A stretch of DNA of 64,000 nucleotides, taken from contig NZ_CP023688.1 of the NCBI RefSeq assembly GCF_008704655.1, positions 806,001 through 870,000 of the forward strand, given 5' to 3'. The notes beneath the pieces are model-generated. The model worked only from the letters and a program-made list of their open reading frames with translations, was not told the DNA's origin and did no database searches. The position numbers and the translations under genes are program-made. Shown here one piece after another: positions 1 through 64,000 of this stretch (position 1 is its first letter; each line of letters starts with the position of its first letter). Origin of the DNA: Streptomyces rimosus (lineage in GTDB: Bacteria > Actinomycetota > Actinomycetes > Streptomycetales > Streptomycetaceae).

Positions 1-538
1 CCTCGACCACGACACGGAACGGAGACGTGAGGCGTCCGTCGAGGGCGCGCAGGGCCACCACGGTGACCCAGTCGTTCGGGTCGTCGCGGGTGTAGGAGAA
101 GCCCATCGCGAAGTGGTCTCCGTCGCCCGCCAGGCGCCGTTCCAGTGCCCGCGTCGGCTCGTCCGCCGGCGCATGGCCCAGCCCGGGATCGAGGCCGATG
201 GCGTCGGGAGGGCAGCCGCGGTGGATGAGCCAGGACTGTGCCATCGCAGGCAGCGGCAGCTCAGCACGCTCATAATCGAACGACCGCTTCTCGTGGTCCC
301 GTTTCAGGTGCAGTGCCATGTACTGGGGAACGCCTGGGTGGTCGAAGGTGGCTGAGCGGTCGAACAGGACGTAGAAGCTGTGGACGCCGTCGGCGGTGTG
401 ATGCTCAGCGAACGGAACGAGCATGTCGGCTTCTATCTCGACCTGGAGCCAGAACGCCTCGGCGGTCTGCTCGTCGGCATCAAAGCCGTCCAGCCGGAGG
501 TCGAGTTCGGGCGGGGGCGTCGATTCAGGAGAGGGCAA
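1..538 (-). CDS. Hypothetical protein, 3' end outside window
   Basis: An open frame of about 179 codons runs leftward out of the window from a TTG at 538. A GAAAGG ribosome binding site lies just upstream of this TTG, and the stop of the preceding gene (559) is 20 bases away, so the two are probably co-transcribed. The protein is acidic and hydrophilic, with an early segment reading LDGFDADEQTAEAFW and a later SYTRDDPNDWVTVVALRAL. No known family is recognised and there is no membrane segment. The C-terminus is missing, so length and function cannot be judged. Confidence 0.6.
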   Translation of the reverse strand, partial: MPSPESTPPPELDLRLDGFDADEQTAEAFWLQVEIEADMLVPFAEHHTADGVHSFYVLFDRSATFDHPGVPQYMALHLKRDHEKRSFDYERAELPLPAMAQSWLIHRGCPPDAIGLDPGLGHAPADEPTRALERRLAGDGDHFAMGFSYTRDDPNDWVTVVALRALDGRLTSPFRVVVE

Positions 539-558
539 CAGGGCCTTTCGGTCGAGGG

Positions 559-1260
559 TCAGCGTCGGCGCGCTGGGGTGGAGGGCCACGCCCCGGGCCG
601 GGCTGCCGTCTTTGACACCTGGTTCGCGGCCGTCCGGTGCACGGTGGTCAGCGCGGCGCATCCGGCCTCGGTCAAGACGACCGGTTGGCCGGCGTGAACG
701 GGGTGGCTGGTGTCCCGGGAGACCAGGCCGGCGCCTTCCAGCCGCTGCAGCTCGGCGTGCGGGATGCGGGTGCCGGAGGCCGTGGTCACCGCCATCCGGC
801 CGGTCAGGAGATGCTCGTAGAGCTTGGCTCCACCAGCGATGGCGAGCAGTGCCGCCCGGTCGGCGGCCGAGGTCTGTTCCCGCCGGGGTGCCGGTGGCGT
901 GGCGGTCGCGGCCTCGATTGGTTCCAGGGCCGCAAGCACCCGGCGGGCGGCGGTGTCGCGAATGTCGGCGGCCTCCTCCAGCTGGTCCACGGTGCGGTCG
1001 ATGCGCTCGAACAGGGCTCCGTCGACGGGGAACTCGCCGCTGGACAGGCGGTGGAGGAGAGTGCGGTAGAAGGTCACGCCGGTCTCGGCCTGGGCCAGCT
1101 CGCGATGCTGGTCGACGAGCCGGGCATGGGGTTCGTCGAGGAGGCTGCGGTCGCGATGGGTCCACAGGGTGTCGATGTCATGGCCGGTGGCGGCCTCGAC
1201 GCGATGGTCGAGCGGGGAGACCGCACGCTGGGCTGCTGCCGGGGCGGGATCATCGCGCAT
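559..1260 (-). CDS. Hypothetical protein with winged-helix-like C-terminus
   Basis: A 233-residue soluble protein with ATG at 1260 and a GGAG six bases upstream. The first 130 residues are helical and charged. Residues about 140-215 (LLAIAGGAKLYEHLL, then PHAELQRLEGAGLVSRD and VVLTEAGCAAL) have the helix-helix-wing layout of a winged-helix DNA-binding domain, with the usual ending in which the wing is followed by LTEAG. It lies 16 bases after the RelE-like gene on the same strand. An antitoxin or repressor role for that toxin is possible but is inference from position and fold only. Confidence 0.6.
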   Translation of the reverse strand: MRDDPAPAAAQRAVSPLDHRVEAATGHDIDTLWTHRDRSLLDEPHARLVDQHRELAQAETGVTFYRTLLHRLSSGEFPVDGALFERIDRTVDQLEEAADIRDTAARRVLAALEPIEAATATPPAPRREQTSAADRAALLAIAGGAKLYEHLLTGRMAVTTASGTRIPHAELQRLEGAGLVSRDTSHPVHAGQPVVLTEAGCAALTTVHRTAANQVSKTAARPGAWPSTPARRR

Positions 1261-1276
1261 AGGCGGCTCCAGATGC

Positions 1277-1756
1277 TTAACGGGTCTGAGGGCGGGCAGC
1301 GTTGTGCGCGGGCCGCGGGAGGCCCGGCATGGCAGAGGGCAAGGGGCGCGGTGCCGGATTGCCGGTGGTCAGCTGCGGAGAGCGGGCGCGGGCCGCGTGG
1401 GTACGGGCGCTCAGCGGTCGGCGATTCATTCCCAGGCGGCGGCCGACCTCGTCGTAGACGTCGTTGCCGGCCCGCGGCCGGACCGCCACGACATGGATCT
1501 CCCGCTGGTGCGCGGACATCTCGGGTGCCGGACGCACGCCGTAGACGACGCGCCAGTCCTTGCGGGAATCCACGAACAGCTTGCGGTAGCCCTCCAAGTC
1601 GCCGGTGAGCCGCAGCCCGAAGCGCTCGGCGTTCACCACTTCCTGCAGGTAGGCCAGGGTGAGGTCGCGGACGTCGCCGGGGGCCTGGAGGAGATCCGTC
1701 AGCGCGCGGGGGTCGAAACTCAGGCCGAAGGCCGGCCGCCGCTCGCCCCCGTTCAC
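1277..1756 (-). CDS. RelE/ParE-family toxin-like protein
   Basis: A 159-residue protein. Residues about 15-115 match the RelE/ParE fold: a helical stretch (LTLAYLQEVVNAERFGLRL), the strand DWRVVYGVRP, then REIHVVAVRPRAG followed by DVYDEVGRRLG, the usual ending of these ribosome-dependent mRNA interferases. About 45 residues of Arg/Pro/Ala-rich sequence extend beyond the normal end. The ATG at 1756 overlaps the stop of the DUF4913 gene by four bases, so translation is coupled. No XRE, Phd or RelB-type antitoxin is adjacent; candidate partners are the DUF4913 protein upstream and the winged-helix-like protein downstream. Toxicity is inferred from the family. Confidence 0.7.
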   Translation of the reverse strand: MNGGERRPAFGLSFDPRALTDLLQAPGDVRDLTLAYLQEVVNAERFGLRLTGDLEGYRKLFVDSRKDWRVVYGVRPAPEMSAHQREIHVVAVRPRAGNDVYDEVGRRLGMNRRPLSARTHAARARSPQLTTGNPAPRPLPSAMPGLPRPAHNAARPQTR

Positions 1757-2409
1757 GCCGCCTGCTCGGACGGCTCACCGCTCCCGGAGGGCTTGGCGTC
1801 GCTCGTCGTCACCTTCTCCGTACGGGCGGAGGGCGGCGGGCCGGGCAGGATGCGGTGGGCGGGCCGCTCCGGGGACGTCATACAGGCCGACAGCGGCCCG
1901 CCGGGCGCGCGGATCGCCGCGATGGCGTGCGTCAGGAAGTCCCGGTGCCACACGAACAGGCCGGACAGGCCCGCCTCGGGGTCCTTGTGCTGCTGGTAGG
2001 CCAGCCACAGGGCGTGCAGCCACGCCACAACGTCGTCATGCTCCTGCCACTGCAGGCACCAGGGCGCCGCCGTGGTGACCTCCGCCCCGTAGACGGGCAG
2101 GAGGAAGTCGTCGACCCAGTCCGACAGCGCGTCGAGTTCGTCCTCGCGTTCCTCGCCGTCCAGCTCCAGAATCGGGCGCGGCTCCGGTGGCGCTGCCGGA
2201 GGAGGTCCGCCGAAGCCCGGCATGCCGAACGCCGCGAACGGCGATCCGCCGGGGGCAGGTGCGGAGGCCAGCTGGTCGAGCTGCTGCGCCTGCTGCGCCG
2301 ACTGATCCATCAGCCGCCGGACGCTGGCCTCTATCCCCTCCAGATGGGAATCGGAGACCCTGACCGGCTCCAAATCCCCATCGGGTGCGGGCTCTACTGG
2401 TTCGGACAT
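1753..2409 (-). CDS. DUF4913 domain-containing protein
   Basis: A 218-residue protein with an excellent AGGAGG seven to eight bases before the ATG at 2409. Residues about 95-180 carry the DUF4913 signature seen in many actinobacterial plasmid proteins: LSDWVDDFLLPVYG, then APWCLQWQEHDDVVAWLHALW and the GLFVWHRDFLTHAIAAIRAPGGP ending. The N-terminus holds a helical segment with a Q-rich stretch and a Gly/Pro linker; the C-terminus is disordered. Molecular function of DUF4913 is unknown. It is the first gene of an overlapping pair with the RelE-like toxin. Confidence 0.75.
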   Translation of the reverse strand: MSEPVEPAPDGDLEPVRVSDSHLEGIEASVRRLMDQSAQQAQQLDQLASAPAPGGSPFAAFGMPGFGGPPPAAPPEPRPILELDGEEREDELDALSDWVDDFLLPVYGAEVTTAAPWCLQWQEHDDVVAWLHALWLAYQQHKDPEAGLSGLFVWHRDFLTHAIAAIRAPGGPLSACMTSPERPAHRILPGPPPSARTEKVTTSDAKPSGSGEPSEQAA

Positions 2410-2559
2410 AAAGAGGGCCTCCTAGAAGGCTGAGAAGTGGGCAAGCGGGAGCGGTTACGTGCAGACCGCCCGTCCGGCCACCCAGGCGGTGTGGCGGAGC
2501 GCTGCCCGGGGCCGGGAGGTGACGCTGATTCCCGCCCGAGCAGTGGGGAAGTTATGGCA

Positions 2560-3315
2560 TCAGGTGGTGAGAGCCACGTCGTCCTGGGTGAGAGTTTCGC
2601 GCACCGTCTCGGTGAGGCGGTCGGCCGCAATGGACGCATAGTGTTCGGTCTTCTCCACACCGATGAAATCCCTTCCTTCGAGAAGGGCGGCGACGCCGGT
2701 GGAACCGGAGCCGGCGCAGAAGTCGAGCACTGTGCCGCCTTCAGGGCTGATCTTGACCAGCTCCCGCATCACCTCGACCGGCTTTTGCGTGATGTGCTGG
2801 CGCTTCACCCCCGACGGCTGCGAGGCCGAATACAGGCCGGGCAGGTAGACCGGGTTCCGGGAGCCGTCGATCGCCCCCTTCGACGCCCAGACGATGAACT
2901 CGCACGACTGCTTGAACCTGCCCTTTTGCGGGCGGACCTGCGGCTTGTTCCACGCCAGCACCCCTCGCCACAGCCAGCCGGCCGCCTGGATCGCGTCCGT
3001 GGTGACGGGAAGCTGACGCCAGTCGGTGAACAGCAGCGCGGTACCCCCGGTGCGGGTGAGCCGGTGGGCTTCGGTCATGATCTGCGTCAGCCAGAAGGCA
3101 TAGCTGCGCTGGTCCATGTTCTCGCCGGTGAAGTCGCCGAGGGAGTGCTTGGCGTCGGTGGAGGTGTACTTCTGCTTCGCCGAGCGGCTGGTGCGTTCCT
3201 TCGCGGTCCTCCCGCCGCTGTTGTACGGCGGGTCGGTGATCACGGAGTCGACGCAGCCGTCCGGAAGGCCGGCGAGGACGCCGAGGGCATCGCCCTGGTG
3301 CAGGGAAAAAGGCAA
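2560..3315 (-). CDS. Site-specific DNA methyltransferase (N4/N6 type, beta class)
   Basis: S-adenosylmethionine-dependent DNA methyltransferase. The catalytic motif IV (TDPPYNS) comes near the N-terminus and the SAM-binding motif I (DFCAGSGSTG) near the C-terminus. This is the order of the beta class that modifies adenine N6 or cytosine N4. SQPSGVKRQHITQKPVEVM before motif I is the usual motif X region. The start is taken as TTG at 3315, with GGGG six bases upstream; a GTG at 3345 is the alternative. The frame is open further upstream to 3504, but that part does not read like protein. No restriction enzyme is adjacent, so it looks like an orphan methylase of a mobile element. Confidence 0.85.
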   Translation of the reverse strand: MPFSLHQGDALGVLAGLPDGCVDSVITDPPYNSGGRTAKERTSRSAKQKYTSTDAKHSLGDFTGENMDQRSYAFWLTQIMTEAHRLTRTGGTALLFTDWRQLPVTTDAIQAAGWLWRGVLAWNKPQVRPQKGRFKQSCEFIVWASKGAIDGSRNPVYLPGLYSASQPSGVKRQHITQKPVEVMRELVKISPEGGTVLDFCAGSGSTGVAALLEGRDFIGVEKTEHYASIAADRLTETVRETLTQDDVALTT

Positions 3316-3754
3316 AGAGAAACCCCGATTCGGGTGTGGAAGCACAAAGGGAACTACCCGTCTCGCACGTGAACCCCAGCGGGCCGGAAAGGGGCACACA
3401 GAAGCCCGGGGCCGCAGACCGAGGGACGAGGGGAGTTCCAAAACTGTAGGGGCGAGTTCGCCGACGACCAAGAAGTGTGTTGCCGAGGGGCTGGATTCCG
3501 GCACCTCACGCGGACTTTTTGGTCAACCGCCGATCCGGCCCTACTGTTTTTGAACCGCCCGGCGCACCCCGCCGCTGGATTCCCCACCCGGCCTCGCGCA
3601 GAGTCCCTCTGCCCTGGCACACCGGGCTGCCCACGCCCAGTGAGCGGCACCTCGCCCGCAGCGGCCCCTTCAGAACACCCGCCCGGCCGCCGATTCCCTT
3701 GCACCACTCGGTGCATATACGGCTCGTCGGGCATCACACTCCAAGGACGCCTGC
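3316..3754. other. Divergent intergenic region
   Basis: About 440 bases between the leftward methyltransferase operon and the rightward transfer operon. No protein-like frame was seen. Both promoters should lie here, but no convincing -35/-10 pair could be picked by eye. Confidence 0.5.
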
Positions 3755-3817
3755 ATGACCACGCGTTACCCACCCCTGCCCGAGAACCGTGACCGGCGAG
3801 CGGGCCCCTCGGGTTGA
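3755..3817 (+). CDS. 20-codon leader ORF coupled to the cell-wall hydrolase gene
   Basis: An ATG at 3755 has a good AAGGA seven bases upstream and opens a 20-codon frame rich in Arg and Pro. Its TGA (3815-3817) overlaps the TTG start of the next gene as TTGA. The TTG has no ribosome binding site of its own, so it probably depends on re-initiation after this leader. The alternative is a one-base indel: read through, the product would gain a short basic cytoplasmic N-terminus ahead of its membrane anchor. Confidence 0.45.
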   Translation: MTTRYPPLPENRDRRAGPSG

Positions 3818-4935
3818 AAGCGCTCGCCGCCGGCATCGGCGTCGTCGTCCTCTCTCCGTTTCTCCTCGGCGGCGCGGCCATGATGATGGCCAGCTCCAGC
3901 CAAGCCGCCACCAGCACCAGCGCCACCAGCCCGTGCTTCCCCGGTCTGGACACCGGCAAGGTCACCGAGCAGGTGACCAAGATCCTGGACGGTGCCAACG
4001 CCTCCACCATCCGGATCAAGGGCCTGGACCTGCCCGGTGAGCAGGTCCCGAATGCCCAGACCATCGTCGCCACCGGCATCAGCCTCAAGGTGCCCCGGCG
4101 CGGGCATATCGTCGCGCTGGCCACCGCGATGCAGGAGAGCCGGCTGCGCAACCTCAGCAGCGGCGACCGCGACTCGCTCGGGCTGTTCCAGCAGCGCCCC
4201 AGCCAGGGCTGGGGCACCGCCGCCCATATCCGCGACCCCGTCTACGCGAGCGAACGGTTCTACAAGGCACTGCTCAAGGTCAAAGGCTGGCAGCAGATGA
4301 CCGTCCCGCAGGCCGCGCAGGCCGTACAGAAGTCCGGCTACCCGGATGCCTATGCCCAGTGGGAGCAGCTGAGCACCGCGCTGCAGAAGGCCATCGCCGC
4401 AACCTTCCCCGGCGGCGGCAAGGAAAGCGGCGCCGCTGGCGCCAAGCCGCCGTCCACGGCTTCCGGCTGCGGCACTGCGAGCGACGGCTCGTCGTTCGGG
4501 AACATCCCCGAGGGAAAGGTCCCGAAGGGGTACACGATCCCGAAGGACACCGACCCACGGGCCCGCAAAGCGATCACCTGGGCGATGCAGCAGCTCGGGA
4601 CGATGTACCAGTGGGGCGGCCAGTGCACCGCTCCCCGGGGCGCGGACCCGATGGGCCGCTGCGACTGCAGTTCGCTGATGCAGCAGGCATACCAGCACGT
4701 CGGCGTCGCCCTGGACCGGGTGACCCAGGACCAGGTCCGCAACGGCAAAGCCGTCTCCACGAAGACGCTTAAGCCGGGTGATCTGGTGTTCAGCCGCGGA
4801 AGCGCCGCCGCCCCCGAGCACGTCGCGATGTACCTCGGCGACGGCTTGGTCATCGAAGCCCCGCGCACCGGCAAGCCGGTCCGGATCGTGCCGATCAAGA
4901 GCATGGCTGTCCTCGCCGCCCGCCGCGTCGTCTGA
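3814..4935 (+). CDS. Bifunctional cell-wall hydrolase: lysozyme-like plus NlpC/P60 (C40) peptidase
   Basis: A 373-residue secreted or anchored peptidoglycan hydrolase that would open the wall for a conjugation channel. Residues 1-30 form a hydrophobic signal or anchor. Residues about 85-180 (ATAMQESRLRN, DSLGLFQQRPSQGWG) match the lysozyme/transglycosylase-like domain, with the Glu of QESR as likely acid. A Gly/Ser linker leads to an NlpC/P60 domain: the cysteine motif CDCSSL near residue 283 and the histidine in PEHVAMYLGDG near 334. The same two-activity layout is known from CwlT of ICEBs1 and related transfer proteins. It is the first large gene of the transfer operon. The TTG start is discussed under the leader ORF. 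Confidence 0.85.
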   Translation: MKALAAGIGVVVLSPFLLGGAAMMMASSSQAATSTSATSPCFPGLDTGKVTEQVTKILDGANASTIRIKGLDLPGEQVPNAQTIVATGISLKVPRRGHIVALATAMQESRLRNLSSGDRDSLGLFQQRPSQGWGTAAHIRDPVYASERFYKALLKVKGWQQMTVPQAAQAVQKSGYPDAYAQWEQLSTALQKAIAATFPGGGKESGAAGAKPPSTASGCGTASDGSSFGNIPEGKVPKGYTIPKDTDPRARKAITWAMQQLGTMYQWGGQCTAPRGADPMGRCDCSSLMQQAYQHVGVALDRVTQDQVRNGKAVSTKTLKPGDLVFSRGSAAAPEHVAMYLGDGLVIEAPRTGKPVRIVPIKSMAVLAARRVV

Positions 4936-5252
4936 CCCCGGTCCCTTCTTGCGCGAGCCCGGCTCATGTTGTCATGCGCGCCGACAACTTGGCGGTTTTG
5001 AGCCGCGCCCGAGAGCTTCTGCCTTCGCGGACGCCAGCTCCGCTCCCGCCCGGCAACCTGCTTCTTCGGCAGGTGGCCCATGGCCGCAGGGCGACACCCG
5101 GCGTCCAACCGGTTGCCCCTCGTACGCGCGCCCGCCCGGTACGTCCGGCCGGAACCTGCACCCCTTCCTCGCGCCGCTCGCGCGCCCCTCCCCCTTCTTC
5201 TCACCTTCCTGTCCGCCGGGCCCCGTTGCCCTGCGCACGCAAGGAGCCCGCC
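4936..5252 (+). other. Intergenic gap within the transfer operon
   Basis: 317 bases without a convincing gene. A small dyad, GTTGTC at 4968-4973 and GACAAC at 4983-4988 with nine bases between, could be an operator; this is only a guess. The frame is open across most of the gap in phase with the next gene, but the residues look random. Confidence 0.35.
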
Positions 5253-5570
5253 ATCCCCGTGTCACCACTCGCCGACCGCGTCGTCCAGCTCGCCTTCGAC
5301 CCGGGCATCTCCCCCAAGGGCGGCGGCCTGCCCGGCCTGGCCGTCCTGAAGAACGTCGTCAACTCGATCAATTTGTTCGGCATCATCGCCGTCGTCGGGG
5401 CCCTCGCCGTCAGCCTCGGGGTCTGGGCCTGGGGCCACCACACCGGCGGCCACCAGGCCGAAGCCAACGGCAAGAAGGGCGCCACCGTCGCCGCCGGCGC
5501 CGCCCTCGGCCTCGGCGCCGCCAACGGCCTCGTGGCCTTCTTCTCGGCCCTGGGCTCGCAGGTCCACTGA
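5253..5570 (+). CDS. DUF6112-type small membrane protein, VirB2-like in shape
   Basis: About 103-105 residues with two hydrophobic helices, INLFGIIAVVGALAVSLGVW and GATVAAGAALGLGAANGLVA, separated by a short charged loop. This size and two-helix topology resemble VirB2/TrbC pilins, and the gene sits where a pilin or channel subunit would be expected. The AAGGAG at 5241-5246 is six bases before an ATC (5253) and twelve before a GTG (5259); the GTG is the conventional choice and the ATC is better spaced. The stop overlaps the next ATG (TGATG). The family match is by recall of actinobacterial DUF6112 proteins; the pilin role is inference. Confidence 0.7.
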   Translation: MPVSPLADRVVQLAFDPGISPKGGGLPGLAVLKNVVNSINLFGIIAVVGALAVSLGVWAWGHHTGGHQAEANGKKGATVAAGAALGLGAANGLVAFFSALGSQVH

Positions 5571-6238
5571 TGCGCAACCGATTCTTCCGCTATGGCGGCG
5601 GCTGGCCGCCCAACCGCCGCATCGCCCTGCTGGCGATCGGGCTGACGTGCCTGCTGGCCCTCGCTGCCGCGACCGCCTTCTTCACCGGCCGAGGCGAGGA
5701 GCACAGCGCCCCCTCTAGCGCACCGTCCCCGGCGCCGAGCTCCGAGCCGCCCGCGAAGGGCCCGGACACCGGGGCCGGCCCGGTGGCCCGCCCGCCGCGG
5801 ATCTCCGATCCGGTCCAGTTCGCCAAGGCCGCCGCCACGATGCTCTGGACGTACGACACCCGCACCACCAGCCACGACCAGCAGTCCGCCGGCATGCAGG
5901 CGTGGATGACGAAGGAGGGCCAGTACAACGACTGGGCCTCGGTCTCCGCGCAAGTGCCCGACCCGCTCCTGTGGTCGCGGATGGCCGACCAGAAGCAGCA
6001 CGCCGGCGCCACCGTCGCCGAGGCCCACTACCCGGCCGCCTTCAAACAGGCCCTGGCGGAGAACCCCTCGGAGATCGCCAAGGCGTACATCTACGCCGTC
6101 ACCGTCACCGGCAAGCAGACCATCACCTGGGCCAAGGGCGGCAGCGGAGCCGAAGACCGCTCTATCACCCTCGCCGTGCAATGCCGCCCGTCCCACGACT
6201 GCTCGCTGGTCGCCATCGCCCCGCGCGTCGCGCCCTGA
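5570..6238 (+). CDS. Bitopic transfer protein, VirB8/TcpC-like candidate
   Basis: A 222-residue protein with a short basic cytoplasmic N-terminus, one membrane helix (IALLAIGLTCLLALAAATAFF), a Pro/Ser-rich linker, then a globular outer domain of about 150 residues. The outer domain starts with DPVQFAKAAATMLWTYDTRT and ends in strands containing IAKAYIYAVTVTG. One helix followed by an NTF2-sized domain is the architecture of VirB8 and TcpC, which scaffold the transfer channel. Sequence identity to those families is not visible by eye, so the role is inferred from shape and position. The start overlaps the preceding stop. Confidence 0.6.
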   Translation: MRNRFFRYGGGWPPNRRIALLAIGLTCLLALAAATAFFTGRGEEHSAPSSAPSPAPSSEPPAKGPDTGAGPVARPPRISDPVQFAKAAATMLWTYDTRTTSHDQQSAGMQAWMTKEGQYNDWASVSAQVPDPLLWSRMADQKQHAGATVAEAHYPAAFKQALAENPSEIAKAYIYAVTVTGKQTITWAKGGSGAEDRSITLAVQCRPSHDCSLVAIAPRVAP

Positions 6239-6253
6239 CCGAAAGGAGTCCCC

Positions 6254-7615
6254 ATGGGGTTTTGTGACCTCCCCCTCGCGGACAAGGTCTGCGCCGTCGG
6301 CGAGGCCGTGGACTTCGCCTCCGACCCGGGCAAGGCCATCGGCGACTGGCTCGCGAAGTCCGCGGGCGAACTCGCCGCTGCCGCCGCCGACCTGGCGGCC
6401 AAAGCCGTCGACACCACCACCAAGGTCGACCTCAACGCGACCTGGTTCCGCGACAACTACGAGACGATCCTGCCCATCGGCCTCGTCCTGCTGGTCGCCA
6501 CATTCTGCGCCCAGCTCACCCGCGCGGCAGTCCGGCGCGACGGACAGGCCCTGAGCCAGGCGCTCACCGGCACCATATCCGGCGTCATCTTCGCCTTCGC
6601 CGCGATCGCCCTGACCACCGTCGCCATCGAAGTGGTCGACGCCCTGTCCGCCGGACTGCTCAAAGCCGCAAATTTGAACATCGAGTCCGCGGTGCGCCGC
6701 ATCGTCAAGGTCGGCCAGCTCACCTCCCTGTCGGGCCTCGGGTGGCTCGTGATGGTCTTCACCGGACTCGGGGTCGCCATCGGCGCCATCCTCTACTGGT
6801 GCGTCATGATGGTCAGAAAGGTCGGCATTCTCGTCATGGTCACCCTGGCGGTCTTCGCCGGGGCCGGCGGCGGCTGGGAAGCCGCCCGCCGCTGGCGCAA
6901 GGGCTGGATCGAAGCCACCGCCACCCTGGTGGCCAGCAAGCTGTTGATGACGATCATCTTCGTGCTCGGTATCTCCGCGATGGGCAAGACCGAGGCCAAG
7001 GACGGCCTGGCCGCACTCGCCGACGTCCTCGCCGGCATCGTGATCATGGCTTTGATTCTGCTGTGCCCGTACATGACCTTCAAGTTCGTCCACTGGGCTG
7101 CCGAGGGCAGCGACGGAGAGACGCTGCACCGTGCCGGCGGAGCCGGTGCCCAGCTCGCCAAGCAGCACACCGAGCGCGCCGGGAAGAAGGCCGCCTCCGC
7201 CGCAGCGACTGCCGGGACGGGCGGCGCCGCAGCCGGAGCCGGAGCGGAAGCCGCCCCGCAGGGACCGGACGGCGGCTTCCCCGGCGACATCGCCTCCGCC
7301 TCCTCCGGCGGAGACAAGAACAGTTCGAACGCAGGCTCCGGCGTCTCGCCCGGTGGCGATGCCGCCAAGACCGGCCTGGAGAAGACCGTCCAGCCGCCGC
7401 CGACCAGTGTCAAGGACGACACCAGCGGCCAGCCGGGCGGCAGCCCGGGGCCGGGTGGCTCCGGACAGGGCGCCGCACAAGGCCAGGCCGGCGGGTGGCA
7501 GTCCAGCCCGCCGACCACGTCCCCGCCGCCGCAGGGCGCCCCGCCGTCCACCGGAATGCAGGACACCGGCACCACCGGTCCGGCCTCACCGCCGCCTCCC
7601 CCGGCCGGCCTCTGA
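6254..7615 (+). CDS. VirB6/TrbL-like polytopic membrane protein
   Basis: A 453-residue protein with AAGGAG before the ATG. After a soluble start of about 75 residues come five or six membrane helices (ETILPIGLVLLVATFCAQL, VIFAFAAIALTTVAIEVV, WLVMVFTGLGVAIGAILYW, GILVMVTLAVFAGAG, LLMTIIFVLGISAMG, GIVIMALILLCPYM). A long Gly/Ser/Pro-rich tail of about 150 residues follows. Helix number, the charged middle loop and the glycine-rich tail fit the TrbL/VirB6 inner-membrane channel component. It lies between the bitopic VirB8-like gene and the SCO6880 gene, as in other actinobacterial transfer clusters. Confidence 0.75.
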   Translation: MGFCDLPLADKVCAVGEAVDFASDPGKAIGDWLAKSAGELAAAAADLAAKAVDTTTKVDLNATWFRDNYETILPIGLVLLVATFCAQLTRAAVRRDGQALSQALTGTISGVIFAFAAIALTTVAIEVVDALSAGLLKAANLNIESAVRRIVKVGQLTSLSGLGWLVMVFTGLGVAIGAILYWCVMMVRKVGILVMVTLAVFAGAGGGWEAARRWRKGWIEATATLVASKLLMTIIFVLGISAMGKTEAKDGLAALADVLAGIVIMALILLCPYMTFKFVHWAAEGSDGETLHRAGGAGAQLAKQHTERAGKKAASAAATAGTGGAAAGAGAEAAPQGPDGGFPGDIASASSGGDKNSSNAGSGVSPGGDAAKTGLEKTVQPPPTSVKDDTSGQPGGSPGPGGSGQGAAQGQAGGWQSSPPTTSPPPQGAPPSTGMQDTGTTGPASPPPPPAGL

Positions 7616-7691
7616 TCACCTGCCCGACTCCTGGGGGCGGGAGGCACCTGCCTCCCGCCCCCGGGCCCGCGCCTCCAGGAACACGCCCCTC

Positions 7692-9164
7692 TTGTCCGAT
7701 CCAGCCACCGCCCCCCTCACGGTGAAGTTCCCGCACCGGAGCCGCCGCGGCATCCTTCTCGGGCTCACCATCCCCCAACTCGTTCTCCTGTCCTCAGCCC
7801 TGGCGCTTGCGCTGGTAACGGTTGTCTCCACCGGGCTGCTCGGCATCCTTGCCCTGGCGCCCGTGTGGGCGGCGGTCACCGCGCTGATAGCGATCCGCCG
7901 GCATGGCCGGTCCCTGATCGACTGGGCACCGGTCGTCGCCCGCTACGCGCACCGCCGCCGCACCGGGCAGACCCTGTGGCTCGCCCGGCCCGTCACCCGC
8001 CCCCGCCAGGACGGCGTCCTGCACCTGCCCGGAACCGCCGCCTCCCTCAAGGTGGTCACCCCCGGCGACTCCGCCACGGACGCCGCGGCCGTCCACGACC
8101 CGCACCAGCAGACGCTCACCGCCATCGCCCGCGTCTCCTCCCGGGCCTTCGTCCTGCTCGATGCAGCCACCCAGAACCACAACGTCAACGGCTGGGGCCG
8201 GGCGCTCGCCGGCCTCGCCCGCACCGGGCAGGTGGCCACCGTGCAGGTCCTGGAGCGCACCGTGCCCGACTCCGGCGACACCCTCGCCCGGCACTGGGCC
8301 CAGCACGGCCGGCCCGAGACCCCGGTCGCCGGACAGGTTTACTCCGAACTGGTCGCCGCCGCCGGACCCGCCGCAGCCCCCCATGAGACGTACCTCGCGA
8401 TCTCCCTGGACCTCAAGGCCGCCCGGCGCCTGATAACGCAGGCGGGCGGCGGGCTGCCCGGAGCGTTCACCGTCATGCAGCAGACCACCGCGAGCGTCGC
8501 CCAGGCCGCCCGCAACGCCGGACTGACGGTCACCGGGTGGCTCAGCGCCCGGGAGGTCGCCGCCGTCATCCGTACCGCCTACGACCCCCAAGCCCTCTCT
8601 GCTGTGCAGCAGTGGTCCGAGACCGGGCGGGCGGAAGCCGACCCGGCCGCCGCCGGCCCCGTCGTCCAGGTCGAAGAGTACGACCGCCTGGCCACCGACA
8701 GCGCGCGGCACGCGACCTACTGGGTGGAGAACTGGCCGCGGACCGAGATGGGCGCCGGGTTCCTGCACGGGCTGATGTTCACCGCCGGGGTCCGCCGCAG
8801 CCTCTCCCTCATCTACGTACCCCAGGCCCTGGAATCCGCGCTGCGCGACGTCCAGCGCAAGAAGGCCCAGATCGTCGCGGACGCCAGCGAGCGCGCCCGG
8901 CGCGGCCAGGTCGACAACGAAGCGGACTCCGTCGAGTACGCCGACGTCAAGCAGCGCGAGCGGCAGCTGATCGCCGGGCACGCCGACGTCGCCCTGACCG
9001 GCCTGGTCACCGTCACCGCCGAAACCGACGCCCTCCTCGACGCCGCCTGCGCGCAGATCGAGACCGCCGCCGTCACCGCCGGCGTCGATCTGCGCCGCCT
9101 GAACTACCAGCAGCCCGACGCCTTCGCCGTCGCCGCGCTGCCCCTCGCCCGCACCACCTTGTAA
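7692..9164 (+). CDS. SCO6880-family transfer protein (PrgI/VirB3-like helices plus VirB4 N-domain-like region)
   Basis: 490 residues from a TTG at 7692. Two N-terminal helices (IPQLVLLSSALALALVTVV and LGILALAPVWAAVTALIAI) are followed by a basic stretch, the arrangement of VirB3/PrgI. The rest is a mixed soluble domain (NHNVNGWGRALAGLARTGQ, ETYLAISLDLKAARRL, YWVENWPRTEMGAGFLHGL) with the look of the VirB4 N-terminal domain, but it has no Walker motifs. The ATPase domain is found in the separate gene at 9999. Members of this family accompany VirB4 in Streptomyces transfer clusters. The start could be further upstream, since the frame is open there, but the upstream residues look unlike protein. 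Confidence 0.75.
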   Translation: MSDPATAPLTVKFPHRSRRGILLGLTIPQLVLLSSALALALVTVVSTGLLGILALAPVWAAVTALIAIRRHGRSLIDWAPVVARYAHRRRTGQTLWLARPVTRPRQDGVLHLPGTAASLKVVTPGDSATDAAAVHDPHQQTLTAIARVSSRAFVLLDAATQNHNVNGWGRALAGLARTGQVATVQVLERTVPDSGDTLARHWAQHGRPETPVAGQVYSELVAAAGPAAAPHETYLAISLDLKAARRLITQAGGGLPGAFTVMQQTTASVAQAARNAGLTVTGWLSAREVAAVIRTAYDPQALSAVQQWSETGRAEADPAAAGPVVQVEEYDRLATDSARHATYWVENWPRTEMGAGFLHGLMFTAGVRRSLSLIYVPQALESALRDVQRKKAQIVADASERARRGQVDNEADSVEYADVKQRERQLIAGHADVALTGLVTVTAETDALLDAACAQIETAAVTAGVDLRRLNYQQPDAFAVAALPLARTTL

Positions 9165-9176
9165 CCGGAGGCCGAC

Positions 9177-9455
9177 CTGCCCCCCTCCCCGCACCCGACC
9201 GACGCCCTGAACGAGCTGCTGGCCGAACTCAAAGAGCTGCAGCTACGCCACCAACAGCGCCTGGACGCCTACCGCGACGCCGAAGGCGAGGTCATCGAGG
9301 AACAGCGCGCCGCCTACGAAGAGGAACGCGAAAACACGGCCGTCGAGGCCAGCGACCGGCTCGACACCGTCATCCACCGGCTGGAGACGCTGGCCACCGC
9401 CCCGGGCCGCCTGCCCGCTCGGCCCGCCGCCCCCGCACCGCGCCGCTCCCGCTGA
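9177..9455 (+). CDS. Small coiled-coil protein, CTG start
   Basis: 92 residues. A CGGAG is followed after six bases by CTG at 9177, and no ATG, GTG or TTG is usable. The sequence is almost wholly helical and heptad-like (LNELLAELKELQLRHQQRL, EVIEEQRAAYEEE, SDRLDTVIHRLETLA) and ends in a Pro/Ala-rich tail closing with PRRSR. It sits 12 bases behind the SCO6880 gene and ahead of the VirB4 gene, so an assembly or adaptor role in the transfer complex is plausible but unproven. Confidence 0.6.
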   Translation: MPPSPHPTDALNELLAELKELQLRHQQRLDAYRDAEGEVIEEQRAAYEEERENTAVEASDRLDTVIHRLETLATAPGRLPARPAAPAPRRSR

Positions 9456-9520
9456 CACGGCACCCCAGTGCCACCAGCGCACCGGCCGTCACCGCCTGCC
9501 CCACGGCAGCAAGGATCCTC

Positions 9521-9973
9521 TTGACCTCTTCGAACACCACCAGCGACGCACACCCCTACCTCCGCGCCGCTACCGCCGGCATCCGCCACCACGCCCGCGC
9601 CCTGGACCGGACCGTGCCGCCGCAGCCGGTGGACCGCCTCCACCTCGACGTCCTCCACGCCCATCTCACCGCGCTGCACCGGCTCCTCGACCAGCTCGCC
9701 GAGGCAGCCCGTCCGGCGCATCCCGGCGCCGGACGGCATCTGGCCACCGCGCACACCCGGCTGTGGCAGGCGACCGCCGAGGCCCACGCGGCCTTCCATC
9801 TGCTGCCGTCCTCGGCCACGGACTCCGCCGAGTGCCGCCCCGAGCGGCTCCCGGAAGGACCGCCGGTCCTCACCATCTGCCAGCGCCACCTCGCCGCCGG
9901 GCACAGCGTCCGCCGCAAGACCACCCCCACCGACCTGAACCGTGCACCGCACACCACCGCATGCGTGCGCTGA
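9521..9973 (+). CDS. Hypothetical helical protein
   Basis: 150 residues from TTG at 9521, with AAGGA five bases upstream. Helical and histidine-rich (GIRHHARALDRTV, LHLDVLHAHLTALHRLLDQLAE, TAHTRLWQATAEAHAAFHLL). No known domain recognised. It lies between the coiled-coil gene and VirB4 in one apparent operon. Confidence 0.55.
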   Translation: MTSSNTTSDAHPYLRAATAGIRHHARALDRTVPPQPVDRLHLDVLHAHLTALHRLLDQLAEAARPAHPGAGRHLATAHTRLWQATAEAHAAFHLLPSSATDSAECRPERLPEGPPVLTICQRHLAAGHSVRRKTTPTDLNRAPHTTACVR

Positions 9974-9998
9974 ACACCACCGCCGAATCGAGGGCCCG

Positions 9999-11507
9999 AT
10001 GAGCCACCGGCCCGCCCGCCGCCGCGCCTCCGCATCCCCCCTGTTCACCCCGCACGGCACCGACCGGGCCAGCCGCAAGGCCGCCCGCCGCCAGCTCGCC
10101 GAAGCCTCGGCCAAAGCCCGCGCCGAAACAACCGCCCACCCGGCGGGCACCGCACCCGCCGAACACCAGGCGCCCGCACCGCTCTACCCGCCCGCCGGAC
10201 GCCCCGGGCCCGGCTCCGCCCGCGGCAACCGCCTCAAGCTCCCCGCCCACCGCATGACCACCGCCATCGCGGCCGGCGCCTACCCCTTCCTGGCCGAAGG
10301 CGGCCTCGGCGCCGAGGGCATCTACATCGGTCGCGACGTCCACGCCGAAGCCTCGTTCGTCTTCGACCCCTTCGCCCTGTACGGCAAAATCGAAGGCTTC
10401 ACCAACCCGAACATCTTGTTGGCCGGGGTGATCGGGCAGGGCAAGTCCGCGCTCGCAAAATCGTTCGCGCTGCGCTCCGTGGCCTTCGGCTACCGGGTCT
10501 ACGTCCCGTGCGACCCCAAGGGCGAGTGGACGCCCGTGGCCCAGGCGCTCGGCGGCATGTCCGTTGCCCTCGGCCCCGGACTGCCCGGCCGCCTCAACCC
10601 CCTGGACGCCGCGCCCCGGCCCGAGAGCATCTCCGAGGCCGACTGGGCCAGCGAGATCCGCAAGCGCCGTCTGCTGCTGCTCGGCTCCCTGGCCCGCACC
10701 GTCCTGGGCCGGGACCTGATGCCCATGGAGCACACCGCCCTGGACGTCGCCCTCGACACGGCTGTCACCTGCGCTGCCGAGACCGGCCGCACCCCGCTGC
10801 TCGGTGATGTCGCCGCCGCCCTCAACAACCCCGAGCAGCTCGATGAGGCCGCCGGGATGATGTCCGGACGGCTCGGAGAGGCGGCCCGCGACCTCGCCCA
10901 CGCGATGCGGCGGCTCATCCACGGCGATCTGGCCGGCATGTTCGACGCGCCCTCCACCGTGCGCTTCGACCCCAGCTCCCCGATGCTGACGATCGACCTC
11001 TCCCGGCTCGGCGGATCCGGCGAGGACACCGCCCTCGTCCTCGCCATGACCTGCGCCTCCGCCTGGATGGAATCCGCCCTCACCGATCCCCACGGCGGCC
11101 GGCGGTGGATCGTCTACGACGAGGCGTGGCGTCTGATGCGCCACCCGGGCCTGCTGCAACGCATGCAGTCCCAATGGAAACTGAGCCGCGGCCTGGGCAT
11201 CGCCAACCTCATGGTCATCCACCGGCTGTCCGACCTGCTCACCGCCGGCGACGCCGGATCCCGCGGACGCGCCCTCGCCGAGGGGCTGTTGGCCGACTGC
11301 TCCACCCGCATCGTCTACCGCCAGGAAACCGACCAACTGCACGCCGCAGCCGCCCTGCTCGGCCTCACCTCGGTGGAGACCGAAGCCATCTCCCACCTCA
11401 ACCGGGGCCGCGGACTTTGGAAGGTCGCCGGACGCTCCTTCATCGTCCAGCACCTTCTGCACCCCCACGAAGGCCAGCTCTTCGACACCGACGCCCGCAT
11501 GCACTGA
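9999..11507 (+). CDS. VirB4-type conjugation ATPase
   Basis: A 502-residue cytoplasmic ATPase of the transfer apparatus. A basic, disordered start of about 80 residues is followed by an ATPase core. Walker A is GVIGQGKSALAKS near residue 143. Walker B is WIVYDEAWRLM near residue 370. The arginine/polar motif region reads CSTRIVYRQETDQL, and the core ends in FIVQHLLHPHEGQLF. ANLMVIHRLSDL fits motif III of the VirB4/TraC family. The usual N-terminal VirB4 domain is absent and seems to be supplied by the SCO6880-family protein at 7692. ATG at 9999 has GAGG five to six bases upstream. Confidence 0.85.
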   Translation: MSHRPARRRASASPLFTPHGTDRASRKAARRQLAEASAKARAETTAHPAGTAPAEHQAPAPLYPPAGRPGPGSARGNRLKLPAHRMTTAIAAGAYPFLAEGGLGAEGIYIGRDVHAEASFVFDPFALYGKIEGFTNPNILLAGVIGQGKSALAKSFALRSVAFGYRVYVPCDPKGEWTPVAQALGGMSVALGPGLPGRLNPLDAAPRPESISEADWASEIRKRRLLLLGSLARTVLGRDLMPMEHTALDVALDTAVTCAAETGRTPLLGDVAAALNNPEQLDEAAGMMSGRLGEAARDLAHAMRRLIHGDLAGMFDAPSTVRFDPSSPMLTIDLSRLGGSGEDTALVLAMTCASAWMESALTDPHGGRRWIVYDEAWRLMRHPGLLQRMQSQWKLSRGLGIANLMVIHRLSDLLTAGDAGSRGRALAEGLLADCSTRIVYRQETDQLHAAAALLGLTSVETEAISHLNRGRGLWKVAGRSFIVQHLLHPHEGQLFDTDARMH

Positions 11508-11517
11508 AAAGACGATC

Positions 11518-12084
11518 ATGGAGCCCACCGTCCAACGCAACCTGATACCCCGTGACGGCACCCTTCACCTTGTCGGCGCGCTGGACGCGCTGAAGGCCAA
11601 GGCCGCCGACAACGCCCAGAAGTGGCACCTGCTGGACGAGAGCGGCCGCATACCGGCCGAGCCCTCCTTCACCGAGCTGTTCGAGCACGTCACCGGCGCG
11701 CAGGACCTCTCCCGCGACGTCCTGCGGCTCACCGGTGACTTCGCCACGAGCCCCCACAGCACAAGCCGCGCCGACCACGCCACTCTGGATCACCTCGCGA
11801 GGGCGAGCACCATGGCGGCCCACGCAGCGTCGCACTTCTCGGAGACCGCGGAGGCCGCCCTCCGCCTGCCGCGCACCCCAGCCGACCAGCACTATTTGAA
11901 AAACCGCATGGTCATCGACCACGCCACGGCCCGCGCCTACCTGCGCCGCACATCGGAAGCGCTGGGCGACACGGTCAAGGAACTCAACGGCCAGCTCGAC
12001 TCCCATCGCATGTCCCCCACACCCTCCCACCGGGAGAGCCCCGTACCGCCGCCTTCGCCTGGACCGAGCGGTCGCCACCGCTGA
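11518..12084 (+). CDS. Hypothetical helical protein
   Basis: 188 residues, ten bases behind virB4, with ATG preceded by AAAAGA. Mostly helical (VGALDALKAKAADNAQKWHL, LDHLARASTMAAHAASHFSE, ARAYLRRTSEALGDTVKELN), followed by a Pro/Ser-rich tail ending in GRHR. No recognised family. Its helical body resembles a tail-less adaptor; the function is unknown. Confidence 0.6.
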   Translation: MEPTVQRNLIPRDGTLHLVGALDALKAKAADNAQKWHLLDESGRIPAEPSFTELFEHVTGAQDLSRDVLRLTGDFATSPHSTSRADHATLDHLARASTMAAHAASHFSETAEAALRLPRTPADQHYLKNRMVIDHATARAYLRRTSEALGDTVKELNGQLDSHRMSPTPSHRESPVPPPSPGPSGRHR

Positions 12085-12183
12085 ACCGGGCCAGCGAACT
12101 CCATCCGGTGCCGAACCCGGAAGCCCGCACCGCGCGCCGGATGCCTCCACCGCACCGATCGCCAGTTGCCCGTAAAAGGAGTC

Positions 12184-12432
12184 GTGGCCGCTGACGAGGA
12201 GAGCACCTCGCGCCCCCACGGGCCTACGCTCACGCTGCTTCCCGGCCATCGCAACGTGAACACCCCGTTGAGGCAGGAACTAGGGCGCTGTCACGCGCAC
12301 ATCACCACGCCGCTGCGAGAGCGCGGCCTGCAGTGCGACATCCGCTCCGGTCTCAGCACCTGCATCGTGTGCGCGTACCCGCCGTCACAGGCGCGGCGAA
12401 CACACCAACGCTGGACCACCGCCACCCTCTAG
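12184..12432 (+). CDS. Possible small protein
   Basis: An 82-codon frame from GTG at 12184 to just before the next gene. An AAGGAG lies only two bases upstream of the GTG, so the start is doubtful. It holds a segment LQCDIRSGLSTCIVCAY that could be structured. This stretch of about 350 bases may equally be non-coding. Confidence 0.25.
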   Translation: MAADEESTSRPHGPTLTLLPGHRNVNTPLRQELGRCHAHITTPLRERGLQCDIRSGLSTCIVCAYPPSQARRTHQRWTTATL

Positions 12433-12438
12433 GAGCAT

Positions 12439-13227
12439 ATGACCTCCCCCCGCACCGACCTGGCTGCCTTCGCCGTCGAGCTTGCCGCACGCCTGCCCGG
12501 CCCCTGGACCAGTGAGTACCAGCGCCACGCGCGGTACGCGGACCAGTTCCCCCTCGCAGAGCAGCTCTGGGACCTCGGTCACGTCGATCACATCGTCAGC
12601 CAGTACGTCCTCAACCACGACGCCGTCCTCCACGGCCCCGACAGCCAGCGGCTCTACGTCACTGACCGCCCCCTGTATCCCCGCCAGTTCGTCGTCGCCC
12701 CGCTCGAACCCGACGGCGACGGCATTTGTCCCCACCACTTCGCCGGCGTCCAGGAACCGAACGGCATCGCCGTCTCCAACGCCCCGGCCCGGGCGGCCTT
12801 CCAGGTCACCCGTCGGCTGCTGCCCCGCTACGAGCAGGCCCTGCACCGGGTGCTCCGCAACGCGGCGACCGAGCCCGAGCTCCCGCACCGGCCCGCCCCG
12901 CCCCAGGTCGCCCAGACCCTCACCTTGACCTACTACAGCGACGGAGCCCTGGGCGTGCCGTACGAGAGCGTGCCCGCGGAGGCCCGGCTGGCGCTGTACG
13001 CCCACGGCTTCCAGTACCACCCGCACCAGGCCGCCTTCCTGCTGCCCGCCGCGTACGGCGAAGACGGCCGCGCGCTGCGCGTCCAAGCCGTGGCACAGCA
13101 GCTCGCCGCCCAAGGCATCGGCGTGAACCTCCGCGCCGCACCACAGGGGGCGGCACCCCCCGCCACATCCGCGCGGCCTGCCGCCCCTGCACCGGCCGGC
13201 GTTTCCGTGGCGGCCCGCCACCGGTAG
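12439..13227 (+). CDS. Module protein: LPGPW domain plus GF module
   Basis: 262 residues, AGGAG and ATG. Residues about 8-145 form a domain starting AVELAARLPGPWTSEY and containing EPNGIAVSNAPARAAF. The same domain recurs in the genes at 14629 and 24076 (EPNGIALTDDPFLSAEQV in the latter). Residues about 155-230 are a GF module: strands TLTLTYYSDGALGVPY, then ARLALYAHGF, AAFLLPAAYG and a last helix-strand QQLAAQGIGVNL. The Pro/Ala tail ends in AARHR. No known family recognised; no signal peptide or membrane helix. Confidence 0.7.
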   Translation: MTSPRTDLAAFAVELAARLPGPWTSEYQRHARYADQFPLAEQLWDLGHVDHIVSQYVLNHDAVLHGPDSQRLYVTDRPLYPRQFVVAPLEPDGDGICPHHFAGVQEPNGIAVSNAPARAAFQVTRRLLPRYEQALHRVLRNAATEPELPHRPAPPQVAQTLTLTYYSDGALGVPYESVPAEARLALYAHGFQYHPHQAAFLLPAAYGEDGRALRVQAVAQQLAAQGIGVNLRAAPQGAAPPATSARPAAPAPAGVSVAARHR

Positions 13228-13273
13228 CCCGACCGCGTTGCGCGAACCGGCACCCCGTATCTCTGGAGAGCCC

Positions 13274-13852
13274 CTGTCAACCCGTTCCTTCATCGCCCGG
13301 CCCACCCAGACCGGCTACGACGGCATCTACGTCCACCTCGACGGCACACCGAGCGAGAAGCTGCCCATGCTCCTCGCCGCCTTCCAGCACAAGTTCGGGC
13401 GGGACGTCGAGGCCATGGCCCAGCATCTCGTGGACGGCGTCACCGTCGGCTGGGACGAGCTGGGCACCGACCTCTTCTACGGAGCCCCGCACGAGATCGT
13501 CTCGGCTCTGACCGGCGGGCAGCAGTGGGCCAGCAGAACCCTGGACCACCTGATCACCCCTGACGGCTCGCCCCCGGTCCGCATGACGGTCACCGAAGAG
13601 ACCGCCGCCGACCAGGACGTGCAGTGGGGTTACATCCTTCGCCCGCACGGCATCGAAGTAATCCCCGTGCCCCACGCCGAAGCCGGTCCCGTCATCGGCT
13701 GGGACACCGATCCGCGCACGGCATTCAGCAATCACCCGGGCCACTGGTCCTACCCCGTCCTCACACCGGGACCGTCCGCCCGCGCCGTACGGCCACCCCG
13801 GTCCGCTCCCGCAGCAGCGCTCGCAGAGTCCCGCCCGGCCGTCCGCCGCTGA
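13274..13852 (+). CDS. Hypothetical plasmid protein, CTG start
   Basis: 192 residues. GGAG is followed after five bases by CTG at 13274; an upstream TTG at 13238 has no ribosome binding site. The sequence SFIARPTQTGYDGIYVHLDG, LAAFQHKFGRDVEAMAQHLV and GWDTDPRTAFSNHPGHWSYP looks like a compact alpha/beta protein. The short motif TGYDGIYVHLDG resembles a fold seen in several Streptomyces plasmid proteins, but no named domain is recognised. The tail is Pro/Ala-rich, ending AVRR. Confidence 0.6.
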   Translation: MSTRSFIARPTQTGYDGIYVHLDGTPSEKLPMLLAAFQHKFGRDVEAMAQHLVDGVTVGWDELGTDLFYGAPHEIVSALTGGQQWASRTLDHLITPDGSPPVRMTVTEETAADQDVQWGYILRPHGIEVIPVPHAEAGPVIGWDTDPRTAFSNHPGHWSYPVLTPGPSARAVRPPRSAPAAALAESRPAVRR

Positions 13853-13883
13853 CCCCGTCTGTCCCCGCTTTCCGGAGATCGCC

Positions 13884-14636
13884 CTGCCCACGCCTCTGAT
13901 CACGGTCGTCATCGCCACCCGCCTGCTCGAGGACCGCCTCGGCTACCTGACCGCCATGCACGCCAGCCTGACCCGGCAGTCCGTTCCCTGGGAGGCAGTG
14001 ATTGCAGTTGACGGTGCCGACCCTGCCCGCCTGCCGGCGCCACTCGCAGCGGACCCTCGGGTCCGCACGGTCGCCGTACCCCGGTCCGTGGGCGCTGCCT
14101 GTGCCCGCAACCTGGCGCTCAACGATGTCCGCACCCCGTACGTGAACTGGGCCGACGATGACGATCTGTTCACCGATGACGCCATGTCCGCGCGGCTTGG
14201 CACGCTGGAGGCGACCGGTGTGGGCTGGTGCGCCGGATGGAGCGAAGACCTTCACCGCGACGGCTCGACCACCCTGTGGCGCTGCCCGGCGCCGCCCGGA
14301 CGGCATGAGGCCGGTGACGTGTGGACGTACTGGAAGTCGCCGGCCGACACCATCCCGATCGGGCCGACCACCCTCCTCGCCCGCACCGACCTCGTCCGCG
14401 CAGCCCCGATGGGCGGTCTCGTTCAAGGGGAGGACTATTGCGCGGCCGTAGGCGTCACCTGCCTGGCCCCCGGAATTCTGCTGCCCCTGACGGTCTATCG
14501 CTACCGCAAACACGCAGGTCAGATGACCCAGGCACCGGCGTACGACCAATTGGAGGCGGCAGCCAGAGAGCACGCCTGGCACTACGGGCGCAGCCTGCGC
14601 GCCGCCGTCCGCCATGGGGAGCACCGCCGTGGCTGA
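13884..14636 (+). CDS. Family 2 glycosyltransferase, CTG start
   Basis: 250 residues. CGGAG is six bases before CTG at 13884; the first ATG (13956) would delete the N-terminal strand PLITVVIAT that defines the GT-A fold, so the CTG start is well supported. EAVIAVDGADP and the acidic WADDDDLF (DXD motif, sugar-nucleotide and metal binding) follow, then GLVQGEDYCAAV near the catalytic base region. The acceptor is unknown. Placed inside a conjugation block between plasmid module genes, it might modify a transferred or surface protein or the wall. Its end overlaps the next gene. Confidence 0.75.
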   Translation: MPTPLITVVIATRLLEDRLGYLTAMHASLTRQSVPWEAVIAVDGADPARLPAPLAADPRVRTVAVPRSVGAACARNLALNDVRTPYVNWADDDDLFTDDAMSARLGTLEATGVGWCAGWSEDLHRDGSTTLWRCPAPPGRHEAGDVWTYWKSPADTIPIGPTTLLARTDLVRAAPMGGLVQGEDYCAAVGVTCLAPGILLPLTVYRYRKHAGQMTQAPAYDQLEAAAREHAWHYGRSLRAAVRHGEHRRG

Positions 14637-15747
14637 CGCGCAGATCATCCTCTCCTACAGCCGGAACCAGGGCATCATCGCCATCGCGTCCGGCGAAAAG
14701 TACGCCTCCGCCGGCAAGGCGCTGGTCGAATCCGGCTTCCAGCGAGGTGAGGCCGGGGTGTACCGCCTGCCGACCGAGGACCCGGACGTCTCCCGCACCA
14801 CCGTGGCCGACCTGGTCCGCCGCGCCGAGGCACACGGCGCCACGGTGACGACCAGCAGCCAGCGCTTCATCGGCGACGTTGCCAACGACATCGCCCGCCT
14901 GCTGCCCGGGCCGTGGGAGGCGCAGGTGGAGCTCTACTCCCATCCTGTCTGGCAGGGGGACCTCGTGCCCTGGCTGTGGGACAGCGGGGAACTCGCCCGC
15001 GCGGTCCAAAGCGAGCGCATCCCGTACGCCGCCACCCTCACCCTCACCGAGGGGACTTCCGAGACCACGTTGCTGTTGGCGGAGCGCCCCGGCCACCGAC
15101 TCAACTACCTGGTAGGCGCGTTCTCCCCGAGCCCGTTCGAGGAGGGTTACGGCGATCCGCACGCCCCGGCCAGCATCGTCTTGCCTCCCTTTCCCGGACG
15201 GGCGGCCCAGGCCATCACCGAGCGCTACCTGCCCGCCTTCGACCGGGCCCTCCACGCCCGCCGGACCACGGCCGTCGCCGACGCTCTCGATCGCATTCGC
15301 ACCGAGCACCGCACCTGGACCGCGATGGTCGCCTCCGGCCGCGACAGCGACGCCACCCCGCTCAGCTTCGACGCGCTCGGCACCGCCACCGCACAGTTCC
15401 TGGACACCACCTGGCATGAGTTCCTCACCGTTACGGACCACGCCCCCGCCCTGCTCGACCGGTGTCGCCCCGCCGCCACCCCGTGGCCCGAGGACGCTGA
15501 GGCTCTCGCGCAGCTCGCCGACACCCTCAGCAATGCCGAAACGGTTCGCGAGGACCTCGCCTTGGGTACCCCGCTCACCCCCACGGAGCGCAACGCCCGC
15601 ACATGGCCGGCCATCGAAACCTGGCTCACCTGCGGCGAAGCGTTCCTCCGGCAGGCACGAGCCGCCAGCCCACGCCCGCGGCCCGTCCTCACGGCCTCGG
15701 CGCCGCCCCTCGCCCTCCCGCCGGCCCGGCCCGCACCCCGCCGCTGA
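14629..15747 (+). CDS. Three-part module protein (GF module, LPGPW domain, helical domain)
   Basis: 372 residues from GTG at 14629, with GGGGAG seven bases upstream; an ATG at 14614 is possible but poorly placed. Residues 1-75 form a GF module (QIILSYSRNQGIIAIAS, ALVESGFQRGEAGVYRLP, RRAEAHGATVTT). Residues about 85-215 form the LPGPW domain (ANDIARLLPGPWEAQVELY). The last part is helical, with ERNARTWPAIETWLTCGE, related to EREQHTLVWPHLAAWADYGT in the 16601 gene. The tail ends PAPRR. This protein links the recurring modules in one chain, which supports their being true domains. Confidence 0.7.
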   Translation: MADAQIILSYSRNQGIIAIASGEKYASAGKALVESGFQRGEAGVYRLPTEDPDVSRTTVADLVRRAEAHGATVTTSSQRFIGDVANDIARLLPGPWEAQVELYSHPVWQGDLVPWLWDSGELARAVQSERIPYAATLTLTEGTSETTLLLAERPGHRLNYLVGAFSPSPFEEGYGDPHAPASIVLPPFPGRAAQAITERYLPAFDRALHARRTTAVADALDRIRTEHRTWTAMVASGRDSDATPLSFDALGTATAQFLDTTWHEFLTVTDHAPALLDRCRPAATPWPEDAEALAQLADTLSNAETVREDLALGTPLTPTERNARTWPAIETWLTCGEAFLRQARAASPRPRPVLTASAPPLALPPARPAPRR

Positions 15748-15779
15748 CTGCGGCCACCCACGCTAGGAGCACCCTCTCT

Positions 15780-16235
15780 TTGGACCCCGGCACCCACTTC
15801 GCCTTCGGCACCCACCCACACCACGGCTTCGTCGCCTCCGCCACCTCCAACATGCCCGCGCACCTGGCTCACTGGTACCTCGTGCGGGAGCAGTTCGAGC
15901 CCGTAGATGGCCAGCCGGGCCTGTTCCGGCTGACCGAGCCCGAACGCGACGGCCCGCGCCGCACCCGGCAGGCCGTCCACGACCTGCGCCGCAGCGGGTA
16001 CGCCGTGCACGCCGATGTCGCCCTCGATCCTGCCGCATCGGCCAACCCGCCACGCCCGATCAAGCCCCACGGACTCTCGGAGCAGCGCAGCCGGATCGCG
16101 CAGGCCGCCGGCCGCGTGTCACAGCGCCGTTCGGCGCCCACCACGTCGGCGCCCACCACGCGGCCAATCCCGCCGAAGCCCAGCTACGCGCCCACCGTCC
16201 ACCTGCCTGCCTCTCCCGCCGGGCGGTCGCGATGA
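15780..16235 (+). CDS. GF-module protein
   Basis: 151 residues from TTG at 15780, ten bases after AGGAG. One GF module fills residues 5-90 (THFAFGTHPHHGFVASATSN, REQFEPVDGQPGLFRLTEPE, DLRRSGYAVHADVAL). A basic, Pro/Ala-rich tail ends in AGRSR. It overlaps the next gene by four bases. Confidence 0.6.
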   Translation: MDPGTHFAFGTHPHHGFVASATSNMPAHLAHWYLVREQFEPVDGQPGLFRLTEPERDGPRRTRQAVHDLRRSGYAVHADVALDPAASANPPRPIKPHGLSEQRSRIAQAAGRVSQRRSAPTTSAPTTRPIPPKPSYAPTVHLPASPAGRSR

Positions 16236-16576
16236 CGCCCGACGCCGAGCCGATCAGCATCACCCGCGGGCAGGGCGACCAAGTCGAAGTCGAAGGCGCC
16301 ATCGATCCCCTGGCCCAAAACGCCCTGAGCCGAGCGGGCTTCCTCTTCGAGCCGTCCCTGCATGGCCAGTGGGTCCGCCTCCCATTCGACATGGGGCGCA
16401 ACTGGGAGAACGCACACGCCACCTGGGCGGCAGAGATGCTCAGCGCCGCCCGTTATCCCGTACGCCTCGACCCAACCCTGCACCACGAGGCCCCCGCGGC
16501 GGTTGTCGCCTCCGGGCCGAGGCGTCCGGCGGCCACGACCGCGCAGGCCCCGCCCGGCCGCGCGCCGCACCGCTGA
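16232..16576 (+). CDS. GF-module protein
   Basis: 114 residues, ATG overlapping the preceding TGA (ATGA). Almost the whole protein is one GF module: EPISITRGQGDQVEVEGA, then NALSRAGFLFEP, GQWVRLPFD and a closing helix-strand AEMLSAARYPVRLD. The tail ends GRAPHR. It is the shortest clear example of the module and shows that it can stand alone. Confidence 0.6.
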   Translation: MTPDAEPISITRGQGDQVEVEGAIDPLAQNALSRAGFLFEPSLHGQWVRLPFDMGRNWENAHATWAAEMLSAARYPVRLDPTLHHEAPAAVVASGPRRPAATTAQAPPGRAPHR

Positions 16577-16600
16577 TGTCGACACCACCAGGAGGAACAG

Positions 16601-17773
16601 ATCCCCGACCCTCACGCGACCGACATCGTCACCCTCTCCTCCCGGGTACGCGACTTCCATCTGCGCATGGCTGCCATCGACCGCGAGGCCGAGGCCGCTC
16701 TCGACACCGCTCGTGACCGCTACGGGCGCACGGTCCACCACCAGGTGGCCGCGGCAGCCCGCGCCCGCCGCAACCACGCGGCCGTCGACACGTACGCGAC
16801 GTACCTGGCTGCGCACGCCGGCCCCCTGCTGGACGCTGCCCGCAGCGCCGTCGACGGGCTGCCGCCCGCCCGGCACACCCGCGCGTGGCGGGACCTGCTC
16901 GACGCGCTCGTCACCTCCCACACGGAGATCGTCCGCATCCTCGACCGTCCCGCCCCTCCCGGCTCGGCCGCCGAGCGCGAGCAGCACACCTTGGTGTGGC
17001 CCCATCTCGCCGCCTGGGCCGATTACGGCACCATCGCCGCCGACCTCGCCGAACAGACCCACCAGCCCGAGCCCGGGCTGACCGACGAGGAACGGCAGAT
17101 GTGGACCGAAATGGCCCAGGCCGCGCGACGGCGAGGTGAACTGGACCTGTTCGAGTCGTGGTATGTGGCCGATGGCCGTCGCATCACGCTCGCCTACCTC
17201 GTCGAGGACGAGGACTCCACGGTGGTCGCGCTCGCCGGAGACCCGGGTGCGCCGGGCTGGGAGGTCATCGGGCACTACGCCCACGAGTGGACAGCCGGAC
17301 AGGCGCTGCCGCGCCCGGTGCCGCCCGGAGTCCTGCGCCCCGACGCCGCGTCCCGGTTCAACCGTCCGGAGCCCGCCCCCGAGCGGCCCCTGCAGGAACT
17401 GGTCCAGGAGGTGGTCGAGGCTCGCGCCGCCGGTGATGTCGCCGATGCCCTGCTCAGCGCCACGCAAACGGGCTACGACGCCGGCCCGATGGTCCGCCTG
17501 CAGCACCTCCTGTCCACCGCCGCAGAGTTCTCGTACGCTCTCGAGACCGCCCAGGGCCGACAGATCGGTGCCCGGCTCGACGCCCTCGGACGGCAACTCG
17601 ACTTCCTCGTGCAGGAAGTCCACGACGCGGCAGAGGATCTCGTCGCCACCGTCGCCGTCCTGCCACCGCACCGCACTCCGAAGCCCCCGCGGATCCGCCC
17701 GCGCCCTGCCCTGGAGACGACGCCTCCGCCCGCGCCGCCACAGCGCACCACGACGACCGCACGTCACCCATAG
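16601..17773 (+). CDS. Large helical plasmid protein, probable ATC start
   Basis: About 390 residues. GGAGG at 16591-16595 lies five bases before an in-frame ATC at 16601. The first usable ATG (16667) has no binding site and would drop 22 residues that read as protein (DIVTLSSRVRDFHLRM). The N-terminal half is helical (REAEAALDTARDRYGRTVHH, REQHTLVWPHLAAWADYG). A beta-rich centre (LFESWYVADGRRITLAYLVE) resembles the small-molecule or nucleic-acid binding core of DUF317-type proteins only loosely. The C-terminal helical domain (LQELVQEVVEARAAGDVADA, LLSTAAEFSYALETA) resembles those of the 23357 and 32558 products. Confidence 0.6.
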   Translation: MPDPHATDIVTLSSRVRDFHLRMAAIDREAEAALDTARDRYGRTVHHQVAAAARARRNHAAVDTYATYLAAHAGPLLDAARSAVDGLPPARHTRAWRDLLDALVTSHTEIVRILDRPAPPGSAAEREQHTLVWPHLAAWADYGTIAADLAEQTHQPEPGLTDEERQMWTEMAQAARRRGELDLFESWYVADGRRITLAYLVEDEDSTVVALAGDPGAPGWEVIGHYAHEWTAGQALPRPVPPGVLRPDAASRFNRPEPAPERPLQELVQEVVEARAAGDVADALLSATQTGYDAGPMVRLQHLLSTAAEFSYALETAQGRQIGARLDALGRQLDFLVQEVHDAAEDLVATVAVLPPHRTPKPPRIRPRPALETTPPPAPPQRTTTTARHP

Positions 17774-17813
17774 CCGATTCTGCTATCAGGGAGCTGCTTG
17801 TCTCTGGCTCTGG

Positions 17814-18659
17814 CTAAAGGCTGTCCCGTATGGGGTGGGGATTATCCGGTGAGGGCTGTGTTGTGGAGGCGGGCGATGCCCAGGATGGCCTGGTGAACGC
17901 CGCTGCCCTTGAGGCGGCAGTCCCGCAGGATCTTCCAGTTCTTCAGGCGGGACAGGGCGTGCTCGACGCGTGCGCGGGCCTTGCGGTGGACCTTGTTCTC
18001 GGCTTCCTGCTGCGGGCTCAGGGTTTCCTGCCCGCGTCGACGGCGGTGAGGAATGAGCAGGCCGGTGCCCTGATATCCGCCATCGGCGAGCACCGGAACG
18101 CCTCGACAGGCGATGTCGACACCCGACTCGGTGAAGGCCCGGCAGTCGTTACGGCTGCCGGGCAGGGGAGCGCCGACGGCCACGACCAGGCGGCTGTTGG
18201 CGTCGATGACGACCTGCAGGTTCGTCGAGTACCGGTAGTTCTTGCTGGAAGCGGCGACGCTGCGGTCCCGGGTGGGAATCAGGGTGCCGTCGACGATGTA
18301 GACGGTGTCCTCGCGCTTGCGGCGGGCCGGTGAGATCGCCAGCAGCGGCGCGAGGTGGTCCAGGATCCGGTCCGCGGCCGACTTGGAGATCCCGAACAGC
18401 GGCGCGACCTGCCGCAACGTGAGGTTCGTGCGCCAGTACGTGGCAACCAGTAACACCCGGTCCTCCAGCGGCAACCGCCACGGCCGGCCTCGCTGGACGT
18501 CACCGCCACGACGACGCACCAGCGCGACCAGGCGGTTGAACTGTGCCGGACTCAGCCCGGTGAACGGCTCGATCCACTTCGGATCGTCTGCTGACATCAC
18601 CCCACCCATGCCCCGATCAACGTCCCAGCGGCCCCATCAGTTACGGGACAACTTTTAGG
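17814..18659. mobile_element. IS5-family insertion sequence
   Basis: An 846-base element bounded by imperfect inverted repeats of about 17 bases: CTAAAGGCTGTCCCGTA at 17814-17830, and its counterpart at 18643-18659, which on the minus strand reads CTAAAAGTTGTCCCGTA. It holds one intact transposase gene on the minus strand. The outer CTA/TAG may be target sequence rather than element. No clear target duplication was seen. It sits exactly at the edge of the roughly 100-base inverted repeat that begins at 18661. Confidence 0.8.
17842..18609 (-). CDS. IS5-family DDE transposase
   Basis: 255 residues, apparently intact. N-terminal helix-turn-helix region (LSPAQFNRLVALVRRRGGD, LTLRQVAPLFGISKSAADR) and a DDE catalytic core: first Asp in YIVDGTLIP, second in PVLADGGYQG, and Glu in ARVEHALSRLKNWKILRD. 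The length is normal for the DDE_Tnp_4 type common in Streptomyces. It inserts between the first and second runs of accessory genes. Confidence 0.85.
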   Translation of the reverse strand: MGGVMSADDPKWIEPFTGLSPAQFNRLVALVRRRGGDVQRGRPWRLPLEDRVLLVATYWRTNLTLRQVAPLFGISKSAADRILDHLAPLLAISPARRKREDTVYIVDGTLIPTRDRSVAASSKNYRYSTNLQVVIDANSRLVVAVGAPLPGSRNDCRAFTESGVDIACRGVPVLADGGYQGTGLLIPHRRRRGQETLSPQQEAENKVHRKARARVEHALSRLKNWKILRDCRLKGSGVHQAILGIARLHNTALTG

Positions 18660-18660
18660 G

Positions 18661-18764
18661 TGACGTTGACCGGCCCCAGCGTGACGGCCCGAAATGGCCC
18701 CATTTTGCGAAGACCGGCAACAGTACGGAGCAGTCCACGGCGAGGGCATGCCCGAGTACAGTGA
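18661..18764 (+). repeat. Left arm of a ~100-bp inverted repeat
   Basis: Matches the reverse complement of 19495-19597 with roughly 85-90% identity by eye. Shared blocks include ACCGGCCCCAGCG, AACAGTACGGAGCAGT and CGAGGGCATGCCCGAGT. Together the arms enclose the GIY-YIG gene. Confidence 0.75.
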
Positions 18765-18766
18765 GC

Positions 18767-19384
18767 TTAGGAATTTGCGAGACTTTCCTCGGCGTACTGC
18801 CGAAGGAAGGCATGAGCGGCATTGTCGATCTCTGCGACGGGGTCTGGGCAGCTTTCGAAGTCGAACCACTCCCCGTGGGTGCGCCTGACGTTGAATTGCT
18901 CATGCAGGTAGCGTTCAAGAGGGTACCCACCGCGAGCGCTCCAGCGAAGTTCCAGTGTGGTCGCAGAGCCTGACTGCAACGACTTGATCCGCTGGGCTAT
19001 GTCCTTCGCAACACCGATCTTGATCGAGTCAGGGGCGCCGTCGGGCGATACGGCGTACACCCAGCGGTCATCGAAGCAACTCTCTTCGCGCACTGCACGA
19101 GGCGTGGGCTGCTCCATCAGTTCGATCATCTCCTCATACTCACGATTCTTCCGCTCGTTGATTGCAACTGCCAGGCGGACCAGCTTGTCTCGGGCCTGCT
19201 CGGCAGTGACCGATCCAGCTGTAATCAGATCGAGGAGCTCAATCACAGCCGGGACTTCGATGTCAGTGCCCCAGCTGGGAGCGTCTCTGCGCGTATCACC
19301 GTCCATCCCAACCCCCCATTGCAAGGTGACGTTCTCGATGCGGTGACTACCGAAGGCCAGGTGCACGGTGAAGGATTGGGCCAC
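18767..19384 (-). CDS. GIY-YIG (T5orf172/MUG113-like) nuclease-family protein
   Basis: 205 residues from GTG at 19384, with AGAGGA six bases upstream. Residues about 110-190 carry the T5orf172-type GIY-YIG pattern: WVYAVSPDG, DSIKIGVAKDIAQRIKSLQS, then YPLERYLHEQFNVRRTHGEW and FDF. The N-terminal half is helical and acidic (EQARDKLVRLAVAINERKNR). Members are found in phages and plasmids. Base composition is lower in GC than the neighbours, and the gene is framed by long inverted repeats, both signs of separate acquisition. Confidence 0.7.
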   Translation of the reverse strand: MAQSFTVHLAFGSHRIENVTLQWGVGMDGDTRRDAPSWGTDIEVPAVIELLDLITAGSVTAEQARDKLVRLAVAINERKNREYEEMIELMEQPTPRAVREESCFDDRWVYAVSPDGAPDSIKIGVAKDIAQRIKSLQSGSATTLELRWSARGGYPLERYLHEQFNVRRTHGEWFDFESCPDPVAEIDNAAHAFLRQYAEESLANS

Positions 19385-19494
19385 GAGGCGTCCTCTCAGG
19401 GGTGGTGGGGTGGTGCAGGGCAGGGCCATGGTCGCCGATGCCACTGACATTGGTGGTCGTGACGCTTGAAGGAGCGACTTCGGCTGGCCCCACT

Positions 19495-19597
19495 GGACTC
19501 GGGCATGCCCTCGCGGTGAACTGCTCCGTACTGTTGGCGATCTTCACAAAATGGGCCACTTTGGGTCGTCCCGCTGGGGCCGGTTCACGACGTCACA
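19495..19597 (-). repeat. Right arm of a ~100-bp inverted repeat
   Basis: Reverse-complement partner of 18661-18764, including the palindromic core GGGCATGCCC. The arms with the enclosed GIY-YIG gene span about 940 bases. Confidence 0.75.
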
Positions 19598-19635
19598 ACC
19601 ACTGGATCCCATGGACAGGGCCGAATCCGCTCCCG

Positions 19636-20169
19636 TTATGGCCAACCGCCGCTGTCCCCGGCGAGCCACGCCCACGCCTGATGGGAAAGTTCTGCGGCAG
19701 CGGCTGCCGTGTCGCACAGCTTCTTCGGGGCGGTGCTGCGGTGGACCACGCTCTCAAAAGCCGCGTCTGCTTTCGCTATGGAACCGGCAAGCCAAGCAGC
19801 CATTTCGGTGATGTCCAGCTCGGTCGCTCGCCATTTCAAGGTGAGTATGCCGTCGCGTACCTCGGACAGGTCGCAGTCACGTGCGGCGCTGCCGTACTTC
19901 TCGACCAGATGCACCCCGAGGTTGTCGGCGAGCATGGTGCTCGCACCGCCGCAGCACCGCTCGGCGTTCAGGAAGTTGTCCGCTCCTGGCGCCGCAAACT
20001 CCGAGAGCTTGCCGCACATGGTGCCCACCACCGCCACCACGCGCTGGGCGCACGCCATGAGTACCGGTGCAGGCAGGTCGGCGGTGGCTACCTTGCGCAG
20101 CGAGGCTTCCGCCGCTTGGAGCTGGGCGCGGACCGGAGCGGGCACTACCTCGTCGAGTCGTCCGTGCAT
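19636..20169 (-). CDS. Hypothetical helical protein
   Basis: 177 residues, ATG at 20169 with GGGGAGGG about ten bases upstream. Helical throughout (VPAPVRAQLQAAEASLRKVA, VLMACAQRVVAVVGTMCGKL, LDITEMAAWLAGSIAKADAA). No family recognised. It is transcribed against the surrounding plasmid genes and lies in the same island as the GIY-YIG gene. Confidence 0.55.
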   Translation of the reverse strand: MHGRLDEVVPAPVRAQLQAAEASLRKVATADLPAPVLMACAQRVVAVVGTMCGKLSEFAAPGADNFLNAERCCGGASTMLADNLGVHLVEKYGSAARDCDLSEVRDGILTLKWRATELDITEMAAWLAGSIAKADAAFESVVHRSTAPKKLCDTAAAAAELSHQAWAWLAGDSGGWP

Positions 20170-20673
20170 CGTGTAACTGCCCTCCCCTGGAAGCGCTGCA
20201 CGCGGTCGAACAGTGATGGTTCAACGCAGGCCACGTCAAGCACTCTGTCCCGGTTCCGGGACCGGAGGGGCCGGAGCAGGACCTGCTCGGAGCTCTTCTG
20301 CAAGGCAGCCGCAAAACGATTTTGTTCCCTGGTTACGAAACGGTAGCTGTACCAAGGCCCGTTAAGGTCCCCAGCTTTACCGGAACCGTTGCCCGACACC
20401 TTCTCGAACCAACGACACAATCACACCGCGCCTCACCGGCGTGGTGCCAGACCCACGCGTCGCCCGCCCCTGTGCGGCACCCGCGCAGGTCACCTCCTCA
20501 TGGCCTTGCTCCCGTCGCCATCGTCCCCCTTCCGCCAGCGACGCCACCCTCGCCTTCACCATCCCGCTTACCGGCCGCCCCACACCTCGAACTCTGAGGT
20601 CGGCATCACGGCGAGCACGCCTAATCAGGCACCCGAACTTCCCACTGACGAACGTCTTCAAGGAGATGCATCT
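20170..20673. other. Intergenic region ahead of the second accessory operon
   Basis: About 500 bases between divergent genes. Short open frames exist but none has protein character. The promoter of the 20674 gene run should be here; none could be picked with confidence. Confidence 0.4.
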
Positions 20674-21171
20674 ATGGCTGTCCGCACCCAGTTCCCCGTC
20701 GAGCACCAGTGCGGCCACTCGGTCGTCCACGACCTGTCCGACCGCCCCGCCGACCGCCGAGCCGGCTTCGCCCGCTGGCTCACAGGAAAGGACTGCACCG
20801 ACTGCTGGAAGGCGGCGCGCGACGCCGACACCGGCTCCAAGGAAGCGTGGCTCGCCGCCAAGCGTGCCGAGGAGCAGCAAGCCGCCGCCGAGTGGGCCGA
20901 GAAGTTCGACATGCCGCCGCTGGAGGGCCCCGAGCGGGTCCTGGACTGGGGCGAGCGGTCCCGCCACCAGCTGATGACGGCCGCGCACACCGCGCTGGTC
21001 GTCGAGGGCGCCTGGGACGAGCCGGACTGGGCGGAACTGGAGGAGAAAGCGCGCGTGGTCACCCGCGCCGGATGGTGGATCGACCAGAGGGACGCGGAGG
21101 GCTCTGACCTGCTCGAACTCCTCGACGCCGCCACCGAGCAGGACCGTGGGACGGAGAACCCGTTCCGCTGA
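20674..21171 (+). CDS. Hypothetical protein with zinc-ribbon-like start
   Basis: 165 residues, AAGGAG and ATG. The N-terminus has HQCGHSVVHD followed by a KDCTDCWKAA knuckle, a Cys/His plus Cys-x2-Cys pattern suited to one zinc ion. The rest is an acidic helical body (LDWGERSRHQLMTAAHTALV, ELEEKARVVTRAGWWIDQ). Similar small proteins occur in many Streptomyces genomes. The function is unknown; a nucleic-acid or protein adaptor is possible. Confidence 0.65.
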   Translation: MAVRTQFPVEHQCGHSVVHDLSDRPADRRAGFARWLTGKDCTDCWKAARDADTGSKEAWLAAKRAEEQQAAAEWAEKFDMPPLEGPERVLDWGERSRHQLMTAAHTALVVEGAWDEPDWAELEEKARVVTRAGWWIDQRDAEGSDLLELLDAATEQDRGTENPFR

Positions 21172-21194
21172 GTGAGGCCGGAACATAGCCGGGA

Positions 21195-21219
21195 ATCGCC
21201 GGTTAGCCAAACCGGCGAT
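21195..21219. terminator. Hairpin after the zinc-ribbon-like gene
   Basis: A perfect ten-base stem ATCGCCGGTT / AACCGGCGAT with a five-base loop, 23 bases after the stop at 21171. It has no T-run, as is common for actinobacterial terminators. Confidence 0.65.
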
Positions 21220-21269
21220 CGTCCGGACTATTGATCCTCCCGCCGCCCGCTTCGCGTGGAAGGATCTGC

Positions 21270-21707
21270 ATGAACCCGCCGTCCCGGACGCCTCCGCCGA
21301 CCCCGGCCTTCGCACCGACGCACGACCCGCTGACCCCCGCGCGGGACATCACCCATCAGCACTTCCAGGCCGGCGACCAGGTCGTCGTCCTCAAAGGGGT
21401 CGCCGGCGGGGAGCTGTGGGGGGATGCGATGCGCGTCGTCGCCCCGTCCTGGCACACCCCGACCGACGAGGACGGATGGCGGCTGCGCGACGCCACCGGG
21501 GGCGCCCAGACCTACGTCACCGCCCACCCCCGCTACCTCGTACATCTTTCGCGCCGCTGCCCCGACTGCCTGATCTACCTCCGCGCCGTGGAGGACCACC
21601 TCCTGGCGAAGTACCCCGAGTCCGACACCCTGGTCGACTGCGGCTGGTACACCACCACGGCGCTCGGCCAGCTCGTGCACATCGCCGACGCCCAGAGCGG
21701 CCGGTGA
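21270..21707 (+). CDS. Hypothetical plasmid protein
   Basis: 145 residues, GGAAGGA six bases before the ATG at 21270. A disordered Pro-rich start is followed by a beta-rich core (FQAGDQVVVLKGVAGGELWG, MRVVAPSWHTPTDEDGWRLR, YVTAHPRYLVHLS) and a CPDC pair in the C-terminal part. The core looks like a small SH3- or KOW-like barrel. Its stop overlaps the next GTG. Confidence 0.6.
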   Translation: MNPPSRTPPPTPAFAPTHDPLTPARDITHQHFQAGDQVVVLKGVAGGELWGDAMRVVAPSWHTPTDEDGWRLRDATGGAQTYVTAHPRYLVHLSRRCPDCLIYLRAVEDHLLAKYPESDTLVDCGWYTTTALGQLVHIADAQSGR

Positions 21708-22489
21708 CCCTCCCCGTCCGCCGCCCCGGCCGCGCCCTGGCCCTGCTCACGGCGAAAGCCCGGGCCACCGCTGATTTGGGCGCCGCCTCCTGGCCGGACC
21801 GCCTGGCCCAGGACCTGCACGACCTCGATGCCGACTGGCGAGAGTCGGCGGAGGTGTGCGCGGATGTCGCCTGGACGGCACGCGCCGCGGGGCACAGCGT
21901 CCTCGACCTGCTGCCCCCGGCCCAGGTCACCGCCGCCGGCCCCGATCCGGTCACCACCCGCACCTTCCGGCATCTGTACCTGAGCGCCCTGCGGTTCGAT
22001 TTCCGCTGCCCCACCCTCCAGGCCCTGGTCGAACAGCTGCCGGACACCGCGCTGCGGTCGCTGGACTGCTACAGCCGCGCTCTGTACGCCTTCGCGCTGC
22101 TGGGCCAGTCCCGCCCCGCGGGCCTGACCGTCATGGACGAGGTCCTCGCGGAGGCCGGGGAGCACGACAAAACGCTGCACGTACTGCTGCACGGGCTGTG
22201 GCTCGGCCAGGACCTGGACCAGGGCACGCAGCGGCTCCTGGCCCTCAGCGCCCGGCCGGCCTTCGCCCCCGGCACCGATCCGATCGTGCTCTTCCGCAGG
22301 GCCGGCGCGCTGCGCCGGCTCGGCCGCTACGACGATGGGCTCGCCGCCCTCGACCGGGCCCTGGATCTTCTGCCGCCCGGTGACATTGCGGTGCACGCCG
22401 ACCTGGTGCGTGAGCGCTCCTTGATCTGCGCCGCCCGTGACCTCCACCAGCGCCTGCCCGCCCGCGCTTTCGGAGGCACGCCGACGTGA
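21704..22489 (+). CDS. TPR-like helical-repeat protein
   Basis: 261 residues from GTG at 21704 (GTGA overlap). Repeated helical pairs, including SLDCYSRALYAFALLGQS and LFRRAGALRRLGRYDDGLAA followed by LDRALDLLPPG, have the spacing and small-residue pattern of tetratricopeptide repeats, a protein-binding scaffold. It lies between the barrel-like gene and the relaxase-like gene and overlaps both, so the three are translated together. Confidence 0.6.
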   Translation: MTLPVRRPGRALALLTAKARATADLGAASWPDRLAQDLHDLDADWRESAEVCADVAWTARAAGHSVLDLLPPAQVTAAGPDPVTTRTFRHLYLSALRFDFRCPTLQALVEQLPDTALRSLDCYSRALYAFALLGQSRPAGLTVMDEVLAEAGEHDKTLHVLLHGLWLGQDLDQGTQRLLALSARPAFAPGTDPIVLFRRAGALRRLGRYDDGLAALDRALDLLPPGDIAVHADLVRERSLICAARDLHQRLPARAFGGTPT

Positions 22490-23343
22490 TTCCGCGCGTC
22501 AACGAACGCACCCACACTCCGCACGACCCGCTCAGCGAGGCGCTGGGGCGCGGGGCGCCCATCGAGGGTGGTCTGACCGAGCACGCCGTCGTTGCCTACT
22601 GGCCGGGGCTGGACTCCTACCTTCTGGACGACGAGCAGGCGACGTGGACCGCCACTCAGTGGGCCGAGCACCTGGAAGATCCGCTTCTGGAGCATCCGTT
22701 CGCTGCCAGTCCCCGGGGCGACCGGCGGGCCATCTTCCACCTTGATGTGCGGCTGCATGCCGACGACCGGGACCTGTCCGGTGCGGAGTGGGCTGAGGCT
22801 GCCCACCGCCTGGCCCGCGCTGCCGGCATCGAGACGCCGGGCGACCCCAACGGCTGCCACTGGATCGCCGTCCACGGCAAACCCGGGCGCCTCGATGTGA
22901 TCGCCAACCTCATCCGCCTGGACGGCGCGTGGCAGCGCCAGCCCGCCGACCTGATGCGGCGGCTCTCGGACGAGGCCCGCCTCATCGAAGCGGCCATGCG
23001 CCTCACCCCCGTTCGGACCGCCTCCCCGCAGCGGGGCAGTACCCGGCCTGTGCCGAGCGTTTCGGCAAAGTTCGCCGCGGTTCTCGCCCAGTTGGCCGAC
23101 GAACAGGGCGGGCCGCTGGCCGCGGTGCGCGGCCTGATCGAGCACACCGCCCACCGCCTCGCCGACCAGCCGGGTACCGCCAGTCCCGACACCGCACATC
23201 ACCTGGAGCTGATCGCCCGCCGCCTCTACGGCATCCAGCACGACCTCCACACCACCGCCACCCGCTTGAACCCTCCACCCCGGCCACACCCCGTCCTCCC
23301 GACACCGCCCACCGCCACGGCGGCCACGCGCCACTCACCGTAG
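22486..23343 (+). CDS. Relaxase-like protein lacking the metal-binding histidines
   Basis: 285 residues from GTG at 22486. Residues about 80-170 follow the actinobacterial mobilisation relaxase pattern: FHLDVRLHADDRDLSGAEWA, then RAAGI, GCHWIAVH and an IANLIRLDGAW stretch. In active members the segment between the last two reads roughly DHIHIVATLVR with metal-binding histidines. Here it is GRLDVIANLIR, so the histidine pair is gone. The C-terminal part is helical (KFAAVLAQLADEQGG). Nicking activity is therefore unlikely. It may bind oriT or regulate transfer. Alignment was made from memory of the family. Confidence 0.55.
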   Translation: MIPRVNERTHTPHDPLSEALGRGAPIEGGLTEHAVVAYWPGLDSYLLDDEQATWTATQWAEHLEDPLLEHPFAASPRGDRRAIFHLDVRLHADDRDLSGAEWAEAAHRLARAAGIETPGDPNGCHWIAVHGKPGRLDVIANLIRLDGAWQRQPADLMRRLSDEARLIEAAMRLTPVRTASPQRGSTRPVPSVSAKFAAVLAQLADEQGGPLAAVRGLIEHTAHRLADQPGTASPDTAHHLELIARRLYGIQHDLHTTATRLNPPPRPHPVLPTPPTATAATRHSP

Positions 23344-23356
23344 GAGAATCGCTTCT

Positions 23357-24052
23357 TTGCCCCATGCCGACCGCTTCCTGACCGTGCGCCGCGATCCGCA
23401 CTCCGAGGAGGTCCTGGCCCGCGGCGGCGATCCGCAGGCGCACAGCGTCCTCCAGCGAGCCGGGCTCGTCCCCGTCGTCCGCGTCCACGAGACCTACCAC
23501 CGCGCCCCGGCCGGCCTCGCCCCCGACGAGGAGACCCGCCTCGCCACCGCAGCCGTCGCCCGGCTGCGCACCGCCGGCTACCACGTCGACTGCGACGCGG
23601 GCTTCGAGACCGACGCCCGGCCGGTCAGCTACCTGCCGCTGGGCGCCTCCGTCGCCCACCTCGCCGAGCGCATCCGCACGGCCACCACCACGGAGGAGGC
23701 GGCCGACGCCCTCACCGAGCTGACCGCCGCCCACGACGGCGTCCTTGCCGCCCTCGGCGACATCCTGGCCGCCACCGCCGAGTTCCACGAGGGCCTCGGT
23801 GATGCGGCCGACCCCCACATCGCCCGACGGCTGCGCTACCTCGCCGACGAGCGCCTGCACACCCTCCGCACCGACCTGTGCCATACCCGCAACGCCCTCG
23901 CCGACCGGCACGCCCCGCACCCCGGCCGCAGCACCTGCACCGAACAGGTCCCCGCCACCGAACGCGAGCGCTCCGCCGTATGCGCCTGCCCGCCTCCACC
24001 GCGCACGGCCCTGGCCCCGCCGCCTGCCGTGGCCGCCGGGCCGCGCCGCTGA
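23357..24052 (+). CDS. GF module plus helical domain protein
   Basis: 231 residues from TTG at 23357, ten bases after GGAG. Residues 1-80 form a GF module (RFLTVRRDPHSEEVLARGGD, SVLQRAGLVPVV, ARLRTAGYHVDCDAGF). Residues about 90-185 are a helical bundle (VAHLAERIRTATTTEEAADA, ILAATAEFHEGLGDA) like the C-terminal domain of the 16601 product. The tail is rich in Pro and Ala and ends AGPRR. Confidence 0.6.
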   Translation: MPHADRFLTVRRDPHSEEVLARGGDPQAHSVLQRAGLVPVVRVHETYHRAPAGLAPDEETRLATAAVARLRTAGYHVDCDAGFETDARPVSYLPLGASVAHLAERIRTATTTEEAADALTELTAAHDGVLAALGDILAATAEFHEGLGDAADPHIARRLRYLADERLHTLRTDLCHTRNALADRHAPHPGRSTCTEQVPATERERSAVCACPPPPRTALAPPPAVAAGPRR

Positions 24053-24075
24053 CCCCCACCTCGCTCAAGGACACC

Positions 24076-24834
24076 ATGCACGACCACGAAAACTCCGAGC
24101 GCCTGGCCTCCTACGCCGACGTCCTGGCCGGTGAACTGCCCGACGCCTGGACCAGCACCTACCACCCGCCCGGCGCCAAGCACGATCTCGCCGAACTGGG
24201 CGACCGGATCTGGGACCTGGACCTGATCGCCGAATCCCTCGCCGAGCATCCGCTGCAGCAGGCAGCCGTCCTGAGCCGCCCGGACGGCGCCCAGCTCGCC
24301 GTCCTTGAACGGCACGACGAACGCGACGGCTTCCTCATCGCCGCCGTCGCCCCCCGCGCCCTCCCCGACGAGGCATACCGCGCAGTACCCGAGCCGAACG
24401 GCATCGCGCTGACCGACGATCCTTTCCTGAGCGCCGAGCAGGTCGCCGGCGACCTACTCGCCCGCTACGACACCGCGCTCGCCCAGGTGCGCCACAACGC
24501 TGCCGCCGACGTCCAGCCGTCCCAGCCGGAGCGGGTCGTCCTGACATGGCAGCCGGACGGCAGCCTGGCTGCCGCACCCGTCGGCGAGACGGCCGCCGCC
24601 GTCCTGGCGGCCAACAGCTTCGTCCCCGACCAGCAGACCGGCATCTACCGCCTCAGCGGAGACGACACCACCGTGCAGGCCCGCGCCGTGCGCGAGACCG
24701 GCCGCCAACTCGGCGCGCACGGCATCACCACCGCACTCCAGCATCCCTCGGGCCGGATCGCGCCCACCGCCACACCGGCTGCCGTGCCGCCGGCCCCCGC
24801 TACGTCCCGCACCCCGGCCAACAGGGCTCGATAA
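24076..24834 (+). CDS. LPGPW-type domain plus GF module protein
   Basis: 252 residues, AAGGA and ATG at 24076. It is a full-length paralogue of the 12439 product. The N-terminal domain begins YADVLAGELPDAWTSTYHPP and includes EPNGIALTDDPFLSAEQV. The GF module follows (ERVVLTWQPDGSLAAAPV, AVLAANSFVPDQQTGIYRLS, RQLGAHGITTAL). The tail ends TPANRAR. Two paralogues 11 kb apart in one element suggest internal duplication. Confidence 0.65.
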   Translation: MHDHENSERLASYADVLAGELPDAWTSTYHPPGAKHDLAELGDRIWDLDLIAESLAEHPLQQAAVLSRPDGAQLAVLERHDERDGFLIAAVAPRALPDEAYRAVPEPNGIALTDDPFLSAEQVAGDLLARYDTALAQVRHNAAADVQPSQPERVVLTWQPDGSLAAAPVGETAAAVLAANSFVPDQQTGIYRLSGDDTTVQARAVRETGRQLGAHGITTALQHPSGRIAPTATPAAVPPAPATSRTPANRAR

Positions 24835-24920
24835 CCCAACGCGGGCCCGGCTCCCGGGCGCTGCCACCGTGCGACAGCCCTCCGCCCCCAGCACGCCGTC
24901 GCTTAACTGGAGAACCGTCC

Positions 24921-25328
24921 ATGGCCAATCTGGCCGACGAGCACGGCACCGACGTCGAGATCTGCGTCAAGCCGCTGACCACCACCATCCACGCCGACAC
25001 TCCCACCGGCGCCCCCGAAAGGCTCCACACCCTGCTCGACCAGCTCGGTCTGGAACGCCAGGAGGTCCGCACCGCCGACCCCGTCTACATCTGGCACGTG
25101 GTGCCCGAGCATCTCGCCGCCGACGAGCAAAAGCGCCTGGCGACCCGGGCCATCCCCGCACTCCTTCAGGCCGGGTACCAGGTCAACTGCACCTCCGCCG
25201 TCTTCGACGAAGCCGTCTACCAGCAGGCCCTACGCGACCTGCACGCCACCCAGTCCCACCCGGCGGTGCAGCGCCCGGCTCCGGCCGCCTCCCCCGCGCG
25301 CCCCGCGCCGCCCCGGCGCACCCCCTAA
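24921..25328 (+). CDS. GF-module protein
   Basis: 135 residues, ATG at 24921 with TGGAG nine bases upstream. A GF module spans residues 8-95 (DVEICVKPLTTTIHADTP, LHTLLDQLGLERQEV, DPVYIWHVVPEHL, ALLQAGYQVNCTSAVF). A basic Pro/Ala tail follows. A hairpin follows the stop directly. Confidence 0.6.
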   Translation: MANLADEHGTDVEICVKPLTTTIHADTPTGAPERLHTLLDQLGLERQEVRTADPVYIWHVVPEHLAADEQKRLATRAIPALLQAGYQVNCTSAVFDEAVYQQALRDLHATQSHPAVQRPAPAASPARPAPPRRTP

Positions 25329-25336
25329 GGCCCGGC

Positions 25337-25364
25337 GGGCGGCCCGGACCCCGCCGGGCCGCCC
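25337..25364. terminator. GC-rich hairpin
   Basis: An 11-base perfect stem GGGCGGCCCGG / CCGGGCCGCCC with a six-base loop, nine bases after the stop at 25328. Confidence 0.65.
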
Positions 25365-25395
25365 GCCCGCATCGCCCGACCCTTCGGAGAAACCC

Positions 25396-25581
25396 GTAGC
25401 TCCCCGCACACCCCCACCCACCACGAACCGTCTCAAGCCCCGCCTGGCCACCGCTTTGTTCCGCCGCTATCTGCGCGCCTGCCTCCCCACCGGGCCGGAC
25501 CGCCCCTCCCCGCTGGCCGGCGCCCGCCCGGAGGCCGTCCGCGCCGAGTCCCAGCGGACCGGATACCACCAGCACCACTGA
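25396..25581 (+). CDS. Small basic protein with unusual start
   Basis: An open frame of 61 codons after a GGAG whose best-spaced codon (six bases) is GTA at 25396; no ATG or GTG is present. Residues are basic and proline-rich with a short helix (RLKPRLATALFRRYLRACLP). It could be a decayed gene or a real small protein. Confidence 0.3.
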   Translation, partial: VAPRTPPPTTNRLKPRLATALFRRYLRACLPTGPDRPSPLAGARPEAVRAESQRTGYHQHH

Positions 25582-25602
25582 CCGTTCCCGACCCGGAGGA
25601 GC

Positions 25603-25983
25603 ATGTCCCACCCCACCCCGTACACGGTGCGGCTGGCCGACGAGATCACCCGCCAGCTCGGCCAGCTCGCCGACCACCTCGCTCAACTGCCCCCGCAGGA
25701 AGCCCCGCAGGCCCTCGCCCGCATCCTTGATCCCGACAACGGCGTCTTCGGCGGCGTCACCCACCTCGTGATCACAGGCAGCGTGTTCGCCAAGGCCGAG
25801 GCCGAACGGGGAGCGCTGCCAGCGGAGGTGTGGCTCGCCCTCGGCCGGGCCTCGAACGAACTCAACGACATCGCGCTGGGCCTGGACGAGCACCGCGAGA
25901 CCCTCCAGCACGCCAGCGCCCACCCCGCCACCAGGGCGGCGCCGCCGGTGCCCGCTCCGCTCGTCGTCCGGCGGCGCCGGTGA
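25603..25983 (+). CDS. Hypothetical helical protein
   Basis: 126 residues, CGGAGGAGC directly before the ATG. Helical (RLADEITRQLGQLADHLAQL, LPAEVWLALGRASNELNDIA), ending in a Pro/Ala tail closed by VVRRRR. It resembles the helical C-terminal domains of the 23357 and 32558 products. The stop overlaps the start of the DUF317 gene. Confidence 0.6.
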   Translation: MSHPTPYTVRLADEITRQLGQLADHLAQLPPQEAPQALARILDPDNGVFGGVTHLVITGSVFAKAEAERGALPAEVWLALGRASNELNDIALGLDEHRETLQHASAHPATRAAPPVPAPLVVRRRR

Positions 25984-26783
25984 AAAAGAAGCAGTGGCAC
26001 AACTGGGGTGCGGGCGAGCAGGCCCAGCAGCACTACCTCGTCCAGCCCCGCGCCCTGGCCGGCGGCGGCGATGTCCGGCACGTCTCCGAATTTCTGCGCG
26101 CCTGCGGCTGGCGGGACAAGTCCAAAACGGACGGCCCTCTGTTCATGCAGAGCCCGGACCGCGCGGTCCGCATCGCCTACGACCCCTATGTCCAGCCGGG
26201 CGGGTGGAGCATCCACGGCGCCGCGAGCCGGCACCAGCCCGAGTGGTGGGCACACCTCGGCCGGCAGACGCCGGTGGAGATCGTCGCGGGCCTGACCGAC
26301 GCCCTCACCCAGCCCCGGTCCGCGCACGCCCCCAACGTGTGGGCGCCGCTTCACGGGCAGCGCTGGCGCACTGAACCCGACGCTGAGCAGGTCACCGCAA
26401 CCAGCCCCGACGGCAGCGCCTGGATGCAATACCACCAGAGCCCCGACGGCGCGGCGATGTGGTGGTCCGGGGCGAAGGACGAGCAGGGCAACGGCTGGAA
26501 CGCCCAGTTCGCCTCGAGCACCCCGATGCACCTGGTGCAAGCCTTCTCGGCCGCCCTGGCCAGCCCCGAGCCCGTGATGCGCCCGCTCGGCCGTGTCCCG
26601 CCCAGCACCCAGATCAAGACCACGTCGGTGTCCGTCCTGCCGTCCCAGCTCAGCGCCTGGCAGCAGGCGCGCATCACTGCCGCCCGCGCCGCCACCTGGG
26701 CCCGCAACACCGCCCGCAGCGCCCGGCCCCGCACCGCGGCCCGCCCCCACGCTCACGCGGGCGGCCCCCGAGCCCGCCGCTGA
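25980..26783 (+). CDS. DUF317 domain protein
   Basis: 267 residues from GTG at 25980 (GTGA overlap). It carries the DUF317 pattern twice. The first copy has DVRHVSEFLRACGW, SPDRAVRIAYDPYVQPGGW and TPVEIVAGLTDAL. The second has WRTEPDAEQVTATSPDGSAW, WNAQFASSTPMHLVQAFSAA and LASPEPVMR. DUF317 proteins are abundant in Streptomyces, often beside conjugation or development genes; biochemical function is unknown. The tail ends GPRARR. Confidence 0.8.
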   Translation: MKKKQWHNWGAGEQAQQHYLVQPRALAGGGDVRHVSEFLRACGWRDKSKTDGPLFMQSPDRAVRIAYDPYVQPGGWSIHGAASRHQPEWWAHLGRQTPVEIVAGLTDALTQPRSAHAPNVWAPLHGQRWRTEPDAEQVTATSPDGSAWMQYHQSPDGAAMWWSGAKDEQGNGWNAQFASSTPMHLVQAFSAALASPEPVMRPLGRVPPSTQIKTTSVSVLPSQLSAWQQARITAARAATWARNTARSARPRTAARPHAHAGGPRARR

Positions 26784-26811
26784 CCCCGCCGCCGACCTCC
26801 CGAGGAGCCTT

Positions 26812-27168
26812 GTGCCCGCACTCACCCCGGATGCCATCCGCACCGCGACCGAGACCCTGTCCCGCCTGACCGACTACCTGCGTGACAGCCCCGATCCCCA
26901 GCAGGCGCTCGACCTGGTCGAGCCGCTGCTGGACGAATACACCGGTCTTCCCGTCCAGCTCGCCGACGCCCTGCGCGCCCTGGCCCGCGCCGTACAGGAA
27001 CACCCGGACACCCCGCGCAGCCTCGAAGCCGACCTGCTGGTCATGGAGTTGCGCACCGCCGCATGGGAACAGGCCGACCAGCACACCCTCCACTACGTCC
27101 TCGACGACCTGCGCGCGCTGCACGCCAGCGCCTGCGGCACCGAAGCGGAGTGTGGCCCGTGCCGGTGA
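26812..27168 (+). CDS. Hypothetical helical protein
   Basis: 118 residues from GTG at 26812, with GAGGAG four bases upstream. All-helical (DAIRTATETLSRLTDYLRDS, QQALDLVEPLLDEYTGLPVQ, LADALRALARAVQEHPDTPR). It ends in CGTEAECGPCR, a possible Cys-rich tip. It is sandwiched between two DUF317 genes with a GTGA overlap to the second. Confidence 0.55.
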   Translation: MPALTPDAIRTATETLSRLTDYLRDSPDPQQALDLVEPLLDEYTGLPVQLADALRALARAVQEHPDTPRSLEADLLVMELRTAAWEQADQHTLHYVLDDLRALHASACGTEAECGPCR

Positions 27169-27998
27169 GCGAACGGCAGCTCGCCGCCTTCGCCGACCAG
27201 CTCCCCCGGCGCATCCCCCTCGACACCAGCCCCCGTCACCTCGCCGGCGCCGGCGATGCCCGGCACGTCACCCACGCACTCGCCGCGGCCGGATGGGCCC
27301 GCACCTCCGACCCGTTCAGCCCCGAGGTCATCCTGCGCAGCCCGCAGGGCCGGTGCACCCTGCACTTCGACCCGCAGTCCGTCACCTCCGCATGGTGGCG
27401 GCTGCGGGGGCCGAGCCCACCGACACCGAGCCGGGCTGGTACGCCGAGTTCGGTGACCTCGTGCCCGCCGAGATCCTCGGCCGCCTCACCGACGCTCTCA
27501 CCGGCCCGCCGCCGCCCCGGCCGCCGGGCCCGTTCCAGGCCCTCAAGTCGGCGGGATGGCTGTTGAGCGACGCGGGCACGGCCCACTCCCCTGACCGCAT
27601 GTGCCATGTAGAACGCTGTCCTGATCAGGAGAGCCTCCGGGGCTTCTGGCACGTCGAGACCTGCGAGCCAGGGCACGGCACGCTGCTGGGCCCTCGCATC
27701 TGGCACGCCCGGTTCGACGGCCAGGTCCCCGACCATCTCGTTGGGCGCCTTCATCACCGGGCTCGCCGATCCCGCCCCGCTCCAGCGCGGCATGTTCGAC
27801 CGCACCGCCCACCACAGCGTCGTGCAGGAACCCAGCTCGCGCACTCCCGAACAGGTCGTCGCCGCGCATGCCAACCGGCTCGATGCCATCCGCGCACAGG
27901 TACGCGCCGCCCGTCGCCAGCAACCGCCCCGCCCCGCCGCAGCCCCGCCCAGGGCCGGCGTACCCCGCTCGTCCGGCCGCCCACCGCTGACCCGTTAG
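27165..27998 (+). pseudogene. DUF317 gene with two compensating frameshifts
   Basis: DUF317-type reading starts at GTG 27165 (LAGAGDARHVTHALAAAGW, CTLHFDPQSVTSAWWRLRG). It shifts frame in a run of five G near 27405 and continues as EPTDTEPGWYAEFGDLVPAE and RIWHARFDGQVPDHLVG. It shifts back at GTTGGG near 27745 to end with AFITGLADPAPLQRG and a tail closing PPLTR at 27998. One missing and one extra base restore the original frame. As written, translation would stop at 27566. Both sites are homopolymer-like, so sequencing error is a real alternative to decay. Confidence 0.7.
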
Positions 27999-28008
27999 GA
28001 CCCCCGCC

Positions 28009-28587
28009 GTCTCCCCCGACCACACCGCTCACCGCGAGTTCCTGCAGCACCTCGACGACTATGTCCACGACAGCAAGGCGATCCTCGATGCCTGGGACGC
28101 CTACTCCGACGAGCACACCGACCTCGACGGCTGGCCGCACGACGACCACGCCTACGGGCTGCGCCAGAGCCAGCGCGACGCCGACACCGCCGCAGCATTC
28201 GAGAACATCCGCGCAGGCGCCCGCCACCTGCTGGCCACCGCCGAGGCACAGCTGCGGAGCATGCCGACCGGTGCGGTGCAAAGCCACTGGGTGTACCGGC
28301 TCGGGGTGCTGCATACCGCGCTCGACCGCCTCGACGCCCTGCACGAACAATGGCTGCTCACGCGCGGCAGCTTCCCCGCCGACGTCCGGCCGGGCACCCC
28401 CGCCTTCGACGAAGCGCTCGCCGAGCACCACGCCGAATCCTGGAGCTACCTGGACGACTGGGCCACCCACGGCCACGTCCTTAAGGACATCAACTCCGCA
28501 TCCCGGCATTCCTCCACACCCCTGGCCCCGCCGCCGACCGCGACCGCTGCCCCTGCCCCCGGCCGGTCACCCTCGGTACGGAGATGA
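28009..28587 (+). CDS. Hypothetical helical protein, non-standard start
   Basis: About 190 residues of good protein-like sequence (REFLQHLDDYVHDSKAILDA, AFENIRAGARHLLATAEAQL, WVYRLGVLHTALDRLDALHE). In frame upstream of the ATG at 28261 there is no ATG, GTG or TTG back to the stop at 27988. An AGGA is followed after eight bases by GTC (28009). Either a GTC/CTG start is used or the start has been lost. The tail ends SPSVRR. Confidence 0.5.
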   Translation, partial: VSPDHTAHREFLQHLDDYVHDSKAILDAWDAYSDEHTDLDGWPHDDHAYGLRQSQRDADTAAAFENIRAGARHLLATAEAQLRSMPTGAVQSHWVYRLGVLHTALDRLDALHEQWLLTRGSFPADVRPGTPAFDEALAEHHAESWSYLDDWATHGHVLKDINSASRHSSTPLAPPPTATAAPAPGRSPSVRR

Positions 28588-28926
28588 CCGGGCCCCGGCA
28601 CCCACACCACCACTGTCACACTCACCGGCCCCCCGAACGCGTGGAAACCCCGGTTCGGTGAGCACACGCCACCGCACCTGATCGCCGTTCCCAGCCCCCT
28701 TACCGCGCGCCAGCAGCCGTTCAGCCTCCCGACCGCCAGCCCGGTCTTGTGACGCGACCGGGACGCGCCCACCGAGCAGGTCCTCTCCCGCCGGGAAGAC
28801 CACGTCCCCACCGCCCGTCGCGAGCATTCTGCCGACGAGCGCGAGCGAGCGCCCTGCGACGGCCGCCGGCCTGAAACGGCCGCAGCCGCTGGCCTCTTTG
28901 TCCCCGCCCGGAGGCACGTAGCCCCC
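28588..28926 (+). other. Intergenic region before the coupling protein gene
   Basis: About 340 bases with no protein-like frame. It ends with the CGGAGG site of the next gene. Confidence 0.4.
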
Positions 28927-30714
28927 TTGCCCCCCTCGTCCAACAGCTCCGACGGGTACGACATCGCCTTCCGGCTCCTCCTCGGAGTCCTCGCCATCGT
29001 CGTCCCCTTCTCGAACCTCGCCTGGCTGTCCGGCAACATCACCGCCTGCCTCACCGGCCTTCCGTGGGCGCCGTACCAGCCGACCGCAGCCCTGCTCCAT
29101 CCCGACCAGCTCTGGCCTCAGGCCACAGAAACGTCCCTGCTTGTCGGCGCCCGCATCGTTCCCGGCGCCGTCCTCCTCGCCCTCGGCGCCGCAGCCGGTG
29201 TCCTGTGGGCCCGCCACAAGAACCGCAGCGGCAGTCGGAAGAAAAAGATCACCGGCATGGCCAAGGCGCGGGACATCGAGCCGCTGATGGCCAAGGCGAT
29301 CGAGGCCAAGGCCCGGTCCCTGCGCCCGAGCCTGAAGGACACCAAGCACATCGAGGCCAAGGACACCGGCATTCTCCTCGGTAACCTCCAAGGCACCCCG
29401 CACGAGGTGCGGATGGGCTACGAGGATGTCGCCGTCGCGATCATGGCTCCGCGATCGGGGAAGACCACCTCGCTGGCGATCCCCTCCATCCTGTCCGCCC
29501 CCGGCCCTGTCCTGCTGACCTCGAACAAGGCGGCGGGCGACGCCTACACCACGACGCTCGACGCCCGAGCGGAAGTGGGACGGGTGTGGTCAATGGACCC
29601 GCAGCAGATCGCCCACGCCACTCGCGAGATGTGGTGGAACCCCCTCGCCACCGCGAAGACCCTGGACGGCGCCAACCGGCTGGCCGGCCACTTCGTCTCC
29701 GCCTCCGTGGACGCCTCGCAGCAGGGGGACTTCTGGTCGAAGGCCGGTTCCAACATCCTGAGCCAGTTGCTGCTGGCCGCTGCCCTCGACGAGCGTCCGA
29801 TCACCGACATCATGGCCTGGCTGGCCTTCCCCGCCGACCGCACCCCGCTCGATATCCTGCGCGACCACGGCTTCGCCGCCGTCGCCGCCCAGCTCAAGGG
29901 CACCGTCGAGGGCCCGCCCGAGACCCGTGACGGCATCTACGAGACGGCCCGCCAGTACGCCGCGGCCCTCCTCAACGCCGAGATCGCGGCGTGGGTGACA
30001 CCGCAGAAGGACGTCGCAGAGTTCCGGCCGTCGCAGTTCGTCACCTCCACCGACACGCTCTACCTGCTCAGCAAGGACGGCGGAGGCGGCGCTTCGGCAC
30101 TGATCGCGGCGTGCGCGGACGCGGTGATGCGGGCGGCAACCGCCGAAGCTGAACGCGCCGGCGGACGTCTTGACCCGCCGGCTCTGGCGATCCTCGACGA
30201 GGCGGCCAACGTGTGCAAGATCAGCGACTTGCCGGACCTGTACTCCCACCTCGGCAGCCGCGGAATCATCCCCATCACCATCCTCCAGTCCTACCGGCAG
30301 GGCCAGAAAGTCTGGGGGGACGCGGGCATGGACGCCATGTGGTCCGCCTCGACCGTGAAGGTCATCGGCAGCGGAATCGACGATCCGGATTTCGCGGACA
30401 AGCTGAGCCGCATGATCGGCGACCACGACGTGGAAACCACCTCCATCTCGCACTCCGAGTCCGGGAAGTCGACCTCCGTGTCGATGCGCCAGGAGCGGAT
30501 CCTGCCCGCCGACGCGATCCGCGCCCTGGCCAAGGGCACCGCCCTGTGCTTCGCCACCGGCATGCGCGCCGCCATGCTCGACCTGCGCCCCTGGTACGCC
30601 GAGCCCGGCGCCAAGGAGTTGTCCGCCGCCTCCGCCCGCGCCTCGAAGGCCATCACTGAGCGCGCCGTCGCCAAGGCAGCCCCCGCGCAGACCGACTTCA
30701 CCACCGCCACCTGA
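28927..30714 (+). CDS. VirD4/TraG-like type IV coupling protein ATPase
   Basis: 595 residues. Two N-terminal membrane helices (LLLGVLAIVVPFSNLAWL and GAVLLALGAAAGVLWA) anchor a hexameric ATPase that recruits DNA or protein substrates to the channel. Walker A is IMAPRSGKTTSLAIP near residue 173. Walker B is LAILDEAANV near residue 419. TILQSYRQGQKVWG and the C-terminal QERILPADAIRALAKGTAL fit the TraG/TraD family. The TTG at 28927 lies 12 bases after CGGAGG; a GTA at 28918 is nearer. It is separated from virB4 by 17 kb of accessory genes. Confidence 0.85.
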   Translation: MPPSSNSSDGYDIAFRLLLGVLAIVVPFSNLAWLSGNITACLTGLPWAPYQPTAALLHPDQLWPQATETSLLVGARIVPGAVLLALGAAAGVLWARHKNRSGSRKKKITGMAKARDIEPLMAKAIEAKARSLRPSLKDTKHIEAKDTGILLGNLQGTPHEVRMGYEDVAVAIMAPRSGKTTSLAIPSILSAPGPVLLTSNKAAGDAYTTTLDARAEVGRVWSMDPQQIAHATREMWWNPLATAKTLDGANRLAGHFVSASVDASQQGDFWSKAGSNILSQLLLAAALDERPITDIMAWLAFPADRTPLDILRDHGFAAVAAQLKGTVEGPPETRDGIYETARQYAAALLNAEIAAWVTPQKDVAEFRPSQFVTSTDTLYLLSKDGGGGASALIAACADAVMRAATAEAERAGGRLDPPALAILDEAANVCKISDLPDLYSHLGSRGIIPITILQSYRQGQKVWGDAGMDAMWSASTVKVIGSGIDDPDFADKLSRMIGDHDVETTSISHSESGKSTSVSMRQERILPADAIRALAKGTALCFATGMRAAMLDLRPWYAEPGAKELSAASARASKAITERAVAKAAPAQTDFTTAT

Positions 30715-30798
30715 CCCCCGGCGCCCATGCCCCGGCCCTGACGCCGCCACCGAGCGGCAACTCTCCCACCCGACCACTGCTTTGCCCCTTCGGAGACC

Positions 30799-31410
30799 AT
30801 GGCCTTCCTCGACCACAACGACGTCGTCATCGGATCCACTGACGACGGCCACACCTTCGTCCTGCTCAACCGGGCCCTCCCCGCAGCCCAGCGCATCCTG
30901 ACCGACCACGGCTTCACCGCCCACCAGCCCAGCGGCCCGGGCCGCCCGCTGTACCTGCTACCGCCCGCCTACGCCGGGGAGCAGGCCAACACCCGCACCG
31001 GCGAAGCCATGCATTTCCTCTTCCAGCACACCTGGGACGTGACCGACCTCAGCTGGACCACCCGCTGGAACCCGGACGAGCCGCTGCCCGAACCGGACGT
31101 CCACTTCCATGTCTCCGGCGAGCGCGTCACCGCCACCGCCCGCACCGACGCCGCCCGCCGCATCCTGGCCAACCACGGCTTCACCCCCACCCGGGAGGGC
31201 TACGCCCTGCCCGTCGGCACAGATGAAACGCGACAGCTCGGTGCGGTCGTCCAGGCGGAGACCGCCCTGTCCATGGAGAACCTGGGCACCCGTATCCGGC
31301 TCGGCTTCCGCACGCCCGAGGACATCCCCGCAGCTCCCGCCCGTACGAGCAGCCACACCGCCACACCGCCCGCAGCCCCGGTTCCTGACCGGCCGCGCCG
31401 TACCCGCTGA
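30799..31410 (+). CDS. Protein with two GF modules
   Basis: 203 residues, CGGAG and ATG. Two copies of the module in tandem. The first has DVVIGSTDDGHTFVLLNR, AAQRILTDHGFTAHQ and PLYLLPPAY. The second has DVHFHVSGERVTATART, AARRILANHGFTPTREGYAL and SMENLGTRIRL. The internal repeat within one chain is the cleanest evidence for the module boundary. The tail ends RPRRTR. Confidence 0.65.
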   Translation: MAFLDHNDVVIGSTDDGHTFVLLNRALPAAQRILTDHGFTAHQPSGPGRPLYLLPPAYAGEQANTRTGEAMHFLFQHTWDVTDLSWTTRWNPDEPLPEPDVHFHVSGERVTATARTDAARRILANHGFTPTREGYALPVGTDETRQLGAVVQAETALSMENLGTRIRLGFRTPEDIPAAPARTSSHTATPPAAPVPDRPRRTR

Positions 31411-31476
31411 CCGCCCAGGCGAAGTGCCGAACTGGCCTCCAGGCCCGTCCCGTCCCGTCGCGGCGGGAGGACCACG

Positions 31477-31658
31477 ATGACTGAGTCTCACGTGCGCAGT
31501 TCCACGCCGCCTGCCGGTCACACGCACCGGCTGTACCTGGCCCAGCTCTCGACTACCTGCACAAGAGCGAGCCAGCCGCCGAGCCAGTCCCCGCCCCTGC
31601 CCAGGCGAAACCCGCAGCCACCGCGAAGCCGTCCGCCCCGCGCCGGCGACCTTCGTAA
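31477..31658 (+). CDS. Possible small ORF or remnant
   Basis: GGAGG six bases before an ATG at 31477 is an ideal start. The frame that reads like protein is a different one, ending at the TAA 31656-31658 with ALDYLHKSEPAAEPVPAPAQ and a basic tail closing in PRRRPS, the tail type of the neighbours. A small indel near 31495 would join start and tail. It may be a decayed accessory gene. Confidence 0.3.
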
Positions 31659-31734
31659 ACGCCTCCGCCGCCACGCGAACGCGGCGGCCCGGTACACCGC
31701 CGCAGGCCCCTCACCGAACGGAACCGTCCCGCCG

Positions 31735-32538
31735 CCGATGACCGCACCCACCGCTCCGGCCGAAAAGCTCCTGCTCCTGGGGGGCGATTTCGCCCGCCAG
31801 CACGACTACCTGTCCTGCCTGCGGCTGGACGGCCTCAGTCCGGCGACCGCTCTGACGCAGCAGTCCATCCCCACCCAGGATCTGGCCCGCTTGGCGCTGG
31901 ACATCGTCGAGGGCCTCGACGCCCAGCGGATGTACCACAGCCCGGAGATCCGCACCGTGTACGCGCGGGTCCGGCAGCTCGCCCACCTGGCCATCGACAC
32001 AGCCGACCACCTTCTGGACGCCGAGGACATCCTCGACGACACCTATGCCGGAGTTCCCGCCAAGGGCGAAGGGCCCCTGCTGACCTACCGGCAGGCCCTT
32101 GAGACGGCCAACAGCCGTCTCATCCTCGTCCGAAAGCTGACCGCCCCGGCCCCCCAGGACACGCTGACAGCCGCCGAACTCTTCGTCACCGAACGGCGCC
32201 GCCGCGGCGAGATCCCGCCGCAGCAGCCGCCCGCCTTCTCCCCCGCCCAGTACACCGCGCTGCGCGCGGTGGCCCGCGGCGAAGTGACGATCGCCGACGA
32301 CAAGCCGTACCTGCACCGCGATGACTGGCGCATCGCCCTCAGCACTCTGCGCTCGCTGGAGGACCGCGGCCTCGTCGCCCGCGAGAAGTGCCCGCTGTGG
32401 CTGCACGACGAGCGGGTGCACCTGAGCGCCGACGGCCGCCGCGACCTGATCGCCACCTTCGGCCGGCCTCCGGCCCCCGCGCGCACCGCCGCCCGCCCGG
32501 CCCCGGCGCCCAAAGCCACCCCCAGCCGCTCTCTCTAA
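31735..32538 (+). CDS. Hypothetical protein with winged-helix-like C-terminus
   Basis: 267 residues from ATG at 31735; the ribosome binding site is weak. The helical body (LLLLGGDFARQHDYLSCLRL, QDLARLALDIVEGLDAQRMY) is followed by a C-terminal part (QYTALRAVARGEVTIAD, ALSTLRSLEDRGLVAREK, VHLSADGRRDLIATFG) laid out like a winged-helix domain. A regulatory DNA-binding role is possible. The same frame is open upstream to 31477. Confidence 0.55.
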   Translation, partial: PMTAPTAPAEKLLLLGGDFARQHDYLSCLRLDGLSPATALTQQSIPTQDLARLALDIVEGLDAQRMYHSPEIRTVYARVRQLAHLAIDTADHLLDAEDILDDTYAGVPAKGEGPLLTYRQALETANSRLILVRKLTAPAPQDTLTAAELFVTERRRRGEIPPQQPPAFSPAQYTALRAVARGEVTIADDKPYLHRDDWRIALSTLRSLEDRGLVAREKCPLWLHDERVHLSADGRRDLIATFGRPPAPARTAARPAPAPKATPSRSL

Positions 32539-32557
32539 CTCGTCCCCGGGAGATCTC

Positions 32558-33085
32558 ACGCCCACCGACGACGCCCCCACCCCGCACGTCATCGCCCTCG
32601 CCCTCGCCGCCCAGATCCACCCGGAGGCCGCGCCCCGCGACGTAGTCGCCAGCTTCAATGTGCGGCGCCAGGCCGACCCCCGTTTCCGCCACCGGGGCTC
32701 CGGCGGCCCGGTGACCGTCGTGGCCCGCTCCCTGCACGCCCGCCTGTACGGCCTGCCCACCGCCCCTTCACCGCTGCCCACGGCCCTCGACGAACTCCTG
32801 CAGGTCCTCGGAACGGCACGCGACGGCGACCAGAAGCAGGCAGTACTGGTCCAGCTCGCCGACCAGCTGCGCAACGCCGCCGAAATCCTCGAATGGGCCC
32901 GGGACAACGCCCGCCAACTGCCCGCCCCCATCTGGGAATGGCTGCGCGACGCCACCGACACCACCCGCCACCTGGCCGATGGCCTCGACAGCGTGCGCCC
33001 TTCGTTCGCCGCGCCGCAGGCCCCCGCCGCACCGCTTCCGCCGCCGGCGCCCGCCCCGCCCCACGCCGCCCCCGCCCGGCGCTGA
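32558..33085 (+). CDS. Hypothetical plasmid protein, probable ACG start
   Basis: 175 residues if started at ACG 32558, five bases after GGAG. The first standard start (GTG 32660) would remove 34 residues that read well as protein (HVIALALAAQIHPEAAPRDV). The C-terminal half is helical (ALDELLQVLGTARDGDQKQA, QLADQLRNAAEILEWARDNA) and related to the helical domains of the 16601 and 23357 products. The Pro/Ala tail ends AAPARR. Confidence 0.55.
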   Translation, partial: TPTDDAPTPHVIALALAAQIHPEAAPRDVVASFNVRRQADPRFRHRGSGGPVTVVARSLHARLYGLPTAPSPLPTALDELLQVLGTARDGDQKQAVLVQLADQLRNAAEILEWARDNARQLPAPIWEWLRDATDTTRHLADGLDSVRPSFAAPQAPAAPLPPPAPAPPHAAPARR

Positions 33086-33130
33086 CCGCACGCCCGCGGG
33101 CGCCGCCCCCGTACACCGCAAGGACGCCCC

Positions 33131-34069
33131 ATTCCCGCAACCCCCGCCTTCCGATCCCTCTCCCTCGGCGCCGGAGTCCAGTCCAGTGCCCTGCTCGCCC
33201 TGTCCGCCGAGGGAATCCTCCCGCGCGTCGACTGCGCGATCTTCGCCGACACCGGCTGGGAGCCGGCAGCCGTCTACGCCCATCTCGACCGCCTGGAGAA
33301 GGAGGTAGCCGAACCAGCCGGGATACCCGTGCTGCGCGTCTCGGCCGGGAACATCCGCGAGGACGCGCTCAACCCCGGCCACCGGTTCGCGTCCATGCCG
33401 CTGCACGTCCTCAACCAGGACGGCAAGGCCGGGATGACCCGTCGGCAGTGCACCGGCGAATACAAGATCAAACCGATAAAGAAGCAGGTACGCGCCCTCC
33501 TGGGCTACCCGTATCCCCGGCGCATCCCCAAGGGCGTGTTCGTCGAGCAGTGGGTCGGGATCTCCACCGATGAGTTCCACCGGGCCAAGGACGCCGACGT
33601 CGCCTACATGCGCAACCGGCACCCCCTGATCGAGCTGGACTGGTCGCGCGCCGACTGTCTGCGCTACCTGAAGCAGCGCGGTCTGGCCGACACCCCGAAG
33701 TCGAGCTGCCTGGGCTGCCCTTTCCACGGCAACGCCCAGTGGCGGCACATCCGGGACCACAGCCCGGCCGAGTGGGCCGACGTCGTCGCCTTCGACGCGG
33801 CTATCCGCAGCGGCAACGCCCGCGCCAATGCTTCCGGCAACCGGCTGCTCGGCCAGGCGTTCTTGCACCGCTCCCGCGTCCCGCTCGACCAGGCACCCAT
33901 CGACCACGTCACCGCCGCCGAATGGGCCGCTCGCCAAGCTGAATTGGGCGACCAGGCCCCGGATGGTGACGCCCGCGTCGTGCTGGAGGAGGGCGTGGCC
34001 GACGGCTGCTCGCCCTGGGCCTGCCGCGGCGAGCAGCCGACACAGGACGACTTCGGGCTGGCCGCATGA
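33131..34069 (+). CDS. PAPS-reductase-like PP-loop protein, ATT start
   Basis: 312 residues. AAGGA, six bases, then ATT at 33131. The adenylate-binding PP-loop (LSLGAGVQSSALL) begins nine residues in, and no ATG, GTG or TTG lies between it and the in-frame stop at 33083, so ATT is the only sensible start. Downstream come IFADTGWEP, CTGEYKIKPIKKQ, WVGISTDEFHR and SSCLGCPFHG, the marks of the phage/plasmid branch of phosphoadenosine phosphosulfate reductase-like proteins. The CTGEYK and CLGC cysteines could hold sulfur or an iron-sulfur centre. It overlaps the C5 methyltransferase by four bases, so a nucleic-acid modification role is a fair guess. Confidence 0.75.
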   Translation: MPATPAFRSLSLGAGVQSSALLALSAEGILPRVDCAIFADTGWEPAAVYAHLDRLEKEVAEPAGIPVLRVSAGNIREDALNPGHRFASMPLHVLNQDGKAGMTRRQCTGEYKIKPIKKQVRALLGYPYPRRIPKGVFVEQWVGISTDEFHRAKDADVAYMRNRHPLIELDWSRADCLRYLKQRGLADTPKSSCLGCPFHGNAQWRHIRDHSPAEWADVVAFDAAIRSGNARANASGNRLLGQAFLHRSRVPLDQAPIDHVTAAEWAARQAELGDQAPDGDARVVLEEGVADGCSPWACRGEQPTQDDFGLAA

Positions 34070-35310
34070 TCGTGGACCTGTTCGCCGGACCCGGCGGCTG
34101 GTCCTACGCCCTGTCGCTGCTCGGCGTCCGGGACATCGGGCTGGAGCGGGACGCGTGGGCCTGCCGCACCCGCGCCGCAGCCGGGCAGCTGACACTGCGC
34201 ACCGACGTCGCCCGCTATCCGGTGGGGCCGTTCGTCGGCCGCACCACCGGTGTGATCGCCTCGCCGCCGTGTCAGGCGTGGTCGATGGCCGGCAAGCGGC
34301 TCGGCCTGCTCGACCAGCCGCTGGTCCACCAGGCCGTCGCCGACCTGGCCGCCGGTCGCGACACCCGCGACAAGCTGCTCGGTGCCTGCCGGGATGAGCG
34401 GTCGCTGCTGGCCGCCGAGCCCATGCGCTACCTCCATGCGCTGAACACGGTGGGCGAGCCGGAATGGGTGGCCATGGAGGAGGTCCCCGACGTCGCACCG
34501 CTGTGGAAGCAGTACGCGGCGATCTTGCGGTCGTGGGGTTTCTCCGTGTGGTGCGGGATTCTCAACGCGGCCGACTTCGGGGTGCCCCAGACGCGGCGGC
34601 GGGCGATCCTGCTCGCCTCCCGTTCCCGCCCCGCCGAGCCCCCGCCGCCGACCCACGCACAACACGGCGAGCCGGAGACCCTGTTCGGGCCCGGCCGTGC
34701 GCCGTGGGTGTCCATGGCCGCAGCCCTCGGCTGGGGTGCCACCGACCGCCCGGTACCGACCGTGTGCGCCGGGGGCGGACCCGGCGGGGGCCCTGAGCCG
34801 TTTCCCTCCGGCTCGCGCAAAGCCCTGGCCGACGCCCGGGACCGCGGCACCTGGCAGCACCCACCGCGCCCCGCAGGCACCGAACGGCGCCTGCGGCGCC
34901 GCAGCCAGCCCGCCGTCGCGGCCCACGAGAGCCCACCGCCGTCCGCGCGCCCGGCACCGGAGTGGGCGTGGTCGCTGCGCACCAACAGCCAGACGAACGC
35001 CACCGTGCGCCGCGCCGACGAGCCCGCCGGCACCCTGTTCTTCGGACACCGCGCCAACGAATGCCTCTGGATCGCCGAACCCGCCACCACCACAGCGGGC
35101 GAGGACGCCCCCGTGCCGGAGGCAATCCGCATCACCGCCGCCGAGGCGGGCGTGCTGCAGACCTTCCCCGCCGACTACCCGTGGGCCGGCAACAAGGGCC
35201 AGCAGTTCTCCCAGATCGGCAACGCCGTCCCGCCCAGGCTCGCCGCCCACCTGCTGGCCCCGCACCTCGGCCGCCCCCTCGGCCCCGACGACTTCACCCT
35301 CGCCGCCTGA
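34066..35310 (+). CDS. C5 cytosine DNA methyltransferase
   Basis: 414 residues. Conserved motifs in order: I DLFAGPGGWSYAL; IV SPPCQAWS with the catalytic Cys; VI MEEVPDV (ENV in most members, so one conservative change); VIII PQTRRRAILLASR; X QIGNAVPPRLAAHL. The variable region between VIII and X should set the target. ATGA overlap with the PP-loop gene. No restriction endonuclease was recognised nearby. Likely self-protection of the element against host restriction, or part of a modification pair with its neighbour. Confidence 0.85.
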   Translation: MIVDLFAGPGGWSYALSLLGVRDIGLERDAWACRTRAAAGQLTLRTDVARYPVGPFVGRTTGVIASPPCQAWSMAGKRLGLLDQPLVHQAVADLAAGRDTRDKLLGACRDERSLLAAEPMRYLHALNTVGEPEWVAMEEVPDVAPLWKQYAAILRSWGFSVWCGILNAADFGVPQTRRRAILLASRSRPAEPPPPTHAQHGEPETLFGPGRAPWVSMAAALGWGATDRPVPTVCAGGGPGGGPEPFPSGSRKALADARDRGTWQHPPRPAGTERRLRRRSQPAVAAHESPPPSARPAPEWAWSLRTNSQTNATVRRADEPAGTLFFGHRANECLWIAEPATTTAGEDAPVPEAIRITAAEAGVLQTFPADYPWAGNKGQQFSQIGNAVPPRLAAHLLAPHLGRPLGPDDFTLAA

Positions 35311-36431
35311 TGCACCCCCGTCCCTCTGCACCCCGCCCTGACGAAGACGCCGAGCTGGCGGACGCGCATCCTCCGGCCCCGGTGCACTACGCCGAGCAGG
35401 CCCTGCTCGGCGCCCTCCTCCTCGAACCCGCACGCCTAGACGGACTCGGCCCGCTGGCCCCCGAGCACTTCGACGCCCCTGCCCACAGCGCCCTGTATAC
35501 GGCCATGCACACCGCCCCTGTTCCCGACGCCGAACAGCACCGCCGCGCCCCGGTCTGGCTGGACCGCGTCCTGCAAGCCGCCCGGCCCCAGGCCCCCGGC
35601 CTGACCGCCTCCTACCTGCACACCCTCGTCCACCGCTGCCCCTGGCCCGGGCACGCAGCGGCCTACGCCCACATGATCCAGGCCGACCACACTCGCCGTA
35701 CCGTGCGGGAGCACGCCGACCGCCTCGCCCAGGCCGCCACCGAGGCGTCGCTGCCCGACCCCACCGCCACCGTCCTGGCCCAGTGCGACACCCTCTCCAG
35801 CTTCCTGAACACGCTGTCGAGCCGGTTCGCCCCGCACCCGGGCTCCCTGCCCCGCACTCCCCACCCGGCCCCCGCCCGACGCACCGCCGGCGAGGAGGCG
35901 CTGGAGGAAGAACGGGCGCTGCTCGCGTGTGCGACCGCCCAGCCCTCCAGGCTGCGGGAGATGCGCTGGCTGCAACCCGACGACTTCGTTCTGCCGCTGC
36001 ACGGGCAGCTCTTCACATGCCTGACCGCGCTGGTACACCGCCGCGAGCCCATCGATCCGGTCACCGTGCTGTGGGAAGCCCAGCACCAGCATCTGCTGCA
36101 CGCCAACTTCACCCCCGCCGACCTGATCGGCCTGCTTGCCACCCCGGTCGGCACGCCCGAGCACTGGGGGGAGAAGATCCTGCGGCGCGCCCTGCTCGCC
36201 CAGGCTCACACCACCGCCGTGCAGATCCGGGCGTTCACCGACGATGCGGCCAACACCCCGCACCAGCTCGCCACCGGCAGCCGCCGCGCCCTGGCCAACC
36301 TGACCGCCCTGGGCACCCGCTGGCAGCGCGCCAGCCACGCTCCCGCCACACCGCGCTCCCCGGCCGTACCCCGCGCCGGGCCCCGCCTGCGGGCCGCCCC
36401 TGCCCCACCGACCACCCGCGTCTCCCGATAG
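35310..36431 (+). CDS. Protein with two DnaB N-terminal-like domains, no helicase core
   Basis: 373 residues, ATG sharing a base with the preceding TGA. Residues about 25-130 (YAEQALLGALLLEPARLDGL, PEHFDAPAHSALYTAM) and about 205-310 (EEERALLACATAQPSRLREM, PDDFVLPLHGQLFTCLTALV) both match the DnaB N-terminal helical domain. That domain normally makes DnaB hexamer contacts and binds primase. There is no RecA-like ATPase domain. It might bind host DnaB or DnaG. The tail ends TTRVSR. Confidence 0.7.
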   Translation: MHPRPSAPRPDEDAELADAHPPAPVHYAEQALLGALLLEPARLDGLGPLAPEHFDAPAHSALYTAMHTAPVPDAEQHRRAPVWLDRVLQAARPQAPGLTASYLHTLVHRCPWPGHAAAYAHMIQADHTRRTVREHADRLAQAATEASLPDPTATVLAQCDTLSSFLNTLSSRFAPHPGSLPRTPHPAPARRTAGEEALEEERALLACATAQPSRLREMRWLQPDDFVLPLHGQLFTCLTALVHRREPIDPVTVLWEAQHQHLLHANFTPADLIGLLATPVGTPEHWGEKILRRALLAQAHTTAVQIRAFTDDAANTPHQLATGSRRALANLTALGTRWQRASHAPATPRSPAVPRAGPRLRAAPAPPTTRVSR

Positions 36432-36466
36432 CCCACCTGCCCGGCCGGGGCCCGGAAGCGAGCGCC

Positions 36467-36841
36467 ATGCCCCACCCCGACACCGCCGCCCACGTCCGCC
36501 TCGACCGCCACCCCCACCACACCTCCGCCGTCACCGCCACCCTCACCGACTCCTCCCCCACCACCGCCCGGGCCCTGCTGAGCGTCCACGGCTTCCGTCC
36601 CACCGGCGAACACGCCCTCGTTCTGGCCCGCATCGACCACGAAGAGCCCCACTATGCCGAGCACGCCGCCCAGGCCCTGCGCGCGGCGGGCCTTACCGTC
36701 GAGATCACCCCCGTGCTCCAAGAAGACATCGACACCGAGTGGGACTGGGCAGGCCACCCCCTGCACTAGCTGGACCGCGACGAGATCCGGGACGTCTCCC
36801 ACCAGGCCCAGCAGATCCACGACGACATCGCCCAGGGATGA
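36467..36841 (+). pseudogene. GF-module protein interrupted by an in-frame TAG
   Basis: ATG at 36467 (GGAAG upstream) opens 100 codons forming a GF module (ARALLSVHGFRPTGEHALVL, QALRAAGLTVEITPVLQ) and stops at TAG 36767-36769. The same frame continues for 23 protein-like codons (LDRDEIRDVSHQAQQIHDDI) to a TGA that overlaps the ATG of the TetR gene as ATGA, the usual coupling in this block. The TAG therefore looks like a recent nonsense change or a readthrough site. Confidence 0.6.
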
Positions 36842-37476
36842 CGAAAGAGACGATGCAGCAAGTGCACGAGCGGGCAGCCGCAACGCGTGAGAAGATCCTC
36901 CGGGCAGCCTCCGAAGTGTTCGACGCATACGGCTACAGTGGCGCCAGCATCAGCAAGACCCTCACCCGGACCGGAATTACACCTGGTGCGCTGTATTTCC
37001 ACTTCTCCGGCAAACAATGCCTGGCCCATGCCGTCATGCTCGGGCAGGGCGACGGCCTGAAGCTCCCAGGCGGCGAGGACGGCCTGCAACGCCTGATCGA
37101 CATCAACCTCTACCTCGCGGGCGAACTGCAGACCAACGCCCTGCTGCGCGCCGGAGTCCGGCTGGCTGTCGAGCAGGGAGAATTCGGCACTCCGGACGAC
37201 GCCCCCTACCAGTACTGGGTCCGTCTCTTCGCCTCCCAACTGCTGGCCGCCAAGGAAAAGGACGAGCTGCTGCCGGACGTGGACGTACAGGAACTGGCCT
37301 GGACGCTGGTCAGCTCCTATTCCGGCACGCAGCTCCTGTCCCAGATCGCCACCGGCCGCACCGACCTGCACGCCCGCCTGGTCGCCTTGTGGCGCTACCT
37401 GCTGCCCGGAATCGCCACCCCGGCTGCCCGGTCACGCGTGACCTTCAGCTCCCAATGGGACTGCCCGGCAGCGTAA
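36838..37476 (+). CDS. TetR-family regulator, gamma-butyrolactone-receptor-like
   Basis: 212 residues. N-terminal helix-turn-helix (REKILRAASEVFDAYGYSGA, SISKTLTRTGITPGALYFHF), then a ligand-binding domain ending WTLVSSYSGTQLLSQIATGR and HARLVALWRYLLPG, as in the ArpA/ScbR branch. Such proteins repress until a diffusible butyrolactone binds. Here it would link the conjugation block, which it closes, to cell-density signalling. No butyrolactone synthase (AfsA type) is in the window. The start overlaps the preceding frame. Confidence 0.8.
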   Translation: MTKETMQQVHERAAATREKILRAASEVFDAYGYSGASISKTLTRTGITPGALYFHFSGKQCLAHAVMLGQGDGLKLPGGEDGLQRLIDINLYLAGELQTNALLRAGVRLAVEQGEFGTPDDAPYQYWVRLFASQLLAAKEKDELLPDVDVQELAWTLVSSYSGTQLLSQIATGRTDLHARLVALWRYLLPGIATPAARSRVTFSSQWDCPAA

Positions 37477-37656
37477 AACCACCGGCACCCGGCAGGCTGC
37501 TACTGCGCCGGCCCCTGCAGACCGCGGTCCGCCAACCTGCGGGAAAGCACGCATACGCCCGGCGGATGCATGCCGCGAATCCCGTCTCGTTGCCGTCACC
37601 GGCTCGCCGTCGCCGCACGCAGGCGTGGCCAGCACCGAAGACAACGGCAGGCGTTT

Positions 37657-37700
37657 CCCGGAGGCGCCGGCAGGTGCGACCAGAGCGCCTCCGGGTTTTT
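37657..37700 (+). terminator. Rho-independent terminator
   Basis: CCCGGAGGCGC at 37657-37667 and GCGCCTCCGGG at 37685-37695 form a perfect 11-base stem with a 17-base loop, followed by TTTTT. It closes the rightward block ending with the TetR gene. Confidence 0.8.
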
Positions 37701-37777
37701 CCAACTGCCGCCAACCTGACTGGCCATGAGGGGCGAAACGGATAGCATCAGGCCGGGCTCATAGGGATACTGGGACG

Positions 37778-38059
37778 ATGGCCGAACGACAAATGCTGAT
37801 GACGACGCAGGAGATCCGCGCCCTCATCAACGCCGCGCTCGCCGCCCCCTCGATTGACCTCGCTGTCCCCCTCGGGATGTCGCTCATGCTCCGTGAGGGC
37901 CTGCGCACCACCGTCCTGACGGCACTGTCTCGCGCGGACTACCACCCGGCGGTGGACGACGTACCTGGAAGCCTCACCTACCGCGACGGTGACCATGTCC
38001 GCGTAGCCACACTGTCTCCGGAAACGGAGTTTCTCCTGGCCGCTCACCTGGAGCAATGA
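37778..38059 (+). CDS. Small hypothetical protein
   Basis: 93 residues, ATG at 37778. Compact alpha/beta sequence (TTQEIRALINAALAAPSIDL, GLRTTVLTALSRADYHPAVD, YRDGDHVRVATLSPETEFLL). No known family. It stands alone after the terminator. Confidence 0.5.
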   Translation: MAERQMLMTTQEIRALINAALAAPSIDLAVPLGMSLMLREGLRTTVLTALSRADYHPAVDDVPGSLTYRDGDHVRVATLSPETEFLLAAHLEQ

Positions 38060-38570
38060 GCCCGGCCCGCCCTCATCTCACGACCAGGGGCGGCAGCGGG
38101 CCGATGAGCAGCTGATGCCGCACGGCAAGGTCCGTGGACGCCGTCGAACAGGCACCGCCCTCTGTTGCTGCGCTTCGGAGCATTGCGCCGTTTGGCCAGC
38201 GCCGCGAGCGGTAGTCGCTTGGGGTCATGGCCACCTTCGACCGGTCGTCATCGTGGCGATCACGACGTCGAACGCGTCCCGAGTGCCATAGCGATCGGAG
38301 CGGGCGGCTCCCGAATTTAACGACGTGCTCGATTTTTCCCGGCCTTTGAGGCCGGGGCTGCCCTAGGGGTGTACTAAACGTTCAGTCCGCCCTGTCCGTC
38401 ATCGCAGGAGTGCCGGATGCACTTCGACACGGGAATATCCCAGTGAACGGATAGCCTCATAGGCACATCCCCAGGCGCTCGGCGCGCGGCTGGGGCCGGA
38501 GGGCGCGTGTTCCTGTTCCTGCTCACACCACAGATCCCCGGCATCACTGCCGCCAACGGTGGTTAATGCC
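38060..38570. other. Intergenic region, probably decayed sequence
   Basis: About 500 bases. On the minus strand around 38220-38300 a short protein-like piece (RYGTRDAFDVVIAT) is visible but cannot be assigned. No other gene seen. Confidence 0.3.
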
Positions 38571-38795
38571 TCATCGCTTCACGAGACTCACGCAGGCCAG
38601 CCCGAGTGCCCCGAGGACGCCGATCACCGCGAGGCCCCATCGCACCCAGGCAAGCCACTGGTCGGTGAGGGTGGCGAGTACGACCACGCACCACAGCGTC
38701 AGCACGACCAGGAGGAACGCGAAGACTACGATTCGGACTCCTTGCGTCAGCGGGGCGTCCCATAGTGATCTTCGGGCCGAATCTTCCCGGCGCAT
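38571..38795 (-). CDS. Small two-helix membrane protein
   Basis: 74 residues with two membrane helices (VRIVVFAFLLVVLTLWCVVV and WVRWGLAVIGVLGALGLACV) and a short basic end. A purine-rich stretch (GGAGAGGGGA) lies about ten bases before the ATG at 38795. No family recognised. Confidence 0.45.
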   Translation of the reverse strand: MRREDSARRSLWDAPLTQGVRIVVFAFLLVVLTLWCVVVLATLTDQWLAWVRWGLAVIGVLGALGLACVSLVKR

Positions 38796-39419
38796 ACCGC
38801 GCTGTCCCCTCTCCGTAAAAAACGACGGCTGGGAGGAAGACCGGCAGCGTCGGCCTCCTTCCCAGCGCCGTATAACAGTACATACCTAGTTACCCCACTC
38901 GGCGGTACGCAACGCCATTGCACGTCCGCCGCCGTGCCTGCGGTCCATGCCACCAGGAGCCTTCTGTGTGCAATCCCACACGCCTCTACAGCTAGGCACG
39001 ATCCCATGTGTTCGGCGAAACGCCAACATCATGGGCGGGCAAGGCGTCCTGCCATGAACCCTGCTGCGCTGAGGCGAATCACAGCGGCCAGAGGTCGAGT
39101 CTCGAAGCTGACTCACCCGCTGTACTGATTGGCGGTCAGGACGCACGGGAATCCGCAAACTGATGTGCCATCAGGGCGTGTCTCCACTTCTCCAGCCTCT
39201 CGGTTCCCTATAGCCGTTGTTACGCCTGCCCGCCTTGAGCATGAGACGTCTGCGCTGCGGCGGCGCGGACCCTAATGGCTCCCACTGACAACACCTCGAT
39301 CACCGCCTGAAGATCATTTTGCGTGCCCTGGCCTGCCCTGCTTGCATATCGGCCCCCTCGCCGTCCCTCTGGTGTCGGCGAGCCTCTTTTTGCCTGTCCA
39401 TCAAGTAAGAGAAGGCGGC
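38796..39419. other. Intergenic region upstream of casA
   Basis: About 620 bases without a convincing gene. No cas3 remnant and no CRISPR-like repeats were seen here. Confidence 0.4.
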
Positions 39420-40988
39420 ATGTCCTACCCGTTTTCCGTGGCCGATATCGGCTGGATTCCCGTACGGGTCCGTTCCGACCTGGACGCCGACGAGACCGCG
39501 GAACTGCGGTCCCTGTTACCAGAAGCCAGCCCCGGAGAATGCACCCGGGTGGGCCTGCGGCACCTCTTCCAGGGCGCCCATCTGTTCGCCGACCTCGACT
39601 TCGCGGTCCCTCCGGTCGAAGCCGTCGCGCGTCGCCTGCTCGCCGCGGTGACAGCACGGGTGGCGGGCCTGGATACCGGCACCTCGGCCCAGTGGCCTGA
39701 CGCACGTGATGATCTCCTGGCCACCGGGCGGTTCGACGCGGACCGCGTGGACGAGTACCTGAAAGCCCACGCGCACCGTTGGAACCTGTACTACAGCGCT
39801 CAGCCGTTCCTCCAGGACATCCGGCTCGCGCAGGAGTGCGGCAAGGGGCAGGCGCCCGGCCGGCTGGTGATGGACCGTCCTTCGGGGAGCAACGCGGTGT
39901 GGACCACGCACATCGCCCAGGACGTGCCGGTGGCGGGGCCGGATGCGGTGCAGTGGCTTCTGGCCTGGTACGGATACGGCCCGTCCGGTACCGGCACGCA
40001 TCGCACCCACGGCTCCCGTAAGGGTGGTTCCTGTAAGGCCGGGCCGTACCGCTCGCTCGTCTCATACTTCCCGCACGCGCCGGAGCGGCTGTTCGTGTCG
40101 TTGGTGGCTTCCGTGCCCGGTCCGTCGGCCTGGCCCACCGGTTCGGGCCCGGACCTGGCGCCGTGGGAGAGAGATGAACTGCCCGACCCGCTGGCCCCGG
40201 ACGCGGCGTGCGGGCCAGTGTCGCTGCTGACCCGCCGCACCGCCCACGCGCTCCTGCTCACCGGCGACGACGCCGGGCAGACCACCAGCTGCAAGATCAC
40301 CTGGAATACCGCGGTCGACCTGCCGGCCGCCGTCGACCCCTACGTCATCGAGCGCACCCAGGGCGGGCCGGTGCGCGCCGACCGGGCCCGCTCGGCCTGG
40401 CGCGACCTGGACGCCATGCTGCTCAAGACCCAGCCCGGCTCGAAGAGCACGCTGCGGCGCCCCACGGTCTTCGACGCCGTGGCCGAGCTTGCCCCGCAGG
40501 TCCAGCGTCAACTGGGGGTGCGGGTGCTGGCCTGGGACCAGGAGCGCCAGGAGAAGGACAACCAGTGGTACGCCGCCACCACACCCCCCGTCCTGCAGCA
40601 CATCGAAGAGGCTGACCCTCAGGGCGCAGCAGCCATCGCCACCGCCCGGCGCAGTGCCGAGGCCGCCGCCGGCGACTTGGCCCGCGCCCTGGCGGCTGCC
40701 TGGCTCGACGTCCACGTCAAGCGGGATCCCCAACAGCGGCACGGCTTCGTGGAGGCGGCGCGCACCCGCTACTGGGAACGCGCCGAGGAGGAGTTCTGGC
40801 AGGCCGTCCGTGCCCCGGACCCGGACCGGCGGCCCGCCTTCCGCCGCCTGGCCCTCGAACGGTTCGACCAGGCCACCGCGACGCTGAAGGCCACCGTGCA
40901 CGGGATGAGCGCGGTCGCCAAGGCCCGAGCCCAGCTGACCCTCCCCCGTACCCACGCAACCCGTTCGACCAGGAAGAGGACGCGATGA
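39420..40988 (+). CDS. casA: Cas8e (CasA/Cse1), orphan type I-E Cascade large subunit
   Basis: 522 residues, AAGG four bases before the ATG. Follows Cse1 from end to end: the opening VADIGWIPVRV, the central PFLQDIRLAQEC, LVMDRPSGSNAVWTTH, a Cys-containing block (HGSRKGGSCKAGPYRSLVSY), the CGPVSLLTRRTAHALLLTG region, and the helical-bundle C-terminus (YWERAEEEFWQAVRAPDPDR). In Cascade this subunit recognises the PAM and recruits Cas3. Full length with no visible disruption, but cas3, cas7, cas5, cas6, cas1, cas2 and an array are absent from the window. Only a casB stub follows. It is either a relic or a reused protein. Confidence 0.8.
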   Translation: MSYPFSVADIGWIPVRVRSDLDADETAELRSLLPEASPGECTRVGLRHLFQGAHLFADLDFAVPPVEAVARRLLAAVTARVAGLDTGTSAQWPDARDDLLATGRFDADRVDEYLKAHAHRWNLYYSAQPFLQDIRLAQECGKGQAPGRLVMDRPSGSNAVWTTHIAQDVPVAGPDAVQWLLAWYGYGPSGTGTHRTHGSRKGGSCKAGPYRSLVSYFPHAPERLFVSLVASVPGPSAWPTGSGPDLAPWERDELPDPLAPDAACGPVSLLTRRTAHALLLTGDDAGQTTSCKITWNTAVDLPAAVDPYVIERTQGGPVRADRARSAWRDLDAMLLKTQPGSKSTLRRPTVFDAVAELAPQVQRQLGVRVLAWDQERQEKDNQWYAATTPPVLQHIEEADPQGAAAIATARRSAEAAAGDLARALAAAWLDVHVKRDPQQRHGFVEAARTRYWERAEEEFWQAVRAPDPDRRPAFRRLALERFDQATATLKATVHGMSAVAKARAQLTLPRTHATRSTRKRTR

Positions 40989-41119
40989 GCACCACGGCCG
41001 CCACCGCTGATACCGACGGCGCGCCAGCGCCTCCCCAATGGCTCGCCCGCCAGCGTCTCTGCCCCACGCACAACTTCACCCCGTCCGCGAGCCCCGGGCG
41101 GGCCGCCGGCACGGGTGCG
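40985..41119 (+). pseudogene. casB (Cse2) 5' fragment
   Basis: An ATG overlapping the casA stop (ATGA) opens the frame where casB normally starts. It begins with a short disordered stretch and contains ASPGRAAGTGALRRG, like the N-terminal part of Cse2. It then runs into the 3' end of the opposing gene at 41120. The other 150 or so residues are missing. The identification leans on position; the residue match is short. Confidence 0.45.
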
Positions 41120-42013
41120 CTACGTCGTGGCGTAGCTGAGGCGGAACAGGTCCTGGGCGCGCTCCAGGTCCCGCTCCGTGCGCAGTTGGACCTCCAGGTC
41201 GCCGGTGCCGTGGTGGCCCAGCCCCGTCACGTCCCGGGTCAAGCCGGGCACCAGGCCGGTCTCCTGCGGGTCGGCCTTGAGGTAGACGAGCAGCTTGCTC
41301 TTCTGCGGCGGGCACACGCAGGCGAAGTTCCGCAGCCGCCGGTACGCCCGGTAGAGGCGGTTCTCGGCCCTGGTGATGTCCGGCCCCAGGCCCAGCAGCG
41401 TCTCATCGACCGCGGCGGCCAGCTCCGCCATCGCCCCCTGCGACAGGTGCCCGCGCGTCGTGTTGGCCGCGCGCCGGCGACGGGCCGTCCCGGATGTCGC
41501 CGTCTGCCCCGTGACGGAGGCCACCGTCTCCAAGCTGACGAGTTGCTCGCCGTACAAGCGGTAGCGCACCAGGTCGATGCTGCGCCGGTGCTCGCGCACC
41601 GCGTGCACGTCGTAGCGGGTGAAGTCGCCCGCCACGCAGATCAGCCGCGGCGCGCTCCACCGCACCCGGGACGCGGCTGCCGCCCCCAGGCGCTCACGGA
41701 CCAGGTGGCCGAACTCGGCCCGGTGGTCTATCAGCCACGCCAGGTAGAACAGGCCCTGGTTGATCACCCCCGCATCTGTTCCGCGCTTGTACTCGACGAC
41801 CACCGGCGCGTCGTTCTCGTCCAGGCCCAGCGAGTCGATCCGTCCGCCGTGCACCGGCCCGGTGCCGTACTCGCTCGCCAGGAACCGCACGCCCAGCATC
41901 GTCTCCATGTGCGCCTCGATGAGGTGCTGCACGTCCGCCTCGACCTCAGCAAGACGCGGCGCGACCTCGGCCACGTTGCCGTTCATCGTGTGGAACAGCT
42001 TCAGCCCCGTCAC
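41120..42013 (-). CDS. PD-(D/E)XK nuclease-like protein (DUF5655 type)
   Basis: About 297 residues from GTG at 42013; ATGs at 42070 and 42157 are alternatives. TGLKLFHTMNGNVAEVAP, then LGVRFLASEYGTG, GGRIDSLGLDENDAPVVVEY with KRG directly after, and NQGLFYLAWLIDHRAEF. The D...E-Y-K arrangement is the PD-(D/E)XK catalytic triad. The C-terminal part (PQKSKLLVYLKADPQETGLV, LGHHGTGDLEVQLRTERDLE) is the DUF5655 region. Function is not established. It converges on the casB stub, so its arrival may have removed the rest of the cas operon. Confidence 0.7.
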   Translation of the reverse strand: MTGLKLFHTMNGNVAEVAPRLAEVEADVQHLIEAHMETMLGVRFLASEYGTGPVHGGRIDSLGLDENDAPVVVEYKRGTDAGVINQGLFYLAWLIDHRAEFGHLVRERLGAAAASRVRWSAPRLICVAGDFTRYDVHAVREHRRSIDLVRYRLYGEQLVSLETVASVTGQTATSGTARRRRAANTTRGHLSQGAMAELAAAVDETLLGLGPDITRAENRLYRAYRRLRNFACVCPPQKSKLLVYLKADPQETGLVPGLTRDVTGLGHHGTGDLEVQLRTERDLERAQDLFRLSYATT

Positions 42014-42196
42014 CTTCCCCTCTTCGACTCCGCGACCTGCAACGCCTGCGAAGTGTCCGTTCTTCCCCATCGCTGCATCCGTGAGTCTGCGCTGACTGGG
42101 CAGTGAAGGGAACGCATTGCCTGGTGACATCCGGATCTGCCCAGCCTGACCTTGCATCTTCGGCTTGCCGGCGCCGCCGGCCTGCTGCCGGGTGTG

Positions 42197-42886
42197 TCAT
42201 GTGGGGCCCGTCAGACCGGGTGGGTTGCGGTGGTCGATGATGTCGCGGGCGAGGTCGAGGATGGGGCGTCCGGTGGAGTAGGCGTGGGAGCGCAGCAGGA
42301 GCAGGGCCTGGTCGAGGGGGAGGTGGAGACGGACGGCGAGCATTCCGGTGGCCTGGTGGATCTCGGCGCGGTGCAGGGTGGCGAGGTCGGTGGCCGGATC
42401 GCGGCGGCCGTCGGCGCCGGGCAGCAGGGCCAGCAGTAGGAAGGTGGCGGTGTCGATGAACGTGTGCATGTCGAGGTGCTGCTGGAGGGTGAGGGGGCCG
42501 GGGCGGGTGCGGTAGCCGGTGAAGGCGCCGAGCCGGACGGCCCCGATGGCCAGCGGGAGGGCGAACAGGGCGCGGGCCCCGGCCTGCAGGGCCTCGGGCA
42601 GGAACGTGGGCCAGCGGGAGCCGGCGACGCGGGACAGGTCGGGTTCGGTGACCGTGCGGCCGTCGCGCAGGCAGCCCAGAGTGGGGCCTTCGCCGAGGGT
42701 GAACTGCACATCCTCCAGGGCCGTACCGAGGCGGTCGTCGGGGGCGGACCAGATGAGTTCGGGGGCGTGGCCGCCGGCTCGGGCGGAGATGGTGACGCAG
42801 GTCAGTCCGAGTGCCTGGGCGCAGCGGTCGGCGGGCAGCAGGCCCAGGCCCGGAGGGCTGCCCAGGGTGTCCAGGAGGGCGGTCAT
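42197..42886 (-). CDS. GAF and ANTAR domain regulator
   Basis: 229 residues. The N-terminal GAF domain covers about 25-150 (ELIWSAPDDRLGTALEDVQF, GEGPTLGCLRDGRTV, GARALFALPLAIGAVRLGAF). The C-terminal ANTAR domain (LHRAEIHQATGMLAVRLHLP, LDQALLLLRSHAYSTGRPIL) binds paired hairpins in nascent RNA and works by antitermination. The ligand is unknown. It lies 117 bases after a second GAF-ANTAR gene on the same strand. Confidence 0.8.
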   Translation of the reverse strand: MTALLDTLGSPPGLGLLPADRCAQALGLTCVTISARAGGHAPELIWSAPDDRLGTALEDVQFTLGEGPTLGCLRDGRTVTEPDLSRVAGSRWPTFLPEALQAGARALFALPLAIGAVRLGAFTGYRTRPGPLTLQQHLDMHTFIDTATFLLLALLPGADGRRDPATDLATLHRAEIHQATGMLAVRLHLPLDQALLLLRSHAYSTGRPILDLARDIIDHRNPPGLTGPT

Positions 42887-43003
42887 CAGCGGGCTGGCCG
42901 GGGGATCACGGGGGGGGAGGGCATCTGCCTGGCCCTTCCGGTGTGTTCGCGGGAAAGCGGGCTTGAGCTGGTGCTGACCGTTGCCGGGGCAGCGGGCGGG
43001 CCC

Positions 43004-43759
43004 CTACGCGGGTGGTGCGTTGAACTGTTCGGGATCGGCCTGGCCGTTGATGACCTGGTGGGAGAGGTCGGTCAGCAGGATCTGGTGGTGGCGGGCGCGG
43101 GCGCGCAGCCGGGTGAAGGCTTCGTCGGGGGTCAGGTCGAGGCGTTCGGCGAGCATGCCTTTGGCCTGTTCGATGACCACGCGGGTGCCCAGGGCGCCTT
43201 CGAGCTGTTCGTTGATGAGGGTCTGGTCGCGGATGGCGCGGTATTGCAGGATGCCGATGGTCGCGGCGTCTGCCAGGGCCTGGGCCAGGCGCAGGTCCGG
43301 CTCGCCCAGGGCCTGGGGGCGGGTGCGGAAGAGGTTGAGTGCGCCGATTGCGGTCTCGCGCAGGCGCAGGGGCACCGCGGCCGCCGCGGCGAAGCCGCGT
43401 TCGGCGGCCCATTCGGTGAAGCGGGGCCAGTGCTCCTCGGCCTGGTGGGTGTCGAGAGGGGTGTCGGGGATGGGGGCACCGGTGTGGATGCAGTCGCGGC
43501 AGGGGCCCTCCTGCCATTCGATCTGTGCCAGCTCCAGACGCCGGGTTTGTTCGTCGGAGGCGGTGGCGTCGACCATGCGTCCTTGGGCGTTCAGCAGGAT
43601 GACCCCGGCCGCGTCCACCGGCAGCAGGCGGGTGGTGCGTTCGGTCAGGGTGTGCAGGAAGTCCATCACGTCGAACTCGGCGACCAGGGTGTCGGCGAGT
43701 TCGACGAAAACCGAAGTGATCTCCTCTACGCGGGAGAGCCGTTCTTGCTCAGCGGTCAT
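43004..43759 (-). CDS. GAF and ANTAR domain regulator
   Basis: 251 residues from ATG at 43759, with GGGAG eight bases upstream. The GAF domain (VFVELADTLVAEFDVMDFLH, LLPVDAAGVILLNAQGRMVD, EGPCRDCIHTGAPI, ATIGILQYRAIRDQTLI) is followed by ANTAR (RVVIEQAKGMLAERLDLTPD, EAFTRLRARARHHQ). The CRDC cysteines in the GAF domain are typical of this branch. The frame happens to stay open upstream to 44242, joining the frameshifted gene there. Confidence 0.8.
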   Translation of the reverse strand: MTAEQERLSRVEEITSVFVELADTLVAEFDVMDFLHTLTERTTRLLPVDAAGVILLNAQGRMVDATASDEQTRRLELAQIEWQEGPCRDCIHTGAPIPDTPLDTHQAEEHWPRFTEWAAERGFAAAAAVPLRLRETAIGALNLFRTRPQALGEPDLRLAQALADAATIGILQYRAIRDQTLINEQLEGALGTRVVIEQAKGMLAERLDLTPDEAFTRLRARARHHQILLTDLSHQVINGQADPEQFNAPPA

Positions 43760-44057
43760 GACACTCGCTCCCGCCCCTTCCTTCGGGGATATGGCGTGGT
43801 CGTGCCGGGGGGGGCATGGTTCAGCGACAGCCCGGTACGGGGTCGCGTCTTCAGCGTGGCACCGGCACGGACCGCCGCCAATCCCTGGGCACAGCTTTAG
43901 CTTTCGGCAGCGATGCGCATGCACGCCGGATCCGTCGCGGACTGCACTGCCCGGCGGCCACCGTCGCCGGCCTTTCCCGTCTGGCGCTGTCCCCGTGCGT
44001 CGGCGCGGACGGCACGTCATACACGCCCCGGCGAGCCGCCGTGGGTGTGTGCCGCGA

Positions 44058-44242
44058 TCAGGCTTCCTTGCGTCGGCGCGGGGCCGCTCGCTGGATCCGC
44101 ATGAGCCGGCAGTGCTCGTCCAGCAGCCGCCGGTTCTCCTCGCTCGCCGGTTCTCCTCGCTCACGGGTCGGACCGTTCTTCGTAACTCGGCCGCCCGTTC
44201 CCGAGTCTGCTGCGCTCGCTGCCGTACAGCCTCCACCGCCAT
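44058..44242 (-). pseudogene. Small coiled-coil gene frameshifted by a 17-bp tandem duplication
   Basis: ATG at 44242 starts MAVEAVRQRAQQTRERAAEL, a heptad-like helix. Two adjacent copies of a 17-base unit at 44129-44162 shift the frame. With one copy removed, the protein would run on through ENRRLLDEHCRLMRIQ and end at the stop 44058-44060 after about 55 residues. Confidence 0.55.
44129..44162. repeat. Perfect 17-bp tandem duplication
   Basis: GCCGGTTCTCCTCGCTC occurs twice in direct contact (44129-44145 and 44146-44162). Confidence 0.9.
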
Positions 44243-44369
44243 ACCCCGACTGTTCCAAGCAGCGCTGTTCTGTCGACCACGACCACGGACTCTCCGGCGA
44301 CATCGGTGCCGTACCTCGCCTTCGCCCGCGCGGCCACCGCCGGTCGGATGGAACCGGGTGCCGGGCGGG

Positions 44370-44550
44370 GTGGCGTGTCAGGCGGGGCGGGACGTGGTCG
44401 GCGAAGGCGCGGAACAACGTTTCGATGGCGTCCAGAGGCAGGGCGTGGTCCACCACTCCGGCATCCACAGCGGCCTGCGGCATACCGGGGAAATCGGCGG
44501 TGGCCACCGATGTCTGCTCATGGGTGCTGTGCCGGGCCGGTATTTCCAGC
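44370..44550 (-). pseudogene. CheB-like methylesterase C-terminal remnant
   Basis: On the minus strand the residues TSVATADFPGMPQAAVDAGV followed by VDHALPLDAIETLFRAF match the end of CheB-type methylesterases, where AMP.AA...VDHVLPL is conserved. The catalytic part is absent and the sequence soon becomes random. Confidence 0.45.
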
Positions 44551-45099
44551 TCTGGTCAGCTCGGCAGAAGCTGCCGCTGCGGCAACTACAAGGCTGGTGG
44601 CCACGCTCCGGCCTCGACTCCGCCGCGGACGGTTCGATGCCGAGCGGGTTCCGAACCGGGCCCGCACACCCCGCATGACTTTGAGGCATCACTGGTTTCA
44701 CTTTTTTGATAAAGGAATAGAAAAAATGCATCCCGTCCGTGGAGGTCGTGGCTCGCAGTGGGCCGTGTGACGAACTGAGGCGAGCCTCTCCTTCCGTGGC
44801 GGTCCCCGCTACACCTCTTTGCCACCCATATCCGAACGCCTGACTTTCACAGCCGCGCCGTCCCGCTCACTACACATCTCCGGCGATGTATATACCCCGC
44901 GCCATACAAGCAAACGCTGCTCGCATATGCGCGCGGCACGTAGAGTAAAGAAATGGGAACGTTGCGTATAATTCTGCCCAATTGTGTTCTCCGAAGCGGT
45001 TGAAAGCGTGATCTCGGGGTCAGGATGGGGCCGGAATTGCGCCCTTGCCCGCTGGCAGGCCACAGGGTGCCGCTGCATGGGGAGAGGAGACGTCCGGAC
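44551..45099 (+). promoter_or_regulatory. nar upstream region with candidate promoter
   Basis: About 550 bases, much less GC-rich than the surroundings. TATAAT at 44967-44972 is a perfect -10 box; no good -35 is spaced from it. A 14-codon open frame begins at an ATG near 44726 after AAGGA and could be a leader peptide or chance. No FNR- or DevR-type box could be identified by eye. Confidence 0.45.
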
Positions 45100-48000
45100 G
45101 TGACGCAACGCGGAACACGCAAGGCAGCGGAACGTATGGCGGGTGCGGCGGCGGAACGGTTGCTGCGGCTCGGCCGGCAGTTGCAAGGGGCCGCCACAAC
45201 ACCGGACGGGCGCGCGGTCTACCGCACGGACCAGCAGGTCAACGACGCTCCGTACCGTGAGCGGTGGGCGCACGACAAGGTGGTGCGCTCGACCCACGGT
45301 GTGAATTGCACAGGCTCGTGTTCCTGGCAGGTGTTCGTCAAAGACGGGCTCATCACCTGGGAAACACAACAGACGGATTACCCGTCGGTGGGCCCCGACC
45401 GCCCGGAGTACGAGCCGAGGGGATGTCCGCGCGGAGCGTCCTTTTCCTGGTACACGTACTCGCCGACGCGGGTGCGTTATCCGTATGCGCGCGGCGTGCT
45501 GGTGGAAATGTTCCGGGAAGCGCGGGCCCGGCTCGGCGACCCGGTGGCGGCCTGGGCCGAGATCACCGGGGACGCGGCCAAACGCCGCCGGTATCAGCAG
45601 GCCCGCGGCAAAGGCGGCCTGGTCCGCATCGGCTGGGACGAGGCTTTGGAGATCGCGGCCGCCGCCCATGTCCACACCCTCCAGCATTACGGGCCGGACC
45701 GGATCGCCGGCTTCTCCCCCATCCCCGCGATGTCCATGGCCTCGCACGCGGTCGGCGCCCGCTTCATGGCCCTGCTCGGCGCGCCCATGCTCTCCTTCTA
45801 CGACTGGTACGCGGACCTGCCGATCGCCTCCCCGCAGGTCTTCGGCGACCAGACCGACGTCCCGGAATCCGGCGACTGGTGGGACGCGGCCTACCTGATG
45901 CTGTGGGGCTCGAACGTGCCGGTCACCCGCACCCCGGACGCGCACTGGATGGCCGAGGCCCGCTACCGCGGCCAGAAAGTCGTGGTGGTCTCCCCCGACT
46001 ACGCCGACGCCACCAAATTCGCCGACGAATGGCTGCATCCCCACCCCGGCACCGACGGCGCCCTGGCCATGGCCATGGGCCACGTCATCCTGCGCGAATG
46101 CTTCGTCCAACGCCAGGTCCCGTACTTCACCGACTACGTCAAAACCTTCACCGACCTGCCCTTCCTCGTCGAACTGGAGCCGCACGGCGCGTCCTTCGTG
46201 CCGGGGAAGTTCGTCACGGCGGCCGGCCTGGGCCTGTCCGAGGAGGACGACGGCGGGGAGAACGGGCAGTGGAAGCCGGTGGTTTTCGACGCGGGGCGGG
46301 GTGCTCCCGTGGCTCCGCCCGGCACGCTGGGGGAACGCTGGAGCGAGGGCGGCGCGGGCCGCTGGCATCTCGACCTGGGCGACGTGGACCCGCTGCTCAC
46401 CTTCCACGAGGCGCAGGGCGCGGCCAGTGTGGAGGTCCTTCTTCCACGCTTCGACCAGGGCGCGGAAGGTGAGGCCGGCACCGTGCGCCGGGCGGTGCCG
46501 GTGCGCGAACTGGGCGGCCGCCGGGTGACGACCGTCTTCGACCTGCTGCTGGCCCGGTACGGCGTGCACCGTCAGGGTCTGTCGGGGCAGTGGCCCCAGG
46601 GGTACGACGACGCAGCGCTGCCGTGCACCCCGGCCTGGCAGGAGACGCTGACCTCGGTTCCGGCGGGCGCCGTCGTACGGGCGGCGCGGGAGTTCGCACA
46701 CACCGCCGAGAAGACGCGCGGGCGCTGCATGATCGTGATGGGCGCCGGTACCAACCACTGGTTCCACTCGGACACCATCTACCGGTCGTTCCTGACGCTC
46801 CTGCTGCTGACCGGCTGCCAGGGCGTCAACGGCGGCGGCTGGGCGCACTACGTCGGCCAGGAGAAGGTACGCCCGTACGCCGGGTGGCAGCAGTTGCAGA
46901 GCGCGGCGGACTGGGTACGGCCGTCGCGGCAGATGGCCGGGACACCGTTCTGGTACCTGCACACCGACCAGTGGCGGTACGAGTCCTACCGCGCCGACGC
47001 GCTGGCCTCCGCGACGGGTCGCGGTCTGTTCGCGGGCCGGCACACCGCTGACCTGGTGGCGCAGTCCGCCCGCCTGGGCTGGATGCCCTCCGCCCCCACG
47101 TTCAGCGACAACCCCCTGACCCTGGGGGAACGCGTCCGCGCCGCCGGGAGCGAACCGGGGCAGTGGGTCGCCGGCCAACTCCGGGACGGGCAGCTCCGGT
47201 TCGCGTGCGAGGACCCGGACGACCCGGCGAACTGGCCCCGGGTGCTGACCGTATGGCGGGCCAACCTGATCGGTTCCTCCGCCAAGGGCAACGAGTACTT
47301 CCTGCGGCACCTGCTGGGCGCCGACGACAACGCGAGCGCCGAAGAAGCGCCCTCCGAGGCACGTCCGCGCGATGTCACCTGGCACGAGGAGGCGCCACGC
47401 GGAAAGCTCGACCTGCTGCTGGCGCTGGACTTCCGTATGACCTCCACGACCCTGATGGCGGACCTGATCCTGCCCGCAGCCACCTGGTACGAGAAGCACG
47501 ACCTGTCCAGCACGGACATGCACCCGTACGTACACGCCTTCTCGCCCGCGATCATCCCGCCCTGGCAGGCCCGTACCGACTTCGAGATCTTCCACGGCCT
47601 GGCGTCGAAGCTCAGCGAACTGGCCCGTGGGCGCCTGGACACCCGCTACGACCTGGTGGCCACCCCGCTGACGCACGACACACCCGGCGAGACGGCGCAG
47701 CCCGGCGGAACGGTGCCCGACTGGCGGGAGGCGGGTCGGCCTCAGCCAGGACACAACCTGCCGGCGTTCGCGCTCGTCGAGCGGGACTACACCGCCGTGG
47801 CCGCGAAGCTGGCGAGCCTGGGGCCGCTGGCCGAGGAGGCGGGCATGACCGTCAAGGGCGTGACCGTGTACCCGCGGGCGGAGGCCAGGTGGCTGGCGGA
47901 CCGGTGCGGGACGGCCGCCGACGGCGCGGCGAGCGGCCGCCCGCTGCTGGACACGGACGTGAAGTTCTGCGAGGCGATCCTCGCCCTGTCCGGCACCACC

Positions 48001-48825
48001 AACGGGCGGCTGGCCGCCGAGGGGTTCGCGCGCCTCGCCGAACGCTGCGGCCCCGACAGCGGACTGGAGGAGCTGGCCGCCTCGGTCGCCGAACGGCGCA
48101 TCGTCTTCTCCGACACCCAAGCCCGCCCGGTGCAGGTGGCGGCCAGTTTCGAGTGGTCGGGCAAGGAGGGCCCCGAGCGCCGGTACGCGCCGTTCACGAT
48201 CAACACCGAACACCGCAAGCCCTGGCACACCCTCACCGGCCGCCAGCACTTCTACCTCGACCACGACTGGATGGCCGAACTCGGCGAGCAGCTCCCCGTC
48301 TACCGGCCGCCGCTGGACCTGGCCGCACTGGGCGAACACCCTCCGATGGCGGGAGTGGAGGGCGCGCGCTCGGTGACGGTCCGCTACGTCACCCCGCACT
48401 CGAAGTGGTCCATCCACTCCGAATACCAGGAGAACCTGCTCATGCAGACACTGGCCCGCGGCGGCCCGGTCATCTGGCTCAGCGTCCAGGACGCGGCACG
48501 TATCGAGGTGGCCGACAACGACTGGATCGAGGCGGTCAACGCCAACGGCGTGGTCGTCGCACGGGCCATCGTCTCGCACCGCATGCCGCCCGGCACCGTG
48601 TTCATGTACCACGTACAGGAACGCCTGGTGAACGTGCCCAAATCCCAGGCCACCGGCCGGCGCGGCGGAGTGCACAACGCCCTCACCAAACTCCTGATCA
48701 AGCCCACCCACCTGATCGGCGGCTACGGCCAGCTGTCCTTCGCCGCCAACTACTACGGCCCCACCGGCAACCAGCGGGACGCGGTCACCACCATCCGGCG
48801 CCGCTCGCAGAACGTGGAGTACTGA
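45100..48825 (+). CDS. narG: Respiratory nitrate reductase alpha subunit
   Basis: 1241 residues from GTG at 45100, nine bases after GAGGAGA; the frame is open further upstream. The molybdopterin enzyme reduces nitrate to nitrite on the cytoplasmic side of the membrane. THGVNCTGSCSW near residue 65 holds the His and Cys ligands of the FS0 cluster. The ending EPRGCPRGASFSWY and YDWYADLPIASP near residue 235 (Asp ligand of molybdenum) follow the family closely. Length is normal for NarG. First gene of narGHJI, one base from narH. Part of anaerobic respiration, which in Streptomyces is typically used in spores or oxygen-limited mycelium. Confidence 0.95.
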   Translation: MTQRGTRKAAERMAGAAAERLLRLGRQLQGAATTPDGRAVYRTDQQVNDAPYRERWAHDKVVRSTHGVNCTGSCSWQVFVKDGLITWETQQTDYPSVGPDRPEYEPRGCPRGASFSWYTYSPTRVRYPYARGVLVEMFREARARLGDPVAAWAEITGDAAKRRRYQQARGKGGLVRIGWDEALEIAAAAHVHTLQHYGPDRIAGFSPIPAMSMASHAVGARFMALLGAPMLSFYDWYADLPIASPQVFGDQTDVPESGDWWDAAYLMLWGSNVPVTRTPDAHWMAEARYRGQKVVVVSPDYADATKFADEWLHPHPGTDGALAMAMGHVILRECFVQRQVPYFTDYVKTFTDLPFLVELEPHGASFVPGKFVTAAGLGLSEEDDGGENGQWKPVVFDAGRGAPVAPPGTLGERWSEGGAGRWHLDLGDVDPLLTFHEAQGAASVEVLLPRFDQGAEGEAGTVRRAVPVRELGGRRVTTVFDLLLARYGVHRQGLSGQWPQGYDDAALPCTPAWQETLTSVPAGAVVRAAREFAHTAEKTRGRCMIVMGAGTNHWFHSDTIYRSFLTLLLLTGCQGVNGGGWAHYVGQEKVRPYAGWQQLQSAADWVRPSRQMAGTPFWYLHTDQWRYESYRADALASATGRGLFAGRHTADLVAQSARLGWMPSAPTFSDNPLTLGERVRAAGSEPGQWVAGQLRDGQLRFACEDPDDPANWPRVLTVWRANLIGSSAKGNEYFLRHLLGADDNASAEEAPSEARPRDVTWHEEAPRGKLDLLLALDFRMTSTTLMADLILPAATWYEKHDLSSTDMHPYVHAFSPAIIPPWQARTDFEIFHGLASKLSELARGRLDTRYDLVATPLTHDTPGETAQPGGTVPDWREAGRPQPGHNLPAFALVERDYTAVAAKLASLGPLAEEAGMTVKGVTVYPRAEARWLADRCGTAADGAASGRPLLDTDVKFCEAILALSGTTNGRLAAEGFARLAERCGPDSGLEELAASVAERRIVFSDTQARPVQVAASFEWSGKEGPERRYAPFTINTEHRKPWHTLTGRQHFYLDHDWMAELGEQLPVYRPPLDLAALGEHPPMAGVEGARSVTVRYVTPHSKWSIHSEYQENLLMQTLARGGPVIWLSVQDAARIEVADNDWIEAVNANGVVVARAIVSHRMPPGTVFMYHVQERLVNVPKSQATGRRGGVHNALTKLLIKPTHLIGGYGQLSFAANYYGPTGNQRDAVTTIRRRSQNVEY

Positions 48826-48826
48826 C

Positions 48827-50467
48827 ATGCCTCGCGGCACACCCCCCACCCGCCGGGTCATGGCCCAGGTGGCCATGGTCATGAACCTCGACAAGTGCAT
48901 CGGCTGCCACACCTGCTCGGTCACCTGCAAACAGACCTGGACCCACCGTTCCGGCACCGAATACGTCTGGTTCAACAACGTCGAGACCCGGCCCGGCCAG
49001 GGCTACCCCCGCGCCTACGAGGACCAGGAGCGCTGGAAGGGCGGCTGGCGGCTCAAGGGCGACCGCCTCGTACCCCGCAGCGGCGGCCGGGCCCGTCGGC
49101 TGGCCCGTCTCTTCGCCAACCCCGAACTGCCCGCCCTGAGCGACTACTACGAGCCCTGGACGTACGACTACGCGAACCTCACCACCGCGCCCCTCGGCGA
49201 CGACCTGCCCACCGCACCGCCCCGTTCCCTCATCGACGGCCGCCCCACCGACATCACCTGGGGCCCCAACTGGGACGACGACCTCGGCGGCGGCCCCGAC
49301 CACCTCGCCGACGACCCCGTCCTGAAGAAGATGAACGAACGGGTCCGCCTCGAATACGAGCAGGCCTTCATGTTCTACCTCCCCCGCATCTGCGAACACT
49401 GCCTCAACCCCTCCTGCGTCGCCGTCTGCCCCTCCGGCGCCCTCTACAAGCGCATCGAGGACGGCATCGTCCTCGTCGACCAGGACCGCTGCCGCGGCTG
49501 GCGCATGTGCGTCACCGGCTGCCCCTACAAGAAGGTCTACTTCAACCACCACACCGGCAAAGCCGAAAAGTGCACCCTGTGCTACCCGCGCATCGAAGCG
49601 GGCCAGCCCACCGTCTGCTCCGAAACCTGCGTCGGACGACTGCGCTACCTGGGCGTCATGCTCTACGACCCCGACAAAGTCGGCGAAGCCGCCCGCGTCA
49701 CCGACGAAAAGGACCTCTACGAAGCGCAGCTCACCTGCTTCCTCGACCCCACCGACCCCGGCATCGCCCGCGCCGCCGAGGAATCCGGCATCCCGCACGA
49801 CTGGATCACCGCCGCCCGCCGCTCCCCCGTGTACGCCCTGATCAACACGTATCGCGTCGCACTGCCCCTGCACCCGGAATACCGCACCATGCCCATGGTC
49901 TGGTACGTGCCGCCGCTGTCCCCCATCGTCGACTCCCTCACCCGCACCGGCCACGACGGCGAGGACCCGGCCAGCCTCTTCGGCGCCATCGACGCGCTGC
50001 GCATCCCGCTGGACTACCTCGCCCATCTCTTCACCGCGGGCGATCCGGCGCCCGTCGAAGCCGCCCTGTGCCGCCTGGCCGCCATGCGCGCGTACATGCG
50101 CCGCATCAACCTCGGCGACCCCCGGGACCCCGCCATCGCCGAGGCCGTCGGCCTCGGCGCGGACTCCATCGAGGCCATGTACCGGCTGCTCGCACTGGCC
50201 AAGTACGAAGACCGCTACGTCATCCCCACCAGCTACACCGGAACGGTTCCCCCGGACACACCGGACGACGGGTGCAGCCTGGACGCAGACGGCGGCCCAG
50301 GCATGTACGACGCCGGCCTCCCGGGCATGGAAGCTTTCCACACCCCGCCGGCCACGGAACCGGCACCGGCCGGCGACGGGCTGCGCGGCCGCGTCAACCT
50401 GCTGAACTGGAACGGCCGAGGCACGCCCAGCGGTCTGTTCCCCCGCCGCCGGGAGAACGAACGGTGA
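48827..50467 (+). CDS. narH: Respiratory nitrate reductase beta subunit
   Basis: 546 residues. Four cysteine groups ligate one 3Fe-4S and three 4Fe-4S clusters: DKCIGCHTCSVTCKQ, CEHCLNPSCVAVCPSG, RCRGWRMCVTGCPYKK (Trp in place of one Cys, the mark of the 3Fe-4S site) and KCTLCYPRIEAGQPTVC. Carries electrons from NarI to NarG. The N-terminus before the first cluster is about ten residues longer than usual; a downstream ATG exists. Overlaps narJ by four bases. Confidence 0.95.
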   Translation: MPRGTPPTRRVMAQVAMVMNLDKCIGCHTCSVTCKQTWTHRSGTEYVWFNNVETRPGQGYPRAYEDQERWKGGWRLKGDRLVPRSGGRARRLARLFANPELPALSDYYEPWTYDYANLTTAPLGDDLPTAPPRSLIDGRPTDITWGPNWDDDLGGGPDHLADDPVLKKMNERVRLEYEQAFMFYLPRICEHCLNPSCVAVCPSGALYKRIEDGIVLVDQDRCRGWRMCVTGCPYKKVYFNHHTGKAEKCTLCYPRIEAGQPTVCSETCVGRLRYLGVMLYDPDKVGEAARVTDEKDLYEAQLTCFLDPTDPGIARAAEESGIPHDWITAARRSPVYALINTYRVALPLHPEYRTMPMVWYVPPLSPIVDSLTRTGHDGEDPASLFGAIDALRIPLDYLAHLFTAGDPAPVEAALCRLAAMRAYMRRINLGDPRDPAIAEAVGLGADSIEAMYRLLALAKYEDRYVIPTSYTGTVPPDTPDDGCSLDADGGPGMYDAGLPGMEAFHTPPATEPAPAGDGLRGRVNLLNWNGRGTPSGLFPRRRENER

Positions 50468-51090
50468 CCACCCTGCGTTCCGCCGTCCACCAGGCAGCCT
50501 CCCTCCTGCTGTCCTATCCCGACGGCGACTGGTCCGTACGGCTGGCCGCCGTGGCCGAGACGATGTGCCCGCTGCCCGGCGAGGCGCCAGCCGCGCTGCT
50601 GCGCTACTGCGACCACGCCCGAGGCGTGCCACTCCTCGACCTGGCCGCCTGCTATGTCCTCACCTTCGACCGCAGCCGACGCCGCACCCTGCACCTGACG
50701 TACTACACCGACGGCGACACCCGCCGCCGCGGCGCAGCCCTCGCCCGGCTCAAAGCCCTCTACCGCACCCACGGCTGGCAGCCGAGCGACGGCGAGCTGC
50801 CCGACTACCTCCCCGCCGTACTGGAATTCGCCGCCCGCTGCCCCGAGCCGGGGCTGCGCCTGCTGCGCGACCACCGCCCGGCCGTCGAACTGCTCGGCCA
50901 CGCCCTGGAGAAGCACCGGAGCCCGTACGCCGACGTGCTGCGCGCCGTACGCGACACTCTGCCCGCCCCTGCCGCTGGGGACCGCGCCGCCGCTCTCGCC
51001 CTGGCACGCACCGGCCCGCCCTCCGAGAACGTAGGGCTCGACCTCTTTCCCGCCGACGCGTCCGCACACAGCGAAGGAGCCCGCAGGTGA
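50464..51090 (+). CDS. narJ: Nitrate reductase assembly chaperone
   Basis: 208 residues from GTG at 50464 (GTGA overlap). All-helical chaperone of the NarJ/TorD family: QAASLLLSYPDGDW at the start, LDLAACYVLTFDRSRRRTLH and LTYYTDGDTRRRGAALARLK in the centre, then LPDYLPAVLEFAAR. It binds the NarG N-terminus and is needed for cofactor insertion. Located between narH and narI, as in the standard operon. Confidence 0.9.
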   Translation: MTTLRSAVHQAASLLLSYPDGDWSVRLAAVAETMCPLPGEAPAALLRYCDHARGVPLLDLAACYVLTFDRSRRRTLHLTYYTDGDTRRRGAALARLKALYRTHGWQPSDGELPDYLPAVLEFAARCPEPGLRLLRDHRPAVELLGHALEKHRSPYADVLRAVRDTLPAPAAGDRAAALALARTGPPSENVGLDLFPADASAHSEGARR

Positions 51091-51878
51091 CTCACGTGCA
51101 CATCGCCCTGTGGGGAGTGCTGCCCTACCTCGTCCTGGCTGTCCTGGTCGGCGGCACCGCCTGGCGCTACCGCTACGACCGCTTCGGCTTCACCACCCGC
51201 TCCAGCCAGCTCCACGAGTCCCGCCTGCTGCGCATCGGCGGGCCCCTCTTCCACTACGCCCTGTTCCTGGTCATCGGCGGCCATGTGACGGGACTGCTCG
51301 TGCCCGAGTCCCTGACGGAGCATCTGCATGTCAGCGAGACGATGTACCACCTCTTCGCGCTGGCCGTGGGCGGGACAGCAGGCATCGCGGCCGTAGCGGG
51401 GCTGGGCATCCTGCTCTACCGCCGCCTGCGCGTGCCGGCTGTACGCGCCGCGACCAGCCGCAGCGACCACCTCGTCCACCCCTTGCTGGCCGCCGCCCTG
51501 CTGGCCGGGCTGGTGGCCACCGCCTCCAGTGCCACCAACCCCTACGACTACCGGCTGGGCGTCTCCGTCTGGTTCCGCAGCCTCTTCGCCCTCGACCCCG
51601 ACGTCGCTGCCATGGCCCAGGCACCGTTCACCTACCAACTGCACGCCCTGCTGGGCATGGCCCTGTTCGCCCTGTGGCCCTTCAGCCGCCTGGTCCACGC
51701 CTTCACGGCACCCCTCGGCTACGTCATCCGCCCCTACGTCGTCTACCGCTCTCGCCGCGGCGTCGGCGGCCGCGGCCCGTACCGGCCAGGCACCCCGTCC
51801 CAGGCCCCGCGGGTGGATCACCCGGCCCGAAAGGCCGCCCCGACGCCCGGCCGTACGGCCCGCCGCACCCCCGGGTGA
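51087..51878 (+). CDS. narI: Respiratory nitrate reductase gamma subunit (cytochrome b)
   Basis: 263 residues from GTG at 51087 (GTGA overlap). Five membrane helices. Heme-b ligands are the histidines in LFHYALFLVIGGHVTGLL and in the C-terminal LHALLGMALFALWPFSRLVH. It takes electrons from menaquinol and anchors NarGH. The C-terminal tail of about 45 residues is Pro/Arg-rich and longer than in E. coli. Confidence 0.92.
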   Translation: MTHVHIALWGVLPYLVLAVLVGGTAWRYRYDRFGFTTRSSQLHESRLLRIGGPLFHYALFLVIGGHVTGLLVPESLTEHLHVSETMYHLFALAVGGTAGIAAVAGLGILLYRRLRVPAVRAATSRSDHLVHPLLAAALLAGLVATASSATNPYDYRLGVSVWFRSLFALDPDVAAMAQAPFTYQLHALLGMALFALWPFSRLVHAFTAPLGYVIRPYVVYRSRRGVGGRGPYRPGTPSQAPRVDHPARKAAPTPGRTARRTPG

Positions 51879-51996
51879 CACCCGGACCGGACGCTGCCGG
51901 GCCACCTGCCTGGCTGCAACGACGATCACGAACCCACCAGGCGGCCAAGCCGATACCGCGTGCGGCCCACAGCCCCAAGCAGTTGCTGGAGCATCC

Positions 51997-53052
51997 ATGG
52001 GCCACCAGGCCACCACCACAACGAACAGCTACCGGGCGCGCATGCGGGAAGGCATCGGGCGTCTCCCCTCGGCGTGTTTCGCCTCCGTCATGGCGGCGGG
52101 CATCGTCTCACGGGCGGCCGCGTCTGTCGGTGCCCATACAGTGGCCCGACTGCTGCTGAGCCTGGGCGTACTTCTCTACGTGATGCTCGTCGGAGCGACC
52201 GCGTGGCGGATCGCCGCGCACCGCGGCCGGGTGGCGCAGGACGCCGCAGACCCGGCCCGCGCCTTCGGATTCTTCACCTTCGTGGCGGCATCCGACGTGC
52301 TGGCCACCAACCTGGCCACCGGCGACTGGCGCCCCTTCGCCATCGTCCTGCTGACCGGCGGTGCCCTCTGCTGCGCAGCGCTCCTGCGCACTGTCGTCAC
52401 CGCGGCCCGGAGCCGGCCGGCGCGGGCTGACGGCAGCTGGTTCCTGCTCGTGGTCGGCCCGCAGTCGGTCGTCGTGGCCGCCACGGAACTGCGGGCCGGG
52501 CCCGCCACGGCGGTGGCGGGCCTGTGCTGCTGGGCGGTGGGCGTACTGGCGTACGTCACGATCACCTCGCTGGTCTGGACGCGTCTGCGACGGCACGGCG
52601 TCCCACCGGCGGAACTGACTCCGGTGTACTGGATCGCGATGGGAGCGGGAGCCATCAGCGTCCTGGCAGGAGCTGGTGTGCTGCTCTCCGCCTCCTGGTA
52701 CGAGCCGGTCAGGACAGTGGTCACCGCGGTGCTCATGTTGGTGGCGGGCTGGGCGACAGTGCTGATCCCCGTACTGCTGGGTGCCGGCGCGTGGCGGCAC
52801 ATCCGGCACCGGGTACCGCTGCGCTATGAACCGTCCTGGTGGTCCGCCGTTTTCCCGATCGGCATGTACGCCGTGGCCACACAGCAGGCAGCGCGCGCGA
52901 CGGGTGCCGGCCTGTGGGAGAAGGCGGGGCAGGCTGCGGCGTGGGCGGCACTGACCGCATGGGCACTGGTCGGCACGGCCATACTCGCCCAGTGGCCCCG
53001 TTCCGGGCCCACGTCGCTGCGCGGCAGGAGCCGCCGACCGCCGGCCGGTTGA
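51997..53052 (+). CDS. TehA/SLAC1-family anion channel or transporter
   Basis: 351 residues, GGAG five bases before the ATG. Nine to ten membrane helices (CFASVMAAGIVSRAAASVGA, LLLSLGVLLYVMLVGATAW, FFTFVAASDVLATNLA, WFLLVVGPQSVVVAA, PVYWIAMGAGAISVLAGAGV, WWSAVFPIGMYAVATQQ). FPIGMYAVA and PVYWIAMGA are typical of the tellurite-resistance/dicarboxylate (SLAC1) family, some of which conduct nitrate. It lies 118 bases after narI on the same strand, so nitrate or nitrite passage is a reasonable guess. Confidence 0.8.
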   Translation: MGHQATTTTNSYRARMREGIGRLPSACFASVMAAGIVSRAAASVGAHTVARLLLSLGVLLYVMLVGATAWRIAAHRGRVAQDAADPARAFGFFTFVAASDVLATNLATGDWRPFAIVLLTGGALCCAALLRTVVTAARSRPARADGSWFLLVVGPQSVVVAATELRAGPATAVAGLCCWAVGVLAYVTITSLVWTRLRRHGVPPAELTPVYWIAMGAGAISVLAGAGVLLSASWYEPVRTVVTAVLMLVAGWATVLIPVLLGAGAWRHIRHRVPLRYEPSWWSAVFPIGMYAVATQQAARATGAGLWEKAGQAAAWAALTAWALVGTAILAQWPRSGPTSLRGRSRRPPAG

Positions 53053-53219
53053 CCTTCTCCGTACCCGGTCGCCGTGAACGCGGTCCTCCATCAGAACCGG
53101 CCGGGCCGCCCGTAGCGCTATCCGCCCATGGTCCCCCACCCGGTCAGCGGTCCTCTACTACTGCACGCTGCGGCACGGACGGCCACGAAGCATAGGTAAA
53201 AGCGAAGCCAAAGCTCCTG

Positions 53220-54284
53220 TCAGCTCGGGGGATCCTTCGGTGCGGGTACGGCGCCGGCGGTTTCCGGCACGATCTCGGGCTGCTCGGCCAGGTTCCGGCG
53301 GGCTGCGCCGATGGCGACTGCGGCCAGTACGAGGGCGCCTGCCCCGAAGACCGCGTTGCCAGCCAATCCGATGGCCGGCGGGACACCCATGTCCGCCGCG
53401 TGGGTGAAGCCCAGCCAGACGTAGGTCAGCAAGGCGCCGACGGCCACCGCGACACGGTGGCGGCTCCCCCAGCCACGGCGGCGCGACCAGCGGCTGCCGG
53501 CAGTCACGGCCGCCACGGCCAGTGCCGACCAGAGGACGACCAGGAGCCAGTCGGAGACGCGGTCCCGCAGCAGCGACTGGCCGGCCCAGTAGGCGCTGGT
53601 CAGGAGGAAGGCCACTCCGCCCACCTGCCACGGGCCGGGAGCAGGGGCGGGGGCACGGGCCGGGCGCCTGAGTCCGCGGCCGGTGTGGAAGGCCACGACG
53701 ACCAAGCCGACGATCATGACCGTGCCGGTGGACCACTGCCATGCCGAGGCCAGGAACCGGTCATTGTAGAGATATTGCAGGCAGGCCAGGAACAGCGAAC
53801 CGGCAGCGAACACCAACACCGTCACACTCATGCCCGGCCGCCCCAGCCAGGGCCGCCGCGGGTCACGGCTGAAAGCTTCGACGAGCGCGATCGGTACGCA
53901 GATGCTCCAGATCATGTGCATCGAGACGACGTCCTGGAGCAGGGACAGGCTGGTGCCCAGCAGTGGCACGTGGGTGCCCGCGTAGACGAGGCCGAAGTCG
54001 GCCGTACCGTAGTGGGGATTCCACAGCATCTGGTCGACCGGCCCCTCCTCGAACAGCCCGTAGGCCGCCGCGAGCAGCAGCATCGTCGGCCAGCCGCGTC
54101 CGGTGCGCCGGGCGATTTCCCTGATGAGCAGGGCTGCGCACCCGTACAGCGGAAGATAGAGGAACAGCGCTCCCAGGTCGCTGATCGGCGTGTTGCCCAG
54201 GAGGTACTCGCCCACCAGCGGGGCCAGGAGGACCAAGGCGAAGGCTGAGCGCCACCGGTGCGGCGTTTCCCGGACATCGTGCAT
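53220..54284 (-). CDS. Polytopic membrane protein of unknown function
   Basis: 354 residues with nine or ten membrane helices (FALVLLAPLVGEYLLGNTPI, FLYLPLYGCAALLIREIAR, SVTVLVFAAGSLFLACLQYL, AVAVGAMLT-like end). The third helix region carries LLLAAAYGLFEEGPVDQML, where EE within a membrane-adjacent helix recalls CAAX-type proteases, but the rest of that motif set is not seen. The ATG at 54284 has no ribosome binding site, and a TAGCGT lies seven bases upstream, so the transcript may be leaderless. Confidence 0.6.
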   Translation of the reverse strand: MHDVRETPHRWRSAFALVLLAPLVGEYLLGNTPISDLGALFLYLPLYGCAALLIREIARRTGRGWPTMLLLAAAYGLFEEGPVDQMLWNPHYGTADFGLVYAGTHVPLLGTSLSLLQDVVSMHMIWSICVPIALVEAFSRDPRRPWLGRPGMSVTVLVFAAGSLFLACLQYLYNDRFLASAWQWSTGTVMIVGLVVVAFHTGRGLRRPARAPAPAPGPWQVGGVAFLLTSAYWAGQSLLRDRVSDWLLVVLWSALAVAAVTAGSRWSRRRGWGSRHRVAVAVGALLTYVWLGFTHAADMGVPPAIGLAGNAVFGAGALVLAAVAIGAARRNLAEQPEIVPETAGAVPAPKDPPS

Positions 54285-54426
54285 GCGTACGACGCTAAAT
54301 CGGCCCCCTGACCTGCGCCTCTGCCATCCGGCCAGAGGTGTCGGCCACCTGGCCGGACGGCCTGCGGGAAAGCCGGGCAGCCCGATGGCAGCACACCCGC
54401 GAGCCGGCCGCCGGCCGCCCGGTGCG

Positions 54427-54990
54427 CTATTCGGCTTGCGCGTCGTGGGCCAGCAGGGCCAGCTGGATGCGGTTGTCGAGGTCCAGTTTGGTCAGCGCAC
54501 TCGACAGATGGGCCTTGACGGTGCCGGTCGACAGGTGCAGCCGCTGTCCGATCTCGGAGTTGGACAGCCCTTCGGCCACCGCGCCGGCGATCTGGCGTTC
54601 CCTCTCGGAGAGTACGGCGAGCCTGCGCCGTGCCTGCTCGGTGCGGGCGCCGGCCCCCGCCGCGGCATGGTCGATCAGGGCGCGTGCCGCCGTGGGGGAA
54701 AGGGCCGGTGTGCCGCGGGCTGCCTGGCGTACCGCGTCGACGATCTCCTCGGGCCGGGTGTGCTTGAGCAGGTAGCCCGCGGCCCCCGCACGTACGGCCT
54801 CCAGGATGAGGCCGTCGGTGTCGAAGGTGGTCAGCACGATCACCTGGGGCGCCTGGTCACCGCCGGCCACGGCGCGGGTCGCGGCGATGCCGTCCATGCC
54901 CGGCATCCGGATGCCCATCAAAACGACGTCCGGGCTGTGCCGCCGAACGGCCTGGGCCACGCCCGCGCCGTCCTCCGCACCTCACCCGCA
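54427..54990 (-). pseudogene. NarL/LuxR-type response regulator, truncated at its 5' end
   Basis: The C-terminal LuxR helix-turn-helix is intact (LSERERQIAGAVAEGLSNSE, IGQRLHLSTGTVKAHLSSAL). The receiver domain keeps its last two thirds ([28 protein letters not shown]) but lacks the first 40 or so residues with the acidic pocket. The phosphorylation site reads [10 protein letters not shown], with Gly where Asp is needed. Coding sequence ends near 54990 against an IS30 remnant. No sensor kinase is adjacent. A dead gene, or a phosphorylation-independent DNA-binding protein from the internal ATG at 54960. Confidence 0.75.
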
Positions 54991-55321
54991 GTCTCCTCGG
55001 CATCCCGCCCCCTCCGCGGCGGACGCTCACCTGGGACCGGGGCAGGGAGATGGCTGAGCACCAGGCCATCACCGCACGGACCGGGATGCCGATCTACCTC
55101 TGCAAGCCACGCAGCCCGTGGCAGCGCGGCACCAACGAGAACACCAACCGGCTGCTTCGGCAGTACCTCCCCAGGGAGCGGACCTCCGCACGTTCAGCCA
55201 GACCGATCTGGACACCATCGCCCACGAACTTAACCATCGTCCACGCAAGACGCATGGCTATCGCACTCCGGCAGAGGTTTACGCTGACCTCCTGAACAGC
55301 GGTGATGCGCTGACCGCTTGA
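54985..55321 (+). pseudogene. IS30-family transposase remnant
   Basis: Reads [15 protein letters not shown], then [20 protein letters not shown], the hallmark IS30 sequence. It shifts frame near 55170 (one A missing in CCCAGGGAG) and ends [40 protein letters not shown] at 55321. The first 60% of the transposase and both terminal repeats are missing. Confidence 0.8.
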
Positions 55322-55325
55322 GCTC

Positions 55326-55490
55326 GGCACCGCTAGGCGCCTGGCTAGTGTTCGAGGACGAGGCCGGATCCGTGATGACTCCGTCCACCGCCCGCCCTTG
55401 TTCCCGGTGCGATCGAACCCCTGTCGTGCGGGCCTGCGCACGCTCCCGTCGGCGCCTGCCGGTCGCGCTTGGGAGCCGGTGTCACGTCCG
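55326..55490 (+). pseudogene. IS630-family transposase remnant
   Basis: GAWLVFEDEAGSVMTPSTAR followed by CDRTPVVRA matches the DDE core entry of IS630-type transposases (W.FEDE.G). Only about 50 residues remain. It directly follows the IS30 remnant. Confidence 0.55.
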
Positions 55491-55615
55491 TGGACGTGCC
55501 GCGATGCGTCATCGCTCGATGCCGCAAGACTTGAAACTGACGCAGCGGCAACGTGGACGATCGCTTGGTACGGCACGTACGGCTCACCCAGCGATCCCAT
55601 CCGGAGGCACCTGTC

Positions 55616-56641
55616 ATGCTGCGCGGCAAAGGCATTCACTACGACACCGGCACCTTCCCCAACGGCGACACCTCGCGCCCCGTCTTCGACCCACGGGACG
55701 CCGAACGGGACATACAGGTCGTCGCCGAAGACCTGCACTGCACCGCAGTCCGCATCACCGGCGGCGACCCCGACCGGATCGAGACCACGGCGCGGTACGC
55801 GGCGCAGGCCGGACTGGAGGTCTGGTTCTCACCGTTCCCCTGCGAGCTGACCAACGCCGAGATGCTGCCCCTGTTCGCCGACTGCGCCGAGCGGGCGGAG
55901 CGGCTGCGGCGCGACGGCGCCGAGGTCGTCCTCGTCACCGGCTGCGAACTCAGCATCTTCGCCCGCGGCTACCTGCCCGGCGACATCTTCAACGAGCGCG
56001 TCCCGGTGCTGGCGGGCCCCGGCCGCGAAGCCGCACTCCGGGGCATCCCCGACAAGGTCAACACCTTCCTGGCAGAGGTCGTCGACACCGTGCGGCCGCT
56101 CTTCGGCGGTCGCATCAGCTACGCCTCCTGCCCCCTGGACGGCGTGGACTGGACCCCGTTCGACATCGTGGGCCTGGACGCCTTCCGGGGGCAGCGCAAC
56201 GCTGCCACCTACCGGGCCGACCTGCGCGCGGAATGCGCCCGAGGCAAGCCCGTCGCCGTCATGGAGGCCGGCTGCTGCACCTACCGGGGAGCAGGAGACC
56301 ACGGCGGCGCCGGCTGGTACATGGCCAAGGAAAGCGACGGCATCACCCTCAGGCCCGGCCTCGTGCGCGACGAGGGCGAGCAGGTCAGGTACCTCGAAGA
56401 CCTCATGACCGTCTTCGAGGAGGTAGGCGTCGACTCGGCCTTCTGGTTCAGCTTCGCCGGCTTCAGCACGCCCCACCGGACGACCGGGCCGGACGAGGAT
56501 CTCGCCTCCTACGGCATCGTCAAAATACTGGATGAACACAGTGATTACCCCGTCAGCCAGCGCACCTACCCGGATATGCCCTGGGAACCGAAGGAGGCGT
56601 TCCACGCCCTCGCCAGACGCTACGGAGCAGATGGCAAGTAG
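55616..56641 (+). CDS. TIM-barrel glycoside-hydrolase-like protein
   Basis: 341 residues, GGAGG eight bases before the ATG. Reads as a beta/alpha barrel: GKGIHYDTGTFPNG, VVAEDLHCTAVRITGGDPDR, LEVWFSPFPCELTNAEMLPL, VVLVTGCELSIFARGYLPGD, ISYASCPLDGVDWTPFDIVG, KPVAVMEAGCCTYRGAGDHG, DSAFWFSFAGF. The Glu in TGCELS and in VMEAGC stand where acid/base and nucleophile of clan-A glycosidases lie. Close relatives in actinomycetes are sometimes labelled abortive-infection protein. Substrate unknown. Intact, between insertion-sequence remnants. Confidence 0.65.
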   Translation: MLRGKGIHYDTGTFPNGDTSRPVFDPRDAERDIQVVAEDLHCTAVRITGGDPDRIETTARYAAQAGLEVWFSPFPCELTNAEMLPLFADCAERAERLRRDGAEVVLVTGCELSIFARGYLPGDIFNERVPVLAGPGREAALRGIPDKVNTFLAEVVDTVRPLFGGRISYASCPLDGVDWTPFDIVGLDAFRGQRNAATYRADLRAECARGKPVAVMEAGCCTYRGAGDHGGAGWYMAKESDGITLRPGLVRDEGEQVRYLEDLMTVFEEVGVDSAFWFSFAGFSTPHRTTGPDEDLASYGIVKILDEHSDYPVSQRTYPDMPWEPKEAFHALARRYGADGK

Positions 56642-56912
56642 AGCAGATCCTGCTGCCGGGCACGCAGGAAGCCGGCCAGCAACACAGCCGTGTGCGCGTA
56701 GGCCTTCATCGACTTCGGATCCATACGGCCCATCGCCAGACGGCGGAACCAGGAGCACAGCGGCTCCACCGGACGCATCGCCTCGCCCAGGAGCAGCGGC
56801 ATCCCGCCGGTACCCGGCGACGCTCGAACAGCGACCGCAGCTGGCCGTGGTCAAGGCCGGCGACTTCCCCGGCCCACCAGACCTTCCGCTTGTCAGTGAA
56901 GAACAGCAGCAC
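56620..56912 (-). pseudogene. Site-specific integrase N-terminal remnant
   Basis: Minus-strand residues PVEPLCSWFRRLAMGRMDPK and SMKAYAHTAVLLAGFLRARQ match the SAM-like arm-binding domain of phage-type tyrosine recombinases, preceded in another frame by LLFFTDKRKVWWAGEVAGLD. The catalytic domain is absent. It overlaps the end of the barrel protein gene. Confidence 0.45.
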
Positions 56913-57150
56913 CTGGCCTCCCTGAACCCGCCCGCCACACGGCTGGCAGCAGCTTCACGGCAGCAAGGCCGTTATCAAGCACCTGCGGTGAAACACATTC
57001 TCGTGTTGGCAGAACCGTCGGCCTTGGCCTCAAAGCTCCACCCCGGGCCGGTGCGAACCTGGCTGGCGGGGCGGGCCCGCGCGAGGTCGGCGGGCAGCGG
57101 GAACGGCGGCACGTACCAGCCGTACCCGTGGTCGAGTCGGCCCGGTCGCC
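56913..57150 (-). pseudogene. Decayed sequence with DNA-ligase-like fragment
   Basis: On the minus strand a short frame reads DHGYGWYVPPFPLPADLARA and PGWSFEAKADGSAN. The latter recalls the start of ATP-dependent DNA ligases (GW.FE.K.DG), but the match is brief. No complete gene. Confidence 0.25.
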
Positions 57151-57440
57151 GTGCCGCCTCAGACCACTCCGCCGCACCACAACAACCAGATCAGCCTGGA
57201 CATCCGAGCCATGTTCGTCCCTCAGAGCTCTGCGTAGGCTGACACCGTTGCATCAGCCTCGCCAGGGTCGCAAGGACCACTGGGGCACCACAGTGTCTCC
57301 GTAGCCGCGGCCGCGGTATCCGCCTCGGCCCGGCGAGACGTCCGAAGTGGGCCCGCCCCACTGGCGGGGATGCCGTTCACGTGAGGTGGAGGGTGGCCAG
57401 GGCAGTGGTCCAGTCGGTGGAGATGGCCTGCTGGACCCGA
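57150..57440. repeat. Degenerate partial copy of 62555-62843
   Basis: Several aligned blocks match 62555-62843 in the same orientation, best at 57371-57436 against 62775-62840 (about 88% by eye). The copy carries the last 20 or so codons of the HNH lipoprotein gene (minus strand, DWTTALATLHLT) without the rest of the gene. Confidence 0.65.
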
Positions 57441-57444
57441 CCAC

Positions 57445-57600
57445 GAACGGCTGCCCGAGATGAGCGAATCACTGATCACCTGGGCCTGCATCACCCTGAT
57501 GACCCGGCGGCTGACCCGCCGCCAGGCCCGGCCCGCCGAACGCCGCGACGCCGCCCACGGCTACGTGATGACTCAGGCCCGCCTGATCTCATCTGGATGC
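57445..57600 (+). pseudogene. IS5-like transposase C-terminal remnant
   Basis: RLPEMSESLITWACITLMTR and RLTRR resemble the last helices of IS5-type transposases (SEAMI.WAMI..MSRRLTG). Only about 45 residues; it runs into the opposite gene. Confidence 0.4.
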
Positions 57601-58047
57601 GCCGCCGGCCCCTCCCGCCTGCGGCCCGGGCCCTTTTCCCCGCCCCGCCGGACGCATCCGCTCCACCCAGGCGAACCCCGCCAGGATCTGCGCAGGGGAC
57701 AGCCCCGTCTCCTGTTCCAGGACGCGCGGGCTGACGCCTTGCGGATGCTTCATCACCGAACGGACGATCTTGCCTGCCCACAGCTCCTCGCGGACGAACG
57801 GCTGTCGGCCGAACCGTTCCTGGATCTTCTCCAGGCACTCCGGCGAGCAGAGCATCACCAACCGCTTGCCGTCGTTCGTCGGGTCCTCATAGATCGCTGA
57901 GGAGTCCGGCAGCGCCGCCAGCAGCGGATCGTCCCCGTCGAACAGGTCCGGCTCCATGATCTTCCCGCACTCGTCGCAGTCGATCAGGCCCACGAAATCG
58001 TCGTCGTCTTCATCGGCGAACTCGTCATCGGGTAAGTCAGGTTCCAT
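57589..58047 (-). CDS. Acidic zinc-binding hypothetical protein
   Basis: 152 residues, ATG at 58047. The N-terminus is strongly acidic (DDEFADEDDDDFVGLIDCDE), then CDECGK and later LCSPECLEKIQERFGRQ give a four-cysteine zinc knuckle. The C-terminal helical segment (REELWAGKIVRSVMKHPQGV, LEQETGLSPAQILAGFAWVE) looks like a small helix-turn-helix. No named family. Intact in a decayed area. Confidence 0.6.
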   Translation of the reverse strand: MEPDLPDDEFADEDDDDFVGLIDCDECGKIMEPDLFDGDDPLLAALPDSSAIYEDPTNDGKRLVMLCSPECLEKIQERFGRQPFVREELWAGKIVRSVMKHPQGVSPRVLEQETGLSPAQILAGFAWVERMRPAGRGKGPGPQAGGAGGASR

Positions 58048-58420
58048 ACCTGGAGCCTGCCCCGCCGGTGGGTTCCGTATCGGCCGTCTCCCACGGCGGC
58101 CGCAGGCTCGGGTGCGGCCCCGGCTGCGTACTCATCCCGTCACAGGGCACCGGGGCCTGACCCGCACACCCCATACCGGCGCAGGCCGCAACCGAGCCTA
58201 GTGCCCCCGCAGAAGGCGACAGCACCAAGGGCCTCACCGACACGCCAGCCCGGACACTGACCGCAGCCAGCTTCAAGATCCACATCAGGGCTTCAGGCAC
58301 AGACTGTAAACTTGTTCCTTAACCACGGATCTGGTCGTTCGGTGACTCTCCGAAGTGATGGACGGGTAGGTGGCCCGTCCTCCTCATGGCCCTGAACCCT
58401 GTCTCTAGGTAAGCGAGTTC
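58048..58420. other. Intergenic region
   Basis: About 370 bases. A minus-strand open frame exists but its residues are not convincing. Nothing else seen. Confidence 0.35.
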
Positions 58421-58795
58421 GTGGTGGAGGCCGTGGGGATGAGTGAGCTGGTGTGGGCCGGCGGACGGGAGGCCCTCGCAGAACTGTCGCGCTTCCGGAC
58501 GGCTTTCTATGAGTGTCTGTCCGCGCGGGCTTATGCGTTCTTCGAGCTGACCGACGCGTTGCGGTGTGTGGACGGCCCGACGCGGACGCCGGTGGAGCTG
58601 TCACTGCTTGCCGAACACCAGCGCGGCTACGGCTCGCTGTACGGCGCCCTCAATCACGGCCGGCTCGACACCGAGGCCCTGCGTGACCTGCTGGCATCGC
58701 TGCCGATGCCGCGCTTCAAGGGATGGATCGTGCTCGCCGTGGGCGTCTCCCCTGGCTGCGCTCGGACGCGGCTTTCCCCCAGGCGCTCGTCGAGA
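58421..58795 (+). pseudogene. Transposase N-terminal remnant
   Basis: GGREALAELSRFRTAFYECL, then ARAYAFFELTDALRCVDGPT, EHQRGYGSLYGALNHGRLDT and PRFKGWIVLAV match the start of a transposase family common in Streptomyces. A missing C near 58752 shifts the frame (WLRSDAAFPQALVESFRVL in the next frame), and the similarity then ends. Confidence 0.65.
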
Positions 58796-58985
58796 GCTTC
58801 CGAGTGCTCCCCGTGTTACCGGAAAAAGAACCCGGTCGAAAAGGTGTGCCCCGAATTGATGCGCGGTCCGCCTCCAGGGCGAACATCGCAGCGGCCCAGA
58901 CGGGAAATATCAGCAGTACCAGCACGCTGGTCAGCAGGACGTTCCACGTGCCCGGAGAATGCCAAGCCCCGGCTTCACATGACAC
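58716..58985 (-). CDS. Possible small membrane protein, truncated
   Basis: A minus-strand frame of 89 codons from ATG 58985 with one clear membrane helix (WNVLLTSVLVLLIFPVWAAA). Residues after about 45 overlap the transposase remnant and look random, so the true gene is probably cut. Confidence 0.3.
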   Translation of the reverse strand: MSCEAGAWHSPGTWNVLLTSVLVLLIFPVWAAAMFALEADRASIRGTPFRPGSFSGNTGSTRKLSTSAWGKAASERSQGRRPRRARSIP

Positions 58986-59244
58986 CGCCGGTGTACGGCG
59001 CGTGCATGGCGCGAAAACAGTGCACTGTATACGTCAAGATTTTTCCATGGCCTGGCCAGCTCACGAATGTGTGCCCGCCGAAGGACCAGCCGGAAAGCGC
59101 CGGAGCCGGACAGAAGCCGGTGTTCGATTTGCGGAATGTTGACGTCGCCATGCGAACCCCCCGCAGGTGACCGCACCTCTCCAGAAGCAGCTGTCCATGG
59201 ACATCCTTCCATCCGCTTCATCCGCGTCGAACAAAGGCTGCCGA

Positions 59245-59797
59245 TGTCTTCGCCCCTGCTCGGGTCCGTGTACGGGCCGGCCGACCCCGAACCGCCCACC
59301 GTCGCGCCGCCCGACGGCCCCGCCATCTACCGGAGCGCCCCCGCGGCATCGCCCCGTACCCTGCTCGACGTGCTGGACGCCACCGCGGCGCGCCACCCCG
59401 ACGCCGTGGCCCTCGATACGGGTGACACCCGGCTCGACTACCGGTCCCTGTGTGCGCCGAGTCCGAGCGGCGGGCACGGGCGCTGGTCCGGTGCGGGATC
59501 GGGCCCGGTGACCGGGTCCTGCGGCTGGCCGAGCCCGGACCGCGCCGCATCTTCGACGACCGAGTGTACGTACGCGGCGCCTGCACCCTGCACGCCCTGC
59601 GGCTCACCCTCGACGGCGACGCGCGGTTCTTCGCGCTGCTGCGCGGCTGGCACGACGCGCACCGCGGCGGGAGCTGCGATACCAAGACGTTCCTGGCCCA
59701 CGCCGAGGCGGTCGCCGACCGGCCCGTACGGCCGCTGCTGTGCCGATGGCTCTCCGAGCCACGGCTGCCGCCGCTCCCGCCAAGGCCGTCCCACTGA
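59245..59797 (+). pseudogene. Fused remnant: Pls/PosA-type NRPS start joined to M1 peptidase end
   Basis: Residues from 59245 (MSSPLLGSVYGPADPEPP, then PRTLLDVLDATAARHPDAVA) match the N-terminus of Pls/PosA-type peptide synthetases. A TG duplication near 59450 shifts the frame. SERRARALVRCGIGPGDRV continues the adenylation domain. At about 59525 it joins RRIFDDRVYVRGACTLHALR and FFALLRGWHDAHRGGSCDTK, the C-terminal region of M1 aminopeptidases, ending at 59797. Confidence 0.6.
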
Positions 59798-59989
59798 GCC
59801 CGATCCCCGGCGGAGCCGAAGACCGGTCGATTCCACCTGGCGGCGGGACGACCGGCACGGCCCTCCTGCCACCCGCACGATGGAGCGAGAATCCGTACGC
59901 ATCGGAAGGAGCCGTATGGACGCGCCTCGCACCGACGGCACACCTGGTACAGACACACCACGCATGGCCGCGCCGCTCCCCCTCTTCGG

Positions 59990-61438
59990 GTGGCTCCGTC
60001 CAGTCCCGCCGTGGTCGCCCTCGCCTATGCACTGATCCAGGTCATTCTCGTACTGCCGCACACCCGCGACGGGCTCGGCTGGGACGAGACGGTGTACGTT
60101 TCCCAGAGCGACCCGCGCACACCAGCCGCCTACTTCAGCGCCCCGCGCTCACGCGGCATCAGTTTCCTGATCGCACCGATCCTCGCCGTCTCGCCCTCCG
60201 TCACCCTGCTGCGCACGGTGCTGGCGCTCGCCTCGGCAATGGCTCTGTACGGCGCGTTTCGCGTGTGGACGCCGCTGCTCGGCCGTCGTACGACCGCACT
60301 CGCCGCATCGCTGTTCGCCGGCTTGTGGACCACCATGCTCAACGGCTCCCAGGTCATGCCCCAATTTGTGGGAGGCACTGGCGGTCGTCGCGGCGGTCGG
60401 ATGGTTCCTGCGGGCCCCCGCGGAACCGTCCGCCCGGTGGTGGCTGGCCGGCGCCATCGGCCTCGCGATACTCCTCCGCTTTCCTGATGGCTGCTGGCTC
60501 GCCCTGCCGCTCCTGGCGACGGCCATCTGCGTGCGCACGTACCGGACCGCCGCTCCCGCAGTGATCGGAGGAGTCGCGTCCGGCAGCGTCCAATGGGTCG
60601 TGGAAGCGTATATACGCTTCGGCGGAGTCGGTGAACGGCTGCACCTGTCCAGCGCCACCGAAGGCGGCATGGGGCCCGGGAACGGTTTCGCCTCCGGCGT
60701 CGCAAGCGCCTTGCACAGCCTCAACGGGCCGCTTCTCTGCCGCCCTTGCGACGTCCCACTGCACGCCCCCGCGCTCGTCCTGTGGTGGCTGGCCCTCCCC
60801 TTGCTCACAGCAGCGGCGCTGGCGTCCACCGCGCGCCGACGCCACAGACTCGCCCTCACCGCCCTGCCGGTGGCCTGCTGCGCTTCCTGGCCTTCCCCTA
60901 CCTCTTCCTCATCGACTATTCCGCGCCGCGCTTCTTCCTGCCCGCCTATGCCCCGCTGGCACCACCGATCGCCACACTGATCGCAGGCACACAACGCGAC
61001 TCCGGCCAGCGCGCTGCCTCCTTCGCCCGCCTCCCAGGCCGCTCGGCCACCGCAACCGCCATCGGCTTGCTGTTTCTGGCCCACCTGGCGAGCCAGGTCG
61101 GCGTCCTCACCCAGACAACGGCCCAGGCAGCCGCCCTCTCTGGACGCTACCGACAGGCCGCCAGCACCCTGCGCCGGCTCGGAGTCCACCCGCCGTGTCT
61201 GGTCTCCGGCCCCCACTCACAACCTGTCGGCTACAACCTCGGCTGCGCCTCCGGCGACCTTCAGGGCAACAACCACTCGCTCACCCCGAACGAGCTGCGC
61301 CGACGAGCCGCCCGCGAACCCACCGCCGTCCTCACCACCAGCATCAGCGCTCCCCCGCCCGCACTGGCCCAGAACTGGCTTTCACACCCACTTCGCAATA
61401 CGGGCGGATGGATCGCCTACGTCTCGCTTCCCGAGTAG
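59990..61438 (+). pseudogene. GT-C type membrane glycosyltransferase with two frameshifts
   Basis: Starts at GTG 59990 (VVALAYALIQVILVLPHTRD, then GLGWDETVYVSQ, the luminal acidic motif of GT-C enzymes). An extra C near 60362 shifts to WEALAVVAAVGWFLRAPAEP. A missing C near 60885 shifts back to LLRFLAFPYLFLIDYSAPRF and FLPAYAPLAPP. About ten membrane helices and a soluble C-terminal domain (RYRQAASTLRRLGVHPPCLV, GNNHSLTPNELRRRAAREPT) are otherwise intact. Either a recent pseudogene or two sequencing errors. Confidence 0.65.
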
Positions 61439-61445
61439 CGCTTCA

Positions 61446-61718
61446 ATGGCTGCGCCATTCTTGCCGGCCCTGCGGCAGGGTGGCGTTGTGAGATTCGGGG
61501 GCAGAATGGCTCCCGGGGCGGACTCCATTGCCGATGTGTTCGTCGCACTGTCGCAGGGAGACCAGCGGCGGTGGGGCGAGTGCTGCTTGCGAGAAACGAC
61601 ACTGAACGGTCGCCGCAGTGCATGGCACCTTTGCGACTGCGCCACCTGCGGGCCCGAGCTCGCCCAGGCGGCGCGAGCGGCTACATCACCGCGTCGGTCT
61701 GCAACGGGCCTGCGGTGA
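61446..61718 (+). CDS. Possible small Cys-rich protein
   Basis: 90 codons from ATG 61446. A segment WGECCLRETTLNGRRSAWHL and CDCATCGPELAQAARAA has a pattern that could bind metal. No ribosome binding site is evident and the 3' end overlaps the opposing SnoaL-like gene. Confidence 0.25.
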   Translation: MAAPFLPALRQGGVVRFGGRMAPGADSIADVFVALSQGDQRRWGECCLRETTLNGRRSAWHLCDCATCGPELAQAARAATSPRRSATGLR

Positions 61719-62088
61719 AGCGCAGTTCACGAACGCGCACCGGATCCTCGTCGGCGAGGTAGAAGATGTGCGTGAACGGGGCGCGCACCACGCGGTCCGG
61801 TTCGCTCTTCTTGGCCATGGTGGCCTCTCCCCGCAGAAGGCGGACACCGTCGCCCGCGGTCCAGAACTCCAGGACCTCGTGCGTGATGACCAGCGGCTCG
61901 TCGATCTTGACGAAGAACGCCTTGATGGCCTCGATACCGTGGATGTGCGCGGTGCCGAAGAACATGTCGGTGTCCTCCGTCAACGGCGCGAAACCCTCAT
62001 CGAACTCCAGCGTGTCGATGGCGCCCATGAACTTCACGACCCACTCGGGCACCGCCGCTGCCTGCGCCGTGTTCGCCACCGCCATCAT
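61681..62088 (-). CDS. SnoaL-like (NTF2-fold) protein
   Basis: 135 residues from ATG 62088. One NTF2-like domain: AVPEWVVKFMGAIDTLEFDE, GFAPLTEDTDMFFGTAHIHG, IEAIKAFFVKIDEPLVITHE, VLEFWTAGDGVRLLRGEATM, then FTHIFYLADEDPVRVRELRF. Length and layout are those of SnoaL-like cyclase, isomerase or small-ligand-binding proteins. No biosynthetic partners adjacent, so the substrate cannot be guessed. Confidence 0.7.
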   Translation of the reverse strand: MMAVANTAQAAAVPEWVVKFMGAIDTLEFDEGFAPLTEDTDMFFGTAHIHGIEAIKAFFVKIDEPLVITHEVLEFWTAGDGVRLLRGEATMAKKSEPDRVVRAPFTHIFYLADEDPVRVRELRFTAGPLQTDAVM

Positions 62089-62781
62089 CCTCGCCCTCAC
62101 CCTCATGTCTCGAACGAGCTGCCGTCCACCGTAACCCGACGGCCCCGCAGCCGGATCAGCGGATAGCGACCGGGCTGACGGGGGAACCGGCCCCGCCGGT
62201 GATGCGCAGCGCCGTGGCCGTGAGAAAGCAGTCGTCCCAGTGGCCGTCGGCGCGGCAGGCCTCGGCGAGGTCTCGAGCTGCCCCATCTCACCCAGCAGCA
62301 TGCCGCCCCGGCTTGAGCATCGTGACCGTCCGGGTGATCGTGACGCCGCCCAGCCCCCCGTGCGCTGGGTGCCGCCGGCCTCCAGGCGGTCGACGACGAA
62401 CAGCTCACGGCGGCGCCGGCACAGCGTGCGTTGGGCGGCGGCCACGATGCCGGGACGCTCGATCAGCAGGCAGGGGCCAAGCATCTCCATGGCGCCGGCC
62501 GGGACGCAGGCCGAGCGCGAGCGGCAGCCCTGCGCGCACTCCGCCGGTCGCTGCGTCATCGCAGACCACCCCGCCGCACCACAACGACCGGGGCAGGCCC
62601 TCCCGCCAGGTACCCGCATAGGCCGACACTCGTGCTCCAGCCTCGTCTGGGCCGCAAGGACAAGGATCACCACAGTGCCTCCGCAGCCGCGGCCTCCTGG
62701 GCAGCCACTGCATCCACCTCGGTCCGGTGATGGACTGGTGAGATGTCCGGGCTGGGTGCATGCGACCCACAGTGATGCCGT
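62089..62781 (-). other. Decayed region with gene fragments
   Basis: About 690 bases with two minus-strand protein-like pieces in different frames: ADGHWDDCFLTATALRITGG ending SPVSPVAIR near 62158, and LLIERPGIVAAAQRTLCRRR followed by RELFVVDRLEAGG near 62400-62480. Neither can be assigned. The right end (62555-62781) is the better copy of the repeat also found at 57150. Confidence 0.35.
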
Positions 62782-62843
62782 TTACGTGAGGTGGAGGGTG
62801 GCCAAAGCGGTGGTCCAGTCGGTGGCGATGGCCTGCTGGGCCT
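62555..62843. repeat. Parent copy of the 57150-57440 repeat
   Basis: Direct repeat partner of 57150-57440, covering the 3' end of the HNH lipoprotein gene and its downstream flank. Confidence 0.6.
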
Positions 62844-63483
62844 GGTCAAGGGTGATCTGCCCGGAGCACAGCGACTGGTGCAGCTTGTTCTCCACGGCGT
62901 CCTTGGGGTTGTTCGGGCCGCTGCCGGGCGTATGACCAGGAGACGGAGGCTCGACCCACAGGTTCCTGGCATCGTTGGGGTCGCCGCCGAGCTCCAGGGA
63001 GACGAGGTGGTCGTACTCGGCGTCGTGCAGGCCCGCGGTGTAGCCGTAGGAGCGGGCGTTCGCGGCCTTCTCGACGCTGGTGACGGACACCGGCGGCCGG
63101 ATCTTCGAGGTGTAGCCGCCCGTACGGCACACGGTGGTCTTCAGCGTGGCCTGGGTGACGTCCGGGTTCAGCGCACCCGGAGTGCACGAAGCGTCCTGCA
63201 GGGGCTGGCCGTGGACGGTGCGGTAGTGACACATACCGGGAGCGGGCTGGGCCTGGACCGTATAGTGCGCCTGCGGGCCCGGCCCCTTCGCAATCAGCGA
63301 CGCGGCGGCACCGCCGCTCCCGGAAGCGGCCGAGCGGACCGGCGCGGCGCCGGACGCCCCGGCGCTCTCACGGTGCTTGCCGCTGGCGGACCCACCGCCG
63401 TTGCCGCCGCTGCAGCCGGTGAGCAGCACAGTACCCAGCAGCACGGCCACCGTCGGCCGCAGCGCAGACGAAGACAGGAACAT
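62782..63483 (-). CDS. Secreted HNH-type nuclease-like lipoprotein
   Basis: 233 residues from ATG 63483, GGAGG five bases upstream. Lipoprotein signal with lipobox LLTGC near residue 22, then a Ser/Gly/Ala linker. The C-terminal domain contains CHYRTVHGQPLQDASCTPG and YDHLVSLELGGDPNDARNLW, where DH..SLELGG...N..NLW is the HNH nuclease-like motif of exported actinobacterial proteins. Possible role in extracellular DNA breakdown. Two strong hairpins lie between this gene and its upstream neighbour. Confidence 0.75.
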   Translation of the reverse strand: MFLSSSALRPTVAVLLGTVLLTGCSGGNGGGSASGKHRESAGASGAAPVRSAASGSGGAAASLIAKGPGPQAHYTVQAQPAPGMCHYRTVHGQPLQDASCTPGALNPDVTQATLKTTVCRTGGYTSKIRPPVSVTSVEKAANARSYGYTAGLHDAEYDHLVSLELGGDPNDARNLWVEPPSPGHTPGSGPNNPKDAVENKLHQSLCSGQITLDQAQQAIATDWTTALATLHLT

Positions 63484-63604
63484 CGCGGCCTCCGGGAGTG
63501 CGGGGACATGACCAGACTGGCAGGCCCCAGCGGTACGGGAAGCCCCCGGGAGCGTGAAGTTTCGGTACCTGCTGTGACTGCGTGGCCTGCTTCCGTCCGT
63601 GCAT

Positions 63605-63634
63605 GCTGCGGGGCCAGCGTCCTGGCCCCGCAGC
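63605..63634. terminator. Hairpin between lamin-tail and HNH genes
   Basis: A perfect 13-base stem GCTGCGGGGCCAG / CTGGCCCCGCAGC with a four-base loop. Confidence 0.65.
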
Positions 63635-63655
63635 GTGCCGCCGCGCGGGAGTACG

Positions 63656-63700
63656 GCCCCGGGTGTGCCGCAGCCCCCTCGGCTGCGGCACACCCGGGGC
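63656..63700. terminator. Very strong hairpin after the lamin-tail gene
   Basis: A perfect 20-base stem (63656-63675 with 63681-63700) and a five-base loop, 20 bases beyond the stop at 63720 on the minus strand. Confidence 0.75.
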
Positions 63701-63719
63701 CGGTGCCGGCTCTGGCCTG

Positions 63720-64000
63720 TTAGCGGTGGTTCCAGTGCTTGGTGTCGACGATGAGGTGGTGGTCGTTGCGCAGGACGGCGGTGTCGCGGTGGTTGTCCCA
63801 CGCGTAGGTGCGGCGGTCCTGGTAGACGTCGCGCATCGTGTCGTGGCCGCGGCCGGTGTGCACGCGGACCTGCTGGTGGCCTCCCAGGCGCAGGTGGAAG
63901 CGGTAGGTGGCGTGGGTGCGCCGGCTGGTCAGCGTCCAGCTGGTGAGGTTGACCGCGTGGCGGCCGGTGTTCTTCACCGTGACCCACTCGGCGTTCAGCG
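63720..64000 (-). CDS. Lamin-tail domain protein, 5' end outside window
   Basis: The last 90 or so residues of a minus-strand gene: AEWVTVKNTGRHAVNLTSWT, then RFHLRLGGHQQVRVHTGRGH and DTAVLRNDHHLIVDTKHW. This is the Ig-like lamin-tail domain found in exported actinobacterial proteins. The N-terminus, probably with a signal peptide, lies beyond 64000. Its neighbour is also a predicted exported protein. Confidence 0.75.
   Translation of the reverse strand, partial: LNAEWVTVKNTGRHAVNLTSWTLTSRRTHATYRFHLRLGGHQQVRVHTGRGHDTMRDVYQDRRTYAWDNHRDTAVLRNDHHLIVDTKHWNHR

Follow-up and report, generated by a model that had tools for sequence, protein, structure and literature searches.

Ten copies of one domain and a common basic C-terminal tail among small proteins of a Streptomyces T4SS conjugation block

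Introduction

T4SS conjugation in Streptomyces is little studied compared with TraB transfer, and hypothetical proteins fill the space between its recognizable ATPases. The window analyzed here, a stretch of 64,000 nucleotides (G000:C1:806001-870000) in a single-contig 9.36 Mb genome, contains such a block, in which an initial annotation had seen a module of about 75 residues in nine genes. What these small proteins are, and what they share with one another and with their neighbors, is the question addressed in this work. The nine hypothetical proteins can now be described as one domain family with its types and locus fixed, and a basic C-terminal tail, found also on module-free neighbors, provides a testable signal that would sort the proteins of the block into substrates and machine parts.

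Results

The gene block and its setting

The block, located between 9 and 37 kb of the window, encodes a VirB4-like ATPase (9942..11507, + strand), a TraG/VirD4-type coupling protein (28927..30714, + strand; TraG-D_C E 3.4e-33, T4SS-DNA_transf E 3.4e-22), a protein similar to glycosyltransferases and another similar to cytosine methyltransferases, two DUF317 frames and numerous short hypothetical proteins. The coupling protein and VirB4 ATPase expected of a Gram-positive T4SS element are both present, the latter with a Pfam score under the cut-off (AAA_10, E 0.0045) but in a syntenic position. The relaxase expected of a conjugative element of this kind was found as a PF03432 match (29.3 bits against a cut-off of 24.6) of the MobA/VirD2 type (MOB-P) about 28 kb upstream of the window (G000:C1:776824-778542); a genome-wide search returned no TrwC relaxase. 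Among the matches listed, the nearest protein relatives of the window proteins are from Streptomyces, S. rimosus included. A tRNA-Thr call at 15599-15693 on the - strand overlaps the gene g14614 and was taken as spurious, and no integration site was derived from it.

With the T4SS-based ICEs known from Actinobacteria (Ghinet et al., PMC3218068; Streptomyces ICEs, PMC9513070) the present locus has in common its VirB4-like ATPase, TraG/VirD4 coupling protein, MOB-P relaxase, an NlpC/P60 protein and the chromosomal location. Recurrent module proteins, common tails and a pseudo-relaxase, as found in this block, are not described in the parts of those two reports consulted, and the nearest tyrosine integrase of the present locus (a PF00589 match) lies 58 kb upstream of the window.

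One domain family in nine proteins

The module, referred to here as the GF module, is found by itself, as a tandem pair and joined to other domains, as first proposed and as borne out by nine gene architectures, all on the + strand. Single modules are found in g15780 (15780..16235, TTG start; S3, 15789-16028; tail ...AGRSR), g16232 (16232..16576; S4, 16247-16480; tail ...RAPHR), g24921 (24921..25328; S7, 24954-25202; tail ...PRRTP) and g36467 (36467..36769; S10, 36488-36718), which is the sole module protein without a basic tail. Immediately 3' of TraG, g30799 (30799..31410; tail ...RPRRTR) contains the tandem S8 (30817-31059) and S9 (31096-31311). An LPGPW domain precedes the module both in g12439 (12439..13227; LPGPW domain in residues 1-145, 12439-12873; S1, 12910-13143; tail ...AARHR) and in g24076 (24076..24834; LPGPW domain about 24088-24510; S6, 24529-24747; tail ...ANRAR), while in g14614 (14614..15747; tail ...PAPRR) S2 (14635-14862) comes first, followed by the LPGPW domain (about 14851-15282) and a helical part. 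Finally, in g23357 (23357..24052, TTG start; tail ...AGPRR) S5 (23372-23605) is joined to a recurring helical domain (about 23639-23938). For g14614 an alternative GTG start is possible at 14629.

In alignment A1 the segments are 14-25% identical to the first one, and just two Leu columns are invariant. All ten were recovered by HMMs. When each segment in turn was left out of the model, the held-out copy scored above all 1000 shuffles in 10/10 cases (14.6-37.4 bits; top shuffle of any set 11.8), and all ten were located when the window was translated in six frames, giving 796 open frames (i-Evalue 2e-9 to 0.049), S2 (0.049) and S4 (0.027) being weak when judged alone. With the HMM of all ten, every segment reached an i-Evalue of 1.5e-18 or better, the segments themselves having built the model, against a background of 0.041 for the next window frame and 0.012 for the best reversed-window frame. 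Across the whole genome nothing but the ten segments matched at E <= 0.001, and the following hit (0.0101) falls in a frame that contains a stop.

HMM-HMM comparison of the ten orthologous types, a lack of similarity in which had been named at the outset as evidence against a common module, yielded a probability of >= 50 for 20 of the 45 pairs and of >= 90 for 10, and united all ten types in a single connected group at >= 70. The reversed-sequence control gave 0/45 pairs at >= 50, with a maximum of 3.6. S8 is the loosest type (79.5 to S6) and is lost at >= 80, and low-scoring direct pairs, such as S1/S7, are linked only via other types.

AlphaFold2 models of g30799 (pLDDT 83.6) and g12439 (pLDDT 87.4) have the same predicted strand-helix order, b-b-a-b-b-a-b, in S1, S8 and S9, so that the model comparison suggested with the initial annotation shows a common fold order for three copies in two models. 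The motif layout proposed there does recur, but only as an average, the closing GY.V being missing from some copies. The GF module is a beta-beta-alpha-beta-beta-alpha-beta domain of about 75 residues, and it forms one family across the nine small cytosolic proteins.

The first reading that this is not a named family also held, no Pfam or NCBIfam match exceeding any cut-off. SBP_bac_5 (PF00496; 16.6 and 13.7 bits against a Pfam cut-off of 32.4) was rejected, as were PASTA, Acyl-CoA dehydrogenase, S8 pro-domain, TMP_2 and other Pfam hints of this sort, none of which reached the cut-off; both hints from NCBIfam were below threshold. The best PHROGs match (E 0.022) concerned the helical part of g23357, PADLOC gave no match at 0.01, and a PDB sequence search with two family profiles (A2, A4) gave none at E 10. 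DUF317/SPDY (PF03771) resembles the module in recurring within the same block and in its basic tails, but kinship was rejected at hhalign probabilities of 0-2 against each of the ten module types. Candidate neighbors by fold are the XPB N-terminal domain, the T4 MotA C-terminal domain, PduU and Prp; a DNA-binding role of the module was not supported by charge. A literature search, thin on subscription journals, found no paper on the GF module or on DUF317 with Streptomyces.

Types, spread and age of the module

At E <= 1e-3, g30799 has 111 relatives and g12439 has 311 homologs (120 of them listed), and a profile of the short proteins retrieved 454 relatives (120 of them listed); among the matches listed these are named hypothetical proteins and are mostly from Streptomyces. 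In 84,980 genomes, taken as one per species, the g12439 family was present at 44 loci, all titled Streptomyces, and among 101 Streptomyces genomes this family occurs in 23 and the g30799 family in 5. The prediction that module relatives lie near VirB4 was confirmed for 39 of the 44 loci, which were fetched via the g12439 family and have VirB4 in the stretch; of the other five, L048 and L084 have less than 4 kb upstream, and L063, L082 and L087 have 10 kb with no match. With gaps in many loci, the gene order is EccE-like, VirB4, S1, g13238, glycosyltransferase, S2, S3, S4, g16667, g20389, g21231, g22486, S5, S6, S7, g25603, DUF317, TraG and S8S9. Three stretches that have neither VirB4 nor TraG markers (L108, L109, L111) also contain copies of the S10 type.

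An iterated model identified 234 modules across the window and 56 loci. In the module tree, built from 222 modules, eight of the ten window copies fall into clades of their own (support 0.75-0.997), mostly with one tip per locus; support was 0.0 for S2 and 0.47 for S4. Since the copies group by type across elements, the duplications are older than the spread of the element family, and the copies represent long-established orthologous types, of which an element usually has one copy each. This grouping does not support the earlier proposal that the module was amplified within one element.

Matches outside the genus in four genomes (G025, G029, G034, G036) had E values of 4.6e-5 to 7.7e-4. With the enlarged model G025, G029, G034 and a further match, G013:8052374, gave nothing at 0.1, and G036 gave 0.0035 in a stretch resembling a solute-binding protein; all five were judged to be chance, and a match in G020 remains at 3e-5. 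On viral contigs three stretches matched a pattern, and none of them encodes a g12439 relative.

Other recurrent domains and a pseudo-relaxase

Two further domains recur in the block. The LPGPW domain is common to g12439, g24076 and g14614 (gene-level HMM comparison 98.9-100), where it may precede or follow the module. A helical domain is common to g23357, g16667, g22486 and g25603 (81-94); these gene-level values come without a reversed control and exclude two frames that contain internal stops. For the LPGPW domain of g12439 a chaperone-like fold, that of the type III secretion chaperones, is a candidate. The helical domain was rejected as a homolog of the C-terminal part of the relaxase (probability 1 or less).

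The product of g22486 (22486..23343, + strand; tail ...ATRHSP) carries the helical domain (about 23056-23286) behind a paralog of the relaxase domain, which matches the relaxase over its first 170 residues (hhalign 99.6%, 31% identity). It has the MOB-P relaxase domain but lacks the catalytic histidines: the His motif was present in 12/12 relaxases versus 0/22 rows of the g22486 family, the replacing stretch being read in 11 of the 22.

A basic C-terminal tail marks the region

Apart from the modules, most proteins of the block have similar C-termini, Pro/Ala-rich and closed by Arg or His. The tail was defined, after tails had been seen, by P+A >= 35% and D+E <= 2 in the last 25 residues and >= 2 R/K/H in the last five. 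By this rule it is present in 17 of 27 block proteins, including eight of the nine module proteins, versus 2/208 chromosomal genes chosen by third-position GC (Fisher 4e-17); with four block frames outside the 27, added later as 0/4, the count is 17/31 (Fisher 9e-16). Among annotated plasmid CDS it was found in 0/126, a control that omits four CDS cut by stretch ends, the uneven-length CDS 25223-26442 of L129, the cut first CDS of L002, one L131 CDS with a stop and the 171-base CDS 249-419 of L003. The contrast between block and controls is kept under other tail thresholds. The module-free proteins with the tail, spread over 9177..36431 on the + strand, are g9177, g13238, g16667, g22486, g25603, g25968 (DUF317), g28042, g32660 and g35310 (DnaB-like N domain); the VirB4-like ATPase has no tail.

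In 53 relative loci the tail is present in 101/135 module genes (only modules >25 bits being counted), the remaining 34 failing the rule, versus 1/135 VirB4, TraG, EccE, Dcm and glycosyltransferase genes. It is also carried by 130/463 other genes of these loci, which indicates that the tail marks the region and not the module. A g30799 homolog on the plasmid L002 fails the rule. At least two basic residues among the last five were found in 101/104 homologs of g30799, 67/72 of g24921, 41/43 of g15780 and, among the homologs listed, 118/120 of g12439. In two families position -1 is basic in 94% and 92% and position -3 in 82% and 96%, with a variable linker. What these statistics show is that the tail is enriched in the block, conserved and missing from the ATPases. 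The C-terminal ends of both AlphaFold2 models (g30799, g12439) have low pLDDT, and a basic unstructured C-terminus, as expected of a T4SS substrate, was found in eight of the nine module proteins. Of 12 relaxases of this kind, 11 end with two or more basic residues among the final five, and 3 have the full tail.

Discussion

The tail pattern suggests that the module proteins are helpers or passengers of the transfer machine. According to the parts of PMC10025392 consulted, positively charged C-termini are transport signals in VirB/D4 systems, and the last 48 residues of MobA serve as such a signal. The proteins of the block resemble the substrates VirE2, VirF and MobA in having an unstructured C-terminus with conserved Arg on otherwise unrelated proteins, and, as to the basic end, most relaxases (11/12) have it as well. 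They differ in phylum and cell envelope; basic residues at the very end (-1, -3) and a Pro/Ala linker set this block apart. By this analogy we read the tail as a feature recognized by the coupling protein. Our preferred interpretation, held tentatively and at somewhat below even confidence, is that their tails mark the module proteins as clients of the type IV coupling protein, either docked to it or, as we infer for translocation, co-transferred. The tail would then be a common docking or translocation signal read by TraG (VirD4 type), and the folded modules would be variable working parts rather than the address, which might hold relaxosome and escorts together or be delivered with the DNA. 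Against this stand g36467, which has no tail, and the small share of relaxases (3/12) with the full tail. If the tails are translocation signals, a Gram-positive conjugation system would have a sizeable group of protein substrates in this block.

In the main rival reading, which we regard as unlikely, the module proteins would remain on the donor side and act as accessories of the relaxosome or of DNA processing, with tails that bind DNA or the coupling protein and no translocation. DNA or membranes are equally conceivable partners of basic tails, and we know of no Streptomyces protein substrate of such a T4SS. Even if the tails are not translocation signals, the set would still be an accessory protein repertoire of use to annotators of such elements.

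That the module itself is the common interface to one partner, for example the transfer channel, with variable segments conferring specificity, was the idea of the initial annotation. Its recurrence in nine proteins of one T4SS block, in differing domain contexts, fits this idea, but the ten types share hardly any surface-type residue, just two Leu columns being invariant, and module-free proteins have the same tail and locus, which makes it improbable. A partner common to the module proteins is plausible, but the feature that extends to their module-free neighbors in the block is the C-terminal tail rather than the module. Slightly less probable still are neutral low-complexity extensions of GC-rich mobile genes, with module paralogs of unrelated, element-specific use: a GC content of 70% makes Pro, Ala and Arg cheap, and the 130/463 other genes of relative loci have the tail too, but genes of like composition lack it (0/126 plasmid CDS, 2/208 chromosomal genes), conservation of the three terminal residues contrasts with a drifting linker, and ATPases and enzymes of the same block are without it (1/135).

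SsrA-tag-like endings

A different ending, DF..A[AT], is found at the C-termini of TraG (...QTDFTTAT), g33329 and the methyltransferase. The pattern, chosen after sight, occurs in these 3 window frames and in 11 frames of related loci, and in 0/2296 chromosomal and 0/1234 plasmid open frames; TraG lacks it in at least three of the eight sources with a TraG marker. A literature search, thin on subscription journals, found no paper on SsrA-type degrons of coupling proteins. A wider reading of the block, which we consider rather doubtful, would join both kinds of ending: about seventeen small proteins, assembled from a few recurring modules (GF, LPGPW, helical, DUF317, pseudo-relaxase) with GF as the most frequent fold, would form a conjugal escort set with one Arg-ended signal and enter the recipient with the DNA via the coupling protein, while TraG, the C5-methyltransferase and g33329 would be kept scarce by host ClpXP through their SsrA-tag-like ending. 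As the DF..A[AT] endings resemble the host tmRNA tag, they may be built-in degrons. The tag of the host tmRNA is ANTKRDSFALAA, and g33329 and the Dcm-type methyltransferase (33329..35310, + strand) both end, like it, in DDF[GT]LAA.

Recurrent domains and C-terminal endings in the conjugation block

The third recurrent domain of the block is helical and was found in four of its proteins (g16667, g22486, g23357 and g25603, named by gene start), with copies at window positions ~17378-17683, 23056-23286, 23639-23938 and 25645-25908. Within the block, g22486 (22486-23343) is also a paralogue of the relaxase domain in which the catalytic histidines are absent, and matches occur at corresponding positions of other clusters. 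A second gene for a DUF317 protein (~27100-28000) is spread over more than one frame and looks degenerate.

The C-terminal ending DF[GT].A[AT] was observed in the coupling protein TraG (28927-30714), in g33329 (33329-34069) and in the Dcm-type methyltransferase (34066-35310), and outside the window in the fetched DNA stretches L003, L038, L040, L043 and L111. The host's own tmRNA tag (ANTKRDSFALAA) terminates in a similar way to these three block proteins, whose endings may be SsrA-like degrons. By eye, DDFVLSA was seen in two further stretches, L070 and L072, on a frame similar to the methylase of window 2560-3504.

Insertion and surroundings

The block is broken at 17842-19450 by an IS5-like transposase, whose near relatives are IS1373-type copies on plasmids, and a GIY-YIG-type gene (minus strand); here the GC content drops to 0.64. 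Among 15 genes picked from the 40 kb upstream of the window, one (1/15) had the basic tail (a P+A-rich, D+E-poor C-terminus with terminal basic residues): a 139-aa minus-strand gene ending in ...NAARSR, a short way upstream of the window (L106:17807-18226, ~803.8 kb in the S. rimosus genome). Beyond the element, translations of 45025-51700 resemble, by eye, a respiratory nitrate-reductase operon.
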